From: Parahaliea maris
GTDB taxonomy: Bacteria; Pseudomonadota; Gammaproteobacteria; Pseudomonadales; Halieaceae
Length of the DNA stretch: 64,000 nucleotides
Assembly (NCBI RefSeq): GCF_008064665.1
Contig: NZ_VRZA01000001.1
Location: forward strand, 124,001-188,000
Reading direction: 5' to 3'
A program made the position numbers and the translations under genes. Under the pieces are notes generated by a model, which worked only from the letters and a program-made list of their open reading frames with translations, had not been told where the DNA came from and ran no database searches. Positions 1 to 64,000 of the stretch are shown here, one piece after another (the first letter of the stretch is position 1; each line of letters starts with the position of its first letter).

Positions 1-322
1 GGATCCGGCTGCCCGGCTTGGGCGATTTGCTACAGCGAATATGGGCCAGGGCCATGTCGATACCGGTCAGGCGTTCAACCAGAATCTCCAGCTTGCCGCC
101 GGTCTCCTTCTGCCCCCACAGCCGTGCGGGAATCACCCGGGTGTTGTTGAACACCAGCAGGTCATCCGGCTGCAACTGGTCCAGCAATTCCGGAAACTGC
201 CGGTGTGCCAAATCACCGCTCTGGCCGTCCAGGCACAGCAAGCGGCTGCCACTGCGCTCGGCCAGCGGGTGCTGGGCGATCAGTTCCGGAGGCAAATGGT
301 AGGCAAAATCGCTGCGTTTCAT
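1..322 (-). CDS. queA: QueA, tRNA preQ1(34) S-adenosylmethionine ribosyltransferase-isomerase (partial)
   Basis: This is the N-terminal 107 codons; the gene runs off the left edge of the window. The translation starts [17 protein letters not shown] and continues with [12 protein letters not shown] and [12 protein letters not shown], which are hallmark N-terminal QueA segments. QueA transfers and isomerises the ribosyl group of S-adenosylmethionine onto preQ1 at position 34 of GUN-anticodon tRNAs, the penultimate step of queuosine synthesis in the cytoplasm. The ATG is at 320-322. It is part of the host chromosome flanking the tRNA-Leu integration site, and an intrinsic terminator separates it from the small gene upstream. 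Confidence 0.95.
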
Positions 323-340
323 GGTTTGACGGTTTCAGAC

Positions 341-367
341 ATAAAAAAGCCGGCACTCGGCCGGCTT
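341..367 (-). terminator. Intrinsic terminator of the small acidic protein gene
   Basis: An 8 bp perfect stem (AAGCCGGC at 347-354, GCCGGCTT at 360-367) with a 5 nt loop is followed, reading on the minus strand, by a run of six T residues. It sits 19 bp after the stop codon of the 77-aa gene and just upstream of the queA start. Confidence 0.8.
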
Positions 368-385
368 ATGATAGCGCGAAAAGCC

Positions 386-619
386 TTATTCAGCGGCTTC
401 TTCACCGCCAGCTTCTTCAACTGCTTCCTCGGCGGGAGCTTCTTCCTCTACCGGCTTGGGCGCAGGCGCTGCTACGGTGATCAGGCCTTCGGCCAGCAGG
501 ATGGCCACTTTCTCTTCGCCGTTGACGGGCTTCTTGGCCGCGTCCTTGACCGCGTAGCGCTCATCGCCACGCTGGAAGATGCTGTAGTCTGCGGTTTTCT
601 TAACCAGTTTCATCGCCAT
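386..619 (-). CDS. Small conserved acidic-tailed protein (77 aa)
   Basis: The product begins MAMKLVKKTADYSIFQRGD, has a compact lysine-rich core of about 50 residues (KKPVNGEEKVAILLAEGLI) and ends in a low-complexity Pro/Glu/Ala tail. Similar small uncharacterised proteins are widespread in Gammaproteobacteria; I do not know a function. The start at 617-619 is chosen because GGAGAAACA lies just upstream; an open frame extends 34 codons further 5' but lacks a ribosome binding site. The gene has its own terminator before queA. It is host chromosomal, outside the mobile element. Confidence 0.8.
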   Translation of the reverse strand: MAMKLVKKTADYSIFQRGDERYAVKDAAKKPVNGEEKVAILLAEGLITVAAPAPKPVEEEAPAEEAVEEAGGEEAAE

Positions 620-739
620 GTTGTTTCTCCTCGGGTACTCATAGCACGCTGCCTGGCGGGCAGCCACGCCGTTTTCCGCCACATGCGGGACGGCGCGCAG
701 TGTACAGGTAATCCGGGCCAAGGTTAAGGCCCTGGGTGA

Positions 740-767
740 TTGCCATTTGGCCGGCGATTGCTATAAT
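740..767 (+). promoter_or_regulatory. Sigma-70 promoter of tRNA-Leu
   Basis: A TTGCCA -35 box (740-745) and a perfect TATAAT -10 box (762-767) are separated by 16 bp. The GC-rich stretch right after the -10 (CGCGCGC) is the discriminator type typical of stringently controlled stable-RNA promoters. The tRNA begins 43 nt downstream of the -10 box. Confidence 0.8.
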
Positions 768-809
768 CGCGCGCTTCTCCCGGGGCGCTCACGCCGCCCC
801 AACTCCTGT

Positions 810-896
810 GCCGGAGTGGTGAAATTGGTAGACACAGGGGATTCAAAATCCCCCGCCCTTAAAAGCGTGCCGGTTCGAGTCCGGCCTCCGGTACCA
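810..896 (+). tRNA. tRNA-Leu (anticodon CAA)
   Basis: An 87 nt class II tRNA with the CCA end encoded. The anticodon stem-loop GGGGA-TTCAAAA-TCCCC gives anticodon CAA (reads UUG). A long variable arm precedes the T arm (GCCGG TTCGAGT CCGGC). The acceptor stem GCCGGAG/CTCCGGT contains one G-U pair. Its 3' 17-18 bases are duplicated at 14406 and 14475, so it is the attachment site of the downstream integrative element and is kept intact by the integration. Confidence 0.97.
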
Positions 897-897
897 C
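880..897 (+). repeat. attL core (tRNA-Leu 3' end)
   Basis: The 18 bp TCCGGCCTCCGGTACCAC covers the T-arm 3' strand, acceptor 3' strand, CCA and one further base. It recurs exactly at 14475-14492 and, less its first base, at 14406-14422. This is the usual crossover region for tyrosine recombinases that target tRNA 3' ends. Confidence 0.85.
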
Positions 898-1083
898 ATA
901 TCCGCTATACGGGCCTCCACAGGCCAACACGATTCCTCACAGAAACACACGTTTCGTGCTTGTATAGCAGCATATTTCTAATATCCGCCCTGCACAACGT
1001 CCCCGCACAGGCCACAGGTCTACACGGGGTTCTACGTCATTTCGCGAAGCATTTCGCGCAGCAAAATGCAGGAGAACCGGATA

Positions 1084-2205
1084 ATGGATATCCACATTGC
1101 CAAAGTAAGAGACACCCTACCCCAGCGTTCCGCTCCCTACTGGCGGGTCATCAAGAAGGGCTGTGCGGTGGGCCTCCGCCGCAACCGCACCGGGGAGGAT
1201 ACGTGGGTGGGTCGCTACCGCCTGGACGGGGTAAAGCAGTTCGCTAAGTTCGGGCGGGTATCCGTCACCACATGGGAGCAGGCACTCAAGCAAGCCCAGA
1301 AGTGGTTCGCTGAGTGCGAGGCTGGCCAAAAAACATCCTACGTGACCGTGACCGAGGCTTGCCGCCTGTACGTCGAGAACCGACGTGTAGAGAAAGGCGA
1401 CAGTACCGCCGATGATGCCGAACGGCGGTTCAAGGCCCAAGTGTATGACCACCCCATCGGCAAGAAGCAATTACGCAAGCTCAGCACCACGGACGTCGAG
1501 AAGTGGCGCAATGGTATGGCGACCAAGTCCACGAAGTGTGCCGCCAACCGCAACCTACGCTCCTTCAAAGCAGCCATGAACTACGCCCGCCGACAGGGGC
1601 TGGCATCCACCGATGATGCGTGGGGACTGGTGGGCATGTTCCCCGGTGCAGACGGCAGGCGGGAGCTGTACCTGTCCCCCGCTGAGCGCCGGGAACTGAT
1701 CGACGGAGCCTACTCGTGGCTCGCGGCGTTCCTGACTGGCCTCGCCCACACTGGCGCACGACCTGGGGAACTGAGACAGGCCACAGTTGGCGACCTTGAC
1801 CTGAAAGCCCGCACCCTGAAGCTGTCCACCAGAAAAGGCAACGGCGGAACTCTGCGGGTGCGCCACTTCCCATTATCTAACCCCCAAGCCTACGCCTTCT
1901 TCAAACAGCAGGCCTCCGGGAAGCTACCTAGCGCTCCGTTGTTCCCCACGGCAGCAGGAGGCTTCATAGCGGAGGCAGTGCTAAGTAGCTCTATCCGAAA
2001 GGTACGCAGGAAGTTAGCACTACCGAAGGGCGTCGTGGCCTACTGCTTCCGCCATGCAGCGATTAGTGACTGGGTCACGGCAGGCATTCCGGTGGCAGCG
2101 GTGGCCAGAATGTGCGGCACGTCCATTGAGCGCATCAACCAAAATTATTTCCATCTAATTGAGGGAAGCGTAGATGACAAGCTAGCAGAGGTGGCGTTGC
2201 TATGA
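1084..2205 (+). CDS. int: Tyrosine recombinase / phage integrase
   Basis: A 373-residue site-specific recombinase that would integrate and excise the element at tRNA-Leu. The N-terminal part (to about 80) resembles the arm-binding domain of P4/lambda-type integrases; the catalytic domain shows R226 (HTGARPGEL), K251, R323 (AYCFRHAAIS, with Tyr in place of the first catalytic His, a known variant) and the nucleophile Y355 (NQNYFH). The start at 1084 is preferred over an in-frame ATG at 1066 because AGGAG lies at 1069-1073. The gene begins 187 bp from the tRNA, points away from it, and its last codons overlap the next gene (ATGA). Confidence 0.93.
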   Translation: MDIHIAKVRDTLPQRSAPYWRVIKKGCAVGLRRNRTGEDTWVGRYRLDGVKQFAKFGRVSVTTWEQALKQAQKWFAECEAGQKTSYVTVTEACRLYVENRRVEKGDSTADDAERRFKAQVYDHPIGKKQLRKLSTTDVEKWRNGMATKSTKCAANRNLRSFKAAMNYARRQGLASTDDAWGLVGMFPGADGRRELYLSPAERRELIDGAYSWLAAFLTGLAHTGARPGELRQATVGDLDLKARTLKLSTRKGNGGTLRVRHFPLSNPQAYAFFKQQASGKLPSAPLFPTAAGGFIAEAVLSSSIRKVRRKLALPKGVVAYCFRHAAISDWVTAGIPVAAVARMCGTSIERINQNYFHLIEGSVDDKLAEVALL

Positions 2206-2459
2206 GTGCTAGCAAGGAAGAACCTTACGAGTACACAGAATGCCGGGGCTACCGTGTCGGTATGTCATTGCACGAGGCAGTGCAACGCTATCTTCAAACC
2301 CGTGGCAAGGATGCGCCTAAGAACAGGGCGCACGTTATGCGTCATCTTGAAAGAGGAAGCTGGTGGGTGGGTGATTATTCCCTGTCGCTATACTTTGAAG
2401 AAGGAGAACTTGTGGCGCTCCGTTCACACAGGGATATTACAAAGCCAAAGTACGTTTGA
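2202..2459 (+). CDS. Hypothetical protein (85 aa), co-translated with integrase
   Basis: Starts inside the integrase stop (ATGA overlap), which points to translational coupling. The product (MSASKEEPYEYTECRGY...) is a small soluble protein with no signal peptide or membrane segment and no motif I recognise. It ends 18 bp before a hairpin. Being coupled to int, it may assist recombination or be a small regulator, but the sequence does not say which. Confidence 0.6.
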   Translation: MSASKEEPYEYTECRGYRVGMSLHEAVQRYLQTRGKDAPKNRAHVMRHLERGSWWVGDYSLSLYFEEGELVALRSHRDITKPKYV

Positions 2460-2476
2460 CCCTATAAAACACAGCG

Positions 2477-2500
2477 CGGGGGCTTACTCATTGGCCCCCG
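2477..2500 (+). terminator. Hairpin after the integrase operon
   Basis: A 7 bp perfect stem (CGGGGGC, 2477-2483; GCCCCCG, 2494-2500) with a 10 nt loop follows the 85-aa gene. There is no T-run, so it may be a weak or Rho-assisted terminator, or it may stabilise the mRNA end. The AT-rich stretch after it (about 2529-2540, CATAATAATAC) is a possible -10 for the next operon. Confidence 0.45.
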
Positions 2501-2637
2501 GCTTGCTACACTGGCACATAGGCCACACCATAATAATACAGAGCCCGAGGCGCAGGATTCAGTACCTGCGTACGCCTTCCAAGTAGATCAAAAAACTGTC
2601 ACCAAATTTCTCACCGATTAACTTTGGAGACAGCACC

Positions 2638-2865
2638 ATGTCCAACCCAAACTTCAAAGGCGGCGACATTTTTCCGAAGCACTACAGCTTCGCTGAAGCT
2701 GAGGAAGTGTCCGGCCTATCCCAGTCCTACCTTCGCAAGAAGAAAGACCTAGGGCAGCTCCCCGTTTACCAGTTCGGCGGTTCTGGCCAGATGGTCATCC
2801 TACACACCGACCTTGTCGGCCTCCTAAAGCTGGTGGAGATCCCCGGCGCAAAGAAGGCGGGGTGA
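2638..2865 (+). CDS. AlpA-like helix-turn-helix protein (excisionase/activator)
   Basis: A 75-residue protein with a MerR/AlpA-like winged HTH pattern: HYSFAEAEEVSGLSQSYLR (recognition helix region), then a basic stretch KKKDLGQLPVYQFGG and a final wing-like strand (MVILHTDLVGLL). Such proteins in P4-like satellites and other integrative elements activate int/excision or act as directionality factors. A GGAG ribosome site precedes the ATG. It is the first gene of the replication operon and the only clear DNA-binding regulator in the element, so it is the best candidate for the switch between integration and excision. Confidence 0.7.
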   Translation: MSNPNFKGGDIFPKHYSFAEAEEVSGLSQSYLRKKKDLGQLPVYQFGGSGQMVILHTDLVGLLKLVEIPGAKKAG

Positions 2866-2868
2866 CGT

Positions 2869-3378
2869 ATGAAAATAGAGCGAGAAGCGTACGTCCGCGT
2901 TGATGCCAGCGTGGACTACGCCCGTACAGATAGAGGCTACCCCACACACACCCCGACATTCGAAGAAGTGGGCATCATTTCACGGACGCCCCTCCTTCCT
3001 GTTGAAAACTACAAGGAGCGCTACCAGTTTCACCCACGGGTAGAAGATAACGACAACCCCACACCGATTGTACAAGGCCGATGTATAGCCGCCCCTCACA
3101 GCACCCTGCACTACGACGAGCTTAACGACAGGTATGACGCCACGTTCCACGTGCTGGCAAACAGACAGGGACTTGTAGGCGTGGAGTTCTACGCTGCGTT
3201 TCCCAGTGCTTCATGGTGGTGGGATAGAACGCCCATACGCGGAACCATGCAGCGAATGTCGGACAGTGAAGTTTTGAGGTCTGTTGTTCCGATGTGCATG
3301 TACGTCATGGGTGAGCTAATTCGCCGGCACCGTGATCGCATTGGCTTTGCCCCAAAATCTAAAGGAGACGCAGCGTGA
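2869..3378 (+). CDS. Hypothetical protein (169 aa)
   Basis: Begins 3 bp after the AlpA-like gene and ends overlapping the next (GTGA), so it belongs to the same operon. The product is soluble, with an N-terminal YVRVDASVDYARTDRGYPT segment and an aromatic-rich C-terminal half (EFYAAFPSASWWWDRTP). No signal peptide, membrane helix or recognised motif. Its position before the primase suggests an early replication or takeover role, which is inference only. Confidence 0.6.
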   Translation: MKIEREAYVRVDASVDYARTDRGYPTHTPTFEEVGIISRTPLLPVENYKERYQFHPRVEDNDNPTPIVQGRCIAAPHSTLHYDELNDRYDATFHVLANRQGLVGVEFYAAFPSASWWWDRTPIRGTMQRMSDSEVLRSVVPMCMYVMGELIRRHRDRIGFAPKSKGDAA

Positions 3379-3587
3379 CAAATCCAGACGTTAAGTACAT
3401 CGAAGAACAGGCGGCTGAGGAAGTCTACTGCTACCACTGCGGGGTCACTGGCCCTTCAACTGTGAAGCTAAAGCACTGTAAGAACGGAGTCACACACGTC
3501 GGACTTTACTGCGCCTCGTGCGACGCGTACCGACGCTGGGCCAAGCAAGAACGCCCTGTTGGGAACGCCTTTATCCCGAACCCGTAA
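3375..3587 (+). CDS. Small zinc-ribbon protein (70 aa)
   Basis: GTG start overlapping the previous stop. The product has two Cys pairs, CYHCG and CASC, separated by about 23 residues, the layout of a zinc ribbon; it is otherwise basic and hydrophilic. Zinc-ribbon peptides of this size in phages often bind nucleic acids or host transcription/replication proteins. A hairpin directly follows its stop codon. Specific function unknown. Confidence 0.6.
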   Translation: MTNPDVKYIEEQAAEEVYCYHCGVTGPSTVKLKHCKNGVTHVGLYCASCDAYRRWAKQERPVGNAFIPNP

Positions 3588-3594
3588 TGAAAAA

Positions 3595-3625
3595 GCCCTG
3601 ACCAAGTTGCAGCTTGAGTCAGGGC
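3595..3625 (+). promoter_or_regulatory. Hairpin in the leader of the primase gene
   Basis: GCCCTGAC (3595-3602) and GTCAGGGC (3618-3625) form an 8 bp perfect stem with a 15 nt loop, lying between the zinc-ribbon stop codon and the primase ribosome binding site (AAGGAG, about 3630). It has no T-run. It could be a processing site, attenuator or translational control element for the primase-helicase pair. Confidence 0.5.
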
Positions 3626-3642
3626 CATGCAAGGAGTTTTAC

Positions 3643-4608
3643 ATGAGCAACTATAGCACTGCGCCAGCGCAGACGATAGAGCTTTTAACCCTCTTGGAAC
3701 CCCAAAACGCTATAGATACAGTGTTTTCGTGGCGTGTCATAGAGCCGCCCTGTAACAAGGGCTTCATCCCAACCCCTGCTCGGCCCCGGAATGTTCGGGG
3801 CACGTTCGGTCAGGTAAACGCACAACTCAGCGCTGCCAATGTCACCCACCGCGCCGCTGTCTACCTAATGATACAGGCCAACGATAGCAAGGGCTTCGGC
3901 AAGGCGAACGTTGAGCGCATCCGCGCGTTGTTTGTCGATCTGGACGAGGACGGGCCTGCCAAGTTGGAGGCTGTCATGCAGGGTGTCCACGCCCCGCATC
4001 TGGTTGTCGAATCCAGCCCCGGCAAGTATCACTGCTACTGGCAGGCGTCGTTACCGGTCGAGCACTACGAAGGCCGGAGCAAGCAGCTTATTGATAAGTA
4101 CGGCGGCGACCCTAGCTGCTTCGACCTGGCTCGTATACTGCGCGTCCCCGGGTTCTACCACCACAAAGCAGAGCCGTTCCTGTCTAGTGTTATCCACCGG
4201 GCAGCCGAGCCGGTCCCGCTTACGCAGGACAACCTCACCGCGTGGTTAGGTAGCGCTCCGCCCCCGGTGCCCATCTGTAAGCCCTCTGGCCCGCCGGAAA
4301 AGCGCCATCCCAACAATCTGGTGCCGTGGTTTCAGGTGGCCGGGATGTATCTAGGTGAGGTGTCTACTGGACGGCACAACGTCATATGTCCGTGGGTCCA
4401 CCGCCACACGGACGGTGACCAGTCAGGTACAGTGTACTTCGAGCCTACCGAAGCCAACTGGTTTAGCGGCGGGTTCAAATGCCAGCACGCTCACTGCCAA
4501 GACAAGCGCATCAAAAATGCCAGATCTGCTGTCCACAGGCTGGCAGCGTGGAAGTCGGGCATTCGCTTTGAGGTCTTGTATGACCGTTTCGAGCGGGGGC
4601 TGTTATGA
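3643..4608 (+). CDS. RepB-type DNA primase
   Basis: A 321-residue protein. Residues about 95-165 carry an archaeo-eukaryotic/RepB-type primase core: FVDLDEDGP (97-105, metal-binding acidic motif), ESSPGKYHCYW (123-133) and ARILRVPGFYHHK. The C-terminal part has a His/Cys-rich segment (CPWVHRHTDGD and CQHAHCQ), compatible with a small zinc-binding or helicase-docking domain. It would synthesise RNA primers at the element's own origin. The ATG at 3643 follows AAGGAG; an open frame reaches back to 3559 but would overlap the previous gene and the hairpin. It overlaps the helicase gene by 4 bp, so the two are probably co-translated. Confidence 0.75.
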   Translation: MSNYSTAPAQTIELLTLLEPQNAIDTVFSWRVIEPPCNKGFIPTPARPRNVRGTFGQVNAQLSAANVTHRAAVYLMIQANDSKGFGKANVERIRALFVDLDEDGPAKLEAVMQGVHAPHLVVESSPGKYHCYWQASLPVEHYEGRSKQLIDKYGGDPSCFDLARILRVPGFYHHKAEPFLSSVIHRAAEPVPLTQDNLTAWLGSAPPPVPICKPSGPPEKRHPNNLVPWFQVAGMYLGEVSTGRHNVICPWVHRHTDGDQSGTVYFEPTEANWFSGGFKCQHAHCQDKRIKNARSAVHRLAAWKSGIRFEVLYDRFERGLL

Positions 4609-6311
4609 CTGACGAAATTGAGCAAGCTGAGCAAGACATACTTGAAATGGCAGCCGCTGGATTACCGATGCGTCTGCAAGACAGCCCACAAGTTATCGCC
4701 GCCGCACGCCACGCCATCATACGCCCACTGAACGTGGGCGTTATGTTCTCAGGGCGCTGTGTTTTCAAGCACCTCGCGGATATGGGCGGAGTTTACAGGC
4801 GCTGGAACAGCGTGGTGACTGTTGATGAAAAGAACTTGAGGTTCTCTGCTATCAGCAAGCACCGCTTCTGCTCCGTGGTTGAGAAGCCGGGGCTACCTGT
4901 CCACGCGGTGACGCTTCGTACTGGTAGAAATGGAAGAGAGGAGCTCAGGTTTAAGGAAAGTCACCTGCTGGTGTCCGAAGCGGAGCTGCTACTTGCCAAT
5001 GACGAAGGCATAGAGCAACTCAGTAACGTGGAGATCATAAGCCAGTTCCCGTTCTTACACCGACGCGGTACGGAGCTTGTAGAACTACAGCCGGGGTACA
5101 ACCCCGATGCTGAGGTGTTCGTGTGCTCCGACCAACCGTTAGCGGCAGTCCAGTGGGAACGGGCTGTCGCTGACCTTAAGAACTTGTACCGAGACTTCAA
5201 GTTTACGACACCCTCTGACTTTTCACGCGCTATCGCCATGCTCCTTACCCCGGCCCTCCGCCGGGGTAGGCTGCTCGACGGCCCGTTCCCTCTCGGCTGC
5301 GTCCTTGCTGACCAAAGTCAGGCAGGTAAGGGCGAACTGGTGAACGTGACTGTGTTGGTGTGGACTGGTAAACCTCCACCTAAGAGCACCAACAAGGACG
5401 ACGACAACGGTGTTGGAAGTTTCGAGGAACGCTTAGGTGACGCCATATTCCGCGCCGCCGAGTTCTACGTTATCGACAACGTGCGGGGTCACATTGCCAG
5501 CCAGTCCTTGGAATCGGCCATCACCGAGGGCGAGCTGCAAGTCCGCATGGCGTTCAAGCCACTCCGCACCGTTGACATCAGTATGTTGTCTGGCTTTATG
5601 ACAAGCAACGGCATGTCCGCTACTCCGGACCTTGTTAACCGGATGTGCATGTCTACGCTGGAAAAGCAGCCTTCTGACTACACGTTCCACGCATGGCCTG
5701 AGGGCAGTCTGCGTAACCACGTCACCCAAAACCAGCATCACTACCTGTCCTGTGTCTACAGCGTTATTAGAGAGTGGTGGGCGCGTGGCGCTCCACGCTT
5801 GCCAGTCAGCACCTATGACCATGACATGACGCGGTGGGGCGGTGCGATTGAGTACATGGTTCAAGAACTGTTTGGCCTGCACTCCGCGCTAAAGGGTCAT
5901 GGCAAAACCAAGGAGACAGTGCGGGATGCCAGTCAAAGCTGGCTGCGCCAAGTGTTCAACGCTCTTAAGCAGGAGGGCCAACTGTGCAGGGTCGTAAGGG
6001 CGTCTGAAATCCTGGAAGTGTGCGAGGCCTACTCGCTTGATGTAACAACCAAGCAGGACGCGGACGACGTGGCAAAAGTTCGAACCATCGGACGTAAGAT
6101 CGGACCAGCGTTTAAGAAGAACGACGTAACGCAGGTCCGCACATCTTCCCTTACCTGTGATGAGGTTAACGTGGAAAACTTCTGGGTGTACAGACACGCG
6201 GTTGGTGACACTAAGTTCTACGTGTTCAGCGCCGACCAGCTTGAACCGGGGATGATAGTGGCTTACTTCCATGAAGGTGGCGTGGTCACACCGATAGACA
6301 GGAAGTATTGA
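4605..6311 (+). CDS. Replicative helicase-like ATPase
   Basis: A 568-residue protein translationally coupled to the primase (ATGA). It has a Walker A-like loop ADQSQAGKGEL (235-245) and a Walker B-like strand EFYVIDNVRG (287-296), preceded by an N-terminal domain of about 220 residues and followed by a winged-helix-like C-terminus. This arrangement resembles the D5/virE/DUF927-type primase-helicases used by phages, plasmids and satellites. Together with the primase it would unwind the origin-like repeats that begin 2 bp after its stop. Family assignment is by layout; the fold was not verified. Confidence 0.65.
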   Translation: MTDEIEQAEQDILEMAAAGLPMRLQDSPQVIAAARHAIIRPLNVGVMFSGRCVFKHLADMGGVYRRWNSVVTVDEKNLRFSAISKHRFCSVVEKPGLPVHAVTLRTGRNGREELRFKESHLLVSEAELLLANDEGIEQLSNVEIISQFPFLHRRGTELVELQPGYNPDAEVFVCSDQPLAAVQWERAVADLKNLYRDFKFTTPSDFSRAIAMLLTPALRRGRLLDGPFPLGCVLADQSQAGKGELVNVTVLVWTGKPPPKSTNKDDDNGVGSFEERLGDAIFRAAEFYVIDNVRGHIASQSLESAITEGELQVRMAFKPLRTVDISMLSGFMTSNGMSATPDLVNRMCMSTLEKQPSDYTFHAWPEGSLRNHVTQNQHHYLSCVYSVIREWWARGAPRLPVSTYDHDMTRWGGAIEYMVQELFGLHSALKGHGKTKETVRDASQSWLRQVFNALKQEGQLCRVVRASEILEVCEAYSLDVTTKQDADDVAKVRTIGRKIGPAFKKNDVTQVRTSSLTCDEVNVENFWVYRHAVGDTKFYVFSADQLEPGMIVAYFHEGGVVTPIDRKY

Positions 6312-6589
6312 GGGCTATAACCGGGCTATAACGCTATAACCGCTATAGCCCCAATGGGCTACAAAACCTCCCGATAGACCATACACGTTATTTGCCATAG
6401 CGGTTATAGCGTTATAGCGGTTGGGGTGCGAATTGGTACTGAAAATATAGGGGCAAGAACTAAGGACTCCTTCTAAAACCACTATTTTTATAGTCTTTTT
6501 CCGGTCGAGTCATTTCATCTACAAAACCACTGTTGCAAAATACTGTAATAAACCGGACTCCGGAGCGCTAAGCGCAGGGTAAAACGAGT
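6312..6589. other. Putative replication origin of the element (iterons and AT-rich tract)
   Basis: No gene in this 278 bp. It contains four GCTATA-type units (starting 6314, 6325, 6333, 6342) and a 22 bp perfect inverted repeat, 6325-6346 and 6397-6418, built from GCTATAACG and CTATAACCG units, separated by 50 bp. An AT-rich tract follows (about 6440-6560) with a direct repeat AAAACCACT at 6475-6483 and 6533-6541. Iterons next to an AT-rich unwinding region directly downstream of primase-helicase genes are the usual structure of satellite and plasmid origins. The same repeats could also act as an operator for the terminase operon. Confidence 0.6.
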
Positions 6590-7057
6590 ATGGCAGGAGT
6601 AGCAGGTCTTTCAGGATTAAAACCGGGACAGAAGCACTCTGGTTCCTTCAAGCCCGGATACGACCCCCGCCGCAACTCCGCGCCACGTTACAAAGACAAC
6701 AAAACCCTATGCGAACTGGCCCGGGAAAAGACCCAGGTCGCCTTTCAAACAATCATAGCCGTGCTAGAGGACCCTAACGCCTCGCGTAAGGAGAAGTTAA
6801 TAGCAGCCGATAAGGTACTCGACCGCGGATGGGGAAAGGCGCTACAGGGCGTTCTGGTGGCCCAAGAGTCCTCCAACCCCGGCACCATGTCCACGGCAGA
6901 ACTGGCAGCCGCCGCAGAACGCCTCCTTGCCGCCCCACCGGACGAGGAAGCCATTGACGCGGAGTTTAGCGAAGTACGCTGCGACGTAGACGTTGCCAAC
7001 GTGGAGGAAATGCTTTTAGAAACAGCAGATTACGGGGACTCCGATGTACCTGTCTAG
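6590..7057 (+). CDS. Probable phage terminase small subunit
   Basis: A 155-residue protein beginning with a basic, disordered region (GLKPGQKHSGSFKPGYDPRRN) followed by a helical segment with a helix-turn-helix feel (KTLCELAREKTQVAFQTIIAVLEDPNASRKEKLIAADKVLDRG) and an acidic tail. Proteins of this type occur immediately before large terminase genes and recognise the packaging site. The call rests mostly on position before terL and on the KPGYDPRRN/LIAADKVLDRGWGK pattern. It would confer packaging specificity on the element. Confidence 0.55.
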   Translation: MAGVAGLSGLKPGQKHSGSFKPGYDPRRNSAPRYKDNKTLCELAREKTQVAFQTIIAVLEDPNASRKEKLIAADKVLDRGWGKALQGVLVAQESSNPGTMSTAELAAAAERLLAAPPDEEAIDAEFSEVRCDVDVANVEEMLLETADYGDSDVPV

Positions 7058-7425
7058 GGCACCTTCATCCTCATCGTCCTCGGTGCGTGGCACTGGGCAC
7101 GGAGGTCGGCGGGCTGGGAACTCCACGCCTTGCGCTCCGGACGTCAAACTCACCCCCGTGATCAATTTTAAACGACGAGGAGTTGCCCTTGCCCCGTCGC
7201 CACACAAATATCAGGTAAATCCGGAGTACGTAGAAGTGGCGCGTAGCACTCAATACATGCCAACCGGAATACTCAATAAAGTACAATCGGCATATAACCT
7301 GAACACCTGTAAGCCCTCAAATGGGTGTACCCCTACCCTAGCCCTACCCCGGCCACAAAAGCCCTCACACGTCCTCTGTAGGCCCCCACAGAGGACGCCC
7401 TGCGCCACGCCCCGGTGCCGCTGCC
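7058..7425. other. Gap between the terminase genes (368 bp)
   Basis: A 129-codon plus-strand open frame spans 7044-7433, overlapping both terminase genes slightly, but its Ser/Pro/Arg/Cys-rich composition looks like non-coding translation and it lacks a ribosome binding site. Minus-strand frames here are also unconvincing. The end of the gap is C-rich (CCCCTACCCTAGCCCTACCCC). Possible roles are a packaging (pac/cos) site or a degraded gene; nothing is certain. Confidence 0.4.
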
Positions 7426-8997
7426 GTGCCTAACCTCTCCCGCCAAGATAAGGCGCTACTGGAGGAGTTTACCTCCCGCCAGCGCGCCCTGAACGACATT
7501 GAAGGCTTCCGGCAATATCTCTCCCGTACGTATCACAGCGACTTCCAGCACCCTCCCGTCGCCCACCACCGACTGTTACAGCAGCACCTGATGGAGCTGT
7601 ACCACGGAGACTATGACGGGCTGATCGTTGAGATGCCCCCCGGTAGCGCCAAGAGCACCTACAGTTCTATTCACTTCGCGTGCTGGTATCTCGCCAAGCA
7701 TCCGGACAGGAAAATAGTCGCCATCTCGAATACCACGGCGCTGGCCGAAGACTTCTCAAGGCGGCGGAGGTCGGCGTGTCTAGAACAGGAATGGCAAAAT
7801 CTAGCTGACTGCTCCATACCTAAGGACCACCAATCACTCGCCAACTTCGGGACCAGTAAAGGTGGAAGTATGCTGGCCGTGGGTATGGGCTCGGCGGTCA
7901 GTGGTCGCCGAGCGGACCTGCTAATAATCGACGATCCCATTGCCAGTCTTGAGCAGGCAATGAGTCCGGGGCAGTTGGAAAAGCAGTGGGGGTCATACCT
8001 CTACGAGTACCGGAACAGGCTGCTCCCCCACGGCAAGCAAGTGATTATCAGCACCCGCTGGTCGCAGTGGGACTTGATAGGCAGGATTAAGGAGCAAATA
8101 GCTTCCGGAGAAGAAAAGCGGAAGTGGAAAATTTTAACCCTCCCAATGGAAGCCAAAGACGACGACCCGCTGGGCAGGGAACCTGGAGAGAGACTGTGGC
8201 CAGACTGGTTTAGCGCGACCCAAGTAGAGGAGAACAAGAAAGACCCGCTGCTGTGGTCCGCGCTGTATCAACAGGAGCCAGTGGACGCGTCAGGCACTTG
8301 GGTAGACGCGCAGTACATCCAGATTATCAAAACTACGGAACCGCCCCACCCGTTGAAGTACGTGGTGTCGGTTGATCTAGCGCTGAGCGACGGAGTCGGT
8401 GACTACACAGCGATCGTGGTGGCGGGGATAGGTCCCTCCCGCGAGTTGTACGTTGTGGACGTCCACTTAGACAAGGTGCCAGTGCATCAAACGATGGCCA
8501 AGCTCAATGCGGTCTGCGCCCAGTACTCCCCCTCTGTGGTTCTCATTGAAGACTCGCCGGCCGAAAAGGTGTTCCTTGAGGCGCTGCGGGAGCACAGCCG
8601 GACTCGCAGTGAGTTAATACCTTTGTATCCCATGCCCACCCGTGGCAGGGACAAGGAGACGCGTGGGGCGGCCATCCGTAGTTTATTCATGCAGAACAAG
8701 GTGTTCCTTGTTGAATCCGGGTGGAATCAGGAGGCTATCAAGCAAATCCTGAACTTCCCGCCCAAGACCAAGGCCATACATGACGACTTTGTAGACGCCC
8801 TTGCCCTCATCGGCCGCCACATCGGTAAGCAGTCCAACCCAAGCGCGGAGTCCGATGAAGTAGCCCAGCCCATTATCAGAAGCAGCATAGAACTAGACGC
8901 CTACGGCAACATGCAGACCACCGCCACGCTGGGGCAACTCTGGGACGATCATGATGAGCGTCTAAGTTTGTCCCGCAGATTTGCAGGGAGGATCTAA
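7426..8997 (+). CDS. terL: Phage terminase large subunit
   Basis: A 523-residue DNA-packaging motor. The ATPase domain has Walker A PPGSAKST (71-78), Walker B LLIIDD (165-170) and the coupling-type motif STRW (209-212). The RNase H-like nuclease domain has VVSVDLAL (313-320, D317), IEDSPAEK (374-381) and IHDDFVDALAL (451-461). All catalytic positions look intact at full family length. The start is a GTG at 7426 with no clear Shine-Dalgarno. TerL cuts concatemeric DNA and pumps it through a portal into a procapsid; neither portal nor capsid gene follows, so it would have to engage a helper phage portal. Confidence 0.92.
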   Translation: MPNLSRQDKALLEEFTSRQRALNDIEGFRQYLSRTYHSDFQHPPVAHHRLLQQHLMELYHGDYDGLIVEMPPGSAKSTYSSIHFACWYLAKHPDRKIVAISNTTALAEDFSRRRRSACLEQEWQNLADCSIPKDHQSLANFGTSKGGSMLAVGMGSAVSGRRADLLIIDDPIASLEQAMSPGQLEKQWGSYLYEYRNRLLPHGKQVIISTRWSQWDLIGRIKEQIASGEEKRKWKILTLPMEAKDDDPLGREPGERLWPDWFSATQVEENKKDPLLWSALYQQEPVDASGTWVDAQYIQIIKTTEPPHPLKYVVSVDLALSDGVGDYTAIVVAGIGPSRELYVVDVHLDKVPVHQTMAKLNAVCAQYSPSVVLIEDSPAEKVFLEALREHSRTRSELIPLYPMPTRGRDKETRGAAIRSLFMQNKVFLVESGWNQEAIKQILNFPPKTKAIHDDFVDALALIGRHIGKQSNPSAESDEVAQPIIRSSIELDAYGNMQTTATLGQLWDDHDERLSLSRRFAGRI

Positions 8998-8999
8998 CC

Positions 9000-9413
9000 A
9001 TGACAAACCAAGAAATTGAGCAGCTCATTGAGTACGCCGCAACGATGCACCCCGGCAGGGGATGGGAACAGCTCTCCGAGGAGGAGAAGCGAGCGGTATT
9101 TAAGAACTGGGAAGCCCAGCGTGACCTAGGCACCGAGATGACCCTCGCCCCCGGTCCGCAGGGCAAGCGCGTAGGTCCTAGCGGTCTGTACGTCGCCCCG
9201 AACGCTTGGGAGATTGCTGCCGATGCTCTGCAGAAGGGCGTGGGGGGCTACTTGGTCGGGCGAGCTAACCGCGGAGAACGACAAGGCCGTGAGGCTGCGG
9301 CTGACCTGCTCACGCGGAGGGACGCCATCGACGCAGAGGTGGCGGCGACACGCGCCGCCAAAGAGGAAGAAGAACGTAAAGCCCTTAGAGCACGCCTGTT
9401 TGGAGGCCCCTAA
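9000..9413 (+). CDS. Hypothetical phage-type protein (137 aa)
   Basis: Starts 2 bp after terL with a GGGAGG site. The N-terminus (MTNQEIEQLIEYAATMHPGRGWEQLSEEEKRAVFKNW) is helical and acidic; the middle has a glycine-rich stretch (ALQKGVGGYLVGRANRGERQG) and the end is an Ala/Glu/Arg coiled-coil helix. It is too small for a portal. The position right before longer helical proteins suggests a small internal virion or head-completion protein, without a specific family match. Confidence 0.5.
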   Translation: MTNQEIEQLIEYAATMHPGRGWEQLSEEEKRAVFKNWEAQRDLGTEMTLAPGPQGKRVGPSGLYVAPNAWEIAADALQKGVGGYLVGRANRGERQGREAAADLLTRRDAIDAEVAATRAAKEEEERKALRARLFGGP

Positions 9414-9415
9414 TT

Positions 9416-10288
9416 ATGAATATGACTCAAGTTGTACAAGAATACGCTTACCTTCAAGCAGGTATTGACCACTGCCGCGCGAGGGGTAAGCCCGTTCCCT
9501 CCCACGTCACAGACCGGGCCAATTTCCTGTACAACAAGGCCGCCTCAGTCCTGACCCCACAGGAGGCGTCAATGGCTTTGAGGGCCGTGGACGCTTTGAA
9601 GGCCCAATACACTCAACATGCCGTGGCACGGGACGCCCAGCGCGAGGCCGCAGCAAATCATTACTACCGAGATGACCTTGCCAAGTCTATGACGGGGCTA
9701 ACAGCGGACCAAGTTGTCGCCGCTAAGGACGGCCAGAAGTACGCCGTGAAAGGCAGTAGATTCCAGCCGGAACAAGCGAGAGTACGGGTGGAATCTATAC
9801 TGAAAAAGGCTGGCCACAAGCTCAACTACGATCAGTTCCTGGCCCACGTGGACGCGGTGGACGACGCCAAGCGCCACGGACGTGACCCTGCCAAATATCT
9901 CACCGAGAAATTCGGGAAAAAGGCGTCCCAAATGGGCGACCTTATTGAAGGCTTCAACAACTCCGGTATTTCGGAGGTCATGGCGCTGACAAAGGGGCGG
10001 ACAACCCCCGATCACATGACTGCCCCCACAAAATCGGAGGTGTTGCGCTCACAACTGGCCGACGCTTGGGTGAATGACGCGGTTAAGTCCCCCAACTCCC
10101 GTGAAAAGTTGGTTGAGCGATACCACCCCTCCTACCTCGAAGACACAGGCCGCTCCGGGGACATAGCTCGCGCCATGCTCCAGCATGAGCAGGCTATGGA
10201 AGCAGACGTATCCAACTACGAAGGGCCTACTTACGACATCGACCCGGAATACAAAGACGAGTTCACCGCCGCCCAGGAGGGCACGTGA
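9416..10288 (+). CDS. Hypothetical helical phage protein, possible internal virion protein (290 aa)
   Basis: Starts 2 bp after the previous gene. Almost entirely charged, Ala-rich and helical (VVQEYAYLQAGIDHCRARG; YTQHAVARDAQREAAANHYY), with no signal peptide or membrane helix. It resembles podovirus scaffold or ejection-module proteins in composition and position, but I recognise no diagnostic motif. The ATG overlaps AATT-ATG-AAT-ATG, so either of two adjacent ATGs could be used. Confidence 0.45.
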   Translation: MNMTQVVQEYAYLQAGIDHCRARGKPVPSHVTDRANFLYNKAASVLTPQEASMALRAVDALKAQYTQHAVARDAQREAAANHYYRDDLAKSMTGLTADQVVAAKDGQKYAVKGSRFQPEQARVRVESILKKAGHKLNYDQFLAHVDAVDDAKRHGRDPAKYLTEKFGKKASQMGDLIEGFNNSGISEVMALTKGRTTPDHMTAPTKSEVLRSQLADAWVNDAVKSPNSREKLVERYHPSYLEDTGRSGDIARAMLQHEQAMEADVSNYEGPTYDIDPEYKDEFTAAQEGT

Positions 10289-10289
10289 A

Positions 10290-11171
10290 ATGGACACACT
10301 AGCTGAACGCGAGAAGCACATACTGGCTCAGGCCGACGCGCTGAACGCCATCCTATCGCAAACCAACATCCCACAGGCCGCTCAGGCTGCTGAGATGCGC
10401 AGCCGTGAACAGGCGGCGTCCCGGCTGGCCAGACAACGTGCCGGTCAGTCCCGGGATGACCTGCTACTGGCCGAAGCCCTCCGCCGTTCCCGCGACAAGG
10501 GCGCTGGCCCCTTCAAGGGCACCGGGATGGAGGCCCAAATGCTCAACGAGGCGTACCGGCAGTCAGTCGGCGGTGGCCAGATGAGCCATGACGACTTCAT
10601 GCGGGACGTGGCCTCCCAGCGCCTCGGCCGCCAGACCACCGTCGCCACCCCGGAGGGCACCTACATCACCCCCGGCTACGACACCAGCTTCATGGGCGGC
10701 AGGCGTGGTACTCCGGACTTTGTACCGAAGCCTCCAACCGAGGGCGAGAAGCGGGGCCAGTACACCACCTCCAATCTGCGACAACTGAACAACGCAGCCA
10801 GCGAGATGGTCCCAAGTATCACGGACGCTGCTGCCGAGCAGTACGCGCCCGAGTTTCTGAAGGGCTACTTCACCTCCGACGAGTACAAGGCCATGAACAA
10901 CCGCGCCCGCGAGTGGGCCGCAACGCTGGTGTTCATGCGCTCCGGAGCCACCGCCCGCAAGGACGAGGTGGACGCGGCCATGCAAAACTTCTGGCCTCAA
11001 CCTGGCGATGGTCCCCAAGACGTCCAGCGCAAGGCCCAGATGCGAGAGGAGGCAATGGCCACCGCCGAGGCGGCATACGCGCAGCGTCAGGGAGGCACCC
11101 CGCCCGGAACGGGTCAGCCCCCTCCTGCCAAGCGTGTTATCAAGTTCGGGGACTTGCCCCCGGGGAGCTAG
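10290..11171 (+). CDS. Hypothetical helical phage protein, possible ejection protein (293 aa)
   Basis: ATG at 10290 follows AGGAGG; an open frame upstream (from 10185) overlaps the previous gene and is rejected. The protein starts MDTLAEREKHILAQADALNAIL and is rich in Ala, Gln and Arg, with a glycine/proline-rich C-terminal third. No enzymatic motif seen. By size, composition and its place before the 513-aa protein it fits an internal virion (ejection) protein. Confidence 0.45.
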   Translation: MDTLAEREKHILAQADALNAILSQTNIPQAAQAAEMRSREQAASRLARQRAGQSRDDLLLAEALRRSRDKGAGPFKGTGMEAQMLNEAYRQSVGGGQMSHDDFMRDVASQRLGRQTTVATPEGTYITPGYDTSFMGGRRGTPDFVPKPPTEGEKRGQYTTSNLRQLNNAASEMVPSITDAAAEQYAPEFLKGYFTSDEYKAMNNRAREWAATLVFMRSGATARKDEVDAAMQNFWPQPGDGPQDVQRKAQMREEAMATAEAAYAQRQGGTPPGTGQPPPAKRVIKFGDLPPGS

Positions 11172-11174
11172 ACC

Positions 11175-12716
11175 ATGCCCTATGACGTTGAAATGCCGGA
11201 CGGCACGATCATCGAGGACGTACCGGACCACATCACGCAGGCCGAGCTACTGAAGCGGCTAAACGGGGCGGGTACACCTCCGCCCACCGTGAAGACGCAG
11301 GCACAGCTTGACCAAGAGGCGTACAACGCGGCCTCGCCGTGGGAGAAGCTACAGCTTGGAGTGAACCAGTCGCTGCGGGAGCTTGGCCACGGGCTGCAAG
11401 AGCTTATCCCCGGCCTGCCCGATCTCACCCCGCAGGAACGGCAGGAACTGGCCCGCCAGCAGGCCGTAGAGGGTGGCTGGAAGACCACAGGCCAGATAGC
11501 CGGTGATGCAGCAATGGCGACTGCCCCCGTGGTCGGTTTCTCCGGGAAGCTGTCAAACCTTGCGCGTGGTCAACGCGTGGCGGCGACGCTGGGCCTAGAG
11601 GGGCTGGGGTCAGGCATTGTGGAGGGCTTACAGGCACCCACAGACAGGCTAACCACGGGGGCCGGGGCAGCAGCCACCACGATGGCTCTAGGGGCCGTGT
11701 TCCCCTTCCTGTTTGCGGGCCGTGTGACCCCGGACGCCGCTTACCTGCTCGATCAGGGCGTCAAGCTCACCCCCGGACAAGCCTACACGGGCGGTCTGCT
11801 ACAGGGCATTGAGGAACTGGCTTCCTACATTCCCGGCCTCGCTGGTGGCGTCCGCAAGGGCAAAGACGAGGCGCTACAGTCGTGGAACACCATGCTTCGC
11901 AACGGCGAGCGCCCCCCGCAGGAGGCCATGAAGAAGATCAAGGAGGGCCTCGGCAAGGAGTACGACAGGATATTCGCCGGTAACTGGACCATCGACACCA
12001 ACGAGCTTGGCCGGAAGTGGATGGGCATACAAATCCCGCTCAGGCGAGAACTGCCGGACGAAGAAGCCAACCGAGTATTCAAGACCCTCGGCAGCTACTT
12101 TGACATGATAAACCGCCCCGACGTCAGCGGGCGGGCTATACAGGTCGTGGACAGGAACATTGGCAAGCTGGCGAACCAAGCGTACAAGCGCGGTGATGGC
12201 GTCACCGGCGAAGCCTACGACGCTGCTCAACGACTGCTACGCCAGCAACTTCCAGGTGAGGCAGGCAAGCAGATCGTGAAGCACAACCGCGATTACGCCG
12301 CGTTCAAAGTGCTGCAGGACGCCACCGCCAAAGTCGCCCCCCTCAAGCGAGTGCCCCCCGGCACCATCACGCCCTCTGAACTACTGGCGAGTAGCGCCAA
12401 GTCCAACCGGCCCGCAGCGGCTCAGGGCGAAGCCTTGATGCAGCAGGAGGCTCAACGCGGCCTCAACGTGCTGGGCGACCCAGCGTCTAACAGGCTACAG
12501 GAGTTCTCGACCAAGTTCAGTCCTGTGCTGTATCCAGCCGCCATGCCGGTCCGCGCGGTGGCCTCCCCGATGGCGAACATGCTGCGTAGTCATGGGGCGG
12601 AGGGCTTATCAGCGCCCCTCGCCGCTGCCGCCGCCTCGGGACTACCCGCTGCGACTGGCTCAACCTACCAGCGGGAACTTGAAGAATTGCTACAAAGCAT
12701 GGGAATCCTACGATGA
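11175..12716 (+). CDS. Putative podovirus internal virion / DNA-ejection protein (513 aa)
   Basis: The N-terminus MPYDVEMPDGTIIEDVPDHI followed by TQAELLKRL is a recurrent domain at the start of podovirus internal proteins and virion hydrolases. The middle has hydrophobic, glycine/alanine-rich segments (about 115-190, GDAAMATAPVVGFSG, TTMALGAVFPFLFAG) able to insert in membranes, typical of ejected pore-forming proteins. The C-terminal half is helical. In a satellite, carrying its own ejection protein would let transducing particles be modified for delivery. It overlaps the next gene by 4 bp. Function is inferred from the N-terminal motif and context. Confidence 0.6.
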   Translation: MPYDVEMPDGTIIEDVPDHITQAELLKRLNGAGTPPPTVKTQAQLDQEAYNAASPWEKLQLGVNQSLRELGHGLQELIPGLPDLTPQERQELARQQAVEGGWKTTGQIAGDAAMATAPVVGFSGKLSNLARGQRVAATLGLEGLGSGIVEGLQAPTDRLTTGAGAAATTMALGAVFPFLFAGRVTPDAAYLLDQGVKLTPGQAYTGGLLQGIEELASYIPGLAGGVRKGKDEALQSWNTMLRNGERPPQEAMKKIKEGLGKEYDRIFAGNWTIDTNELGRKWMGIQIPLRRELPDEEANRVFKTLGSYFDMINRPDVSGRAIQVVDRNIGKLANQAYKRGDGVTGEAYDAAQRLLRQQLPGEAGKQIVKHNRDYAAFKVLQDATAKVAPLKRVPPGTITPSELLASSAKSNRPAAAQGEALMQQEAQRGLNVLGDPASNRLQEFSTKFSPVLYPAAMPVRAVASPMANMLRSHGAEGLSAPLAAAAASGLPAATGSTYQRELEELLQSMGILR

Positions 12717-13024
12717 ACCCCCACACGCTCCCCCACCGCGACATGGTGCGTATCGTGAAACTGCTACAGCAGGAGTTGCAGAAGCAGCTATCAGCCTCCC
12801 CTCAGCACCACGACCTCGCTACTCAGGACCTGGCCTTTTCGGTGGGGCAGATGTTCGCCAACCTGATCGCCCTCCACACCGAGCACGCTGGCGAGGAGGT
12901 GCAGGCAGTCCGGGAGATGGTGAGTGGCTTCCTAAAGGGCGCGGACTCCGCTACCCGGTACGTGGAACTGGAACAGGGCGATACGGTTGCCGTGGAGTGG
13001 GAAGGTGCAGTCACTATCCATTAG
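12713..13024 (+). CDS. Hypothetical protein (103 aa)
   Basis: ATGA overlap with the preceding gene. The product is a small, mainly helical acidic protein (MVRIVKLLQQELQKQLSASP; LIALHTEHAGEEVQAVREM) with a final beta-rich tail (VELEQGDTVAVEWEG). No motif recognised. Coupling to the 513-aa protein suggests it works with it, perhaps as a chaperone. Confidence 0.5.
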   Translation: MNPHTLPHRDMVRIVKLLQQELQKQLSASPQHHDLATQDLAFSVGQMFANLIALHTEHAGEEVQAVREMVSGFLKGADSATRYVELEQGDTVAVEWEGAVTIH

Positions 13025-13073
13025 CGTAGACACTGCCCTACTGGCAGATCACGGCCCGGAGACCGGGGGCAAG

Positions 13074-13190
13074 ATGGTTGAAGACCAGATAGCTATAGCT
13101 CAACGCTGCCCCTGCTTCACCTGCCCCGACCGCTACCGATGTCGCCGGGAATGTGAAGGCTTCAGGGCTTACGTGAAACGGGGGAGGTAG
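13074..13190 (+). CDS. Small Cys-rich protein (38 aa)
   Basis: MVEDQIAIAQ then RCPCFTCPDRYRCRRECEGF: five Cys in about 16 residues, suggesting a zinc knuckle. The ATG at 13074 is preceded by a G-rich stretch (GGGGGC); a longer frame from 12987 overlaps the previous gene. Its stop codon touches the start of the next small gene, so the two are probably translated together. Unknown function. Confidence 0.5.
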   Translation: MVEDQIAIAQRCPCFTCPDRYRCRRECEGFRAYVKRGR

Positions 13191-13361
13191 ATGAGAACCC
13201 TAGACCAAGCCACAGCCAGATGGAGCCGGGCGCACCGCGCTCTACACAAGCTGCAAAAGTTCCCCCAGTCGGGGTCTTACCACGCGGCCAAGCTGAAATT
13301 GGCACAAGACGAGTTCGACAAGGCGTGTGCTGAGCGCGCGGCGCTTAGAGCGGGGCGGTGA
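13191..13361 (+). CDS. Small basic helical protein (56 aa)
   Basis: Begins at the base after the previous stop, with GGGGGAGG just upstream. The product MRTLDQATARWSRAHRALHK... is basic and helical throughout, ends ERAALRAGR, and has no membrane segment. It may bind DNA or be a small antagonist of a host or helper protein; nothing specific can be said. It is the last gene of the rightward late operon before the DnaA-box-like repeats. Confidence 0.5.
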   Translation: MRTLDQATARWSRAHRALHKLQKFPQSGSYHAAKLKLAQDEFDKACAERAALRAGR

Positions 13362-13372
13362 CATTTACCAAA

Positions 13373-13519
13373 TCAGGCAAAATGTCTTGTGGATGTGCTG
13401 TGGATATCGTGTGGATAAAATTTCGGCGTTTTTAAAAAGGCCTCGGCAAACGCAGCCAGAGCAGCAGTGATTGCTATCCCGTTTGCGGCTAGTGTCGTAA
13501 TGTCTATCGCCAAGTCCAT
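13373..13519 (-). CDS. Possible small membrane protein (48 aa)
   Basis: A minus-strand frame encoding MDLAIDITTL followed by a hydrophobic Ala-rich helix (about residues 8-29) and a polar tail. It would be the only minus-strand gene of the element. Against it: no ribosome binding site is visible and its C-terminal codons are made of the 11 bp-spaced DnaA-box-like repeats, so the frame may be fortuitous. Confidence 0.25.
   Translation of the reverse strand: MDLAIDITTLAANGIAITAALAAFAEAFLKTPKFYPHDIHSTSTRHFA
13388..13418 (+). promoter_or_regulatory. Three DnaA-box-like repeats at 11 bp intervals
   Basis: TGTGGATGT (13388-13396), TGTGGATAT (13399-13407) and TGTGGATAA (13410-13418) lie in the same orientation exactly 11 bp apart. 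The last is the perfect complement of the classic DnaA box TTATCCACA, and the others differ by one or two bases. An A/T-rich tract follows (13417-13437). This looks like a helically phased DnaA-binding array at the right end of the element. Confidence 0.65.
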
Positions 13520-13615
13520 GTAGCGAGTTTACTACGTTCAGAACTCACAGACTAATGCTTTGGTACCGAACCAATAAACAGCTTGCTCTGAGTTTTAACC
13601 CTGTTACGCTAAAAC

Positions 13616-14218
13616 ATGCCAGCTTTTATGGCGGCATGTTTTGACGTAACAAGAGTGCTGAACTTGGCTGAGTGCGATTTGTGTATCAATAAGACTGACG
13701 CAGTTTGGGTCCGACGTATGTCCGCGTCTGAGATCTTTGAATGGCGGAACGGCATCATGCTCGCCGCCCTGGAGCGCAACGACGTTGAAACCGCGAAAGC
13801 CATCGGGCGACGCAACGATGCTGACAAGCGAAGGGCGAACCGCAAGCGTCGTGTGACCTTGTGCGGACGTTGTGCAATGGCGACCAATCCAGAAGAAAAC
13901 GGTGACCAACTAATTGTGGAGGGGGTACACAGTGATCGAGAGTTTCAGCACGTTCGCAAAGAGTGCTGCGTTTGCGGCATACCCGTCACCTACCTGTACT
14001 GGAGCGAGGGGCTGCGTAAGGGTGACGTAACCTGTAGTCATAATTGTCGTAAAACAACGGAGCGGAGGGGGCGTCAGCTTACGCTGCCCTCAATCAAACA
14101 GTGCGCCCACTGCGGGGAGGACTTCTACCCCAAGCGGAGTACCGGCAGATACTGCGGGGCCAAGTGCCGGGTATACGCCAGCCGCAAGCGTAAGGGCAAC
14201 GCGCAACCCCCCTCGTAG
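13616..14218 (+). CDS. Multi-zinc-finger hypothetical protein (200 aa)
   Basis: The product carries Cys pairs CDLC, CGRC, CCVCG and CSHNC, and a C-terminal finger CAHCGEDFYPKRSTGRYCG-AKC followed by a basic tail ASRKRKGN. The last finger resembles HNH-associated or FLZ/zinc-ribbon fingers seen in phage DNA-binding proteins, but no HNH catalytic residues are visible. It is separated from the late operon by 254 bp, so it likely has its own promoter, and it is the last gene before attR, a place where satellites and prophages often keep accessory or defence genes. Confidence 0.6.
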   Translation: MPAFMAACFDVTRVLNLAECDLCINKTDAVWVRRMSASEIFEWRNGIMLAALERNDVETAKAIGRRNDADKRRANRKRRVTLCGRCAMATNPEENGDQLIVEGVHSDREFQHVRKECCVCGIPVTYLYWSEGLRKGDVTCSHNCRKTTERRGRQLTLPSIKQCAHCGEDFYPKRSTGRYCGAKCRVYASRKRKGNAQPPS

Positions 14219-14405
14219 CGCCCCACAGAGCCCCCTACGGCCACGCCAGCCCCCCGGCAACACCCTAGCCTACCCCGCGCCAGCAGGCCGCCACAGCGGC
14301 CAACAGAGCTACACACCTCCTCACGAAGCAAAGCCCGAAACGCGCCCCCCTCTACAGACCTCTAACCTCTTGTTTTATAATGTCTTTGCAGGGCGGGTCT
14401 TCTGG
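14219..14405. other. Right end of the element, no gene seen
   Basis: C-rich, gene-free DNA after the zinc-finger gene. It includes a TATAAT hexamer (14376-14381) just before the attachment repeats, without a convincing -35 at the right distance. Recombinase and host-factor arm sites would be expected here but none can be named. Confidence 0.4.
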
Positions 14406-14562
14406 CCGGCCTCCGGTACCACCTGATATGCGCGGCACGCTTGCGCGCGCCGGCCGACGTGTCGGACCATCGACTCCGGCCTCCGGTACCACCTGATATG
14501 CGCGGCACGCTTGCGCGCGCCGGCCGGGATGCCGGACCATCGATTCCGGCCTGCGGCACCAC
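14406..14562 (+). repeat. attR with 70 bp tandem repeat of the tRNA-Leu 3' end
   Basis: The tRNA 3' core occurs at 14406-14422, exactly again at 14475-14492, and degenerately at about 14545-14562 (GCGGC in place of CCGGT). Successive copies are 70 bp apart, and the spacer (CTGATATGCGCGGCACGCTTG and GGACCATCGA parts) is nearly identical between the first two. This looks like two successive attR/attB scars, or duplication of the native tRNA 3' flank. Either of the first two copies could be the functional attR. Confidence 0.75.
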
Positions 14563-14730
14563 ATTTCCACGGGCAAACCCTCGGCGCAACAAGCCATGCA
14601 ATTGGCGCTCGGTGCCATGCACTCCATTTGCGTCACGCAGTAGCCTACCTGTGCCAGCCGAAGAATAGTCGAGCCTCATGGCTCAATCGCTGGCCATCCT
14701 ATTGCTACCATTTCAACTGAGGAAAAGGTA

Positions 14731-14844
14731 ATGAATATCATCCTGATCGCTATCGCTACTACGGCTTCCCTCGCATCCCTGGTGGCGCCTCGCACCTACG
14801 TATTGGCCCAGGACCAGATAGCCCGCGATGGTGAGTACGCCTGA
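14731..14844 (+). CDS. Small putative exported peptide (37 aa)
   Basis: MNIILIAIATTASLASLVAP followed by RTYVLAQDQIARDGEYA. The first 19 residues are a hydrophobic signal-like segment. GAGGAAAAGG lies just upstream of the ATG. It sits outside the attachment repeats, between the element and the phosphate genes. Too short for family assignment; the good ribosome site and signal-like start are the only evidence that it is a gene. Confidence 0.4.
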   Translation: MNIILIAIATTASLASLVAPRTYVLAQDQIARDGEYA

Positions 14845-14904
14845 CCTGGTTCCAGTAGCTCCCTCAAAGGGATAACTCGGATATAGACGCCTTCGCTAAA
14901 GCCG

Positions 14905-15531
14905 CTACACAACTTTGATCGCCATATCCTCCAGCGTATTGGCAGTGATATGAATGCGCTTCGCAATCTCCTTCAATTGACCGACGATATCCCGGTGACG
15001 CAGGATCTCCCGGCAGTCTTCCGCTTCGAGCAGCGTCGCGATGGCGCGAGCACAGCCCTCCACCACGCGGTCGTACTTGTCCTCGATACGGTCGGTGGTG
15101 GCCGCCAGCGCGATCATCTCCCGGGCCGCCAATAGATCGAAAGATTTTCCCAGCAGGGTCATCATCTCGGTAAGGAGGGCACATATCTCCCGGTAATCGG
15201 CAACCGAGGCAATACCGTAAACCTCCTGCTCGATGACGAAATGCTTCACACTGAGTACCACCCAGTCCAGTTGAGTAAGAAACCGGTAGATGGACTCCTT
15301 GTCGTAGGGCGTCAGGAACACATTCAGCAATCGCTGCATGTTCTCGTTTTTCATCTCCAGCGCGCGGGCCGCATCTTCCCGGATCGCAGCCAAAGCCTCT
15401 TCGCGCTGGCATGCACAGGCATCCTCCAGTCTGCCAACGATGTTCAGGGTGATAAGGGTTTGCTGCCGCATCGCGTCCTCGAAATCCTCCGACTTCGGCA
15501 GTATGAACTTCTCGATAAATCCCGTTTTCAT
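14905..15531 (-). CDS. DUF47 family phosphate-transport accessory protein (PhoU-like)
   Basis: A 208-residue all-helical protein starting MKTGFIEKFILPKSEDFEDAM, with PhoU-like heptads (RQQTLITLNIVGRLEDAC; ATTDRIEDKYDRVVEGCARA). DUF47/TIGR00153 proteins are encoded with PiT transporters and are thought to regulate them. The start codon overlaps the last codons of the upstream PiT gene by 4 bp, so translation is coupled. An open frame extends 24 codons 5' inside the PiT gene and is rejected. Confidence 0.88.
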   Translation of the reverse strand: MKTGFIEKFILPKSEDFEDAMRQQTLITLNIVGRLEDACACQREEALAAIREDAARALEMKNENMQRLLNVFLTPYDKESIYRFLTQLDWVVLSVKHFVIEQEVYGIASVADYREICALLTEMMTLLGKSFDLLAAREMIALAATTDRIEDKYDRVVEGCARAIATLLEAEDCREILRHRDIVGQLKEIAKRIHITANTLEDMAIKVV

Positions 15532-16562
15532 TGCCACAGCTCCAGGCAGAGATAGCAGTAAACATAGCCCAGTAAGATCGACACCGGAACGTTGAGAAAC
15601 CACCCGCCAACGATACCCAGCGCCGTTTTCCAGCGTACATGACCCGGCCTCTCCGCGGCGCCGACGCCCAATAACGAGGCAGTCACCACCTGCGTGGTCG
15701 ACGTGGGTGCGCCAAATAATGTGGCGACCGAGTTGACCAGCGCAGCGTTGATCTGGCTGGCAACAGAGTGAATCAGCCTGACCCGGAACAGACCGAACCC
15801 CAGCGTTTTAATGATGCTCCAGCCGCCAAAGACCGTGCCCGCGGTAATCGAGGAGGCGCACAATACAATCACCCAGTCCGGCACGGTAAACGAGGGAGTG
15901 ACCCCGCTGGCCAGCAACATCATGGCGATCACCGCCATGCCCTTCTGGGCGTCGTTACCGCCATGTGAGAAGCCCAACCAGGCGACACTGACGTATTGTG
16001 AGACAACAAATACGCGTTCCATCTGGATGGTTGCACGCGACAGCAGTCGCATGAGGACCTTCATCAGGAGAAAGCCCAGCAGGAAGCCCAACAGGGGTGA
16101 CGCAAAAAGCCCGGTGACGACCTTTGCAATACCTTGCAGTTCGCCCGCCTGCAACGCCGTCACTCCCCAGTTGATCTGTGCTGCACCCACAGCGTAGAGC
16201 CCAGCGCCAACCAACCCCCCGGCCAGTGAGTTCGAAGAGGACGAGGGATAACCGAGCTGCCAGGTCACGATGTTATAGGTAACCGCAGCCGCGAGGGCCG
16301 CGATGACCAGACTTTCACCGACGACCACACTGACATTGTCGATCTGGACAAAGGTGCCGATGGTGTCAGCAACTGCCAGGCCGACGGTGAAGGGCGCGAT
16401 AAACGTGAAGAACGTCAGCAAGGCAATCGCAATGCCGGGGCTCATCGCTCTCGAGGCGATGGCGGTGGCCACCATATCAGCGGCGTCATGGAAGCCATTG
16501 GTGAAATCAAACAGCGCGACCATGATGACGACCAACACCAGAAGCGCACTGGTCAGGTCCAT
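15528..16562 (-). CDS. pit: PiT family low-affinity inorganic phosphate transporter
   Basis: A 344-residue inner-membrane protein with about ten hydrophobic segments and the duplicated PiT signatures: FDFTNGFHDAADMVAT (about 19-34) and FSHGGNDAQKGM (about 199-210). It would import phosphate, probably as a metal-phosphate complex, with protons or sodium. The first signature has GFHDAAD where GANDVAN is usual, a variant also seen in other Pit proteins. First gene of a two-gene operon with the DUF47 protein. Confidence 0.92.
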   Translation of the reverse strand: MDLTSALLVLVVIMVALFDFTNGFHDAADMVATAIASRAMSPGIAIALLTFFTFIAPFTVGLAVADTIGTFVQIDNVSVVVGESLVIAALAAAVTYNIVTWQLGYPSSSSNSLAGGLVGAGLYAVGAAQINWGVTALQAGELQGIAKVVTGLFASPLLGFLLGFLLMKVLMRLLSRATIQMERVFVVSQYVSVAWLGFSHGGNDAQKGMAVIAMMLLASGVTPSFTVPDWVIVLCASSITAGTVFGGWSIIKTLGFGLFRVRLIHSVASQINAALVNSVATLFGAPTSTTQVVTASLLGVGAAERPGHVRWKTALGIVGGWFLNVPVSILLGYVYCYLCLELWQ

Positions 16563-16609
16563 ACCGGTCGATTCACGTCGATAGCCTCGGCAATGGGTAC
16601 GGCAGCATT

Positions 16610-17239
16610 CTAGGGCCGGCTCGCCCCCGGCCCGGCGATGTCCATCGCCTTCTGGTAGGCCGGTCGCGACGTCACTCGCTCAACGTAGGCCTTGGTCGCA
16701 GGCAGACTGTCATCTATCTCACGGGCGCCCAACATAGCCAGGGATGTCAGGTTGAAGATCGACATGATGTCGGCACAACTGAACTCGGGACCACCCAGGT
16801 ATTCCGATGCAGACAGTCGTTCCTCCAGGGCCCGGTACAAACCGTCCGCCCGCCGCTGAGCGGTGGTGAGAATCAGGTTATCCGGGCCCGCCTCCGGCCC
16901 GGCAGCGATCTTGATGAACAGTGCCGATTGCAGATTATTGTTGAACTGCATCCAGAACAGGTAGTGCGGGTAGTCCGGGCTGTCGGGCTGAACTGACAGG
17001 CGGCCACCGCCATGGCGCTGGGAGATGTACTCGACGATCGCTGTTGACTCGGCCAGGACCAGGTCACCGTCAGTAATGATCGGCGCCGTGCCCGCAGGGT
17101 GCAGCGCGCGGTACTCCGGCGGCGCGAGAAAGTCCTCGCCGCGGTCATACCACTTAAGTTCATAGGGCAGGCCGAGTTCCTCCATCAGCCAGACGATTCG
17201 GTCCGACTGGGATACGCCGAGGTGGTGGATTGTAATCAT
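16610..17239 (-). CDS. Glutathione S-transferase family protein
   Basis: A 209-residue cytosolic GST: thioredoxin-like N-terminal domain (MITIHHLGVSQSDRIVWLMEEL, substrate-binding HPAGTAPIITDGDLVLAESTAI with the cis-Pro and ES glutathione-binding pair) and an all-helical C-terminal domain containing the GGPEFSCADIMS capping box. The start at 17237-17239 follows AGGAGACCTTG. It lies downstream of the LysR gene on the same strand, 134 bp away, and near a glutathione-dependent formaldehyde dehydrogenase, so both may serve glutathione-based detoxification. Confidence 0.9.
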   Translation of the reverse strand: MITIHHLGVSQSDRIVWLMEELGLPYELKWYDRGEDFLAPPEYRALHPAGTAPIITDGDLVLAESTAIVEYISQRHGGGRLSVQPDSPDYPHYLFWMQFNNNLQSALFIKIAAGPEAGPDNLILTTAQRRADGLYRALEERLSASEYLGGPEFSCADIMSIFNLTSLAMLGAREIDDSLPATKAYVERVTSRPAYQKAMDIAGPGASRP

Positions 17240-17373
17240 CAAGGTCTCCTTGGTAAGCGCGATAAACGTTGGCAGCAACCGCCTGCCTGTCCTGCACTCA
17301 GTAGTATAGAACTGCGAGTAGCGGTCCAGACACTGACAGAACTGAGGGTGGGCCAGTCACCGCCTGATACCTG

Positions 17374-18246
17374 TCAGTCGGGCAACACCTCCGCCAGATG
17401 GCTGACAAACATCCGCACCTTGGCGGACAGGTGCCGGTTGTGCGGATACACCGCCCACACCGCAGCATCCGTTGCCACACAGTCAGCAAGTACGGGCAAC
17501 AGGGTGCCCCGGTTCAACGCCTCGCGTACGTAAAAGTCAGGTAGCTGGACGATTCCCACCCCCATGATGGCCGCGTGGGTGAGCGCCCTGCCGTTGTTGC
17601 TGCGCCAGTTACCACTCACCGCAAGATCAAAATTTTTCCTGGCTTCGCGGAAGCGCCAGGTACTGAGTGTACCGACCAGGCAATTGTGATTGACCAGTTC
17701 GTGTACTTCGCCGGGCACTCCGCAGCGCTCGAGGTAATCCGGGGAGGCGCAGGTCACCAGCCGCCGGCTGCCAATGCGCCGGGCGATCAGTGAGGAGTCC
17801 TGCAGGGTGCCGGCGCGAATGGCCAGGTCATAGCCCTCGGCAATGAGGTCGACAAGGCGGTTGCTGAAATCCAGTTCAATGGAGATATCCGGATAGCGGG
17901 CCATGAACTCAGCCGCAGCGGGAGCGATGAAATCCTCCCCAAAAGCTCCGGCGACCGTAATCCGCAATCGCCCCCTCGGTGTTTCCTGCAGGTCCTGCAC
18001 CGCCTCCTCTGCCTCTCTCAGGGTGCGCAGTACATCCTGGCAGCGCAGGAAGAAGGCCTGGCCCACCTCTGTCACCGATAGCTTGCGGGTGGTGCGCACC
18101 AGTAACTGGGCACCAAGGCGCGACTCCAGCGCGGCGATGAGTTTGCTGACATGGGACCGGGAAACCCCGAGCCCTTCCGCGGCGCGGGCGAAGCTCTGGT
18201 GATCGACCACGCTGACGAAGGCCTCAATCGCCTCAAAGTTATGCAT
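17374..18246 (-). CDS. LysR family transcriptional regulator, divergent from frmA
   Basis: A 290-residue LTTR: N-terminal winged HTH (MHNFEAIEAFVSVVDHQSFARAAE; VSRSHVSKLIAALESRLGAQLL) and a C-terminal effector domain starting about residue 90. Divergence from frmA across 123 bp, with a palindrome between them, suggests it controls frmA and itself, as in many Gammaproteobacteria where a LysR gene abuts adhC/frmA. The effector is unknown; a formaldehyde- or glutathione-adduct is plausible. Confidence 0.9.
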   Translation of the reverse strand: MHNFEAIEAFVSVVDHQSFARAAEGLGVSRSHVSKLIAALESRLGAQLLVRTTRKLSVTEVGQAFFLRCQDVLRTLREAEEAVQDLQETPRGRLRITVAGAFGEDFIAPAAAEFMARYPDISIELDFSNRLVDLIAEGYDLAIRAGTLQDSSLIARRIGSRRLVTCASPDYLERCGVPGEVHELVNHNCLVGTLSTWRFREARKNFDLAVSGNWRSNNGRALTHAAIMGVGIVQLPDFYVREALNRGTLLPVLADCVATDAAVWAVYPHNRHLSAKVRMFVSHLAEVLPD

Positions 18247-18268
18247 ATCGACTCCCGACCAAACTATT

Positions 18269-18284
18269 ATTTCTATATAGAAAT
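18269..18284. promoter_or_regulatory. Candidate LysR operator between lysR and frmA
   Basis: ATTTCTATATAGAAAT is a perfect 16 bp palindrome of T-N11-A type in an AT-rich intergenic region, followed by a looser inverted repeat CTATTT/AAATAG around 18313-18331. Position and symmetry fit an LTTR binding site for the adjacent regulator. Confidence 0.55.
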
Positions 18285-18363
18285 TGTATATTTCATTTTT
18301 TCTATTTTAGGTCTATTTAGAAACAAATAGAATGACGACCCATTCAGGTATTTCAGGAGATAG

Positions 18364-19476
<1,113 letters not shown>

Positions 19477-19515
19477 GCCCCCCAGAACGGGGACGACGCC
19501 CTGTTCTGCTTCATT

Positions 19516-19533
19516 GCCCGCCGCAAGGCGGGC
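19516..19533 (+). terminator. Hairpin downstream of frmA
   Basis: GCCCGCC-GCAA-GGCGGGC, a 7 bp perfect stem with a GCAA tetraloop, 40 bp after the frmA stop. No T-tract, so it is only a probable terminator; it could serve either strand. Confidence 0.45.
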
Positions 19534-19556
19534 ATTCCCAACCGGGAACGTTAGCC

Positions 19557-19707
19557 TCAGGCGTTAAAAACCGAATACTCCGCCAGTGCCCGTAAGCTGG
19601 TACAGGCGGGAAAGTCCACCGTTGCCTCGAAGGCCTCGAAAATGCTACCCCAGTCGGGATTGCCATTGAGTGCGGCCAAAGCCCGCACCAATGACTTTTA
19701 ACGACAT
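19557..19707 (-). pseudogene. Sulfotransferase family relic
   Basis: Two frames of the minus strand match the start and middle of the bacterial sulfotransferase family: MSLKVIGAGFGRT (from ATG 19705-19707), then, after a large internal deletion and frame change, ALNGNPDWGSIFEAFEATVD and FPACTSLRALAEY before a stop. An intact member is about 200-300 residues long; only about 50 codons remain. It is a decayed gene with no function expected. Confidence 0.7.
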
Positions 19708-19757
19708 TTCAGTACTGTCCCCGTAACAAAGCCCGGATAGCCCGTGAACAACCCGAC

Positions 19758-21041
19758 TTACGGTGTCTGCGCCTTGACGACAGTCCCGCCCTTCATCACA
19801 AAGGACACTCGTTCCAGCACGGTGATATCCTCCAGGGGATTCCCCTCGACGGCAATGATATCCGCCAGGTAGCCGGTTTTGATGGCGCCCAGGTCATCCC
19901 GTTTCATCAGCGTCGCCGCATTGATGGTGGCCGACTGCAATGCCTGCACTTCCGTCATTCCGTACTCCACCATCCGCGCAAACTGCCGGGCGTTCTGCCC
20001 GTGGGGGTAAATGGCGGCGTCGGAGCCGAACACCATGTTCACTCCCCCCTCTACCGCAGCGCGAAAACTGTCGCGCTGAACCTGGGCAATCGCCGCATCC
20101 TTCTGAAGGTTCTCCTCGGGAACACCATTGGCCCGCCCCTGGGTCTGGGTGTAGTCCGTGTTGTAGATATCCATGGAGAACCAGGTGCCCTGCTTCTTCG
20201 CCAGCTTGATCGCCTCCCCGTCGAGGATGCTGGCATGCTCGACGCTATCGACACCGGCCTCGATGGCCGCCTTGATACCCTCGGTACCATGGGCGTGAGC
20301 CGCCACCACCTGGCCGCGGTGGTGGCCTTCGTCAACAATCGCCTTCATTTCCTCTGGCGTGTACTGGATAGCGCCCACCTTGGTGCCGCGGGAGAACACC
20401 CCGCCGGTGGCACAGAACTTCACGGTGTCGGCGCCGTACTTGATGTTCTTGCGCAGGGCCTCGCGGACCGCCCAGGGGCCATCCGCGACCGCCTCTGCCT
20501 TGAAATCCAGCTCGGGCGGGTAAAAATTGTTGTCGCAATGCCCGCCCGTCACACTCAGGGCGTTGCCGGCACTCCAGATGCGCGGTCCCTCTAACTCGCC
20601 GGCGGCGACGGCGTCGCGCACAGCAATCACTGCATAACCTGAATCGCCCAGGTCGCGCACTGCAGTAAAGCCCGCCTGCAGGGTGGCGCGGGCATTGCGC
20701 ACGGCGTTAACGGTTTGTCGCGGGGTAGACTGCAGCATCTCCTCGAGAAAGGGCGTTCCCTCTGCGGCTGAGGAAAGGTGCACGTGCATATCCATCAGGC
20801 CGGGAACCAGCGTCAGGTTGCCGAGGTCGATTTGCTGCGCATCGTCAGGCACCGGCAGCGCCCCTTCCCGGCCCACGGCAACTATACGTTCACCGGACAC
20901 CAGCACTGCAGGTGATTCAATAAGTTTGCCGCTCACCGTATCCACCATGGCCGCTGCCGTGATGTAGATGTCCTGTGCCTGTGAGGCGGCGGTAGCTGCC
21001 GCCATGGCAAATGCCAGCAACGTTTTTGGTATCAACTTCAT
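19758..21041 (-). CDS. Exported metal-dependent amidohydrolase (imidazolonepropionase-like)
   Basis: A 427-residue protein. The Sec signal peptide MKLIPKTLLAFAMAAATAAS-QAQ is followed by an amidohydrolase barrel: DMHVHL (H86, H88), a Lys ligand candidate in KYGADTVKFCATGG, AAHAHG, VEHAS and FGSDAA, the last holding the catalytic Asp. Related exported amidohydrolases include prolidase/Xaa-Pro-type dipeptidases and other hydrolases; the substrate is not predictable. The start is set by the signal peptide. A thioesterase gene lies 25 bp upstream on the same strand. Confidence 0.85.
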   Translation of the reverse strand: MKLIPKTLLAFAMAAATAASQAQDIYITAAAMVDTVSGKLIESPAVLVSGERIVAVGREGALPVPDDAQQIDLGNLTLVPGLMDMHVHLSSAAEGTPFLEEMLQSTPRQTVNAVRNARATLQAGFTAVRDLGDSGYAVIAVRDAVAAGELEGPRIWSAGNALSVTGGHCDNNFYPPELDFKAEAVADGPWAVREALRKNIKYGADTVKFCATGGVFSRGTKVGAIQYTPEEMKAIVDEGHHRGQVVAAHAHGTEGIKAAIEAGVDSVEHASILDGEAIKLAKKQGTWFSMDIYNTDYTQTQGRANGVPEENLQKDAAIAQVQRDSFRAAVEGGVNMVFGSDAAIYPHGQNARQFARMVEYGMTEVQALQSATINAATLMKRDDLGAIKTGYLADIIAVEGNPLEDITVLERVSFVMKGGTVVKAQTP

Positions 21042-21066
21042 GGGCTTTCCCTGTACTTTTCGGGTG

Positions 21067-21483
21067 TCACTTGCGGCGAACCAGTTTGGCGGTCGAGGTC
21101 GAACGGGCAGATACCTCGCCGTCGCCATTGATCAGGGTGCCTTCCAGGAAGGCGGTACTCCTGCCGAGTTTGATCACCTTGCCGACAGCCCGCGCAGGCC
21201 CCGCCAGCGTCGGCGCCAGGAAACTGACTTTGATTTCCAGCGAAGGCAAGGCCGCTATGGACGCGTCCATGGCGAAAGCCGCATGGGCCATGGCCGCATC
21301 CAGCATCACCGTAACATTGCCGCCCTGAACGACGTTGACCGAGTGACAAAACTGCCGGGATACCTCGAACTGGATTTCACATTCGCCCGCTTCCGGATCC
21401 GCGTCCACAACCCTGCCGTTCAGCACCTGCAAACAGGGGGGGATATGTTCGTTCATTCTGGCGATAACCGCGGCCTTATCCAT
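21067..21483 (-). CDS. PaaI/YdiI-type hotdog thioesterase
   Basis: A 138-residue hotdog-fold protein: CEIQFEVSRQFCHSVNVVQGGNVTVMLDAAMAHA carries the VxGG-like turn and central helix, followed by SLEIKVSFLAPTLAGPARAVG and a final strand. It likely hydrolyses an acyl-CoA. AAGGATTAGAG precedes the ATG at 21481-21483. It is the first gene of a probable two-gene operon with the exported amidohydrolase. Confidence 0.85.
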   Translation of the reverse strand: MDKAAVIARMNEHIPPCLQVLNGRVVDADPEAGECEIQFEVSRQFCHSVNVVQGGNVTVMLDAAMAHAAFAMDASIAALPSLEIKVSFLAPTLAGPARAVGKVIKLGRSTAFLEGTLINGDGEVSARSTSTAKLVRRK

Positions 21484-21661
21484 CTCTAATCCTTGATTGA
21501 CTTGCAAACGACCGATAATAGCACCGGGCGGGAACCACCCTCCAGCGGCGCCAGCTGCATTCCATCAGATGCCGCCAACCGGCTGATTATCTGGCCCCGT
21601 AGGCTAGGCTGGAAGAGCAAGGTCGAAAAGCCATGCATGGCATGAACAAGGAGGTCAGCCA

Positions 21662-21901
21662 ATGAGAACACCAGCCTGGATACTGGTATCACTGTGGGTG
21701 CTGCAGGGGCAGACAGCAGCAGCCGAAGATCCCGATGTGAAAGCCTGTCAGCGTCTCAAAAACAGTATGGACCGTTACGAGGAAAAACGCCGGGCGGGCG
21801 GTTCCACAGCGCAGATGGACCGCTGGAAGCGCGCGCGACAGGAGAAGAAAGACGAATTCGACGACCGCGGCTGCAGGCACCTGCGTGGACAACTGAAGTA
21901 A
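21662..21901 (+). CDS. Small periplasmic protein with two cysteines (79 aa)
   Basis: Signal peptide MRTPAWILVSLWVLQGQTAAAE, then a charged helical mature part with Cys in VKACQRLK and RGCRHLR, which could form a disulfide. AAGGAGGTCAGCC gives a strong ribosome site. Conserved small secreted proteins of this look are common in marine Gammaproteobacteria; function unknown. Confidence 0.65.
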   Translation: MRTPAWILVSLWVLQGQTAAAEDPDVKACQRLKNSMDRYEEKRRAGGSTAQMDRWKRARQEKKDEFDDRGCRHLRGQLK

Positions 21902-22038
21902 GACTGAAGCAACAGGGTGACAGTCCACGGCGGGCGTGAGGCAGCACGCTGCGGCCCGGCAGCCCAGTTACGACCAACTTGCCCGGATGACAGCGCTGTG
22001 GTCAGCTAGCCCGATACCAATAACACCCCGGTACGGTC

Positions 22039-22860
22039 ATGCTGAAAAAATCTTTCATTGCGCTCCTGCTGACACTGGCTGTGCTGATTATCGGCCTGAA
22101 CACCTGGGGCGCATTGACCCTGGGTCACCTCACTCCAGACCCCGGCGCAGTGCGCCAACCCGGGGCCAACCGGGTGGTGATGGTTTTCGGAGCCACCGGT
22201 TCGGTGGGCGACGGCCTGCTGAAAGCCGCAATGCAGGACCCGGAGGTCGAGCAGATTTATGCCGTCACCCGGCGCCTGTCACCGCGGCTTGAGGCCGGCC
22301 AGGCCTCCGGCCGGGTCACCGTGCTCCTGCACGAAGACTTCACCCGCTACCAGGGCATGGAGGATATCCTCGCCCGGGTGAATACGGTGATGTGGGGGCT
22401 GGGTACATCCTCCATCGGTATGGATCCGGAGCTGTACCGACGGATTCACGTGGATTTTCCCACCGCCTTTGTCAGCGCCTGGCTGGCAGCAAGGACGAGG
22501 GGCCCCATGGCCTTCCACTACGTCACCGGGATGGGCACCGGCGAGAACGAGAGCGCCGAATGGGCCCGCGACAAGGGCCGCGCGGAGCGACTGGTGGCGG
22601 AAATGGCCGAGGGTACGGGCTTGCGCAGCTTCGGTCACCGTTCCGCCTGGATCCGGCCCACGGCAGAAAATGCCCACTGGGGGATCTACCTCCTGGAGCG
22701 CCTCCTGCGCCCGGGGCACCTGGTCATTCGCGGCACTGATCTCGGCCGCGCCATGCTGGAGATCAGTGCGCGCCCCGGGGAGTTAGCCAACGGCACCCTG
22801 ATCGACAACCGTGACGCGCTGGAGTACGCAGCGGCCTACCGCCAGCACGCTGGACGGTAG
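22039..22860 (+). CDS. Membrane-anchored NAD(P)-binding atypical SDR
   Basis: A 273-residue protein. An N-terminal hydrophobic segment (residues about 5-26) is followed by the Rossmann loop MVFGATGSVGDGLL (about 48-61) and a typical atypical-SDR arrangement, with FHYVTGMGTGENESAEWARDKGRAE supplying the catalytic-region helix. The classical YxxxK is not evident. Likely an NAD(P)-dependent oxidoreductase or NmrA-like sensor; no substrate can be assigned. It is convergent with acnA, 17 bp apart. Confidence 0.7.
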   Translation: MLKKSFIALLLTLAVLIIGLNTWGALTLGHLTPDPGAVRQPGANRVVMVFGATGSVGDGLLKAAMQDPEVEQIYAVTRRLSPRLEAGQASGRVTVLLHEDFTRYQGMEDILARVNTVMWGLGTSSIGMDPELYRRIHVDFPTAFVSAWLAARTRGPMAFHYVTGMGTGENESAEWARDKGRAERLVAEMAEGTGLRSFGHRSAWIRPTAENAHWGIYLLERLLRPGHLVIRGTDLGRAMLEISARPGELANGTLIDNRDALEYAAAYRQHAGR

Positions 22861-22877
22861 TGCCAGGCCTCGCGACG

Positions 22878-25601
22878 CTAGCGCGCCGCTAGTCGCCGCA
22901 ACACGAAATGCAGAATGCCGCCATTCTCATAGTAGGCATACTCGTTGGGCGTATCGATGCGCACCCGGGTGGTAAAACTCACGGTTTCACCATCACTGCG
23001 GGTAGCGGTCACCGTCACTTCACCCTGCCCCTTGCTGACCGCCGGTATGGCGAAGAGCTCGCTACCGTCCAGCCCGAGGCTGTCGGCACTGTCACTGCCC
23101 TGGAACTGCAAAGGCAGTATGCCCATCCCCACCAGGTTGGAACGGTGAATGCGCTCATAGCTGTTGGCGATCACCGCGCGAATGCCCAGTAGCGACGGGC
23201 CCTTCGCTGCCCAGTCCCGGGAGGACCCGGTACCGTACTCTGCCCCGGCCAGTACCACCAGCGGGATACCCTGCTCCTGATAGGCCATCGAAGCATCGAA
23301 TATCGACTCCTGCTCGCCGTTCAGGAAGTTGGTGGTCCAGCTCCCTTCGGTGCCGGGAGCCAGCTGGTTTTTCAGCCGCACGTTGGCAAAGGTCCCGCGC
23401 ATCATGACCTCGTGGTTCCCCCGGCGTGAGCCGTAGGAATTGAAGTCCTTCACTGCCACGCCCTTGTCCTGCAGGTACTTGCCCGCCGGGCTGTCGGCGG
23501 CAATCGCCCCGGCTGGCGAGATATGGTCGGTGGTGACGCTGTCACCCACCTTCACCAGGCAGCGGGCACCTTCTATGGCGGCGACACCCGGTTCGATACC
23601 AGCGATCCCCTCGAAGAAGGTGGGCTTGCGCACATAGGTGGAGTCCGGCCAGGGATAGCGCTCACTGCCCTCGACCGGCAGGGCATTCCAGTCGGCATTG
23701 CCACTGTAAACGTCGGCATACTTGTCCTGAAACATCGCCGTATCCAGCGCGCCCGCCAGGATACCGTTGATCTCATCGCTGGAGGGCCAGATATCCGCCA
23801 GGTAGACCGGCTTGCCCTCGGCCCCCCTACCCAGCGGCTCCTTGTAGAGGTCGATATCCATGTTGCCCGCCAGGGCGTAAGCCACCACCAGCGGCGGCGA
23901 TGCCAGGTAGTTGGCCCGGACATCCTGGTGAATCCGCCCTTCGAAGTTGCGATTACCGGAGAGCACCGAGGTCACCAGCAGGTTGCCGCTGCGAATGGCG
24001 TCGGTGATGTCATCGGGCAGCGGCCCGGAATTGCCGATGCAGGTGGTGCAACCATAGCCCACGAGGTAAAAGCCGAGCGCCTCGAGGTCATCCATCAACC
24101 CGGTTTTTTCGAGGTAGCCCGTCACCACCTTGGAGCCCGGCGCGAGGCTGGTTTTCACCCAGGGCCGGGAAGTCAGGCCCAACTCCCGGGCCTTGCGGGC
24201 CACCAGCCCCGCCGCGATAAGCACCGCCGGATTGGAGGTATTGGTACAACTGGTGATTGCCGCAATCACTACCGCACCGTGACGGAGATCGAAACTGTCT
24301 GCGCCGCGCTCCACATGAACACCCTTGACCGCCTCCTTGTGCTCGTCGAGGTGACCGCCCTCGTCTTCCCAGCCGCCCTCCGGCTCGGGCACCAGTGCCA
24401 GTTCGTCGAACTCGCGCAGTACCCCGACGAAGCTGGACTTGCTGTCGGTGAGGGGAATCCGGTCCTGGGGCCGCTTGGGTCCCGCCAGGGACGGCACCAC
24501 TTCACCCAGGTCGAGCTGCAGCGTCGCGGAATAGCGTGCCTCGGGTGAGCTGTCGTCGTGCCAGAGGCCCACCGCTTTCATGTAATCCTCGACCAGGGCT
24601 CGCTGGGCCTGGTCGCGCCCGGTCAATTCCAGGTAGTCGATGGTGCGCTGATCCACCGGAAAGATACCGCAGGTCGCCCCGTACTCCGGCGCCATATTGG
24701 CGATGGTGGCGCGATCCGCCAGGGTCAGGTGCTTGAGACCGGGACCAAAAAACTCCACAAACTTGCCCACCACGCCGTGCTGGCGCAGCATCTGGGTAAC
24801 GGTAAGTACGAGGTCAGTGGCGGTGGCCCCCTCGGACATACGTCCATCGAGGCGAAAGCCCACTACCTGGGGAATCAGCATGGTCACCGGCTGCCCCAGC
24901 ATGGCGGCCTCTGCCTCGATGCCCCCAACCCCCCAGCCCAGTACCCCCAGGCCGTTGATCATCGTGGTGTGGGAGTCGGTGCCAACGAGGGTGTCCGGGT
25001 AGGCCACGGCCTCCCCGTCCTGCTCCCCGGCAAAGACACCCCGGGCGAGAAATTCCAGGTTGACCTGGTGCACGATCCCCGTGCCCGGGGGGACCACGCT
25101 GAAGTTACTGAAGGCCTCCTGCCCCCAGCGCAGAAAGCGGTAGCGCTCAAGGTTTCGCTCCAGCTCGATGTCGGTGTTCTGCGCCAGCGAACGCTCACTG
25201 CCGAAATGATCCACCATCACCGAGTGATCGATCACCAGTTCTACCGGCGACAGGGGGTTGATCTGGCCCGCCTCTCCACCCAGTTCGACCATGGCATCGC
25301 GCATCACCGCCAGGTCGACGATGGCCGGCACCCCGGTGAAGTCCTGCAGCAGCACCCGCGCGGGCACAAAGGCGATTTCCTGGGTCGGCTCGACCTGCGG
25401 ATCCCAATTCACCAGGGCTTCCACGTCGTCGTCAGTGACGTAGTCCTCGGCGCCGTGGCGCAGGAGGTTTTCCAGCAGGATTTTCAGTGAGAACGGCAGG
25501 CTGCGCACATCGCCAAGCGAAGCGAGATGATCCATCGGGTAGATGCGGTACTGCTTGCCGGCAGTGTCCAGGGAGGCGGCTTTGCTATAGCGGGTACTCA
25601 T
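22878..25601 (-). CDS. acnA: Aconitate hydratase A
   Basis: A 907-residue AcnA/IRP-type aconitase, converting citrate to isocitrate via cis-aconitate in the TCA and glyoxylate cycles. [4Fe-4S] ligands are C452 (TSCTNTSNP), C518 and C521 ([13 protein letters not shown]). The swivelling C-terminal domain shows [21 protein letters not shown] and [13 protein letters not shown]. Length is that of the E. coli AcnA family. It is monocistronic, convergent with the SDR gene and followed upstream by a short gap to trkH on the same strand. Confidence 0.97.
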
Positions 25602-25713
25602 GGCGGTCTCCGTCGGTCAGTGGGCTGGCGGCCTCAAGTCGGGCCGGCTCAGTGTCACTATAGCAGCTGCCATTGGCCGCCGCGTTGCAGCCCAATCCAA
25701 CCGGCCGGCAGGA

Positions 25714-27162
25714 CTAATAGCGCCAGAACATCGGGAAAAACAGGGCCAGCACGGTAAAATATTCCAGCCGGCCCAGAATCATGGCGGCGGAAAGAATCCA
25801 GATACCGGTGTCCGTCACGACCTGGAAATTACTCCCCACCTGCCCCAGGCCCGGACCCAGCACATTGAGACAGGCCGCTACCGCCGAGAAGGCCGACAGC
25901 AGATCCAGCCCGGTATAGACCAGTGCCATGGTCAATACCAGCGTGCTCCCCGCCACGAAGGAGAAAAAGGCCATCACCGAATGGCGAATATCGGGTGTCA
26001 CGATCTGGCGCTGAAAGCGAATCTCCTTGACGGCTGCCGGATGCAGGATGCGCTGGGCGTCACTGCGCACCGTCTTGAAGGCGATGATATTGCGAATGAA
26101 CTTGCTACCCCCGGCGGTGGACCCTGCACAGCCGCCCAGGTAGCCGGCGATGATCAGCCCCACTGGTGCAACCAGGGGCCAGCTGGACAGGTCTTCGTCG
26201 CCAAAACCGGTACTGGTGATGAAGGAAACCAGGTGAAATGTAGCGAAGCTCAGGGATTCCCAGAAACTGTCATACCGGCCGCACCCGAACAGGTACAGCG
26301 CCAGCACCAGCGAGATGATCGCGACGGTCAGCAGGAACACCCGGGTTTCCTCGTCCTTCCAGTAGCGAGCCACGTCACCGGTCAGCAGGATCCGGTAATG
26401 AAGGCCAAAACTGATCGCCCCCAACAGCATGAACACATTGGCGATATTCAGCAGCAGGTGGCTATTGAAATAGCCCATGCTGGCGTCGTGGGTGGAAAAC
26501 CCACCAGTAGAGACTGCGGTAAAACTGTGGGCGACCGCATCGAAGACACTCATACCACCGAGATAGAAGGCCAGCGCACAGGCCCCGGTGATCACAATGT
26601 AGACAAACCAGAGACTGTGGGCCGCGTGGCTGACCCGGGGCGACAGCTTGTCGTCCTTCACCGGCCCGGACGTCTCCGCCTTCAGCAGGCGCATCCCCCC
26701 CACGTTGAGCATGGGCAGCACAGCCACCACGAATATCACCACCCCCAGCCCCCCCATCCACTGCAGGAACTGGCGGTACATCAGGAAGGTGCCCGGCATT
26801 GAATCGAGCCCGGTCAGCACGGTGGCGCCCGTGGTGGTGAGGGCGCTGATCGACTCGAACACCGCATCGGTATAGCTGATACCGGCAATGAGGTGAATGG
26901 GCAGCGCGCCCAGCACCCCGGTCAGCACCCAGGTCAGGGTGGCAAACACCAGCGCGTCACGATAGGAAATCTGGTGAATACGGGTGCGCAGGACAAGGTG
27001 CACCGCGCCGGCGGCAAGCACCGTGATGCCACCGGGAATGAGAAAGGGCTCGGCGATGGTGTCGTCGTGGAGCACCAGCGCTACGGCGCCGAACAGAAAC
27101 TGCACCACCCCCATCCACAGGGCGGGCATGGCGAGCAACCTGAGCGTATTCGGCGTATTCAC
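25714..27162 (-). CDS. trkH: TrkH/TrkG family potassium uptake protein
   Basis: A 482-residue K+ channel-like subunit with four M1-P-M2 units. The four filter glycine regions are ALTTTGATV, AVSTGGFST, ITSTGFGDE and NVLGPGLGQ. It works with the cytoplasmic NAD/ATP-binding TrkA subunit, which is not in this window. The GTG at 27160-27162 is preferred, with CAGGGGATA upstream; an ATG at 27132 is an alternative. The open frame extends further 5' into the divergent gene's promoter and is not coding there. Confidence 0.92.
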   Translation of the reverse strand: MNTPNTLRLLAMPALWMGVVQFLFGAVALVLHDDTIAEPFLIPGGITVLAAGAVHLVLRTRIHQISYRDALVFATLTWVLTGVLGALPIHLIAGISYTDAVFESISALTTTGATVLTGLDSMPGTFLMYRQFLQWMGGLGVVIFVVAVLPMLNVGGMRLLKAETSGPVKDDKLSPRVSHAAHSLWFVYIVITGACALAFYLGGMSVFDAVAHSFTAVSTGGFSTHDASMGYFNSHLLLNIANVFMLLGAISFGLHYRILLTGDVARYWKDEETRVFLLTVAIISLVLALYLFGCGRYDSFWESLSFATFHLVSFITSTGFGDEDLSSWPLVAPVGLIIAGYLGGCAGSTAGGSKFIRNIIAFKTVRSDAQRILHPAAVKEIRFQRQIVTPDIRHSVMAFFSFVAGSTLVLTMALVYTGLDLLSAFSAVAACLNVLGPGLGQVGSNFQVVTDTGIWILSAAMILGRLEYFTVLALFFPMFWRY

Positions 27163-27343
27163 TATCCCCTGTGGCGTTCCGGTCAGCCCCGACGCCACAC
27201 GCGCCGGGTGGGAGCATGCGGGCAGTATACTTGCTTGCTCACTGTGCCAAAATGGCGGGTACCTGCCTGTCGCCCGGCATGTATCGTAAAGCGTATCGTG
27301 AAGCCTGCCGGGTGCCAGGCCCCAAGCGGAAGGGAGTGCCCCG

Positions 27344-28873
27344 ATGAACGGACTGCAACAATTCACCCTCGGATTTCTGGAACTACTGGCGGTGGCCACC
27401 GCCGTGTCGGTAGTGGTGGGCCTGGGAGTACTGGCGTGGATGTACGTGGTGGATGTCACCCAGACCCGGCATGCCGTGCGCCGCAACTACCCGGTCATCG
27501 GCCGTTTTCGCTATTTTTTCGAGCACCTCGGGGAATTCTTCCGCCAGTACTTCTTCGCCCTGGACCGCGAGGAACTCCCCTTCAACCGGGCCCAGCGCAG
27601 CTGGGTTTACCGCGCGGCCAAGAATCTCGACTCCACGGTGGCCTTCGGTTCTACCCTGCCCCTCAACCAGCCCGGGGACATCCTCTTCCTCAACTGCCTG
27701 ATCCCCCCGCTGGAAGAAGACATCAAGCCGCGCAGCAAGCTCAGCTTCGGCGAGGGCTACGCAGAGCAGCCCTACACCACCGAAGCCTTCTTCAACATCT
27801 CCGCGATGAGCTTTGGCGCCCTGTCGGAACCCGCGGTCCGGGCCCTGTCCCGCGGCGCAGCCAAGGCGGGCATCTGGCTCAATACCGGCGAAGGCGGGCT
27901 TGCGCCCTACCACCTGGAGGGTGGCTGTGACCTGATCTTCCAGATCGGCACCGCCAAGTATGGAGTGCGCGACGAACAGGGCCGACTCAGCGATGACCGC
28001 CTGCGGCACATCGCCCAGCACGAACAGGTGCGCATGTTCGAGATCAAATTGTCCCAGGGCGCCAAACCCGGCAAGGGCGGCATCCTGCCCGGGATCAAGG
28101 TGACCGATATCATCGCCAGCACCCGCGGTATCCCGGTCGGGGTGGACTCCATCAGCCCCAACCGGCATCGGGAAATCCACACGGTCGAGGACCTGCTGCA
28201 CCTGATTCATCACGTGCGGAATGTCACCGGCAAACCGGTGGGCATCAAGGCCGCGATCGGCCAGACCGCCTGGCTGGACGAGTTCTGCCAGCGCATCCAT
28301 GAGCTGGGCCTGGATTATGCGCCGGACTTTTTTACCGTGGACAGCGCCGACGGCGGCAGCGGTGCCGCACCCCTCAGCCTGATGGACCTGATGGGCCTGC
28401 CGGTCCGCCGCAGCCTGCCTCTGGTGGCCGACAAACTGGTGGAATACGGCCTGCGCCAGCGCATCCGGGTGATCTGCTCGGGCAAAATGATCAACCCTGC
28501 CGGGGTCGCCGCCGCTCTCTGCCTGGGGGCCGACTGTGTGAATTCGGCGCGCGGCTTCATGTTCGCCCTGGGCTGTATCCAGGCGATGCAGTGCAACCGC
28601 AATACCTGCCCCACCGGGGTGACCACCCACGACCCGAAACTGCAGCAGGGGCTGGACCCCACCGACAAGGCCGAGCGTGTGGCGCACTATGCCGGTAACC
28701 TCATGCACGAGGTGGAACTCATCGCCCACTCCTGCGGGGCGACTGAGCCGCGCCAGCTGAACCGCAGCCACGCCCAGATCATCAACGAGCGAGGCCTGCC
28801 CGAACCACTGGCGGAGGTGTACCCCGTCCCGGAGATTCGCCCGGAGTTCCTGCCCCACCGGGCGGCGGGCTGA
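27344..28873 (+). CDS. Membrane-anchored FMN-binding glutamate-synthase-like protein
   Basis: A 509-residue protein. One or two hydrophobic N-terminal segments (about 8-36) are followed by the FMN/central domain of the glutamate synthase large subunit: NISAMSFGALSEPAVRALSRGA, GIKAAIGQTAW, DGGSGAAPLSLMDLMG, GKMINPAGVAAALCLGADCVNSARGF and the Fe-S cluster Cys set CIQAMQCNRNTCPTGV. The glutaminase domain and C-terminal beta-helix of true GltB are absent, so it cannot use glutamine amide directly. The true reaction is unknown; family members are annotated only as FMN-binding glutamate synthase family proteins. Confidence 0.88.
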   Translation: MNGLQQFTLGFLELLAVATAVSVVVGLGVLAWMYVVDVTQTRHAVRRNYPVIGRFRYFFEHLGEFFRQYFFALDREELPFNRAQRSWVYRAAKNLDSTVAFGSTLPLNQPGDILFLNCLIPPLEEDIKPRSKLSFGEGYAEQPYTTEAFFNISAMSFGALSEPAVRALSRGAAKAGIWLNTGEGGLAPYHLEGGCDLIFQIGTAKYGVRDEQGRLSDDRLRHIAQHEQVRMFEIKLSQGAKPGKGGILPGIKVTDIIASTRGIPVGVDSISPNRHREIHTVEDLLHLIHHVRNVTGKPVGIKAAIGQTAWLDEFCQRIHELGLDYAPDFFTVDSADGGSGAAPLSLMDLMGLPVRRSLPLVADKLVEYGLRQRIRVICSGKMINPAGVAAALCLGADCVNSARGFMFALGCIQAMQCNRNTCPTGVTTHDPKLQQGLDPTDKAERVAHYAGNLMHEVELIAHSCGATEPRQLNRSHAQIINERGLPEPLAEVYPVPEIRPEFLPHRAAG

Positions 28874-28938
28874 CATTGCACCAGCGCCAGCCACCGTGCT
28901 AGTTTTGCCTGTGGGGACGCTATAACGAGGGCGCGGCC

Positions 28939-31296
28939 ATGACCGTTGCCGGACGTATCAATCTGACAGTCGGTTTCGTGGCACTGCTGGCCGCGGGGCT
29001 ACTCTCCTTCTTTCTCTGCTTACACCAGTTCCAGACCGAAAAACGGCTACTGCTGCGAGACCTCGCCTCAGTGGTAGCCAGTCGCCCTGAACTGCAGGCG
29101 GATATGTACCTGCGCGACGCCGTCCGTATGCAGAGTGCACTGCAGGCATTGCTGGCCGTCTCGCCCGCGGTACAGCGCGCCGCGCTGCTCAATGGCGACG
29201 GCGAAATCCTCGCCGAGCGCCACGCCGTGGGCAACGGCAGCCCGCCGCGCCTGTCCTTCGACCGCGCCCGGGACAACGCCGACGCCCTCGCCACCACCCT
29301 GATAACGGTGACCGACACCGAATCGGGCACGGCGCATTCTCCCCTTGCCACCATTACCGGCGGCGAGCGGGTGATGCACCTGACCACACCGGTGTTTTCC
29401 CTGCTCAGCCCGATCGATAAGGGGCTTTCGCGCAACGATTTTGCCCGCGCCCTCGCCGACCCGTCCGCCAATGCCAGCCGCCATGTCATGGGCTATGTGC
29501 AGTTGGCCATGAGCCGCACCACCCTGCTGTCGGATGCGCTGCCCTCGCTCAGCGTGATCGCGCTGGCCAACCTGGTGTTTGCCGCCTTCTGCGTCCTCAT
29601 GGTCCGGCTCAGCGCCGGGCGCATCACCCGCCCGCTGAATGAGCTGAGCGCCGTGGCGGAACGGATTGCCTCCGGCACCCAGGACAGGACCATCAGCGTC
29701 TCCGGCAGCAGCGAAATCCGCGACCTGGCGGCCGCCCTCAACACCATGATCGAGAGCCTCAGTTCCTACCGCGCCCGCACCGGCGTCGACCAGACCCTGT
29801 TGCGCATGAAGGTCGACGAGCGCACCGAGCAGTTGTCCACGCGCAACCGGGAACTCAACGCCGCGGTGCGCGAAGCAACTGAGGCCCGCAATCGCCTGCG
29901 CCACATGGCTTACTACGACAGCCTGACCGCCCTGCCCAATCGCCGCCTGTTCACGGAGCAACTGGACCTGTTGCTGCGGCTCAGCCGCCGCAACCGGCAG
30001 CTGCTCGCACTGCTGTTCCTGGATCTCGACAATTTCAAACGCATCAACGATTCCCTCGGTCACGCCGCCGGGGACCTGCTGCTGAAGGAGGTTGCCAACC
30101 GCTTGACCAGTTGCGTGCGCGACAGCGACGTGGTCGCCCACCTCGAGGATCCGGAGCAGCGGCCTGGTGTATCGCGCCTGGGCGGCGACGAGTTTACGGT
30201 TATTCTCAACCAGCTGAACGAGCCGGAAACCGCGGGCCTCGTCGCCGAGCGCCTGCTCACGGCACTGACCGAGCCCGTTACCATCGAGGGTCACGAAATC
30301 GTGGTGACCCCCAGCATCGGGATTGCCGTTGCCCCCCGGGACGGCGACAGCATCGAGGAACTGCTGCGCGCTGCCGATACCGCCATGTACCACGCCAAAC
30401 GCGGCGGCAAGAGCAACTGTGTTTTCTACAACCCGGACATGGATGCCGCCGGCATCGACCGCCTGGAACTGGAAACCGACCTGCGCCGGGCACTGGAGAG
30501 GAAGGAACTGCAGCTTTACTACCAACCCCAGGTGGATTCCCGCAGTGGCAGCGTAGTGGGTGTGGAGAGCCTGGTGCGCTGGCTGCACCCGCAGCGGGGC
30601 ATGGTTTCGCCCGCCGTGTTCATTCCCCTCGCTGAGGAGATGGGACTGATCGGTGATATCGGCAACTGGTGCCTGCACCAGGCCTGCGTGGACATGGTGA
30701 GCCTGAAGGGCATCGACACCGATCTCAGCAAGGTCGCCGTCAATATCTCCGCCCTGCAGTTTGACCCGCGATTGATCGAGCAGGTGGACGATGCACTGGC
30801 CCGGACCGGCCTGGACCCGCGCTCCCTGTCACTGGAACTGACGGAAGGTATCGCCGTCGAAAGCGGCGACCAGCCCCTCAACACCATGCACGGGCTCAAG
30901 GGGCTCGGCGTCCAGCTGTCCATCGACGACTTCGGCACCGGTTACTCCTCCCTCGGCTACCTCAGCCGCTTTCCCCTGGACGAACTGAAAATCGACCGCA
31001 GTTTCGTCGACGGGGTGGAGCGGGAAAACCAGCAGGCCGCCCTGGTCGCCGCCATCATCGCCATGAGCAACAACCTGGGCCTGGAAGTGGTCGCTGAAGG
31101 GGTGGAAACGAGCGAGCAATTCCGCCACCTCACCGGACAGGGCGCGCGCATCTTCCAGGGCTACCTGTTCAGCAAACCACTGCCGTTGGAGGAGTTGCAT
31201 GAAGTGCTGCGGCCAGGCCGGTTTGCGAGCAAAGTCATGGACATCACCGGCGTGATCGAGACCATAGCAGAGCGCGCCGAGCCCAGCCTGGGCTGA
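28939..31296 (+). CDS. Membrane GGDEF-EAL cyclic-di-GMP enzyme
   Basis: A 785-residue protein: TM helix (about 8-28), periplasmic sensor, second TM (about 205-222), HAMP linker (about 225-285), GGDEF domain with intact GGDEF at 415-419, and EAL domain. In the latter the signature is ESL (543-545), with LSLELTEG, the IDDFGTGYSSL loop, LKIDRSFV and VAEGVET retained. The inhibitory-site-like RDSD is present but separated from RLGGDEF by an extra 12 residues. It may both make and break c-di-GMP, controlling biofilm versus motility. Monocistronic. Confidence 0.93.
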   Translation: MTVAGRINLTVGFVALLAAGLLSFFLCLHQFQTEKRLLLRDLASVVASRPELQADMYLRDAVRMQSALQALLAVSPAVQRAALLNGDGEILAERHAVGNGSPPRLSFDRARDNADALATTLITVTDTESGTAHSPLATITGGERVMHLTTPVFSLLSPIDKGLSRNDFARALADPSANASRHVMGYVQLAMSRTTLLSDALPSLSVIALANLVFAAFCVLMVRLSAGRITRPLNELSAVAERIASGTQDRTISVSGSSEIRDLAAALNTMIESLSSYRARTGVDQTLLRMKVDERTEQLSTRNRELNAAVREATEARNRLRHMAYYDSLTALPNRRLFTEQLDLLLRLSRRNRQLLALLFLDLDNFKRINDSLGHAAGDLLLKEVANRLTSCVRDSDVVAHLEDPEQRPGVSRLGGDEFTVILNQLNEPETAGLVAERLLTALTEPVTIEGHEIVVTPSIGIAVAPRDGDSIEELLRAADTAMYHAKRGGKSNCVFYNPDMDAAGIDRLELETDLRRALERKELQLYYQPQVDSRSGSVVGVESLVRWLHPQRGMVSPAVFIPLAEEMGLIGDIGNWCLHQACVDMVSLKGIDTDLSKVAVNISALQFDPRLIEQVDDALARTGLDPRSLSLELTEGIAVESGDQPLNTMHGLKGLGVQLSIDDFGTGYSSLGYLSRFPLDELKIDRSFVDGVERENQQAALVAAIIAMSNNLGLEVVAEGVETSEQFRHLTGQGARIFQGYLFSKPLPLEELHEVLRPGRFASKVMDITGVIETIAERAEPSLG

Positions 31297-31308
31297 GTTC
31301 CGGAAACG

Positions 31309-32790
31309 TCAGGGCCCGATATCGGGGCTGCCCAGTAATTCCCTGCCCAAGGCCTCGGCGGCATCCAGCAGCGCCTGCAGATCGCGCCAGCGCGTGCGGT
31401 GGTTGGTGATTGCTACGCGAATGGCAACCACACCATTGATGACAGTAAAAGACGGCGCGGCGATCCCGCGACACTGCAGTTCCACCACTATTCGCCGATT
31501 GAGCCGATCCAGCGCGGGGCCATCCAGACCCGGGATGCGATAGCGGAAACAGACGATATTGAGGGAGACCGGCGCCAGCAGTTCCAGGTGCTCGCTGGCT
31601 TCGACGCACTCGCCAAGCCGGCTGGCCTGAACACAATTGCGGTAAATTGCCTGCCCCAGGCGCCGCGTGCCCATCTCCTTGAGTTGGAACCAGACCCCGA
31701 GGGCGGCAAAGCCACGAGACAGTTCGATGCCAAAATCGTTTGGCCAGGGTGAACCGCCGGCAATACCCTGCCGCTCCCCCTGCAGGTAGGCGTGGGATGT
31801 CTGGAAGGTCTGCCGGTGCAATTCGCCGTCGGCCACCAGCAGGCAGCCGGCGGAGTAGCCCACGTGCATCCACTTGTGAAAATCAAAGGCGATAGAGTCG
31901 GCTGCCTCAATGCCCGCAAGGCGCGGTTTCAGAACATCGGAGAGCACGCACAGACCACCGAAAGCGCCGTCCACGTGATGCCACAGGCCGTGTTCCCGCG
32001 CCAGGCGATTGATGACCGGGAGGTCGTCGATGGCGCCGGAGTTGACGCTGCCGACCGAGGACACCACGGCCAGGGGCGTGAGCCCGGCGGCGATGTCGGC
32101 TTCTATATGCCGGGCGAGTTCGACGGTATCCATACGAAAATCGGGCTGTACCGGCACACTGCACAAGGCCTCGCTGCCCAGCCCCATCAGCTCCAGCGCC
32201 TTGTCTACCGACACATGGGCCTGGGCACTGGCGTACACCCTCAGCCCGGGTCGCACCGCATTGCCTCCGGTGCGGGCCTCGCCGCCGGTGGCTCGCTGGC
32301 GCGCCACCGCCAGGCCTAGCAGGGTGGCAGTGGAGGTCCCGCTGCAGATCATCCCGCTGGCGCCCGCGGGCATGCCAAACAGATCCTGCATCCAGCGAAT
32401 AACCTGGCGCTCGAGGTAAATCGGCGCGTGATCCCGCCCCCCCATGTTGGCGTTGATGGCGCCCGCCATCATCTGGGCAATCACTCCGCTGGGCGTGCCG
32501 GTACCGTTCACCCAGCCCCAGAAGCGCGGGTGAATGTTGCCCAGGGTGTAGGGCAACACCCTGTCCTGCAACTCGCCCACCAGGTTCGGCAGGGGTTCCC
32601 CCTCCTCCGGCAGCGGCGCATCGACCTGCCGCGCCCGGTCTGGCAACTCCTGCCACACGCCCTGGGCCTGGCGCTCGCGAATATGTTCCAGCGCCACGTC
32701 GAGGGCGGCGTGGGCCTCGTCGCGAAAGCTCTCCCAGTCCGCTGGATCCAGCAGGGAGGCCGCGTCGATATCGGGGGGGCTTGTCTTCAT
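31309..32790 (-). CDS. PLP-dependent decarboxylase (group II)
   Basis: A 493-residue member of the glutamate/aromatic amino-acid decarboxylase family. Visible are the N-terminal LPYTLGNIHPRFWGWVNGTG segment, GMICSGTSTATLLGLAVA, HHVDGAFGG with the PLP-ring Asp, and the Schiff-base Lys in FDFHKWMHV. Substrate could be aspartate, glutamate, 2,4-diaminobutyrate or an aromatic amino acid; the sequence alone does not tell. Last of four co-oriented genes with the amidoligase cluster, so it might supply or use an amine for that pathway. ATG at 32788-32790. Confidence 0.88.
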   Translation of the reverse strand: MKTSPPDIDAASLLDPADWESFRDEAHAALDVALEHIRERQAQGVWQELPDRARQVDAPLPEEGEPLPNLVGELQDRVLPYTLGNIHPRFWGWVNGTGTPSGVIAQMMAGAINANMGGRDHAPIYLERQVIRWMQDLFGMPAGASGMICSGTSTATLLGLAVARQRATGGEARTGGNAVRPGLRVYASAQAHVSVDKALELMGLGSEALCSVPVQPDFRMDTVELARHIEADIAAGLTPLAVVSSVGSVNSGAIDDLPVINRLAREHGLWHHVDGAFGGLCVLSDVLKPRLAGIEAADSIAFDFHKWMHVGYSAGCLLVADGELHRQTFQTSHAYLQGERQGIAGGSPWPNDFGIELSRGFAALGVWFQLKEMGTRRLGQAIYRNCVQASRLGECVEASEHLELLAPVSLNIVCFRYRIPGLDGPALDRLNRRIVVELQCRGIAAPSFTVINGVVAIRVAITNHRTRWRDLQALLDAAEALGRELLGSPDIGP

Positions 32791-32863
32791 CGGGACTCGG
32801 TCGGCCCGCGGCATGCCGCGGGCGATGGGGATCGGGTTAAAGGAGCAGGTAGTACCGGGCAGA

Positions 32864-33133
32864 TTACTGCTGCTGTTGCGCCTGCTCTTCGCGCTTGGCT
32901 TCCTGGATGTTTTCCAGGTTCTGGCGGTAGGCCTGGGTGACCTTGTCGATACCCTTGGCATTCAGGCCACCGGAGTTGCCGGCGAATGCGTAAGTGGTAT
33001 ACACGCCCGATGCCGTCATCAACGCGGCGGAAATCAGCCGGGTGGCCACACCTTCATTCTTCATGGTGTTGGCGAGATCGATAAATCGCTGCATGCACTG
33101 CTGGTGCTGTTCGGCTTCTTCCGGAGTAGCCAT
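32864..33133 (-). CDS. DUF3144 family protein (89 aa)
   Basis: A small protein, MATPEEAEQHQQCMQRFIDL then ANTMKNEGVATRLISAALMTASGVYTTYAFAG, with a central amphipathic helix and a Gln/Glu-rich tail. It matches the pattern of DUF3144 proteins of Gammaproteobacteria. No function is known. The start is at MATPEE; the frame upstream lies inside the peptidase gene. Confidence 0.75.
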   Translation of the reverse strand: MATPEEAEQHQQCMQRFIDLANTMKNEGVATRLISAALMTASGVYTTYAFAGNSGGLNAKGIDKVTQAYRQNLENIQEAKREEQAQQQQ

Positions 33134-33173
33134 GCCTGAATCCTCTATATTGGCTGGTAACAAAGCGCCGATT

Positions 33174-33854
33174 CTAGCACTCTCGGCCGCCTGCTGGCGA
33201 AGCCGCCTGCACCAGGCTGCGAAACAGGTTGATCTGGGCACGGTGGGTGGGCAGGTACTCCGGATGCCATTGCACGCCTTTGAGGAAGCGCCGGCCCGGT
33301 GACTCTACCGCCTGCACGAATCCATCGAGGTCACGACCGCACACCGTCAGCCCTTCTCCGAGCCGGTCAATGGCCTGGTGGTGCAGGCTGTTGATCCGCA
33401 GACGGGAGGCCCCGAGGATGCCCTCCAGGGCCGAACCCGACTCCACCAGCAGGGTTTTCCTGGCCAGCGGAGTACGCCGGTTGGAGGTTCGGCGTCGCAG
33501 CGGGCGCAGGTCGGTGAGCAGGGATCCTCCCAGTACCACATTGAGCAGCTGGGCGCCGCGACAGATGCCCAGCACCGGCAGGTCGGCGGGCAGTGCCGTT
33601 TCCAGCACTTCAATTTCGAAACGGTCGCGCTCGGGATTGATCGGCGCACGTTCCGGGTCGTGGGGCAGGTAGAGCCCGGGGTCGATGTCGTCGCCACCGC
33701 TAACGATCAGGCCGTCCACCGCTTCGATGACGTCGCGTCGCGGTGTCATCCGGCAGGCCCGGGCACCGCAACGCCACAGGGCCCAGCGAATAAACCACCA
33801 GGCCACCGGAAAATGGCCGTCGTCACCGGTCACGCCAATCAGGGGTCGATGCAC
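33174..33854 (-). CDS. Peptidase C26 / class I glutamine amidotransferase-like hydrolase
   Basis: A 226-residue cytosolic enzyme. The nucleophile elbow LGICRGAQLLN has C98, and the His-Glu pair lies in GVQWHPEY (H197, E199). DGLIVSGGDDIDPGLY is typical of gamma-glutamyl-GABA hydrolase (PuuD-like) proteins. It is 20 bp after an amidoligase gene. Genes of these two families co-occur in predicted peptide or gamma-glutamyl conjugate pathways, with the C26 enzyme either removing the conjugate or delivering ammonia. Confidence 0.88.
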   Translation of the reverse strand: MHRPLIGVTGDDGHFPVAWWFIRWALWRCGARACRMTPRRDVIEAVDGLIVSGGDDIDPGLYLPHDPERAPINPERDRFEIEVLETALPADLPVLGICRGAQLLNVVLGGSLLTDLRPLRRRTSNRRTPLARKTLLVESGSALEGILGASRLRINSLHHQAIDRLGEGLTVCGRDLDGFVQAVESPGRRFLKGVQWHPEYLPTHRAQINLFRSLVQAASPAGGREC

Positions 33855-33873
33855 GCGTCGGCGTCTCCGCAGT

Positions 33874-34890
33874 CTAGAGCAGTTCCGGCAACAGCCAGCG
33901 GCTCACACCTTCAGGCCAGTCCCGGAACAGGCCGCCGGCTGGCGAATCGAGATGCTGGCGGTAGGCGCGACAGGCGAGTGCCAGGCGCCGCTCGTCACTG
34001 GCCAGGGCTTCCACCTGCAGCCAGTTACGCCAGGGCGATGCCAGGCTCCAGTTGCCCTCATCTACCTGGCAGTTGGGCAGCCGGTAGTGCAGGGTCGGGC
34101 GGGGATTGACCCGGTCATCGTCTACCGCTGCACGCACCCGGGGGGCATCCAGGTGGGAAAACAGCGGCAGCATGTCCAGGGCCCGGTTGCGGGTCGCGTT
34201 GAACTTGAGGTAGTCGTCGATCAGCAGGGGCAGGTCCGGACTGTAGTCCGCATCCAGCACCCGGGTAACGTACTTGCGGGGAAAGGGATCGATGTAGGGT
34301 GTGATACGACGGCTGAGATCGACCTGCTCGCGCTCTACCAGCCACTCGTAAAGGCACAGGAAGCTGCGCATGTAAGCCAGGATGGTCGGGGCTTCCAGAT
34401 CCGGCAGCTCCGGGTTGAGATGCAGCCCGAAGGCATAGACCGCCGCGTGCCGCGTGCCTTTCGCGCCCGCCTGCCGCAGACGCTGCAACAGGTCACCGAG
34501 CTGCCACAGGTCTCCCATGGCAATGGGCGGACTGACAATCTCATGGGGTACCAGTTGCTCGGCCACCAGCTTGAGCAGGGCCTCGCCGAATTGTTCGAGA
34601 TCACTGTCCTCCTCGATATTGCGTTCACGCCCCAGTTGCTTGAGGTAGCCGTAATCCAGTTCGAGGCCGAAGGTACCGAGGCTCGAGTCGCGCAGTATCT
34701 GCTCGTAGGGGGAAATCACCTCGGCCTCGCCCCCCAGTTCCGAGAGCATGATCCCGGCAATGGATTCGATATCCATCCCGGAAAATTCCAGCTCCACGCC
34801 CACCCGCCGGGGGTCACCAGTGGCGGTCTCCTGCCGTGGCGGCAACGGCCACTGGCTGGCCCGGTAATTGTTGTCCAGACTGCTTTTCAC
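33874..34890 (-). CDS. Putative amidoligase (Amidoligase_2 / COOH-NH2 ligase family)
   Basis: A 338-residue protein starting with a disordered leader and then RRVGVELEFSGMDIESI, the conserved GxExE-like beta strand of glutamine-synthetase-type amidoligases. YEQILRDSSLGTFGLELD, HEIVSPPIAMGDLWQL and AVYAFGLHLNPEL supply further metal/ATP-site acidic and His residues. It likely forms an amide or peptide bond between a carboxylate and an amine using ATP. First gene of the minus-strand cluster, divergent from an amidohydrolase gene 90 bp away. Product unknown. Confidence 0.8.
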   Translation of the reverse strand: MKSSLDNNYRASQWPLPPRQETATGDPRRVGVELEFSGMDIESIAGIMLSELGGEAEVISPYEQILRDSSLGTFGLELDYGYLKQLGRERNIEEDSDLEQFGEALLKLVAEQLVPHEIVSPPIAMGDLWQLGDLLQRLRQAGAKGTRHAAVYAFGLHLNPELPDLEAPTILAYMRSFLCLYEWLVEREQVDLSRRITPYIDPFPRKYVTRVLDADYSPDLPLLIDDYLKFNATRNRALDMLPLFSHLDAPRVRAAVDDDRVNPRPTLHYRLPNCQVDEGNWSLASPWRNWLQVEALASDERRLALACRAYRQHLDSPAGGLFRDWPEGVSRWLLPELL

Positions 34891-34980
34891 GTACCATCCT
34901 CGCCCGTCGAAAGACGCCGCCCCGTGCTGGCGTTCACTTCACTATACACGCTAACTACGCTGTTCGAGCCCGGAGTTCCC

Positions 34981-36450
34981 ATGCCAGCCCCCCTGCCGCC
35001 CCCCATGTCACAAGCCTTGCACGCCCTGTGCTGTCTCACACTGGCCCTGCTTGCGCCTCTGGCCAGCGCCGCCAGTGACACTCTACTGCTGCAGAATGCA
35101 CAGGTGGTCGATGTCGAACAGGGTACGGTGCAGCTGCTCGACGTACTGGTGGAAGGCGACAGGATCAGCGCCCTGCTGCCCCCTGGAGATGGTCCAGACG
35201 GGGGCCAGCGCGTCGACCTGGCAGGTCGCTACCTGATCCCCGGCCTGTGGGACATGCACGTCCACTTCGAGGGCCGCGACCTGGTAGAGGACAATGCGCT
35301 ACTGCTGCCGGTGTACCTGGCTTACGGCGTCACCGCCGTGCGTGACGCTTCCGGCAGCCTCGCCGACACCGTCCTCCAGTGGCGCGGTGAAATTGCCAGG
35401 GGCGAGCGCCTGGGGCCGCGCATCTTCACTTCCGGCCAGAAGTTCGAGGGTATCGACTCTCTCTGGGAAGGGGATCGCGAGGTTGGCAATCGCGAACAGA
35501 TGCTGGCAGGTATGGACGAGCAGCAGGAACTCGGTGTGGATTTCATCAAGGTGACGGAAAATACCCTGCCACCGGAGCTGTTCCTGCAAACCGTGGCCGA
35601 AGCCCACCGCCGGGGCCTGCTGGTGTCGACGCACGTGCCGCTGGGTCTCGGCATTTTCGAGCTGGCCGAGGCCGGGCTTTCCAGCATCGAGCACGCCAGC
35701 TACCTGCTGCGTCTGGGCTATATCGACAAGGAGAATGTCGACGAGGAGACGATCGCCCGCCAGGTCCGCGACGGGCGGCTGGGCACCGAGCAGGCCAACG
35801 CCGCCTACAGCGATCATTTTGACCAGGACACCGCCAATGCGGCCTATATGCGCCTGGCTGCCGCGGGGGTCGCCGTGACCCCAACCCTGATCGGCGGCCG
35901 CCAACTCGCCTGGCTGGCGGAATCCGACCACCGGGAGGACGCCTTCCTGCGTTACCTGACGGATGACTTTACCGCCAAGTACCAGTGGCGCATCGATCGC
36001 ATGGCCGGGGAGACAGAAGATCAGCGCGCCGCACGCAAGGCCCGCTACAACCTGACCGCGGCCCAGGTGCCGCAATTGCAGGCGGCAGGTGTCACCCTGC
36101 TGGCCGGCAGCGACTCCGCCGCCCTCAATACCTACGTCTACCCCGCCCAGGCCCTGCACGATGAACTGGCCCTGTTCACCGACGCGGGTCTGTCGCCACT
36201 GCACGCCCTGCAGGCCGCTACCATCAATGGCGCCCGCTTCATGCGCCTGGGGGATGACTACGGCAGCATCGCCCCGGGCAAGCAGGCAGACCTCGTGGTA
36301 CTGGAGGAGAATCCGCTCGAGGATATCCGGGCGACGACCCGCATACAGGCGCTGGTCCACGGCGGCCAGCTCTACGACCGCGCCGTCCTCGACGCCCTGC
36401 TGGAGCAGGCCGCGGCACGCAAAAAGGCCCTGGAAGCCGGCACCCCATAG
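34981..36450 (+). CDS. Exported metal-dependent amidohydrolase
   Basis: A 489-residue protein with signal peptide (MPAPLPPPMSQALHALCCLT then LALLAPLASA) and the amidohydrolase barrel: LWDMHVHFEG (H93, H95), FIKVTENTLP (possible carbamylated Lys), VSTHVPLG, SIEHASYL and LLAGSDSAA. It is a distant paralogue of the exported enzyme at 19758-21041. Start at 34981 is set by the signal peptide; an internal ATG at 35005 is possible. Substrate unknown; it could act on products of the divergent amidoligase cluster. Confidence 0.82.
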   Translation: MPAPLPPPMSQALHALCCLTLALLAPLASAASDTLLLQNAQVVDVEQGTVQLLDVLVEGDRISALLPPGDGPDGGQRVDLAGRYLIPGLWDMHVHFEGRDLVEDNALLLPVYLAYGVTAVRDASGSLADTVLQWRGEIARGERLGPRIFTSGQKFEGIDSLWEGDREVGNREQMLAGMDEQQELGVDFIKVTENTLPPELFLQTVAEAHRRGLLVSTHVPLGLGIFELAEAGLSSIEHASYLLRLGYIDKENVDEETIARQVRDGRLGTEQANAAYSDHFDQDTANAAYMRLAAAGVAVTPTLIGGRQLAWLAESDHREDAFLRYLTDDFTAKYQWRIDRMAGETEDQRAARKARYNLTAAQVPQLQAAGVTLLAGSDSAALNTYVYPAQALHDELALFTDAGLSPLHALQAATINGARFMRLGDDYGSIAPGKQADLVVLEENPLEDIRATTRIQALVHGGQLYDRAVLDALLEQAAARKKALEAGTP

Positions 36451-36603
36451 GGCGCCCGGCCCACGGCCGGTTTGAGCCGCCGGCCTGCCTTGGGTATCAT
36501 TCGCCGCCACAACGTCCCCGCATAACAATAGCCCGACCGGACCCCTCGTCGCCTGTACCCGCCATGGCCGGGATCGGGCATTTCGCTATTGGAGCAGCAG
36601 CAC

Positions 36604-38169
36604 ATGTTTGAGATTCGCCCCAACCGGACCAGCAGCGTCAAGAACGATGTGCTGTCCGGCCTGACCGTCGCCCTGGCCCTGGTGCCCGAAGCGGTCGCGT
36701 TTGCCTTTGTCGCCGGCGTTGAACCGCTGGTGGGTCTGTACGCTGCCTTCATGGTGGGTTTGATCACCGCCTGCATCGGCGGCCGCCCCGGCATGATCTC
36801 CGGCGCCACCGGTGCGCTGGCGGTGGTGATGGTGTCACTGGTGGCGGAACACGGAGTGGAGTATCTCTTCGCCACCGTCGTGCTGATGGGCTTGTTGCAG
36901 ATCACCGCCGGCGCCCTGCGCCTGGGCAAGTTCATCCGCATGGTCCCCCACCCGGTGATGATGGGCTTCGTCAATGGCCTGGCCATCGTGATTTTCCTCG
37001 CCCAGCTGAGCCAGTTCGGCGAAAAGGGCCAGCCTGGCTGGCTCGAAGGCACCGGGCTGGAAGGCTCGGTGATCGACGTGGCCTGGCTGCAGGGTGAGGC
37101 GCTTTACCTGATGCTGGGCCTGGTGTTCCTGACCATGGTCATCATCCACTTCCTGCCGCGGCTGACCAAGGCAGTGCCGGCCTCCCTGGCAGGCATCCTC
37201 ATCGTCAGCCTGCTGGTCATCGGCCTCGGCCTCGACACCCGCGTGGTCGGGGACGTCGCCTCTATCAAGGGTGGCCTGCCCAGTTTCCACATTCCCGCGG
37301 TGCCGCTGAACTTCGAGACCCTGGGCATTATTTTCCCCTACGCGGTGATTCTCGCGGCCATCGGCCTGATCGAGTCCCTGCTCACCCTGCGCCTGGTGGA
37401 CGAAATCACCGAGACCCGCGGCCGCGGCAACAAGGAATGTGTGGGCCAGGGCGTGGCCAACACCGTCACCGGCTTCTTCGGCGGGATGGGCGGCTGCGCC
37501 ATGATCGGCCAGAGCATGATCAACGTGAACTCCGGTGGCCGCGGACGCCTGTCGGGCATCACCGCCGCCCTCAGCCTGCTGCTGTTCATTCTGGTGGCGT
37601 CGCCGCTGATCGAGCAGATCCCGCTGGCGGCCCTGACCGGGGTGATGTTCATCGTGGTAATCGGAACCTTCGAGTGGAGCTCCTTCCGGGTGCTGCGCAA
37701 AATTCCCCGCTCCGATGCTTTGGTGCTGATCATGGTGTCTGCCGTGACGGTGGCCACTGACCTGGCGATTGCCGTCATCGTGGGCGTGATCATCTCGGCC
37801 CTGGTCTTCGCCTGGGAGCACGCCAAGCACATCCGGGTGGAAGCGAAGGAAGATCACAAGGGCTCCACCGTGTACGCGGTGTACGGCCCGCTGTTCTTCG
37901 GCTCTGTGGCCTCCTTCCTGGAGCAGTTCGATCCGCGCCAGGATCGCGACGACGTGATTATCGATTTCGCCCGCTCCCGGGTGGCGGATCACTCGGGGCT
38001 GGAGGCAATCGACTCACTGGCCGAGCGCTACCTCAATGCCGGCAAGACCCTGCACCTGGTGCACCTGTCCGAGGAGTGCCGCAAGCTGCTGCACCAGGCC
38101 GGTGACCTGGTGGAAGTGAACGTGATCGAGGATCCCAAGTACTTCGTAGCGGAAGACAGCCTGGGCTGA
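36604..38169 (+). CDS. SulP family inorganic anion transporter
   Basis: A 521-residue SLC26/SulP protein: about 12-14 membrane segments, the N-terminal [20 protein letters not shown] signature, [21 protein letters not shown], and a C-terminal STAS domain (about 420-515; [20 protein letters not shown]). It probably imports sulfate, bicarbonate or dicarboxylate by H+ or Na+ coupling. GGAG lies 13-15 nt before the ATG at 36604; a TTG at 36589 is an alternative start. A strong palindrome follows the stop codon. Confidence 0.92.
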
Positions 38170-38176
38170 ATAACGA

Positions 38177-38196
38177 ACGGGCCCCGCGGGGCCCGT
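38177..38196. terminator. Palindromic terminator after the SulP gene
   Basis: ACGGGCCCCG and CGGGGCCCGT form a perfect 20 bp palindrome 8 bp after the stop codon. No T-run follows, so efficiency is uncertain; it could act on transcripts from both sides. Confidence 0.5.
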
Positions 38197-38283
38197 CGTC
38201 ATACACAGGTCGAGCTGTCGATCAGGCGGCCATCGGGCTCTCACCATCACCCCCGCGCGGCTACCAGCGCGCCGGTATTGGCT

Positions 38284-38778
38284 TTACAGGTAATTGAAGG
38301 AGGGGTCGCTGTAATCGCGGGCGGACACCTGGCTGACGTAACCCGGCACCAGTTGATGCAGGGTCTGCATATCCAGCACATGCTCCCGATGGTCGATGGC
38401 CCAGCGCCCTTCGCGACGGGACCAGCGGTCGAGGTAGCGCCCCCGGCTGACGATCTCCTGGCGGGCTCCGTCGGCGTTGGGCAACATCCACAGCGACACG
38501 GTGATGTAGGTCTCACTGCGGGCAACATCGCCATTCACTGCGATCACCGATTGGGAAATCTGGTGTGAGTGCCGTTCCATCCCGGCGTGAGCATCCCACA
38601 CCCAGTCCACGAAGCCGTGACCTGTACCCTCAAAAATATCGTGATAGAGCGCTGTGCCATCGGGGTGCCAGACTGCGTAGGCGGCGGGCTTGTCCATCCG
38701 GTCGAGGGCGCGGCAGTAACCGGCCAGCACCGCGCGTATCTCACTCTCGGATTGCAGGCGTTCGAGCGTATTGTTCAT
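38284..38778 (-). CDS. SnoaL-like / NTF2-fold polyketide-cyclase-like protein
   Basis: A 164-residue SnoaL_4-type protein: an N-terminal helix (SESEIRAVLAGYCRALDRMD), HDIFEGTGHGFVDWV with a conserved Tyr-His pocket, and VARSETYITVSLWMLP, SRGRYLDRWSRREGRWAIDHRE forming the curved sheet. Members include ring hydroxylating dioxygenase beta-like folds and dehydrochlorinases; the role here is unknown. GGAG eight bases before the ATG supports the start at 38776-38778. Confidence 0.82.
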   Translation of the reverse strand: MNNTLERLQSESEIRAVLAGYCRALDRMDKPAAYAVWHPDGTALYHDIFEGTGHGFVDWVWDAHAGMERHSHQISQSVIAVNGDVARSETYITVSLWMLPNADGARQEIVSRGRYLDRWSRREGRWAIDHREHVLDMQTLHQLVPGYVSQVSARDYSDPSFNYL

Positions 38779-38876
38779 TATGGTTGCTCCAACTGTAACG
38801 GCCGCCACACGGCTGCTGTGACGGCCGAAGACAGTATAGCGCTACTGCCGGCGACAACACCTTGAGAGCAGTCCAG

Positions 38877-41800
38877 TTATTCAGACGATGTACCGCTACC
38901 TGCGGGTGCCAGCGGCCGCAACTTCTGGCTGAACTCCAGCACTACCACCAGCAGGGCCGGCAGCATGCTCAGGGTCACCAGCGCGGCGCCCAGGATACCG
39001 AACATCACGATCGCGCCTACCCCGCGGTACAGCTCGGTACCCGCTCCCGGGATCATCACCAGCGGCGCCAGGCCACACAGGGTGGTAATGGTAGACATGG
39101 CGATGGGACGCAACCTCGCCTCCACGGCTTCCTGCACCGCGTCCAGCGGTTGCATGGCCTGCTCTTTCACATTCCGCACGGCACGGTCAACGATGAGAAT
39201 AGGATTGTTGACCACTGTTCCCATCAGGATCAGGAAGCCGAGCATGGAAATCATGTCGAAAGGCTGCACAATGGCCGCCATCCCCAGGGCGGGCAACAGT
39301 GCACCCACGCCATTCAACAGGGCGAGGCCGACAATCCCCCCCGCTATGCCCAGCGGAATGGAAGTCATGATCAGCAGGGGATAACCCCAGTGGGTGAAAA
39401 TGGCCACCATCAGCAGGTAGATAATGAACAGCGCCACGGCGAAGTTACCCATCAGCGATTCCCGGGTGGCGTCGAGCTGGTCCGCCGCGCCCGAGATATC
39501 TATGCTGACCCCGGCCGGAATCTCGCCGCGCTCGCGCAGGTCTGCCACCAGGTTCTCCCGCACCATGGCCACGCCCACTTCCAGCGGCACACTGCGCGGG
39601 GGAATGACATTGAGCGTCACTGTGCGCCGGCCGTTGACCCGGCGCAGCGAATTGGTATCCACGGTTTCCTCGATCCTGGCCAGGGCCCCCAGCGGCAGGA
39701 CACCACCCGACGGCGTGTAGACCGGCAACTGGGCAAGATTATCGAGCTCCGCCCGCTGGCCAACATCGGAGTAGAGATAGATGTCGACCTTGTCGTCCTC
39801 CATGAAAAATTCATCGACATAGCTGCCGTCGGTAAGCGCGGCCACCGTGAAGCCCAGGTCGTCCGCCGTCAGCCCCAGCTCTGCCGCCCGCTCCCAGTTG
39901 GGTCGGATCTCAATCATGGGCTGGGCCAGGGTGAGGGACGAGGGCTGGCTCTGGATGCGCGGATTGTCGAACACCTCCTCCGCCCGCCGGTAGGCCGCCA
40001 GCGCAACGCGATAGATATCCTCCAGCCGGGGACCACCGATGTCGAGGTTGATACTACGGGTACCGCCGTCATTGCTGGTAATAATGGAGCCGCGAGCGGC
40101 GAAAGCACGCATGCCGGGATACTGCTCAAAGATCCCGGTGAGCGCATCCATCAACGGCTCAATATCGGCGCTGTCGATCGGTTCCGAGATAACGCGCAGG
40201 CCGCTGGCCTGCACCCGCAGGTTGACGTAGGCGATGGCCGGCACCGGGGCATCACCGCGCTGGAAGTCAGCAGGATCCGCGTCCACATAGGGCAGCAGGA
40301 CGGCCTCGATCTCCGCGCCAATCTCCTGCATTGCCGGAAGGTTGTAGCCGGGCGGCGCGTTCATGACAGCGAACACCTTGGGCTCCTCTCCTTCCGGCAG
40401 GTACTCCGCGGGCGGAGTCAGCCAGATGATGATTCCCAGGCTGAGCAACAGGGTAACGCCAATGCAGGTGTAGCGCCGTGCGGGCGTCGACAACAGAGCA
40501 CTCACCAGCGCCAGGGTACGCCGACGCAGGCGTTCACCGGTGGCGCTGCCCTCCCCGGCTCCGCGGGATCGCACACTCAACCGCGCCGCTGCCGTGGGCA
40601 GTACGGTGATGGCCACCAGCATCGAGGCGAGAATGGCTGCCGAGATCGCCATGGCAACATCAGAGTACAGCTGGCCTGCCTCCTCGCGCACAAACAACAC
40701 CGGGATGAACACCAGCACCGTAGTCATGGTGGAAGCAAATACGGCTGGCCAGACCTGGCGGACACCGTTGATGGCGGCCTTCACCCGGTCCAACCCTCGC
40801 CGACGCTCCAGTTCGATGCTCTCCAGCACCACGATGCTGTTGTCGAGGGTCATGCCGATGGCAAAGGCGATCCCCGCCAGGGAGATCACATTCACCGTCC
40901 GTCCGGCCAGCAACAGGCCAAAGAACGCCACGATGATACAGACGGGAATCCCCATCACCCCCAGCAGCGTGGTACGAAACGAGCGCAGGAACAGGTACAT
41001 CACCAGGGTGGCGAGCAGCGCCCCCAGGATCAGGTTCTGCCAGACATTGGCCACTGAATCCTCGACGTAGCGTACGTCGTCGGAGATGTGCGTCATCTGC
41101 AGCCCGACCGGTTCCAGCACCTCGCGATTGAGCGGCTCCAGATCGGCCATGATAGCCCGCTTGATGTCGATTACGTTGGAACCGGACTCCCTGCGCAGGG
41201 AGACCATGATGCTGTCCTGGCCGTTGAACGAGGAGGTCGAGCGCTTTTCGAAGTGATCGAGGCGGATACGCGCAACATCCGACAGGCGAATCACCGAATC
41301 GCCACGACGGGCCAGCACCAGGTTGTTCAGCGCCGTGACCGAGTCAAAGCGACCCACCGTGCGCAGCAGGTATTGGCGTTTGCCGGATTCAATCTCACCC
41401 CCCGAGCGATCACGGTTGCGGGCGCGTATGGCCGAGCGGACGTCGGCAAGGGACAGGCCCCGCTGCGCCAGGCGCGCCGGGTCGATAAGAATCTGTACCT
41501 GGCGTTCTGCGCCGCCCCAGATACTGACTTCCGAAACGCCCTGCACCCGCGACAGCCGCGGACGCACGTTATCCTCGAGATAGTCCCGGCTGAGATCCAT
41601 GTCCAGCTGTCGCGGATTGCCCGGTAACGGCGTCACCGAAAAAAACATGAAATTGTTGGCGGAGAACGAATTGGCGTAGATACGCGGCTCGTCCACCGCC
41701 TCCGGATAGGAGGGAACCTGGCTGAGGGCATTGTTCACCCGGATCAGCATTTCGGTGATATCGGTACCGAAGGGAAATTCGAGTTCAATTTCGGCGGAAC

Positions 41801-42053
41801 CGCTCTGGGCCGAGGCCACGATGCGCGACAGGTTGGGCAGGTTGCGCAGGTACTCTTCCTGCTCGATGAGAATTTCTTTCTCCACATCCTGGGGCGTGGC
41901 GCCGGGCCAGTTGGTGCGTACGCTGATCACCCGCACGTCGAGGTCAGGAATCATCTGCACGGGGATACGGGTGGCAGCGACAATTCCCAGCACGCAAACA
42001 ATCAGTACCGTCACCGTTACCAGGGTGCCGCGGGCGACAATCTTCTCGAACAT
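38877..42053 (-). CDS. RND efflux pump, inner-membrane permease
   Basis: A 1058-residue AcrB/HAE1-superfamily transporter with the first TM helix, two large periplasmic loops and two six-helix blocks. TM4 has GMTLDNSIVVLESI (one Asp retained where AcrB has Asp-Asp) and TM10 has MGTVVNNPILIVD, the NN-type variant without the AcrB Lys. It exports drugs, detergents or lipophilic compounds by proton antiport. The adaptor gene lies 3 bp upstream; no TolC-like outer-membrane gene is nearby, so it would share a distant one. Confidence 0.92.
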   Translation of the reverse strand: MFEKIVARGTLVTVTVLIVCVLGIVAATRIPVQMIPDLDVRVISVRTNWPGATPQDVEKEILIEQEEYLRNLPNLSRIVASAQSGSAEIELEFPFGTDITEMLIRVNNALSQVPSYPEAVDEPRIYANSFSANNFMFFSVTPLPGNPRQLDMDLSRDYLEDNVRPRLSRVQGVSEVSIWGGAERQVQILIDPARLAQRGLSLADVRSAIRARNRDRSGGEIESGKRQYLLRTVGRFDSVTALNNLVLARRGDSVIRLSDVARIRLDHFEKRSTSSFNGQDSIMVSLRRESGSNVIDIKRAIMADLEPLNREVLEPVGLQMTHISDDVRYVEDSVANVWQNLILGALLATLVMYLFLRSFRTTLLGVMGIPVCIIVAFFGLLLAGRTVNVISLAGIAFAIGMTLDNSIVVLESIELERRRGLDRVKAAINGVRQVWPAVFASTMTTVLVFIPVLFVREEAGQLYSDVAMAISAAILASMLVAITVLPTAAARLSVRSRGAGEGSATGERLRRRTLALVSALLSTPARRYTCIGVTLLLSLGIIIWLTPPAEYLPEGEEPKVFAVMNAPPGYNLPAMQEIGAEIEAVLLPYVDADPADFQRGDAPVPAIAYVNLRVQASGLRVISEPIDSADIEPLMDALTGIFEQYPGMRAFAARGSIITSNDGGTRSINLDIGGPRLEDIYRVALAAYRRAEEVFDNPRIQSQPSSLTLAQPMIEIRPNWERAAELGLTADDLGFTVAALTDGSYVDEFFMEDDKVDIYLYSDVGQRAELDNLAQLPVYTPSGGVLPLGALARIEETVDTNSLRRVNGRRTVTLNVIPPRSVPLEVGVAMVRENLVADLRERGEIPAGVSIDISGAADQLDATRESLMGNFAVALFIIYLLMVAIFTHWGYPLLIMTSIPLGIAGGIVGLALLNGVGALLPALGMAAIVQPFDMISMLGFLILMGTVVNNPILIVDRAVRNVKEQAMQPLDAVQEAVEARLRPIAMSTITTLCGLAPLVMIPGAGTELYRGVGAIVMFGILGAALVTLSMLPALLVVVLEFSQKLRPLAPAGSGTSSE

Positions 42054-42056
42054 GAG

Positions 42057-43172
42057 CTACCGACCTCCCGGTGACGTCGATCCCTGTCGCACAACGACCG
42101 ACTGGCCCATCTGCAGTGCCTCGTTGCCTTGCGTTACCACTTGCTCACCACCAGACAACCCACTGCGTATCTCAACCATACCGTCAAACTGGAGACCGGT
42201 CTGGACCAGGTTCTCCCTGGCGATGGCACCATCGCCGCCGCGGGTGACCGTCCACACCACGGTGCGGCCATCGGGGTAGCGCAGGGTGGCATCGCGCGGC
42301 ACCACCAGGCCCTCGCGTCCGGTGGGCAGCTGCAGCACGGCACTCACCGACATACCGGGCAGCAATAATGGATTGCGCTCTACGGGCAGTACCCGTAGCA
42401 GGAAGGTGCGCGCGCCGGGATCCGTCACCGGCACCACGTTTTCCACTTCACCAATAAATCGTTGCCCGGGGCTCGCGGTGGGGGAGTAATAGACCTTGCC
42501 CCCATCACGGATCGCCGCCAGGTAATCCTCAGCGACGGGAAAGTCCATGCGGATGCTGTCGGTGGCCACCAGGTCAAATACCGCCTGCCCCGGTGTGACC
42601 CACTCGCCCAGTTCCGTCAGCTTGGCGCTGACCACACCGGCAAAGGGCGCTTTCAGGGTATGCCGGGCCAATACGGCGCGCTGGTAGGCGGCGTCCGCCA
42701 GGGCCTGCTCCCGGGCGGCCAGATCCTGCTGTACCTCGGACTCCAGGTCGCGAACCACGGTCTCGGCAATGCTGCGCTGGGGAATGAGCTCCTGGGCCTC
42801 CTTGAGACGGCGCCGGGCATCAGCCAGGGCATTGTCCGCCTGCCGCGCTCGCGCTTCAGCGCTATCCAGTTGCAGCCTGGCCAGTTCGGGATCGAGCTCC
42901 AGCAGGACGTCGCCCGCCTCCACCTGCACCCCGGCGTCCACCTGCAACGCCTTCACCAGGCCACTGGTCGCAGTAGACAGGCGGGCACTGCGCTGTGCCA
43001 TGACCGTCCCGGTCAGGGGCACCTGCTGCAAAATCGGCATCTCCCGCACCGCGGTTACCGTCACCGGCACGCCGGACTGGGCCCGCGCCCCCGCGGCGAA
43101 CAGCGCGGGAATAACGATCATGGACAGGCAAAAACTCTGGATACAGAAAAGGCGTCGCACGAAGTAGGTCAA
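42057..43172 (-). CDS. RND efflux pump, periplasmic adaptor (MFP)
   Basis: A 371-residue HlyD/AcrA-type membrane fusion protein. An N-terminal signal segment ends near AGARAQS; the lipoyl/barrel-sandwich halves (VDAGVQVEAGDVLLELD; LKAPFAGVVSAKLTELGEWV) flank a helical hairpin (about 98-160), followed by beta-barrel and membrane-proximal domains. Absence of a Cys lipobox suggests an uncleaved or soluble anchor. First gene of the two-gene efflux operon; no TetR-type regulator is adjacent. Confidence 0.9.
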   Translation of the reverse strand: MTYFVRRLFCIQSFCLSMIVIPALFAAGARAQSGVPVTVTAVREMPILQQVPLTGTVMAQRSARLSTATSGLVKALQVDAGVQVEAGDVLLELDPELARLQLDSAEARARQADNALADARRRLKEAQELIPQRSIAETVVRDLESEVQQDLAAREQALADAAYQRAVLARHTLKAPFAGVVSAKLTELGEWVTPGQAVFDLVATDSIRMDFPVAEDYLAAIRDGGKVYYSPTASPGQRFIGEVENVVPVTDPGARTFLLRVLPVERNPLLLPGMSVSAVLQLPTGREGLVVPRDATLRYPDGRTVVWTVTRGGDGAIARENLVQTGLQFDGMVEIRSGLSGGEQVVTQGNEALQMGQSVVVRQGSTSPGGR

Positions 43173-43305
43173 TCCCTGGCTAAATGAAAATAACTATCAG
43201 ATACGCAGAATATAGGACAGTCGATGACCGCGCCATGCAGTGCAACTGGCATTTCATGGATGACCTCCCTACCATCGGAGTCATGGAGAAAAGCGAGCGG
43301 CATCG

Positions 43306-44910
43306 ATGAACCCTTCACTGTCACCGCTGGACTGGCTGGTGATCGGCGTTTACCTGGTGTTCCTGGTGCTGTTCGCCCTGTGGCTGGCCCGGCGCCAGCG
43401 CGATCGCAGTGACTACTATGTGGGCGGCCGGCAGATAGGTGCCTGGCCGGTGGCCATTTCGGTCATGGCGACACAGTGCTCCACCAACAGTATCCTCGGC
43501 GCCCCCGCCTTCGTGGCCTTCGCCGCCGGTGGCGGGCTGGTGTGGCTGCAATATGAACTGGCCGTCCCGCTGGCCATGGTGGTGCTGATCCTTGCGGTGA
43601 TGCCGCTGTTCCGGCAGTTGAACCTGGTTTCGGTGTACGCCTACCTGGAGGGTCGCTTCGACCTGCGCACCCGGCTGCTGCTGTCGGCCCTGTTCCAGTT
43701 TGTGCGTGCCTTCGCCACCGCGGTAACCGTGTTCAGCATCGCGATTGTCATCGACCTCATTCTCGGCATCGGGTTTTTCTGGTCGGTGGTGCTGCTGGGC
43801 GTGTTCACCGTCGTGTACGACGTGCTCGGTGGCATCCGTGGGGTGATTTACAGCGACGTTATCCAGATGCTGATCCTGGTGGCGGTGCTGGTGCTGTTAC
43901 TGTTCCTGCTCGCAGCGGAGTATGGCGGCATCAGTGGCCTGCTGGACGCAGTGGAACCCGCCCGCCGCCAGGCCCTGGATTTCAGTCACCACGGCCTTGG
44001 CGACGGCGAGACCTTCGCCTTCTGGCCAATGCTGTTTGGCGGCCTGTTCCTCTACCTCGCGTATTACGGCTGCGACCAGAGCCAGGTCCAGCGCCTGCTC
44101 AGTACCCGCGATATCGACACCACCAACCGGGCGCTACTGATCAACGGGATTCTGCGCTTTCCACTGGTGGCGCTGTACTGCTTGGTCGGTATCGGCATCG
44201 CCGTCTACGCCAGCCAGCACGCGGGCTTTGTACCCAGCCTGCCGCTGCACGAGGGAGAGCCGCAGTACAACCTGGCGGTGCCGCGCTACATGATCGACAC
44301 CCTGCCTCCGGGTTTGGTGGGCCTGGGCCTGGTAGCCCTGTTCGCAGCGGCCATGTCATCGCTGGACTCTGTGCTCAACTCACTGAGTGCCACCACCATG
44401 GAGGACTTTGTCCTGCGCTTTGCCCGCACCCCGCCGGGCGCGGCCCGGGAACTGCTCATTTCCCGGCTGATTACCGTGGCCTGGGGCGTACTGACCCTGG
44501 TCATGTCCTTCTACGTGGGCGACATCGCCCCCACAGTGCTGGAGGCCATCAATAAAATTGGCTCCCTGGCCAACGGCCCCATCCTCGCGGTGTTCGCGCT
44601 GGGTATCCTCACCACCCGGGCCAGCGGCCGCGGCGCCTGTATCGGGCTGGTGCTGGGCATTGGCGGCAATGCCGGCCTGTGGCTCTACGCGCCCGGGGTG
44701 TCCTGGCTGTGGTGGAACGTCATTGGTTTCGGGGTGAGCTTTGCGTTCGGCCTGCTCTTCAGTGAGAGCACCTCGAAAGCACCCGAAGCATTGCCACAGC
44801 CACATCCGCTCAAGGTCCTGGCGCAGGCCTCGAACCTCAACTGGCGCTGGCGCAGCATTGTACTGCTGCTGTGGTTTGTGGCGCTGTTCGGCCTCCTTGC
44901 CCTGGCCTGA
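43306..44910 (+). CDS. Sodium:solute symporter (SSS family)
   Basis: A 534-residue inner-membrane protein with about 13-14 TM helices and SSS features: YYVGGRQIGAWPVAISVMATQ, QCSTNSILGAPAFVAFAAGGG, SDVIQMLILVAVLVLLL, and the signature LVALFAAAMSSLDSVLNSLS. It imports a solute with Na+, fitting a marine host. The substrate (sugar, amino acid or carboxylate) cannot be read. It ends 5 bp before the convergent LysR gene. Confidence 0.92.
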   Translation: MNPSLSPLDWLVIGVYLVFLVLFALWLARRQRDRSDYYVGGRQIGAWPVAISVMATQCSTNSILGAPAFVAFAAGGGLVWLQYELAVPLAMVVLILAVMPLFRQLNLVSVYAYLEGRFDLRTRLLLSALFQFVRAFATAVTVFSIAIVIDLILGIGFFWSVVLLGVFTVVYDVLGGIRGVIYSDVIQMLILVAVLVLLLFLLAAEYGGISGLLDAVEPARRQALDFSHHGLGDGETFAFWPMLFGGLFLYLAYYGCDQSQVQRLLSTRDIDTTNRALLINGILRFPLVALYCLVGIGIAVYASQHAGFVPSLPLHEGEPQYNLAVPRYMIDTLPPGLVGLGLVALFAAAMSSLDSVLNSLSATTMEDFVLRFARTPPGAARELLISRLITVAWGVLTLVMSFYVGDIAPTVLEAINKIGSLANGPILAVFALGILTTRASGRGACIGLVLGIGGNAGLWLYAPGVSWLWWNVIGFGVSFAFGLLFSESTSKAPEALPQPHPLKVLAQASNLNWRWRSIVLLLWFVALFGLLALA

Positions 44911-44915
44911 AAACC

Positions 44916-45812
44916 CTACAACAGTTGCTGCACCTGCTCGGCAAGACAATCCCGCATCCAGCGGTTGGCGGGATCGTTATCAGCGTTGTTGTGCCAGAAC
45001 AGATTCCATTCCAGCGGCGCCACGGCAAAGGGAACGGGCCGCGAAACGAGGTCCAGCAGGGGCAGCAGCACGCCGGGCATGGTCCACAACAGGTCGGTCT
45101 GCTGGGCGATCCGCGCTGCCACCAGGTAGTTCTGCACCCGCATGGCAACCCGGCGGCGCAATCCCAGGCTGTGCAGGGCGATATCCACCTGCCCTCTTCC
45201 CCGCCGACGGCTGGATACGTGCAGATGCTCTGCCGCGAGATAGGCCTTTTCGGTCAGTTTTCGCCGCGCCAGCGGGTGGCCTCGCCGCATCGCCACCACG
45301 TAGGGCAGTCGGGCCAGTGGTAGCTGCTGCAACTCCCGGGCGTTGAATACCGGCGCATCGAGCAGCAGGTCAGAGCGCCCGGCTTTCAGTTCCTCAGCCG
45401 CCGTCGCCCTGTCCACGTAGTAACTGGCCACCGCTACGCCCGGTGCCGTTTCCGCCAGCCTGGCCTGCAGTGACGGCAACAACAGGGATTCCGCCAGATC
45501 GTTCATACCCAGGCGAAAGGTTTTTTCAGAAATAGCGGGATCGAACCTTGCCGTCACTCCCACGCTGCGGCGCAACAGGGACAGGGCCTCGCGCACGTCA
45601 GCGACAATGCTGTCGGCCACGGGAGTGGGTTGCATGCCGTCCGGGGTGCGAATAAAAAGGGGATCATCAAAGGACTGCCGGAGACGCCCCAATGCGTTAC
45701 TGACGGCGGGCTGGGTCAGGTTGAGTTGCTGGGCTACCCGGGTCACATTGCGCTCCTGATAGAGGGCATCAAACAGCACGAAAAGATTGAGGTCGACCTG
45801 ATCAAGGCGCAC
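44916..45812 (-). CDS. LysR family regulator, divergent from an acyl-CoA dehydrogenase
   Basis: A 298-residue NodD/PA0477-type LTTR: LNLFVLFDALYQERNVTRVAQQL and LNLTQPAVSNALGRLRQSFDDPLF form the HTH, with a C-terminal effector domain (about 95-290). Divergent across 125 AT-rich bp from the acyl-CoA dehydrogenase gene, it probably controls it. The effector is unknown. Confidence 0.9.
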   Translation of the reverse strand: MRLDQVDLNLFVLFDALYQERNVTRVAQQLNLTQPAVSNALGRLRQSFDDPLFIRTPDGMQPTPVADSIVADVREALSLLRRSVGVTARFDPAISEKTFRLGMNDLAESLLLPSLQARLAETAPGVAVASYYVDRATAAEELKAGRSDLLLDAPVFNARELQQLPLARLPYVVAMRRGHPLARRKLTEKAYLAAEHLHVSSRRRGRGQVDIALHSLGLRRRVAMRVQNYLVAARIAQQTDLLWTMPGVLLPLLDLVSRPVPFAVAPLEWNLFWHNNADNDPANRWMRDCLAEQVQQLL

Positions 45813-45937
45813 AACGGCATTTCCCGTGGGCTAGACAATTCATATTTTTAATATTAACCCATAATCATAATAAATTATCTTAATACACTGATTTGCCGCT
45901 AAGCTGTATCCCCATGTATCCACCGCGAGAATCGAGC

Positions 45938-47158
45938 ATGTTTGAGTTCAGCGAGCAGTCCCGGCAGTACCAGGCCCAACTGGCCGACTTCATGACCACC
46001 CACATCTACCCCAACGAGGAGAACTACCACCAGCAGCTGGCGGCCGCACCCTCCCGTTTTTCCGCCCTGCCGCTGATGGACGAGCTCAAGGCCAAGGCCC
46101 GTGAGGCCGGTCTGTGGAACCTGTTCATCCCCCCGTCACTGGCGGAGTTCGCCGACCACGACGGCCTGTCCAACTTCGACTACGCTCCGCTGGCGGAGCA
46201 GATGGGCCGGGTGCTGTGGAGTCCGGAGGTGTTCAACTGCAACGCCCCGGATACCGGCAACATGGAAGTGTTCATGAAGTACGGCAATGCCGAGCAGCAG
46301 GAACAGTGGTTGAAGCCCCTGCTGGCCGGTGAAATACGCTCTTCCTACGCCATGACCGAACCCCAGGTGGCCTCATCCGACGCCACCAATATCGAACTGC
46401 GCATCGAGCGCGACGGCGACGACTACGTGCTGAACGGCCGTAAGTGGTTTATCACCGGCGCCATGTACGAGCGCTGCAAGATTTTCATCGTGATGGGCAA
46501 GTCCGACCCGGATAACGCCAGCCGCCACCTGCAGCAAAGCCAGATCCTGGTACCCAAGGGTACCGAGGGGCTGGAAATCGTGCGTCCGCTGACCACCCTG
46601 GGTTATGACGACGCCCCCATCGGCCATGCGGAACTGCGCTTCAACAACGTGCGCGTGCCGAAGGAGAACCTGCTCCTGGGTGAGGGCCGCGGCTTCGAAA
46701 TCGCCCAGGGCCGCCTCGGCCCGGGCCGCATCCACCACTGCATGCGCCTGATTGGCGCCGCCCAGCGTTCCCTGGAACTGGCCTGCGAGCGGGTCACTTC
46801 GCGCACCACCTTCGGCCGCGAGTTGAGCACCCACCAGTCCGTTCGGGAAGATATCGCCAAGAGCTTCGCGGAAATCGAAATGGCACGCCTGCTGGTGCTG
46901 AAAACCTGCAAGCGCATGGACGAGGTAGGCGCCAAAGGGGCCATGGACCTGATTGCCGCCAGCAAGATCAGCGTGCCGATCATGATCCAGACGGTTATCG
47001 ATCGCTGTATGCAGATGCACGGCGCCGGCGGCCTCACCGAGGATTACTGCATGGCCGAAGCCTTCAACTACGCGCGCTGGTGCCGCCAGGCGGACGGCCC
47101 CGACCAGGTCCACCAGATGGCGCTGGGCAAGCAGATCATCAAGGCCTACACCAGCTGA
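45938..47158 (+). CDS. Acyl-CoA dehydrogenase
   Basis: A 406-residue FAD enzyme of the bacterial ACAD group related to the ACAD10/11 C-terminal domain. Features: YAMTEPQVASSDATNIE (FAD/substrate loop), GRKWFITGAMYERCKIFIVMG, the FRELSTHQSVRE-type FAD-binding part (TTFGRELSTHQSV) and QMHGAGGLTEDYCMAEAFNYAR near the C-terminus. It oxidises an acyl-CoA at the alpha-beta bond. ATG at 45938; 15 further in-frame codons upstream lack support. A relic of a short-chain dehydrogenase follows, suggesting the operon once had another fatty-acid gene. Confidence 0.92.
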   Translation: MFEFSEQSRQYQAQLADFMTTHIYPNEENYHQQLAAAPSRFSALPLMDELKAKAREAGLWNLFIPPSLAEFADHDGLSNFDYAPLAEQMGRVLWSPEVFNCNAPDTGNMEVFMKYGNAEQQEQWLKPLLAGEIRSSYAMTEPQVASSDATNIELRIERDGDDYVLNGRKWFITGAMYERCKIFIVMGKSDPDNASRHLQQSQILVPKGTEGLEIVRPLTTLGYDDAPIGHAELRFNNVRVPKENLLLGEGRGFEIAQGRLGPGRIHHCMRLIGAAQRSLELACERVTSRTTFGRELSTHQSVREDIAKSFAEIEMARLLVLKTCKRMDEVGAKGAMDLIAASKISVPIMIQTVIDRCMQMHGAGGLTEDYCMAEAFNYARWCRQADGPDQVHQMALGKQIIKAYTS

Positions 47159-47184
47159 ACAGCGTAAAAGGGAGGTTGCGACCT

Positions 47185-47336
47185 GTGAACCCGATCAAGC
47201 AATTCTCCCCGCCGGGCGGCTCGGGAAAGTGGAAGAGTTAACCGGGCCGGTGCTACTGCTGGCCAGCGACGCGGGTTCGTTCGTGAACGGCAGCGTACTG
47301 CTGGTGGATGGGGCGCACTCCGCGCAACTGGTGTAG
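47185..47336 (+). pseudogene. Short-chain dehydrogenase C-terminal relic
   Basis: The last about 40 codons (47214-47336) read GRLGKVEELTGPVLLLASDA and GSFVNGSVLLVDGAHSAQLV then stop, matching the C-terminal end of FabG-like SDRs. Just before, another frame reads NPIKQFSPPGG, the expected preceding segment, so there is also a frameshift. The whole N-terminal Rossmann part is missing. A remnant only. Confidence 0.65.
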
Positions 47337-47353
47337 CGCGCCCCGCGTGGGCC

Positions 47354-47833
47354 CTAATTCCGCTGGTAGCTGCCCACCAGCCGGTTGATGCCCAGGACGT
47401 GGGGCTCTACCTTCGCGAGGAAGTCCCACAATTCAAGTCCCTCCGGCAGGTTCAGCTCCGCGTCCAGGGCCACGATCCAGAAGTAATAGAGGTGGGTGCC
47501 GTGGCCGGGAGGGGGCATCGGGCCGCCGTATCCGGTGCTGCCGAAATCATTGACCCCCGAGGTGTACTCGCTGCAGTCCTCCGGCAGCTCGGTCACCGAG
47601 GCAGGCAGATTGTAAAGCACCCAGTGCACGAAACCGTACACGCCACGGGGCTTGATCAGGGGGGCATCCGGGTCGTGGCAGAACACCGCGAAGGATTTTG
47701 TGCCGCCTGGAATGTTATTCCAGCTCAGTGCCGGCGATACGTCCGGGCCCTCGCCGGTGTACTTGCCTGGGATGGCGCCGCCGGGTTCAAAAGCGCTGCT
47801 GGTGATCTGGATGTCGGAAAGAGCGAAGCCCAT
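47354..47833 (-). CDS. YbhB/YbcL family PEBP (Raf-kinase-inhibitor-like) protein
   Basis: A 159-residue phosphatidylethanolamine-binding-protein fold. Visible are VSPALSWNNIPGGTKSFAVFC, the DPDAP motif, GFVHWVLYNLPA and YGGPMPPPGHGTHLYYFWIVAL, which line the anion-binding pocket. Bacterial members are cytosolic or periplasmic and poorly understood. The start at MGFALSDIQ (47831-47833) is chosen by family alignment; upstream frame is not conserved. Confidence 0.92.
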   Translation of the reverse strand: MGFALSDIQITSSAFEPGGAIPGKYTGEGPDVSPALSWNNIPGGTKSFAVFCHDPDAPLIKPRGVYGFVHWVLYNLPASVTELPEDCSEYTSGVNDFGSTGYGGPMPPPGHGTHLYYFWIVALDAELNLPEGLELWDFLAKVEPHVLGINRLVGSYQRN

Positions 47834-47919
47834 GGGAATACCTCTGCTGGCTGTTGGAATCGGTAGCCAAAAGACTAGCAGAGGAAAGCGCCTCCCGACC
47901 ACGCCGGGAGGCGGATTTG

Positions 47920-49191
47920 CTACGACTCGGCGGTCGCGCTGGCTATCGGTGTGCGGTCACCTTGCTCGATCTCACTCCAGTCCGGCCGGCTCAGGCCCTC
48001 GGCATAGCGATACAGCAGCCATACCAGGCCACAGAGCAGGAACATGGCGCCGAACAGGATGGAGCCACTCCACAGTTCGATCACAATCCCCCCCGCGAGC
48101 GGGGCCAGCGACCAGCCCAGCGAGTAAAACGAGGAAGCACCGAAGTAGCTGCCCCGAAGGTGATCTGGCGCCATCTGGTCGATCTGCACGCTCATTGTCG
48201 GAAACAGGATCGCTTCCGCAACGCTCACCACGAAAGTGGCACCGAGCCAGCCCAGGATGAAGTCGACCGGATTGAGGGCAACCCACAACTGTCCTGCCGC
48301 CAGGATCACCAGCCCGATGATGATGCGCTGGTTGGCGGGCATCCCGGACATCAGCGACAGCAGCGGAAACTGCAGCGTGATCACCGTCAATGCATTCACC
48401 AGGATCAGGCTGGAGATCAGCGCCACCAGGTTCGGGGCCTCAACCCGCGTCAGGTACTGCACCAGGCTGGAGTCCATCTGTGCATAGATGAACAGGGCCA
48501 GCACATTGGCGAGAATGACCACCATGAACTTGTGGTCCTGGCGCAGCACCTGCAGCGTTCCGCGAAAGGAGGCGTTGCTGTCGCGCCGCTGCCGCGCCAC
48601 TCTTCCGCTGGCGGTGTGAGCGAAGGCCCAGATGATTGCCAGGTTGAGCAGCAGGTAGCTGAACGCGGTCAGGCCAAAGGTGGACTGCTGGGCACTCAGC
48701 CCCGCCCAGACACCGACAATCGGCCCCATGGCCGCACCGGCATTGACCAGAAAATAGCGCAACTGGAGCGCCAGCTCCCGCGCCCGCCGCTCCTTCAGCA
48801 GGTCGCCTATCAATGCGCTTGAAGGTGGTTCCCAGATCGCTCTACCGACGGAGCACAGGCTCATGGCGGCGACAAAGGCCGGCAGGCTCTCCGCCACCGC
48901 CAGTACCGCGAAGGCCAGCGCGTTGATGCCGGTACCCGCGAGCATGATGCTGCGCCGGCCGTGCCGGTCCGACAGCGCCCCGACATAAAAGCCCAACACC
49001 GCTGCACCGACCGCCGAGGCACTGAGGATCAGGCCGATCTGGGCCGCGCCCAGGGCGAATTTCTCGTAGAGCAGGATCGCCAGGAACGGCCACACCATGA
49101 AATAGGTACCGCGCCCGAAGAAGCTGCCAACCAGGATTATCCACACCAGTGGCGGGAACTCCCGTAATTGCCGCCACGCTTGCCATTTCAT
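47920..49191 (-). CDS. MFS transporter
   Basis: A 423-residue major facilitator with about 12 TM helices. The MFS loop 2-3 signature reads GALSDRHGRRSIMLAG. Resembles multidrug/YajR-type exporters. GGGAGGATACAACG precedes the ATG at 49189-49191. A strong bidirectional terminator stands upstream, isolating it from the small gene at 49329-49487. Substrate unknown. Confidence 0.9.
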   Translation of the reverse strand: MKWQAWRQLREFPPLVWIILVGSFFGRGTYFMVWPFLAILLYEKFALGAAQIGLILSASAVGAAVLGFYVGALSDRHGRRSIMLAGTGINALAFAVLAVAESLPAFVAAMSLCSVGRAIWEPPSSALIGDLLKERRARELALQLRYFLVNAGAAMGPIVGVWAGLSAQQSTFGLTAFSYLLLNLAIIWAFAHTASGRVARQRRDSNASFRGTLQVLRQDHKFMVVILANVLALFIYAQMDSSLVQYLTRVEAPNLVALISSLILVNALTVITLQFPLLSLMSGMPANQRIIIGLVILAAGQLWVALNPVDFILGWLGATFVVSVAEAILFPTMSVQIDQMAPDHLRGSYFGASSFYSLGWSLAPLAGGIVIELWSGSILFGAMFLLCGLVWLLYRYAEGLSRPDWSEIEQGDRTPIASATAES

Positions 49192-49247
49192 CGTTGTATC
49201 CTCCCTGTCGAATGGCGTTTGTTGTTTTTCCGGGGCCCCATAACGCA

Positions 49248-49277
49248 AAAACCCGGAAGGTTTGCCTTCCGGGTTTT
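49248..49277. terminator. Strong bidirectional intrinsic terminator
   Basis: A 13 bp perfect stem, AAAACCCGGAAGG and CCTTCCGGGTTTT, with a TTTG loop, flanked by A- and T-runs. It lies upstream of the MFS gene and downstream of the small minus-strand frame at 49329-49487, so it most probably ends that transcript. Confidence 0.85.
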
Positions 49278-49328
49278 CTGGTGTGAAAAGAGGGAAGGCG
49301 TAACACCTTCCTTCGCTTTGAGCTTGGG

Positions 49329-49487
49329 TCAGGTGTTCATGGGCGCTTTAATGCCGACCGGGCGCATCGTCTGTTTACGCACCGCGGTGGTACCGTCCAC
49401 GCTCACAGTGAACGCGCAACAGCACAGGCCGGCCGACAGCGAATGCTGCCAGCGACAATAGCTCTGTGTGTGTTGAATGCGGTTCAT
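49329..49487 (-). CDS. Possible small Cys-rich protein (52 aa)
   Basis: Encodes MNRIQHTQSYCRWQHSLSAG followed by LCCCAFTVSVDGTTAVRKQ and a basic end. No obvious signal peptide, and only a weak ribosome site (CAGGT). Support comes from the strong terminator 52 bp after its stop, which implies a dedicated minus-strand transcript. It could instead be a non-coding RNA. Unknown function. Confidence 0.4.
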   Translation of the reverse strand: MNRIQHTQSYCRWQHSLSAGLCCCAFTVSVDGTTAVRKQTMRPVGIKAPMNT

Positions 49488-49672
49488 GGAACGACCTGAA
49501 AATATTCTTTGTCCAGAATGAACAGAATAACCCGAAACCAGAATCTGGCAATTGAAAGCTGAGCCAACTATTCCCGTTTCAGGATTTTTTTCATTGCACG
49601 GGCTGAATGACGGCCGACGTAGTACCATCCGCACACATTCACCGCCCGCACTCCGGGCCCGGAGAAAACGCA

Positions 49673-50599
49673 ATGCACAGCACAGAGACTTACCCCATCG
49701 GCACCCCCGGCCAACCCTGGGGCGAGGCGGAAAAAAAAGCCTGGCTTGACCAGCAAGTGGTCCAGCGTTCCTTTGCCGAGGAGGTCCTCACCCGTCTGCA
49801 GGACCTGCCGGCTGGTTTCACGATCGAACAATACGGCGCCCTGCCCATCGATCCAGAGCGCTACCCGCTGTTTGCCGTACGCAGCGAAGAATGGGACCCG
49901 ACGAAGCCCAACGCGCTGGTGACAGGCGGGGTACACGGCTATGAAACCAGTGGTGTGCAGGGCGCACTGCGATTCCTCTCCACAGAGGCCAGCCGTTACA
50001 CGGACCGGCTGAACCTGCTGGTGTTGCCGGCCATCAGCCCCTGGGGTTACGAAACCATCAACCGCTGGAACCCGGAAGCGGTGGACCCCAACCGCTCCTT
50101 CCGCGCCGACAGTCCGTCAGCGGAAGCCGCAGCGGTCATACAGTTGCTGGAGCAAATGGCCTGCGAGTTCCTGGTACACATCGACCTGCACGAGACAACG
50201 GACACGGACAACAGTGAGTTCCGGCCGGCCCTGTCGGCGCGGGACGGGATCGACCAGGGTATCTGGGACATTCCCGATGGTTTCTACCTGGTCGGCGAAT
50301 CGGCCTGCCCCGCCCCGGCGTTCCAGAAGGCGGTGATCGACACGGTGGGACAGGTAACCCACATCGCCCCTGCGGATGCCGGTGGCCGACTGATCGGCGA
50401 ACCGCTGGAGCAGCACGGCGTGATCAACTATGCCGCCCGGGAGCTCGGCCTGTGCATGGGCCTGACCGACGCGCCCTATCGCACTACCACCGAAGTCTAT
50501 CCCGACAGTCCGCTGGTGGACGCGGAGAACTGCATTCTGGCGCAGGTGGCGGCGGTGACCGGGGCGCTGGATTTTGCGCTGAAGGAATCTGGCAACTGA
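49673..50599 (+). CDS. M14 family zinc metallopeptidase (AGBL/SGNH-type succinylglutamate desuccinylase-like)
   Basis: A 308-residue carboxypeptidase-like protein without a signal peptide. Zinc ligands H88 and E91 lie in GGVHGYETSG, the third His H173 in HIDLHETTD, and substrate-binding NR (140-141) in VDPNRSFRAD. It would cleave a C-terminal residue or an N-acyl group from a small amidated substrate in the cytoplasm. GGAGAAAACGC precedes the ATG. Monocistronic, with a divergent small transcript upstream. Confidence 0.85.
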   Translation: MHSTETYPIGTPGQPWGEAEKKAWLDQQVVQRSFAEEVLTRLQDLPAGFTIEQYGALPIDPERYPLFAVRSEEWDPTKPNALVTGGVHGYETSGVQGALRFLSTEASRYTDRLNLLVLPAISPWGYETINRWNPEAVDPNRSFRADSPSAEAAAVIQLLEQMACEFLVHIDLHETTDTDNSEFRPALSARDGIDQGIWDIPDGFYLVGESACPAPAFQKAVIDTVGQVTHIAPADAGGRLIGEPLEQHGVINYAARELGLCMGLTDAPYRTTTEVYPDSPLVDAENCILAQVAAVTGALDFALKESGN

Positions 50600-51032
50600 G
50601 CCGAGAGGGACATAAGAAACACTGAGCCTGATCGCGTGGGTACATTACAGTCAGACACTCCGTAGGCCGGGCGTGATCTGTGCGCACGCCTCCCCGGACA
50701 CGCTAGAACACTGCCATCCATGGCTCGCTCGACAGCGGCCGTCCATGGCCGCTGACGGTCCGGGGAGGCGCACCCACAGCTCACACCCTCCTGCAGCGCG
50801 GGAATCTGGCTCACAAAGTACAGAGTCGGGAGCCAGAGTGTACCTCCGGCGGAGCGCGCGCAGTGGCCGTAGCCCTTCCGGGACCTTCAGCGGCATGGAT
50901 GGCACGGTCCGGCGCCCCGGCTGAGGAGCCCCCATGGACGGGTTCACGGCGTGTCCCGGAAGGGCTGCGGGTACTGCGCGCGCGGCTATTGCACTCCCGA
51001 GGCAGGATAGAAGGACCGTTCTCGTAACCCTG
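50600..51032. repeat. Intergenic region with two palindromic repeats
   Basis: No gene here. It contains an inverted repeat with 12 bp arms (GCCTCCCCGGAC 50688-50699; GTCCGGGGAGGC 50758-50769) and, next to it, a long palindromic element (50843-50990) with perfect 14 bp arms AGCCCTTCCGGGAC (50871-50884) and GTCCCGGAAGGGCT (50953-50966). The second element recurs at 62640-62775. Open frames through this region are by-products of the repeats. Confidence 0.8.
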
Positions 51033-51068
51033 AAAAAAGCCCCCGACCAGATCTCTCCAGTCGGGGGC
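51033..51068 (-). terminator. sodB: Intrinsic terminator of sodB
   Basis: A 9 bp perfect stem (GCCCCCGAC 51039-51047; GTCGGGGGC 51060-51068) with a 12 nt loop, followed on the minus strand by six T residues. It stands 50 bp after the sodB stop codon. Confidence 0.85.
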
Positions 51069-51118
51069 CCTCTTTACTCACCGAGCAGCTCACGCCACTC
51101 AGCTATCACTGCAGATGC

Positions 51119-51697
51119 TTACGCCAGATTGGCGTTCACGTAGTCCCAGTTGACCAACGCCCAGAAGGCGTCCATGTACTTGGGGCGTGCGTTGCGGTAG
51201 TCGATGTAATAGGCGTGCTCCCATACATCCACCGTCAGCAGCGGCTTGGCGTCGCCGGTGAGCGGGGTTTCAGCATTGCTGGTGTTAACGATGGCCACAG
51301 AGCCGTCGCTGTTTTCTACCAGCCAGGTCCAGCCGGAACCGAAATTGCCGATGGCGCTGGCAGTGAACTCTTCCTTGAACTTCTCGAAAGAGCCAAAAGC
51401 AGCGGTGATCTTCTCTGCCACCGCACCGGTCGCTTCGCCGCCGCCGTTGGGGCTCAGGCAGTTCCAGTAGAACGTGTGATTCCAGACCTGGGCCGCGTTG
51501 TTGAACACGCCGCCGCTGGACTTCTTGACGATGGTTTCCAGGTCAGCGTCCTGCAGATCAGTGCCCTCGATCAGGGGGCCCAGCTTGTCGACATAGGTGG
51601 CGTGGTGCTTGCCGTAGTGAAACTCCAGAGTCTCCTGGGAGATGTGGGGCTCCAGAGCATTCATTGCGTAGGGCAGTTCGGGAAGGGTGATGGCCAT
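51119..51697 (-). CDS. sodB: Iron superoxide dismutase
   Basis: A 192-residue cytoplasmic FeSOD. Metal ligands H27, H74, D157 and H161 sit at the E. coli SodB positions ([29 protein letters not shown]). The Gly/Gln pattern [16 protein letters not shown] and FGSGWTWLV are typical of the iron enzyme. It dismutates superoxide to H2O2 and O2. Monocistronic with a clear terminator. Confidence 0.97.
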
Positions 51698-51969
51698 GGA
51701 AAAGTAACTCCTGTGTTGTCGTTGGCAGACCCGGAAAGGGTGCGGTCAGCGGGGGCGTACTATAACGGAAAGTAGATGACGATTGGGACACATTGGGTGC
51801 CCGGGAACGCATCAGTACGCCCAATTTTTCGCGCGATCACGCAGATTGCACCAGGTCGGTGCACTCTGGCGAGTCAGAACGCCTGACTAATGGCGCAAGC
51901 ACACAGGATGCCAACCCCGGCCCGGGGGTTCAAATCTCCCCCTCCAGGACCGGGTGGCCAGAGCCGGAA

Positions 51970-53505
51970 TCAGAAGCCCAGCAAGGTCTCATCCAGGCCG
52001 GCGGCGAGCTCACCGGCCGCAATCAGGGCCGTTGCCGCAGCGATGTCCGGCGCAAAGTAGCGGTCCTTGTCGTAGAAAGGCACCGCCCCGCGCAGCAGGG
52101 CATGGGCACCCTCCAGCGGCTCGCTGGCCGTCAGGGGCCGACGGAAGTCCAGGCCCTGGGCCGCGGCCAGCCATTCCACCGCCAGGATACCGGCCACGTT
52201 CTCGAAGATATCCGCCAGGCGGCGGCCGGCGAAGGTCGCCATGGACACGTGGTCTTCCTGGTTGGCTGAGGTCGGCAGGGAGTCGATGGACGCCGGATGG
52301 GCCAGAGTCTTGTTCTCGCTGGCGAGGGCAGCGGAGGTTACCTGGGCGATCATGAAACCGGAGTTCACGCCGCCGTTTTCCACCAGGAAGGGCGGCAGCC
52401 CGCTGAGGGAGGAGTCGATGAGCAGGGCCATGCGGCGCTCGGACAGGGAGCCGATCTCGGCCAGGGCTATGGCCAGCATGTCGGCGGCCATGGCCACCGG
52501 TTCGGCGTGGAAGTTGCCGCCGGAGAGGATGTCACCGCTGTCACTGAATACCAGCGGGTTATCGGAAACACCATTGGCCTCGTCCAGCAGGGTCTGCGCG
52601 GCGAAGCGGATCTGCTGCAGGCAGGCACCCATGACCTGGGGCTGGCAGCGCAGGGAATACGGGTCCTGCACTTTTTCGCAGTCCTCGTGGGAGCGGCCAA
52701 TCTCGCTGTCGTCGAGCAGCAGGGCCCGGTAGCAGGCCGCCATGTCCTGCTGGGTGCGGTGCCCGCGAATGGCGTGAATGCGCTCGTCAAAGGGCGTGCG
52801 GGAACCCTGGGCCGCCTCCACTGCCATGGCGCCGATCACCGTGGCACTCTTCAGCGCCGTTTCCGCGGCAAACAGGCCCTGCAGGGCGAAGGCGGTACTG
52901 GCCTGAGTGCCGTTGAGCAGGGCCAGGCCTTCTTTGGGGGCCAGCTGTACCGGATCCAGGCCGGCGATTTCCAGGGCCCGGGGCGCGCTGATTCGTTCGC
53001 CGCGATACAACGCCTCGCCTTCACCCAGCAGCACAGCGCTCATATGAGCCAGTGGCGCCAGGTCACCAGAGGCGCCTACCGAGCCCTTGCGGGGCACGGC
53101 GGGATAGACTTCGGCATTCACCAGGGTAATCAGTTTCTCGATCACCTCACGGCGGATGCCGGAGAAACCCCGGGCCAGGCTGTTGATCTTGAGCACCATC
53201 ATCAGGCGCACGGTGCTCTCGTCCATGAAACTGCCGATACCGGCGGCGTGGGACAGTACGATGCTGCGCTGCAGTTCTTCCAGTTCATCCGGCTGGATGC
53301 GGGTATTGGCCAGCAGGCCGAAACCGGTGTTGATGCCGTAGACCACCCGGCCCTCTTCCAGCACCCGCGCCACAGTTGCCGCCGCCGCGTCGATGGCGGT
53401 GTGGCAGGTGCTGTCCAGGCTCAGGATCACGGGAGAGCGATTGACCCGGCGCAGCTGCTCCAGGGTCAGTTCACCGGGGTGGATGGTGAGGGCGTACGCG
53501 CTCAT
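51970..53505 (-). CDS. hutH: Histidine ammonia-lyase
   Basis: A 511-residue lyase converting L-histidine to urocanate and ammonia, first step of the hut pathway. The MIO prosthetic group forms from A145-S146-G147 in [16 protein letters not shown]. Length and flanking helices match the family. The ATG overlaps the hutU stop (ATGA), so translation is coupled. Last gene of hutC-hutU-hutH on the minus strand. Confidence 0.96.
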
Positions 53506-55184
53506 GCCTCAGCTCCTTTCCCGGTCATCATAGGGAGGTCCAGATGGTTGCGACGGGCGCAGTCCAGGGCGATGTCGTAGCCGGCATCGGCGTGGCGCAT
53601 GACACCGGTAGCCGGATCGTTATGCAGGACTCGCCCGACACGTTTGGCGGCGGCCTCGCTGCCGTCACACACGATCACCACGCCGGAGTGCTGGCTGAAG
53701 CCCATGCCCACGCCGCCGCCGTGGTGCAGGCTCACCCAGGTAGCCCCCCCGGCCGTGTTGAGCAGGGCGTTGAGCAGGGGCCAGTCGGACACCGCGTCGG
53801 AGCCATCCTGCATGGCCTCGGTCTCGCGGTTGGGTGAGGCCACTGAGCCGGAGTCGAGGTGGTCGCGGCCGATGACCACCGGCGCTTTCAGTTCGCCGTT
53901 GCGCACCATCTCGTTGAAAGCCAGCCCCAGGCGGGCACGGTCTTCCAGCCCCACCCAGCAGATCCGGGCCGGCAGTCCCTGGAAGTGAATGCGCTCACGG
54001 GCCATGTCCAGCCAGTTGTGCAGCTGGGGGTTGTCGGGAATCAGCTCCTTCACCTTGGCGTCAGTGCGGTAGATATCCTCGGGGTCGCCGCTCAGGGCCA
54101 CCCAGCGGAAGGGACCGATGCCCTCGCAGAACAGCGGACGAATGTAGGCGGGCACAAAACCCGGGAAATCGAAGGCGTTGGTAACGCCCTCCTCCAGTGC
54201 CATCTGGCGGATGTTGTTTCCGTAGTCCAGGGTGGCAGCGCCGGCGGCCTGCAGGTCCAGCATGGCCTGCACCTGCACGGCCATGGATTGTTTGGCCGCC
54301 TTCACCACAGCGGCGGGGTCCAGCTCGCGCTGCTCAGCGGCCTGCGCCATGCTCCAGCCCATAGGCAGGTAACCGTTCAGGGGGTCGTGGGCGCTGGTCT
54401 GGTCGGTGACCACGTCGGGGGTGATACCGCGCTCCACCAGCGCCGGGAAGACCTCGGCGGCGTTGCCCAGCAGGCCAACAGAAATGGCCTCGCCGTCGGC
54501 TTTCGCGGCCTCGATCATGGCCAGGGCCTCATCGAGGTCGGTGGCTTTTTTGTCCACGTACCCAGTGCGCAGGCGGAAGTCGATGCGGCTCTCGTCCACT
54601 TCCACGGCCAGCATGCAGAAGCCGGCCATGGTCGCCGCCAGTGGCTGGGCACCACCCATGCCGCCGAGGCCGCCGGTGAGGATCCAGCGCCCCCTGGCCT
54701 GGCCGTCAAAGTGCTGGCGGGCCACTGCGGCAAAAGTCTCGTAAGTACCCTGCACAATGCCCTGGGAGCCGATGTAGATCCACGAACCGGCGGTCATCTG
54801 GCCGTACATCATCAGGCCCTTGCGGTCGAGTTCGTTGAAGTGTTCCCAGTTGGCCCAGTGGGGCACCAGGTTGGAGTTGGCCAGCAGGACCCGGGGCGCG
54901 TCGGCGTGGGTGGGGAATACACCCACCGGCTTGCCGCTCTGGATCAACAGGGTCTCGTCGTCGCCGAGACGCTTGAGTACCTCGACGATACGGTCGTAGC
55001 AGTCCCAGTCCCGGGCCGCCCGGCCAATGCCCCCATACACCACCAGGCTGGCGGGGTGCTCAGCCACGTCCGGGTCGAGGTTGTTCATCAGCATCCGCAG
55101 GGGAGCTTCGGTCAGCCAGCTACGGGCCTGAAGGGTTGTGCCGGTGGGCGCCTTGATCACGCGGTGGGGGTCGTTACGGTTCAT
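53502..55184 (-). CDS. hutU: Urocanate hydratase
   Basis: A 560-residue NAD-dependent lyase converting urocanate to 4-imidazolone-5-propanoate. Family landmarks: [48 protein letters not shown], and the end-region [20 protein letters not shown] holding the active-site segment. The start is at MNRNDPH (55182-55184), preceded by GAGGACAACC. It lies 20 bp after hutC in the same operon. Confidence 0.96.
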
Positions 55185-55204
55185 GGTTGTCCTCAAACTT
55201 GTCT

Positions 55205-55906
55205 TCAAGCGTCAATGTGTGATCCCAGGCGATAGCGGTCGCCGGGGTGCAGCAATTCGGCCAGGGAGACCACTCCCCGGTGGGAAAAGGTACGCCGGGT
55301 CACTTTCAGGCAGGGCTGCCCCGGCGACATATCGAGGGCGGCAGCGACCTCGGCCTCCGGTAATACGGCCTCGACGGTCTGGTCGGCCTCTGCGAGGGGG
55401 GCAACCTCCGACAGATAGGCGCTGGGCGTGACCCCGGTAAAGTCCTGCTGCAGGTAGAGCGGAGCCAGTTGCGCGGCCACGTGCCGGCTCTCCCACTGCA
55501 ACGGGCAGTCATTCTCGAAGTGCACCAGCACGCTGTGGAACAGCGGCTCCCCCGCGGCCAGCCCCATCTGTGCCGCCAGGGCCGGGGGGGCGGTAAGCTC
55601 CGACAGTCCCAGCACCCGGCAGCTGTGCCGGTGGCCACGTTGGCGGATCTCCTCGGCAATGTTGCGAATCTGGGTCACCGAACTCACCGGCCGCAGGTCG
55701 GCCACGAAGCTGCCCAGTCCCTGGGTCCGCTGCAACAGGCCCTCGTCAGCCAGTTCCAGCAGCGCCCGACGCGCGGTCATGCGGCTGACCGCAAATTCCG
55801 CCACCAGCTGGTTTTCCGAGGGCACCCGATCACCGGGGTTCAACTCGCCCCGCTCAATGCGCTCGCGCAGGGCGGTCTTGATACGCGCGTACTGGGGAAT
55901 CGACAT
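55205..55906 (-). CDS. hutC: HutC, histidine utilisation repressor (GntR/UTRA)
   Basis: A 233-residue GntR-family repressor. The wHTH covers [20 protein letters not shown] and the recognition segment [20 protein letters not shown]; the C-terminal UTRA domain binds urocanate, which releases it from DNA. It is the first gene of its operon and divergent from hutI, with a matching palindromic operator in the 100 bp between them. Confidence 0.95.
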
Positions 55907-55957
55907 GGGCGATTGCGTCTGTTGCCTGATTGGCCTGTGAGTTTAACTTGTCTATGG

Positions 55958-55969
55958 TTGTATATACAA
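55958..55969. promoter_or_regulatory. HutC operator
   Basis: TTGTATATACAA is a perfect 12 bp palindrome matching the TGTATATACA core of the HutC (GntR/HutC type) binding site known from Pseudomonas. It lies between hutC and hutI so one site could control both transcripts. A half-site, CTTGTCTA, lies about 10 bp to its left. Confidence 0.85.
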
Positions 55970-56006
55970 ACTAAAATAACGCGGTAAATGACACCCGGAG
56001 GAACCG

Positions 56007-57245
56007 ATGACCCAACAGTGCGACTGGCTGATCACCAACCTGCGCCTGGCCACCCTGCTGCCGGACGGTGAGCCCTACGGCACCATCACCGCCGGCGCCA
56101 TGGCCCTGGCAGGGGATCGCATCCTTTACGCCGGCACGGAGGCGGACCTGCCGGACCTTGCTCCGCGTCACCACCTCGACGGCCGGGGACGCTGGGCCAC
56201 CCCGGGGCTGGTGGACTGCCACACCCACCTGGTCTTTGGCGGCAGCCGGGCAGCGGAATTCGAACAGCGCCTGCTCGGCGCCAGCTACGAAGACATCGCC
56301 CGTGCCGGCGGCGGCATCCTCAGTACCGTGCACGCCACCCGGGAGGCCAGCGAAGCGGACCTGCTGGCTAGCGCCCGCACACGCCTGGCACGGTTGGTGG
56401 AGGAAGGCGTGACCACCATCGAGATCAAATCGGGTTATGGGCTGACCCTGGCAGACGAGCTGAAGATGTTGCGCGTGGCGCGTAAGCTGGGAGAAACAAT
56501 GCCCGTCTCCGTGCGTACTACCTTCCTCGGCGCCCACGCCCTGGCCCCGGAGTTCAGCGAACGCGGCGCCGACACCTACATCGATACCCTGTGCAGCGAG
56601 TGGTTGCCCGAGGTAGCCCGCCAGGGGCTGGCCGACGCCGTCGACGTGTTTTGTGAAGGGGTGGGCTTTACGCCGCAGCAGTGCGAACGGGTGTTCCAGC
56701 GAGCCGTCGAACTGGACCTGCCGATCAAAGCCCACGTCGAACAGCTCAGCGACCTGAAGGGTGCACGCCTCGCGGCCCGGTACGGCGCCCTATCGGTGGA
56801 CCACCTGGAGTACCTGGCGCCGGAGGATGTACCCGCGCTGGCCGAGAGCGGCACCGTCGCGGTCATACTGCCGGGCGCCTTTTACTTCCTGCGGGAACAG
56901 CAACTGCCTCCCTTTGCCGCCCTGCGGGAAGCCGGCATTCCCATGGCGGTGGCAACCGATCTCAACCCCGGCACCTCGCCCATGGCCTCCCTGCTGGGAG
57001 CCATGAACCAGGCCTGCGTCCTGTTCCGGCTCAGCCCCGAGGAAGCGCTGCAAGGCGCCACCGTGCACGCGGCGCGGGCACTGGGTCTCTCCGATCGCGG
57101 CCAGTTGCTGGCAGGGCAACGCGCCGACATCCTGCTATGGGATATCGATACCCCCGCCGCACTGAGCTATGCGGTGAATTACCACCGGCCAGAAGAACGA
57201 TTTGTCGCAGGAACGTACCATGGCACGGGCGACACACGCCCCTGA
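56007..57245 (+). CDS. hutI: Imidazolonepropionase
   Basis: A 412-residue metal-dependent amidohydrolase opening 4-imidazolone-5-propanoate to N-formimidoyl-L-glutamate, third hut step. Ligands H72 and H74 ([12 protein letters not shown]), the further KAHVEQLSD and VDHLEYL His, and [14 protein letters not shown] are all present. AGGA lies before the ATG. It stands alone on the plus strand; no hutG or hutF gene follows. Confidence 0.96.
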
Positions 57246-57406
57246 CTTTCTGTGACGGACCACCCGAAAGCATGCCGAATGGGATATTCAGAAGTATTTT
57301 GAGCCACAAGGAATGCAAAGACCTCGGGGGCGGACCGAGTGGTTGGAGGGAAAACGCCTGATCAGCGCGGGAGTGTCGACAAAACCCTGAGTCCGCCGTG
57401 GAGGGC

Positions 57407-58171
57407 TCAGTTGGAGGCTCGCCCAAGCAGTACCTGCAGGGCACCGAACATCCGCTCCAGATCCTCCGGCTCCGACAGCCGGTGGTCGCCATTCTTCACC
57501 AGTTGCACTTCCACCTCCGGGCTGCGGATCTTCGCCATCAGATCCAGGGCCAAAGTCCACGGTACTGCCTCGTCCCGCTGCCCCTGTAACAGGAGAACGG
57601 GTATGTCCAGGTCAATTTCCCGCTCCAGCAGGAAGTGCTGCTGTGCTTCCTCAATCAGCGTCCGGCTGATGGTGTAGGGTTCATCTCCATACTCCGATGG
57701 CAGCTGGCAGTAGCCCTGTCGCGCCAGTTGCTCGCGCTGGGCATCACTGAGCCGATCCCGATAGAGGCGGGCGGTAAAGTCTGGTGCCGGCGCAATGCCC
57801 AGCAGCCCCACTACCCGCGTCGGCCGTGCCAGGGCGGTCAGTAACGACAGCCAGCCTCCCATGGAAGAGCCCACCAGCACCTGGGGCCCCCGGGTGACCG
57901 AGTCCAGTACTGCCAGGGTATCTTCGAACCAGGCACCAATAGTGCCCTCGGCAAACTCGCCGGAAGAGTCCCCGTGGCCGCTGTAATCAAAGCGGGTGAA
58001 CTGCTGGCCGCGGGCTGCGCACCAGCCCGCCAGCGCCTGGGCCTTGAGGCCCATCATGTCGGAATTGAAGCCGGCACAGAACAGCACCCCGGGGCCGGTT
58101 CCCGGCAGGTGCAGGCAGGCCAGGCGGCGCCCTCCGGGACCTGCAAGTTCAAGCTCAGTTTCTTTAGTCAT
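57407..58171 (-). CDS. Alpha/beta hydrolase (ABHD10-like)
   Basis: A 254-residue serine hydrolase. Nucleophile S103 in VGSSMGGW, acid D200 in LQGQRDEAVPW, His H230 in NGDHRLSE; oxyanion loop near FCAGFNSDM (31-39). This pattern resembles the ABHD10 palmitoyl-thioesterase/carboxylesterase group. Start at MTKETELEL (58169-58171). It is convergent with hutI and divergent from the outer-membrane protein gene; no functional link is evident. Confidence 0.85.
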   Translation of the reverse strand: MTKETELELAGPGGRRLACLHLPGTGPGVLFCAGFNSDMMGLKAQALAGWCAARGQQFTRFDYSGHGDSSGEFAEGTIGAWFEDTLAVLDSVTRGPQVLVGSSMGGWLSLLTALARPTRVVGLLGIAPAPDFTARLYRDRLSDAQREQLARQGYCQLPSEYGDEPYTISRTLIEEAQQHFLLEREIDLDIPVLLLQGQRDEAVPWTLALDLMAKIRSPEVEVQLVKNGDHRLSEPEDLERMFGALQVLLGRASN

Positions 58172-58305
58172 AACATGCCTTTTCACGTATGCTTGCGCGC
58201 AGGTGTGACATGGTGCACCACAAAAGCACACAGTGCTTGAGGCCACCACCACACTTGGTTAGTCTTTCGCTTCTGCCCCAACTCGAATTCAAGGATTTCC
58301 CCCGA

Positions 58306-59226
58306 ATGCGATGGCCCTCCGGCTCGGGCGTCCTCCTGGCGCTCGCGTGCTGTCATTTCGCCCAGGCGGACGATAAAAATACCAGCCGCCCTGCTGAATA
58401 TTCGGCAGAGGCCGGTTTTGGTGCAGAGTATGACAGCAACGTGGCTGTCGACGAACTCGATGCCAGCAGTAACGAAAGTGACTACGCCGCGACTCTCGAC
58501 CTCGAACTGGCTGTGAAGAAAGCACTGTCGGATAAAACCGACGTGGGCCTGTCCTACGACTTCAACCAGAATATCTACCACGACTTCACGGAAGTGAACC
58601 GCCAGACCCACATTCTCGGCGGCAACCTGACCCGGGAGATACCGGGTGCGGATCTCGGCCTGACCGGGTTTTATATCAAGTCGCTGCTGGACGGTAACAG
58701 CTTCCTGGACCTCAGCCGGGTTTCACCCTCTGTTTCGGGCTTCCTGGGCAAAAAGTGGTTCGGCCGGGGAGCCTATGTCTGGTCCGAAAAGAACCTGGCC
58801 CAGAGCGATGAGCGAGACGCCACCACCCAGGCAGCCGAGGGCGACCTGTACTTCTTTCGCCGGGGGCTGCGCAGCTACTTCAACCTGGGCTACCGTTTCC
58901 GCGACGAGGACGCCGAGGGCGACCCCTACGATTACCGATCGCACGCCATCAAGCTGCGCTACATCCATCGCTTTGATCTGGCAAAAAGGTCGGTGAAACT
59001 GGAACTGGCATGGCGCTACGAGCACCGGGACTATCTTGCGGACACACCGAGTATCGAAGAGGAGCGCTCAGACCGGCGTCACCGCGTGCAACTGGACCTG
59101 GAGGTGCCCTTGATGACCAAGGCTGCCGTACTGTTCTACGCCGGCTACGGCAACTTCGAATCCAACTACGCCCCCGCCGATTACACCCAGAATATCGTCG
59201 GCAGCCGGTTTATCTACCGCTGGTGA
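58306..59226 (+). CDS. Putative outer-membrane beta-barrel protein
   Basis: A 306-residue protein with a signal peptide (MRWPSGSGVLLALACCHFAQ, cut near QADD), amphipathic alternating strands (ATLDLELAVKKALSDKTDVG; LSYDFNQNIYHDF; SRFIYRW) and a C-terminal Trp, the BAM recognition signature. It resembles the surface/barrel DUF560-type family but is not assigned. AAGGA lies before the ATG. It is convergent with the subtilase gene and the two overlap by 17 bp. Confidence 0.7.
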   Translation: MRWPSGSGVLLALACCHFAQADDKNTSRPAEYSAEAGFGAEYDSNVAVDELDASSNESDYAATLDLELAVKKALSDKTDVGLSYDFNQNIYHDFTEVNRQTHILGGNLTREIPGADLGLTGFYIKSLLDGNSFLDLSRVSPSVSGFLGKKWFGRGAYVWSEKNLAQSDERDATTQAAEGDLYFFRRGLRSYFNLGYRFRDEDAEGDPYDYRSHAIKLRYIHRFDLAKRSVKLELAWRYEHRDYLADTPSIEEERSDRRHRVQLDLEVPLMTKAAVLFYAGYGNFESNYAPADYTQNIVGSRFIYRW

Positions 59227-61093
59227 TGACCGGCAGCGGCCTCAGCAGGCCGTAACCGTAGATGTCATCGCGGCCGGGAGGGCCGAGGTCCTCGGCGCTG
59301 CGATACAGGCTATCCAGCACGTTCACCCCGGGCTGCAACTGGCGCAAGCGTGCTGCCGCCGTGGTGGCAAACGGCACCGCGAAGGAGGTGCCGGAAGAGG
59401 TGGCGTAGCCGCCACCGGCACGGGCATGCAGCATCCCCACGCCCGGTGCGGCGATATCCAGATAATCACCCCGGTTGGCGAGGCGGAACGCCCGCCCGGC
59501 GGTATCGACCGCCGTCACCGCCACCACCGAAGGATAGGCCGCGGGATACATCGGTTTGGCCACCGGGCCACCGTTACCGGCCGCGGCCAGAATCAGCACC
59601 CCGCGCTCGGAGGCTCGATTCAACGCGGTTTCGAGCAGGCGGTTAGGGGGCCCCGCCAGGCTGATGTTGACCACATCCACCCCCGCCGTCACCAGCCAGT
59701 CCAGCGCCCGCACCAGGCTTACGGTGGATGCCACCTCTCCGCGCTCTTTGTCTTCCTCGAAGACACCGGCTGCAAACAGTTCGGCATGGGGCGCCAGGCC
59801 CTGGTAGTCGCTGCCACTGGCGGCAATGATGGAGGCGATCGCCGTGCCGTGGAACGCCGGCAGATCGGCCCCCGAGCGCACGAAAGACTGGGCCTCGATC
59901 CGGGAATGGGTCAGGGCCGGGTGGCTGGTATCGACCTGGCTGTCGATCATGCCAATACGCAGGTCGAGTTCATCCACATCGGCAGGGAACGGCACTGCGT
60001 TGCGGGGGGGAATACCCTCCACAGTGTGTTCGATGGGAGAGCCGGCGGTATAAAAGTGGTTGAGGTCCACGTCGGCACGGCCCGAGCCCACCACGTCGAC
60101 CACGCCCTGGCGGACCTCGGAAATCTCGAAGGTTGACGGCGCGGCCACTTCCGCCAGCCGCAGGCCCATGCCCGGCAGGTCGGTCACGTTGTCGAACAGG
60201 TAGCCCTTGTCGGCCAGCTCCTCGAAGGCTTCGGGCTCGGCCATCACCAGCCACTGGGCGGTCTGGATCCGGTCTTCGTTCACCTCGAACTTGTTCTCGA
60301 TCTCGTCCAGGATTTCGTCGATTTCGCTCTCGAGGCGATCCTCGATGGTTGTGGCCACTTCCTCTTCCACACTACCTTCGACGCTGGACTCAACCCGCTG
60401 CTCCACCTGGGACTCGACAGCTACCTCGACGCTGTCTTCGACGCCCGCTTCCACGGCGTCCTCGACACTGTCTTCCACCGCGACTTCCACGCTGTCCTCG
60501 ACATCGGACTCGACCGAATCCTCCACCGAGTTCTCGACAACCTGCTCGACGCTGTCCTCTACCGAGCCCTCAACAGAGTCCTCGACGGTGGTTTCCACCA
60601 CCTGCTCCACGGATTCCTCCACCGCGCCTTCAACGCTGGATTCGACGGCATCCTCGACCCCGGATTCCACCACCTGCTCGACACTGTCTTCGACGGCGCT
60701 CTCAACACCCGATTCAACGGAATCCTCGACACCGGCCTCGATGGACTCCTCCACGCTGGCCTGGACGTCATCCTCGATATTGGCTTCGATCTCCTGCTCG
60801 ATATTGTCTTCGATGGTCTCCTCGACGGTGTCCTCCACCGTGTCTTCCACGGTGTCTTCGGTCTCGTCCTCGACCTGGTCGGCCACTTCTTCCTCGATCT
60901 CCTCCTCGACGGCCTCCTCCACCTCATCCCCGCCGAGGAAGCAGCAGCCCGTGTTGGCGTTCACGGGTACAGACGTGGACAGAATCAAGGCTGAGAAGGC
61001 CAATGCCAGGCTACTGGCCCGGCACAGGCGCAGGACCAACTGCACCAGGGCATCGGTGTGCTGCTCGAGGGGGGCAATCTTGGCGTCAGGCAT
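59210..61093 (-). CDS. S8 subtilisin-like protease with long acidic tetrad-repeat region
   Basis: A 627-residue protein. A hydrophobic export segment (about 24-45), a Cys pair (50-51), then about 200 residues (58-264) built of four-residue units with Val/Ile and Glu (such as SVED, AVES, QVVE). A short linker or propeptide-like part follows (about 280-375). The subtilase domain has catalytic D384 (GMIDSQVD), H415 (FHGTAIA), N507 (AAGNGG) and S570 (SSGTSFAVP). The protease appears active and exported. It is divergent from an ECF sigma factor gene. The role of the acidic repeat (spacer, calcium or envelope binding) is unknown. Confidence 0.9.
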   Translation of the reverse strand: MPDAKIAPLEQHTDALVQLVLRLCRASSLALAFSALILSTSVPVNANTGCCFLGGDEVEEAVEEEIEEEVADQVEDETEDTVEDTVEDTVEETIEDNIEQEIEANIEDDVQASVEESIEAGVEDSVESGVESAVEDSVEQVVESGVEDAVESSVEGAVEESVEQVVETTVEDSVEGSVEDSVEQVVENSVEDSVESDVEDSVEVAVEDSVEDAVEAGVEDSVEVAVESQVEQRVESSVEGSVEEEVATTIEDRLESEIDEILDEIENKFEVNEDRIQTAQWLVMAEPEAFEELADKGYLFDNVTDLPGMGLRLAEVAAPSTFEISEVRQGVVDVVGSGRADVDLNHFYTAGSPIEHTVEGIPPRNAVPFPADVDELDLRIGMIDSQVDTSHPALTHSRIEAQSFVRSGADLPAFHGTAIASIIAASGSDYQGLAPHAELFAAGVFEEDKERGEVASTVSLVRALDWLVTAGVDVVNISLAGPPNRLLETALNRASERGVLILAAAGNGGPVAKPMYPAAYPSVVAVTAVDTAGRAFRLANRGDYLDIAAPGVGMLHARAGGGYATSSGTSFAVPFATTAAARLRQLQPGVNVLDSLYRSAEDLGPPGRDDIYGYGLLRPLPVITSGR

Positions 61094-61156
61094 AGCGGCA
61101 CCTGCTGGGGAATAGATAGGATGGGCCTATACGAAAAACGAATCAGCACAAGATAT

Positions 61157-61173
61157 ATTCCAGTATATGGAAT
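61157..61173. promoter_or_regulatory. Inverted repeat in the divergent subtilase/ECF promoter region
   Basis: ATTCCA-GTATA-TGGAAT, a perfect 6 bp inverted repeat with 5 bp centre, lies in the 121 bp between the two divergent starts. It could be an operator for a dimeric regulator or an overlapping promoter element for the sigma factor's own autoregulation. Confidence 0.45.
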
Positions 61174-61214
61174 AAAATCCCCCGCCAACACGTCAAGGCC
61201 ATAACAGGGATATT

Positions 61215-61715
61215 ATGCCATCACTCAACAGCTCTCAGCGAGAGGCTTTACTCGCGGAGCTGAGTGGACTGAAGAGATTCTGCTTTTCTCTCACCGGGAG
61301 TCAAGCCGATGCGGACGATCTCTTGCAGGCCACCGTGGAAAAGGTTCTCGAGAAAGGGATGCCCGAGGACGCCCACCCCGCAAAGTGGGCGTATCGCGTG
61401 TGCAAGAACGCCTGGATCGACGAGTTGCGCTCACGCGATGTACGGCAGCGGTATCCCGAGCAGGCGGAGGAGCCCGAAAGCTCCCCCTCTGCCGAGCAGG
61501 TTGCCAGCCAGGAACGGCAGGTAAGCGAAGTGGGTGAAGCCCTGGAGCAATTGCCCACAGACCAGCGCCTGGCGCTGACCCTGGTCGCGGTAGACGGCAA
61601 GAGCTACGCCGAAGCCGCGGAGATCCTCGAGGTGCCGGTAGGCACCATCATGAGCAGGATCGCCAGGGCCCGCAAGCAGCTGGCAAGCAGTATGGATTTG
61701 GCCGACAACGATTGA
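61215..61715 (+). CDS. ECF sigma factor (sigma-70 family)
   Basis: A 166-residue ECF-type sigma. Region 2: LKRFCFSLTGSQADADDLLQ then WAYRVCKNAWIDELRSRDV; region 4: LPTDQRLALTLVAVDGKSY and EVPVGTIMSRIARARKQL. The strong region 2.2 DADDLLQ motif is typical. Its start follows an AT-rich leader and CAGGGAT. Paired with an anti-sigma gene 12 bp downstream; target genes likely include the divergent subtilase. Confidence 0.93.
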   Translation: MPSLNSSQREALLAELSGLKRFCFSLTGSQADADDLLQATVEKVLEKGMPEDAHPAKWAYRVCKNAWIDELRSRDVRQRYPEQAEEPESSPSAEQVASQERQVSEVGEALEQLPTDQRLALTLVAVDGKSYAEAAEILEVPVGTIMSRIARARKQLASSMDLADND

Positions 61716-61727
61716 CCCGGAACGCAT

Positions 61728-62447
61728 ATGACCACTCAGGATCTGGAACTACTCTCGCAATACCTCGACGGTGAACTCTCCGCCGGGGATGTGAGTGCGC
61801 TGGAACGCCGGCTGGCCCAGGAGCCTCGCCTGGCGGCCGAACTGCAGCGTCTGCGGCGCGTGGACGAGGAGCTTCAGGCCCTGGCAAATCAACCGGGCAG
61901 CGATACGGTACCTCCGCAGATTGCCGCGTTGCTGGCACCCGTGGCCCAGACTGGCCGAGTCATCCCCTTCCCCTCCCGCCGCGGCCGCGCCGCCGTGGGA
62001 TTTGCCCTGGCCGCTTCGCTGGTGGCATCGGTTGGCCTGGTACTGGCACCCCAGTGGCAGGTTGCCGAGCACGGTGGCGAGCACGCAGACCTGGTAGCCC
62101 AGGCTCTGGAAAGCACCCCCTCCAGCGCGGATCAGTGGTCTTCACTGGCCGACGGCAGCAACCTGCGCCCGGTACTGAGCTTTGCCGGCACTGACGGACG
62201 CTGGTGCCGTGAATACCAGCTGCAGCAGGCCGACCAGCAGTGGCGCGGTGTAGCCTGCCGCACTGACGGTGGCTGGCAGACGGAAATCCAGGTCGCCGAA
62301 CCGGCGGAACTGGACAGCGGCAATCAATACCTGCCCGCCGGCGCCCATGACGTCGACGCCATTTCCGACTTTATCAATCGCAACGCTACCGACATCCCCC
62401 TCAGCGCCGCCGAGGAAGCCGAGCTGATCGACAGCGCCTGGCGCTGA
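61728..62447 (+). CDS. Transmembrane anti-sigma factor
   Basis: A 239-residue inner-membrane protein: N-terminal cytoplasmic domain (QDLELLSQYLDGELSAGDVS), one TM helix (about 86-106, GFALAASLVASVGLVLAP), then a periplasmic domain (about 130-239). The N-terminal domain lacks the His/Cys ligands of zinc-binding anti-sigma domains but has the YLDGEL motif that binds ECF sigmas. It probably holds the upstream sigma factor inactive until a signal triggers its release by proteolysis. Confidence 0.85.
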   Translation: MTTQDLELLSQYLDGELSAGDVSALERRLAQEPRLAAELQRLRRVDEELQALANQPGSDTVPPQIAALLAPVAQTGRVIPFPSRRGRAAVGFALAASLVASVGLVLAPQWQVAEHGGEHADLVAQALESTPSSADQWSSLADGSNLRPVLSFAGTDGRWCREYQLQQADQQWRGVACRTDGGWQTEIQVAEPAELDSGNQYLPAGAHDVDAISDFINRNATDIPLSAAEEAELIDSAWR

Positions 62448-63246
62448 TTGAGCCTCCTGGGGCTGGCCATTGGGTCAGCCCCCTCTTCCACGCCTCCTCT
62501 CGTTGACAATCGTTCGCAGACGGGCCAGCAGGTTCTCCCCAAACCTTGTTTCAACGAAAGCGATAAATTCCGAACGTACGTGCTTCGTAGCCCGGGCGCG
62601 AATTTCCAGTTCATCAGCCTGATCGAAGTTGCAAGATGGAGATGCCCGCCAGCGGAGCGTGCGCGGTGCGCGGGGCCCTTCCGGGACCTTCAGCGGCAAG
62701 GATGCCGCTGAGGAGCCCCCATGGACGGGTTCACGGCGTGTCCCGGAAGGGCTCCGGGTACCGAGCGCGCGGGTCGACCGCGCCATCAGGATGGAAACCG
62801 CCCACCTGAAGACTCTGAAGGTTCAGATTTAAACCAATCAGTACACAAACCAGGAAGATTAGAAATGAGATAGGGAGAAGAGAGTGGCAGAGCCTGCCGC
62901 CCCATGTAGACGGCAGGCTCTGGAGTCCAGGCCCGGAGGGCTAGCGGTCCCCGGTCCTGTGTCCCGTTGCCAGTTTCGCCCTTACAGCTCACTGACGGGT
63001 GCCGCAACTGCAGAAGCAGTCACGGCGGGCGTTCTGGAAGTGAGGCAGGATGTGCCGGCTCCACCCCTCCGTTCTGATCGGAAGGCTGTACCCAAATCAG
63101 CTCGGCACTCCTGCACTCAAAGCGGTTTCACCCCACTTTCATTCACTTGACGGACCTGAACGCGAACTTATTCCCCCGGCGAGGAAATATTTTTCAGGAC
63201 ATAAGGGGTGAAGCCGTCGTGGAGCAGTGCACCCAGGTAGCCGGGC
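62448..63246. other. Intergenic region with a palindromic repeat copy and a hairpin; no gene seen
   Basis: About 800 bp. It holds the second copy of the palindromic repeat (62640-62775, arms GCCCTTCCGGGAC and GTCCCGGAAGGGC) and a hairpin with 12 bp perfect arms (62888-62899 and 62911-62922). Short open frames on both strands are not convincing. The hairpin could end transcripts from either side. Confidence 0.55.
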
Positions 63247-64000
63247 CTAAAGCAGCGCCTTGCGGATATTGTCGGCCATGGCCAGTAATGCCTCCCGGCG
63301 GGGCAGGGCCAGCAGGCCATCGAACATGGCGCGGTTCTGTTCACCGCACACCCGCACAGGGCCGTCGGCGAGGTGATCGAGGGCGTCCCGGGCCACGTCG
63401 CGTGGGTGCATCATGCCGCTCAGCGTGCTGCGGTCGATGCCCTGCTTTTCGTGGGCCTCAGTGTCGGTACTGCCGGGACAGAGCGCCAGCACGTCGATAC
63501 CGGCAGGTGACAGCTCACCCCACAGGCCTTCGGCCAGGCTGTTGGTGAATGCCTTGGAAGCGGCGTAGGCAGCGGAGTAAGGGACTCCAATCAGGCCCTC
63601 CACCGAACTGGTAATCACGATGCCGCCGTGCCCCCGCTGCCGCAGGGAGGGAATCAGGCGGTGGGTGAGCTGCAGCGGGGCCTGGCAGTTGAGCTGCACC
63701 ATCTCGGCCATGACCACCGGGTCGTTTGCCTCGTGGGCACCCTTGAGGCCGAAGCCCGCGTTGCTCACCAGCAACCCGGGATTCCTGCCCGCCACGCGCT
63801 GGGCCAGGTTATCGATGGCCTGGGGCAGGGAGAGATCCGCCACCAGCACATCAACGGCAACGCCATGGTCGGCGCGCAGCCGCTCGGCGAGGGTTTCGAG
63901 GCGCGATTGCCGCCGCGCGACCAGCAGCAGGTCGAGCCCTCTCGCTGCCAGCTCCTCGGCGAAGCCGACCCCGATCCCGGAAGACGCCCCGGTGACGATC
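63247..64000 (-). CDS. SDR family NAD(P)-dependent oxidoreductase (partial)
   Basis: The gene enters the window from the right edge; its start is beyond 64000. Visible are TGASSGIGVGFAEELAARG (NAD(P)-binding), VSNAGFG (NAG motif), VITSSVEG (catalytic Ser) and YSAAYAASKAF (Tyr/Lys). About 250 residues are seen. Likely a short-chain dehydrogenase of broad type; substrate unknown. Confidence 0.92.
   Translation of the reverse strand, partial: IVTGASSGIGVGFAEELAARGLDLLLVARRQSRLETLAERLRADHGVAVDVLVADLSLPQAIDNLAQRVAGRNPGLLVSNAGFGLKGAHEANDPVVMAEMVQLNCQAPLQLTHRLIPSLRQRGHGGIVITSSVEGLIGVPYSAAYAASKAFTNSLAEGLWGELSPAGIDVLALCPGSTDTEAHEKQGIDRSTLSGMMHPRDVARDALDHLADGPVRVCGEQNRAMFDGLLALPRREALLAMADNIRKALL

Follow-up and report, generated by a model that had tools for sequence, protein, structure and literature searches.

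A ~13.5 kb element inserted at a tRNA-Leu gene of Parahaliea maris carries its own terminase together with podophage ejection genes. We read it as an integrative element of the phage-satellite type, exploiting a podovirus helper of the P22 type, and put the probability of this reading at roughly 60%. Since it has no recognisable shell or portal genes, this packaging and ejection element most likely travels in the particles of another virus. Positions below refer to the window, the whole 64-kb stretch of DNA that was analysed, and the features are:

810..896, + strand: tRNA-Leu (CAA), the integration site (ARAGORN)
881-897: attL core, 17 bp, at the tRNA-Leu end (exact 17-mer repeat)
1066..2205, + strand: tyrosine integrase, 379 aa (PF00589 8.2e-10, phrog_1 1.6e-42)
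2202..2459, + strand: 85-aa gene with a 4-nt overlap (ATGA, 2202-2205) with the integrase stop; no homologue in Pfam/PHROG
2638..2865, + strand: 75-aa protein, earlier called AlpA-like; no family match
2869..3378, + strand: 169-aa protein; no Pfam match, best phrog E 0.34
3375..3587, + strand: 70-aa Cys-rich protein; no Pfam match, best phrog E 0.27
3643..4608, + strand: RepB-type primase, ~321 aa (PF16793 4.9e-17, phrog_10514 DNA primase 8.6e-12)
4605..6311, + strand: 568-aa protein, replicative helicase candidate (PHROG matches, see below)
6314..6418: candidate origin of replication, with the iteron GCTATAAC five times inside a 25-nt inverted repeat (repeat search)
6590..7057, + strand: TerS, 155 aa (phmmer to the solved small terminase PDB 6w7t, 1.6e-4)
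7058..7425: TerS-TerL gap, 368 nt (ORF spacing)
7426..8997, + strand: TerL, 523 aa, of a podophage TerL clade (phrog_38 1.3e-91; trees)
9000..9413, + strand: 137-aa gene in the portal gene's place (ORF; GGGAGG within the last TerL codons)
9416..10288, + strand: 290-aa late protein at the position of the ejection module (ORF, position)
10290..11171, + strand: 293-aa ejection protein, gp20 position, injection-protein family (profile, blastp, SW)
11175..12716, + strand: 513-aa ejection protein, gp16 position (match to the C72C1 'DNA ejection protein')
12713..13024, + strand: 103-aa late protein; no Pfam/PHROG match
13074..13190, + strand: small Cys-rich ORF; no Pfam/PHROG match
13191..13361, + strand: 56-aa ORF; best phrog E 0.055
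13616..14218, + strand: 200-aa HNH-like/zinc-finger protein (phrog_1271 HNH endonuclease 1.6e-8)
14406..14492: attR, with the 17-bp core present twice in exact form, at 14406-14422 and 14476-14492 (repeat search)

The earlier note had placed the element at the tRNA-Leu between direct repeats, and the repeat search agrees: in the 64-kb window the 17-mer CCGGCCTCCGGTACCAC occurs at positions 881, 14406 and 14476 only, and its 18-mer form at 880 and 14475 only. The note had chosen the second right-hand copy. Because the core sits in a 70-bp tandem repeat (14406-14475 and 14476-14545, 93% alike, with a degenerate third copy near 14546), the right end is ambiguous by one repeat unit. The 17 ORFs, all on the + strand, span ~91% of 1066-14218. 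With att repeats, an integrase, replication genes and an incomplete virion gene set, the element has the structure expected of a phage satellite in the general sense.

The family matches listed above bear out the integrase, primase and TerL of the earlier note, and its origin-like repeats are present as well, with five copies of the iteron in the block and one more elsewhere in the 64 kb, and inverted repeat arms (6325-6349 and 6394-6418) that are 96% complementary. Its AlpA-like regulator could not be confirmed: the 75-aa protein matches no Pfam, PHROG or NCBIfam family, is not among the host genome's 26 HTH_17 matches (E up to 10), and gave a low-confidence model for which Foldseek returned no significant fold match. 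The helicase candidate, which presumably has a P-loop motif, matches phrog_29234 (3.3e-10) and phrog_10537 (7.2e-10), neither with an assigned function, and phrog_19930, polymerase/primase, at E 0.0064.

The TerS candidate is supported by its likeness to a solved small terminase, and it shares 37-40% identity over 104-116 aa with ORFs at most ~760 nt upstream of TerL at loci L229-L233 (best 5.9e-21). The gap that separates it from TerL is a possible cos/pac region. TerL falls in a podophage clade of seven rows (96/97), in a tree where long branches meet (the window, L228 and the L099 phage) and which gives no firm order inside the clade. A portal follows at -4 to +307 nt behind TerL in the six other rows.

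Here, the genes behind TerL follow at spacings of 2, 2, 1, 3 and -4 nt, and GGGAGG, GGAGG, AGGAGG and GGGGAG precede the 137-, 290-, 293- and 513-aa genes, respectively; with such tight spacing and motifs, the module behind TerL is therefore joined at gene borders. The four late genes of the earlier note are confirmed, and become five when the 137- and 103-aa genes are counted. Compared with 117 proteins and ORFs from eight reference phages or contigs, two of them match ejection proteins. A profile from eight podophage proteins ranked the 293-aa protein first of 329 window ORFs (3.6e-6), and the protein at the same position in a P22-like prophage of genome G134 matches it as well (blastp 2e-6, SW z 10.2). 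The 513-aa protein also ranked first of the 329 ORFs against the 'DNA ejection protein' of phage C72C1 (phmmer 6.2e-8), with an SW score of 146 that 0 of 300 shuffles reached (48.7, sd 7.6). The matches behind this assignment are those to C72C1 and to the L099 phage, plus a weaker one to CBW1004C gp53 (88 against a shuffle maximum of 62). A five-row profile including C72C1, L099 and CBW again put the protein first of 329 (E 0.0084); a profile built from seven podophage proteins of the gp16 position missed it (-3.8 bits), and no similarity was seen to the 674-aa protein at the same position in G134. Judged by sequence, the 293- and 513-aa genes thus code for ejection proteins of podophage type. 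For the 137-, 290- and 103-aa genes no relatives appeared in Pfam, PHROG or the eight reference phages and contigs, and a search of phages gave none for the 290- and 137-aa proteins. In this comparison z values of 6-7 are by themselves no proof, because such scores also arise in other pairs: the 56-aa ORF scored z 7.3 against phiAO1 gene 140, and the 137-aa protein z 6.0 against an ORF of 45 aa on the L099 contig.

The portal, capsid, tail, lysis and repressor genes that the earlier note had not seen were not detected in the element by us either, with portal, coat, tail, lysis and repressor genes sought among its ORFs by Pfam/PHROG, a portal profile and comparison with the reference phages. 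P22-type podophages and prophages (the G134 prophage, C72C1, P26218, DSL-LC05 and the L099 phage) have homologues of its TerL or ejection block in the same late order, but there a portal and coat, known from annotation or from profile and position, precede the ejection block, and none is detectable in the element. Of a P22-like temperate podophage it has TerS-TerL and ejection proteins, with no portal, coat, tail or lysis genes detected. P4-like satellites are marked by the P4 alpha primase and Psu/Delta/Sid genes, and no such family was among the Pfam/PHROG matches of 18 element ORFs. PICIs are marked by an AlpA or Stl regulator, and the 75-aa protein that might fill this role has no family match.

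The nearest precedent among the systems compared is EcCIMP1, an E. coli PICI mobilised by the P22-like phage Kapi1 (PMC11773190). In the available part of its description it is likewise an integrated island with integrase and primase and a P22 relative as helper, and genes behind its primase resemble DNA transfer (ejection) proteins to some degree; no terminase or capsid gene is identifiable there (PMC11773190), whereas the element has TerS, TerL and, on profile evidence, ejection genes at the gp20 and gp16 positions. The capsid-forming PICIs (cf-PICIs) and Mulch/Flayer satellites code TerS and TerL as the element does, and cf-PICIs also an HNH endonuclease comparable to its HNH-like gene, but both groups, in the sections of the source covering them, code a portal and major capsid protein (PMC10690885), which the element lacks while adding ejection genes. 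Gene order is shared with the PICMIs, which in the excerpts at hand run int, ATGA-overlapping gene, small gene, unassigned genes and primase with no capsid genes, and show an overlap of a few nt between int and a further gene in 21 of 35 subfamilies (PMC10803314), which is also present in the element. The prototype is described in these excerpts as 6.1 kb long with a fis site, AlpA and a DUF3987/DUF5906 primase (PMC10803314); in contrast, the element has tRNA-Leu in place of fis, a RepB-type primase matching PF16793 only instead of DUF3987 and DUF5906, no confirmed AlpA (PF05930/PF12728; no HTH_17 match) and an extra packaging-ejection half. The AH14b satellite of Pseudomonas is also small and integrated, with int, primase and helicase; it has an AlpA-like regulator, uses a helper capsid and, in the portion of its description seen, has neither the terminase nor the ejection genes found here (PMC4936722). 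As far as these sources go, satellites either rely on the helper for shell, tail or terminase, or code terminase together with portal and shell.

The rival that survives best, unlikely as we consider it, is a defective P22-like prophage at tRNA-Leu, with portal, scaffold, coat, tail, fibre and lysis genes deleted and the packaging and ejection genes functionless. One old deletion would produce most of the observed picture, only a single copy was found, no helper, excision product or virion read was seen, and TerLs of this clade, like both families of ejection protein, are those of normal, portal-bearing podophages. The earlier note had named as a refutation that every homologue belongs to a full-length prophage from which this copy has merely lost genes, and the closest TerLs bear this out in part. 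The portal profile matched at 72 and failed at 130 of 202 TerL loci in a first set, and among the 80 closest loci 65 had a match (60 within 1.2 kb) and 15 had none. A same-strand ORF of at least 400 aa lies within 3 kb at 220 of 270 TerL loci; the others comprise 38 with less than 4.2 kb of contig remaining and 12 with more. By this measure 69 of the closest 80 have such an ORF and 11 do not, all of the latter with less than 2.8 kb of contig remaining. Wherever enough sequence is available, the nearest relatives of TerL show a portal or portal-sized ORF behind it. Pam1 (L017), one of the 12, had seemed portal-less through a cut-off artefact, since the portal annotated there overlaps the TerL ORF.

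Among more distant TerLs the picture differs. Five of the 12 loci without a large ORF behind TerL despite the longer contig are one family (L103, L104, L106, L107 and L123, the Roseomonas group) with recombinase, replication gene, methylase, TerS candidate and TerL, and no portal match. L105, L113 and L127 also gave no portal match at the locus; inspection covered all of the 12 but L013, L040 and L098, and did not extend to the further TerL matches L287-L291. The Roseomonas-group elements resemble ours in this layout, with TerL at 34% identity to the window TerL, but differ in their serine recombinase (Pfam in L106 and L107), ParB-methylase and swapped replication genes, and ejection profiles found no ejection genes at their loci. 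Their TerLs are 82-86% identical to each other with dN/dS of 0.10-0.16 in 10 of 10 pairs (Nei-Gojobori with Jukes-Cantor, dS 0.75-1.05), and the methylase gave 0.19-0.23 in six pairs, L123 pairs excluded. Shell-less terminase elements appear, from these ratios, to be maintained, and because five loci have TerS and TerL with no portal, portal loss need not equal decay.

The existence of portal-less TerS-TerL elements under purifying selection strengthens the satellite reading and weakens that of a deleted prophage. The element itself also fits poorly with decay: no gene looks truncated among its densely coding open frames and tightly spaced late genes. TerL keeps C-terminal residues common to its sister phages and is followed after 2 nt by the next gene, so both ends of a loss would coincide with gene borders. 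Also missing are fibre, lysis and repressor genes; since the reference phages have these outside the stretch from TerL to the ejection genes, several losses would be required. The satellite-type reading of the earlier note therefore stands on the lack of portal and coat by sequence and on the portal-less terminase loci, and is held back by close TerL relatives in phages with a portal.

Very improbable, in our view, is an autonomous mini-phage with a portal and coat too diverged for recognition, for example in the 290- or 137-aa protein. The 290-, 137- and 103-aa proteins have neither relatives nor structure, and there are weak scores to head proteins: 48 for the 137-aa protein against a piece of the C72C1 'major head protein' (shuffle maximum 43) and 62 for the 290-aa protein against a scaffold-like protein of L099 (shuffle maximum 64). 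However, portals of the TerL clade measure 666-734 aa, for which 137 and 103 aa are too short, and a profile of 113 portal proteins gave no window ORF more than 1.7 bits. No tail, fibre or lysis candidate was seen, and a hydropathy of 1.6 is reached in just two cases, the 513-aa protein and an ORF of 48 aa on the minus strand. The earlier note had named a capsid or portal in the genes at 9000-13024 as what would speak against it; none appeared by sequence, and at the level of folds there was no usable model (mean pLDDT 39.7 for the 513-aa protein, AlphaFold without alignment). Slimmer still are the chances of a host-domesticated island with packaging and ejection genes repurposed for interference with incoming phage or in a gene-transfer-agent-like role, which the complete genes with no particle of their own and the reported contribution of EcCIMP1 to immunity against its helper, as given in the part of the source seen (PMC11773190), would suit, but ten element proteins had no PADLOC match and the integrase, replication genes and att repeats indicate mobility.

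As a satellite, the element would be excised from tRNA-Leu by its integrase and a small regulator, and replicated from the iteron block by its primase and helicase. Its TerS and TerL would single out element DNA and drive it past the portal into a helper procapsid, which would also be loaded with the element's gp20- and gp16-like proteins, and the particle would inject the element DNA through the element's own conduit. Because terminase acts at the portal from outside and ejection proteins from inside, the element would carry a 'portal-contact kit', with shell, portal, tail and lysis supplied by the helper. We propose more tentatively, at somewhat less than even odds, that this is a new satellite strategy, pairing its own packaging motor and injection conduit with a borrowed podophage shell, and that together with the Roseomonas-group elements it represents a wider class of shell-less satellites that carry a terminase, some with ejection genes and some lacking them. 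If true, ejection proteins can come from a parasite, and the element would be a natural system for asking what P22-type ejection proteins must match: portal, DNA or host envelope. Taken with EcCIMP1, it would suggest that podophage satellites tend to bring their own ejection genes.

The host's own genome has no match to the P22-type portal profile, so a helper would be external; the profile matched in 3 of 97 genomes searched. The 2-kb right flank matched 0 of 2 same-genus genomes, and hence gave no empty site. A second copy of the layout with ejection genes was not found by pattern scans or by TerL searches of 369, 398 and 390 sampled genomes, in which not every match was opened. The integrase was found in its own genome only among 78 relatives, as was the 513-aa protein among 195, with nothing for the latter in genome contigs or four records. 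As single sequences, TerL, the 513-aa protein and the helicase had no match in pattern scans of viral contigs, nor had the helicase a relative in plasmids; these scans use exact short peptide patterns and recover mainly close relatives. Relatives of the helicase candidate do occur in 6 other genomes among 369 of the class, and their genomic contexts are mixed.

The element lies next to a tRNA-Leu gene, and its genes are on the + strand with approximately 91% of 1066-14218 coding. Features of the region that are referred to below are as follows.

tRNA-Leu(CAA) gene, end at 896
Between the 75-aa gene and the primase gene: a 169-aa and a 70-aa unknown protein
7058-7425: 368-nt gap between the TerS and TerL genes, C-rich toward its end
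13373-13519, minus strand: 48-aa ORF with a hydrophobic stretch (hydropathy 1.7), the sole small membrane-like ORF among those tested
14406-14562: att-like array, the sequence containing the tRNA-Leu 3′ end in three tandem copies at 70-bp spacing

A 17-bp core, the last bases of the tRNA-Leu, has just two further copies in the 64 kb, at 14406 and 14476, which places the element at ~898-14405 (or to 14475), a span of 13.5 kb. Both right-side copies sit within the 70-bp tandem repeat, and this array is perhaps a remnant of earlier integrations. In the left half, the integrase matches PF00589 and phrog_1, and the start of an 85-aa gene overlaps its stop by four bases, ATGA. The 75-aa gene had been called AlpA-like in the earlier note, a name left unconfirmed by the lack of a Pfam, PHROGs or NCBIfam match, by its absence from the HTH_17 hits in its genome, 26 at E up to 10, and by a model (mean pLDDT 60) with no significant fold match. 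The primase is of the RepB type (PF16793, 5e-17). A 568-aa protein is a candidate helicase; its PHROG matches are phage proteins of unknown function and weakly also of polymerase/primase type, and relatives at 24-27% identity occur in six genomes as well as its own among 369 genomes of the class. Behind its gene are an inverted repeat and GCTATAAC, which occurs five times within 105 bp but once elsewhere in the 64 kb, and this block is a candidate replication origin. A 530-aa relative of the helicase follows a 404-aa integrase-like ORF on another compared contig (L299:7516-10629), another small integrated element.

The 155-aa protein at 6590 is a small terminase (TerS): it matches PDB 6w7t over residues 9-119 (phmmer E 1.6e-4), an entry that appears in a paper on the small terminase of phage PaP3, and shares 37-40% identity over 104-116 aa with ORFs at most ~760 nt upstream of TerL on five viral contigs (best 5.9e-21). 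TerL matches phrog_38 at 1e-91, and the gap between the two genes is a possible packaging site. In a tree of 41 TerLs, the element belongs to a clade of seven rows (bootstrap 96, SH-aLRT 97) nested in a 17-row clade (100/100); long branches meet in the tree, so that the order inside the smaller clade is tentative. Each of the smaller clade's six other rows (the L099 phage, L180, L226, L227, L240 and L228) has a 666-734-aa portal-profile match, beginning -4 to +307 nt from the TerL end. A portal match was found at 38 of the 40 closest TerL loci, 8.9 kb distant in L020, and the contigs of the remaining two loci stop 583 and 1,708 bp past TerL. Among the compared loci, L203:1878-4121 has a 747-aa TerL frame, ~250 aa above most relatives and possibly holding an intein or insert, and the 646-aa frame at L016:1-1940 (minus strand) has its query match interrupted by ~150 residues, a possible insert. 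The portal region of L230 (near 11500-13627) consists of ORFs of 305 and 426 aa versus a single one of ~730 aa in relatives, a frameshift or sequencing error.

Five genes (137, 290, 293, 513 and 103 aa) follow TerL at spacings of 2, 2, 1, 3 and -4 nt, and GGGAGG, GGAGG, AGGAGG and GGGGAG lie before the first four, respectively. In the L099 phage, a TerL sister with 31 kb of readable sequence, the order is TerL, portal, a 112-aa gene, scaffold-like, coat-like and tail-like genes, followed by 440-265-306-577 aa and a fibre-like gene (names except TerL and portal were assigned by size, position and appearance). The late block measures ~230-330, 420-510 and 610-650 aa in Rhodoferax phage P26218, DSL-LC05, Rhizobium phage RHph_Y1_10 and three Manatee Spring phages, and we take its genes to be at the gp7, gp20 and gp16 positions of P22. 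According to excerpts of PMC8402733, P22 injects what its genes 7, 16 and 20 encode. By sequence the 293-aa protein is an ejection protein: searched with a profile of eight proteins from the gp20 position, the 329 window ORFs have it at the top (E 3.6e-6; 21 bits against a maximum of 3.8 bits in 100 shuffles), and profile alignment gave a probability of 65.6 and E 5.8e-5. With the protein at this position in a P22-like prophage of genome G134 it shares 29.6% identity over 152 aa (E 2e-6 within the prophage region and 2.8e-4 in a larger set; Smith-Waterman score 123 against a maximum of 71 in 100 shuffles), and matches the RHph_Y1_10 'putative injection protein' at E 0.2 in one search and 8.5e-6 in another. 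The 513-aa protein, too, is an ejection protein by sequence. It is closest to the 520-aa 'DNA ejection protein' that comes last in the late block of podophage C72C1 (phmmer 6.2e-8, top rank among 329 window ORFs; Smith-Waterman score 146, with shuffles at 48.7, sd 7.6, and 0/300 as high), and the L099 577-aa protein scores 122 (shuffles 46.0, sd 6.9; 0/300). These two and, more weakly, CBW1004C gp53 are its top three among 117 proteins and ORFs, mostly late, from eight reference phages or contigs, and all three occupy the gp16 (last ejection) position. A profile of seven gp16-position proteins misses the 513-aa protein, which has no similarity to the G134 protein of that position; proteins of this type diverge fast according to excerpts of PMC8954989.

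None of the late genes matched a family of portal, coat, scaffold, tail or fibre proteins, every window ORF scored at most 1.7 bits against a portal profile of 113 proteins, and weak late-gene scores to head proteins in the 117-protein comparison did not stand out. The earlier description of an element with replication and packaging genes and without portal or capsid is confirmed and sharpened. There is no evident holin, since hydropathy 1.6 was attained among the element ORFs tested only by the 513-aa protein and the 48-aa minus-strand ORF. A six-row portal profile had no match in the element's own genome (4.85 Mb in 23 contigs), while 3 of the 97 genomes searched gave matches. The G134 prophage (L224/L225, G134:C7:40000-75000), from the host's order and with a late block of 193-355-674 aa, might by analogy model a helper's appearance.

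The best reading is a new variant of a phage-satellite-kind element, with a probability of about 0.6. The satellite-type interpretation made earlier stands in part; a prophage reduced by deletion, a less likely reading, is the main rival. The junctions bear on the choice between satellite and wreck: TerL retains the shared C-terminal residues, and an intact gene with a ribosome-site-like run begins 2 nt later. Chance deletion would need breakpoints at gene borders at both ends. Fibre, lysis and repressor genes outside the TerL-ejection interval are also gone, but the layout has been seen as one copy, which favours deletion.

When all 270 TerL loci were rechecked by ORF size, 12 had more than 4.2 kb left, yet no ORF of at least 400 aa within 3 kb behind TerL. 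Five of these are loci from the Roseomonas group (L103, L104, L106, L107 and L123), which have in common a recombinase region where contigs reach (Resolvase/Recombinase by Pfam in L106 and L107), a ParB-DNA methylase (74-88% identity), a TerS candidate (69-80%) and TerL (82-86%), with no portal match and no conserved gene behind TerL on its strand. The intervening replication genes vary, being VapE type in L107, AAA_25 in L106 and relatives of the window helicase in L103, L104 and L123. Their TerL is under purifying selection, with a dN/dS of 0.10-0.16 in 10/10 pairs. At 33-34% identity to the window TerL they are a separate, parallel case, and they raise the likelihood that an element lacking a portal retains terminase for use. 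The Roseomonas-group element extends over about 1.5-14.8 kb in L107, and a further one may be L113, which shares its contig with L106.

Searches on the window's element in open-licence PMC papers, the VEIME primary paper apart, gave no description of TerS, TerL and ejection genes without a portal. In excerpts of PMC10690885, cf-PICIs and Mulch/Flayer code a terminase along with portal and capsid, neither of which was found in the element. PICMIs have a front gene order like the element's, and 21 of their 35 subfamilies have a gene that overlaps int (PMC10803314, in part), whereas other defining PICMI features are absent from the element. AH14b, in excerpts of PMC4936722, uses a helper capsid and has no terminase of its own, a gene that the element does have. 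The nearest precedent is EcCIMP1, which, in the available portion of PMC11773190, is mobilised by the P22 relative Kapi1 and has no identifiable terminase, where the element has TerS and TerL; its genes behind the primase resemble DNA transfer proteins, and the element likewise has ejection genes.
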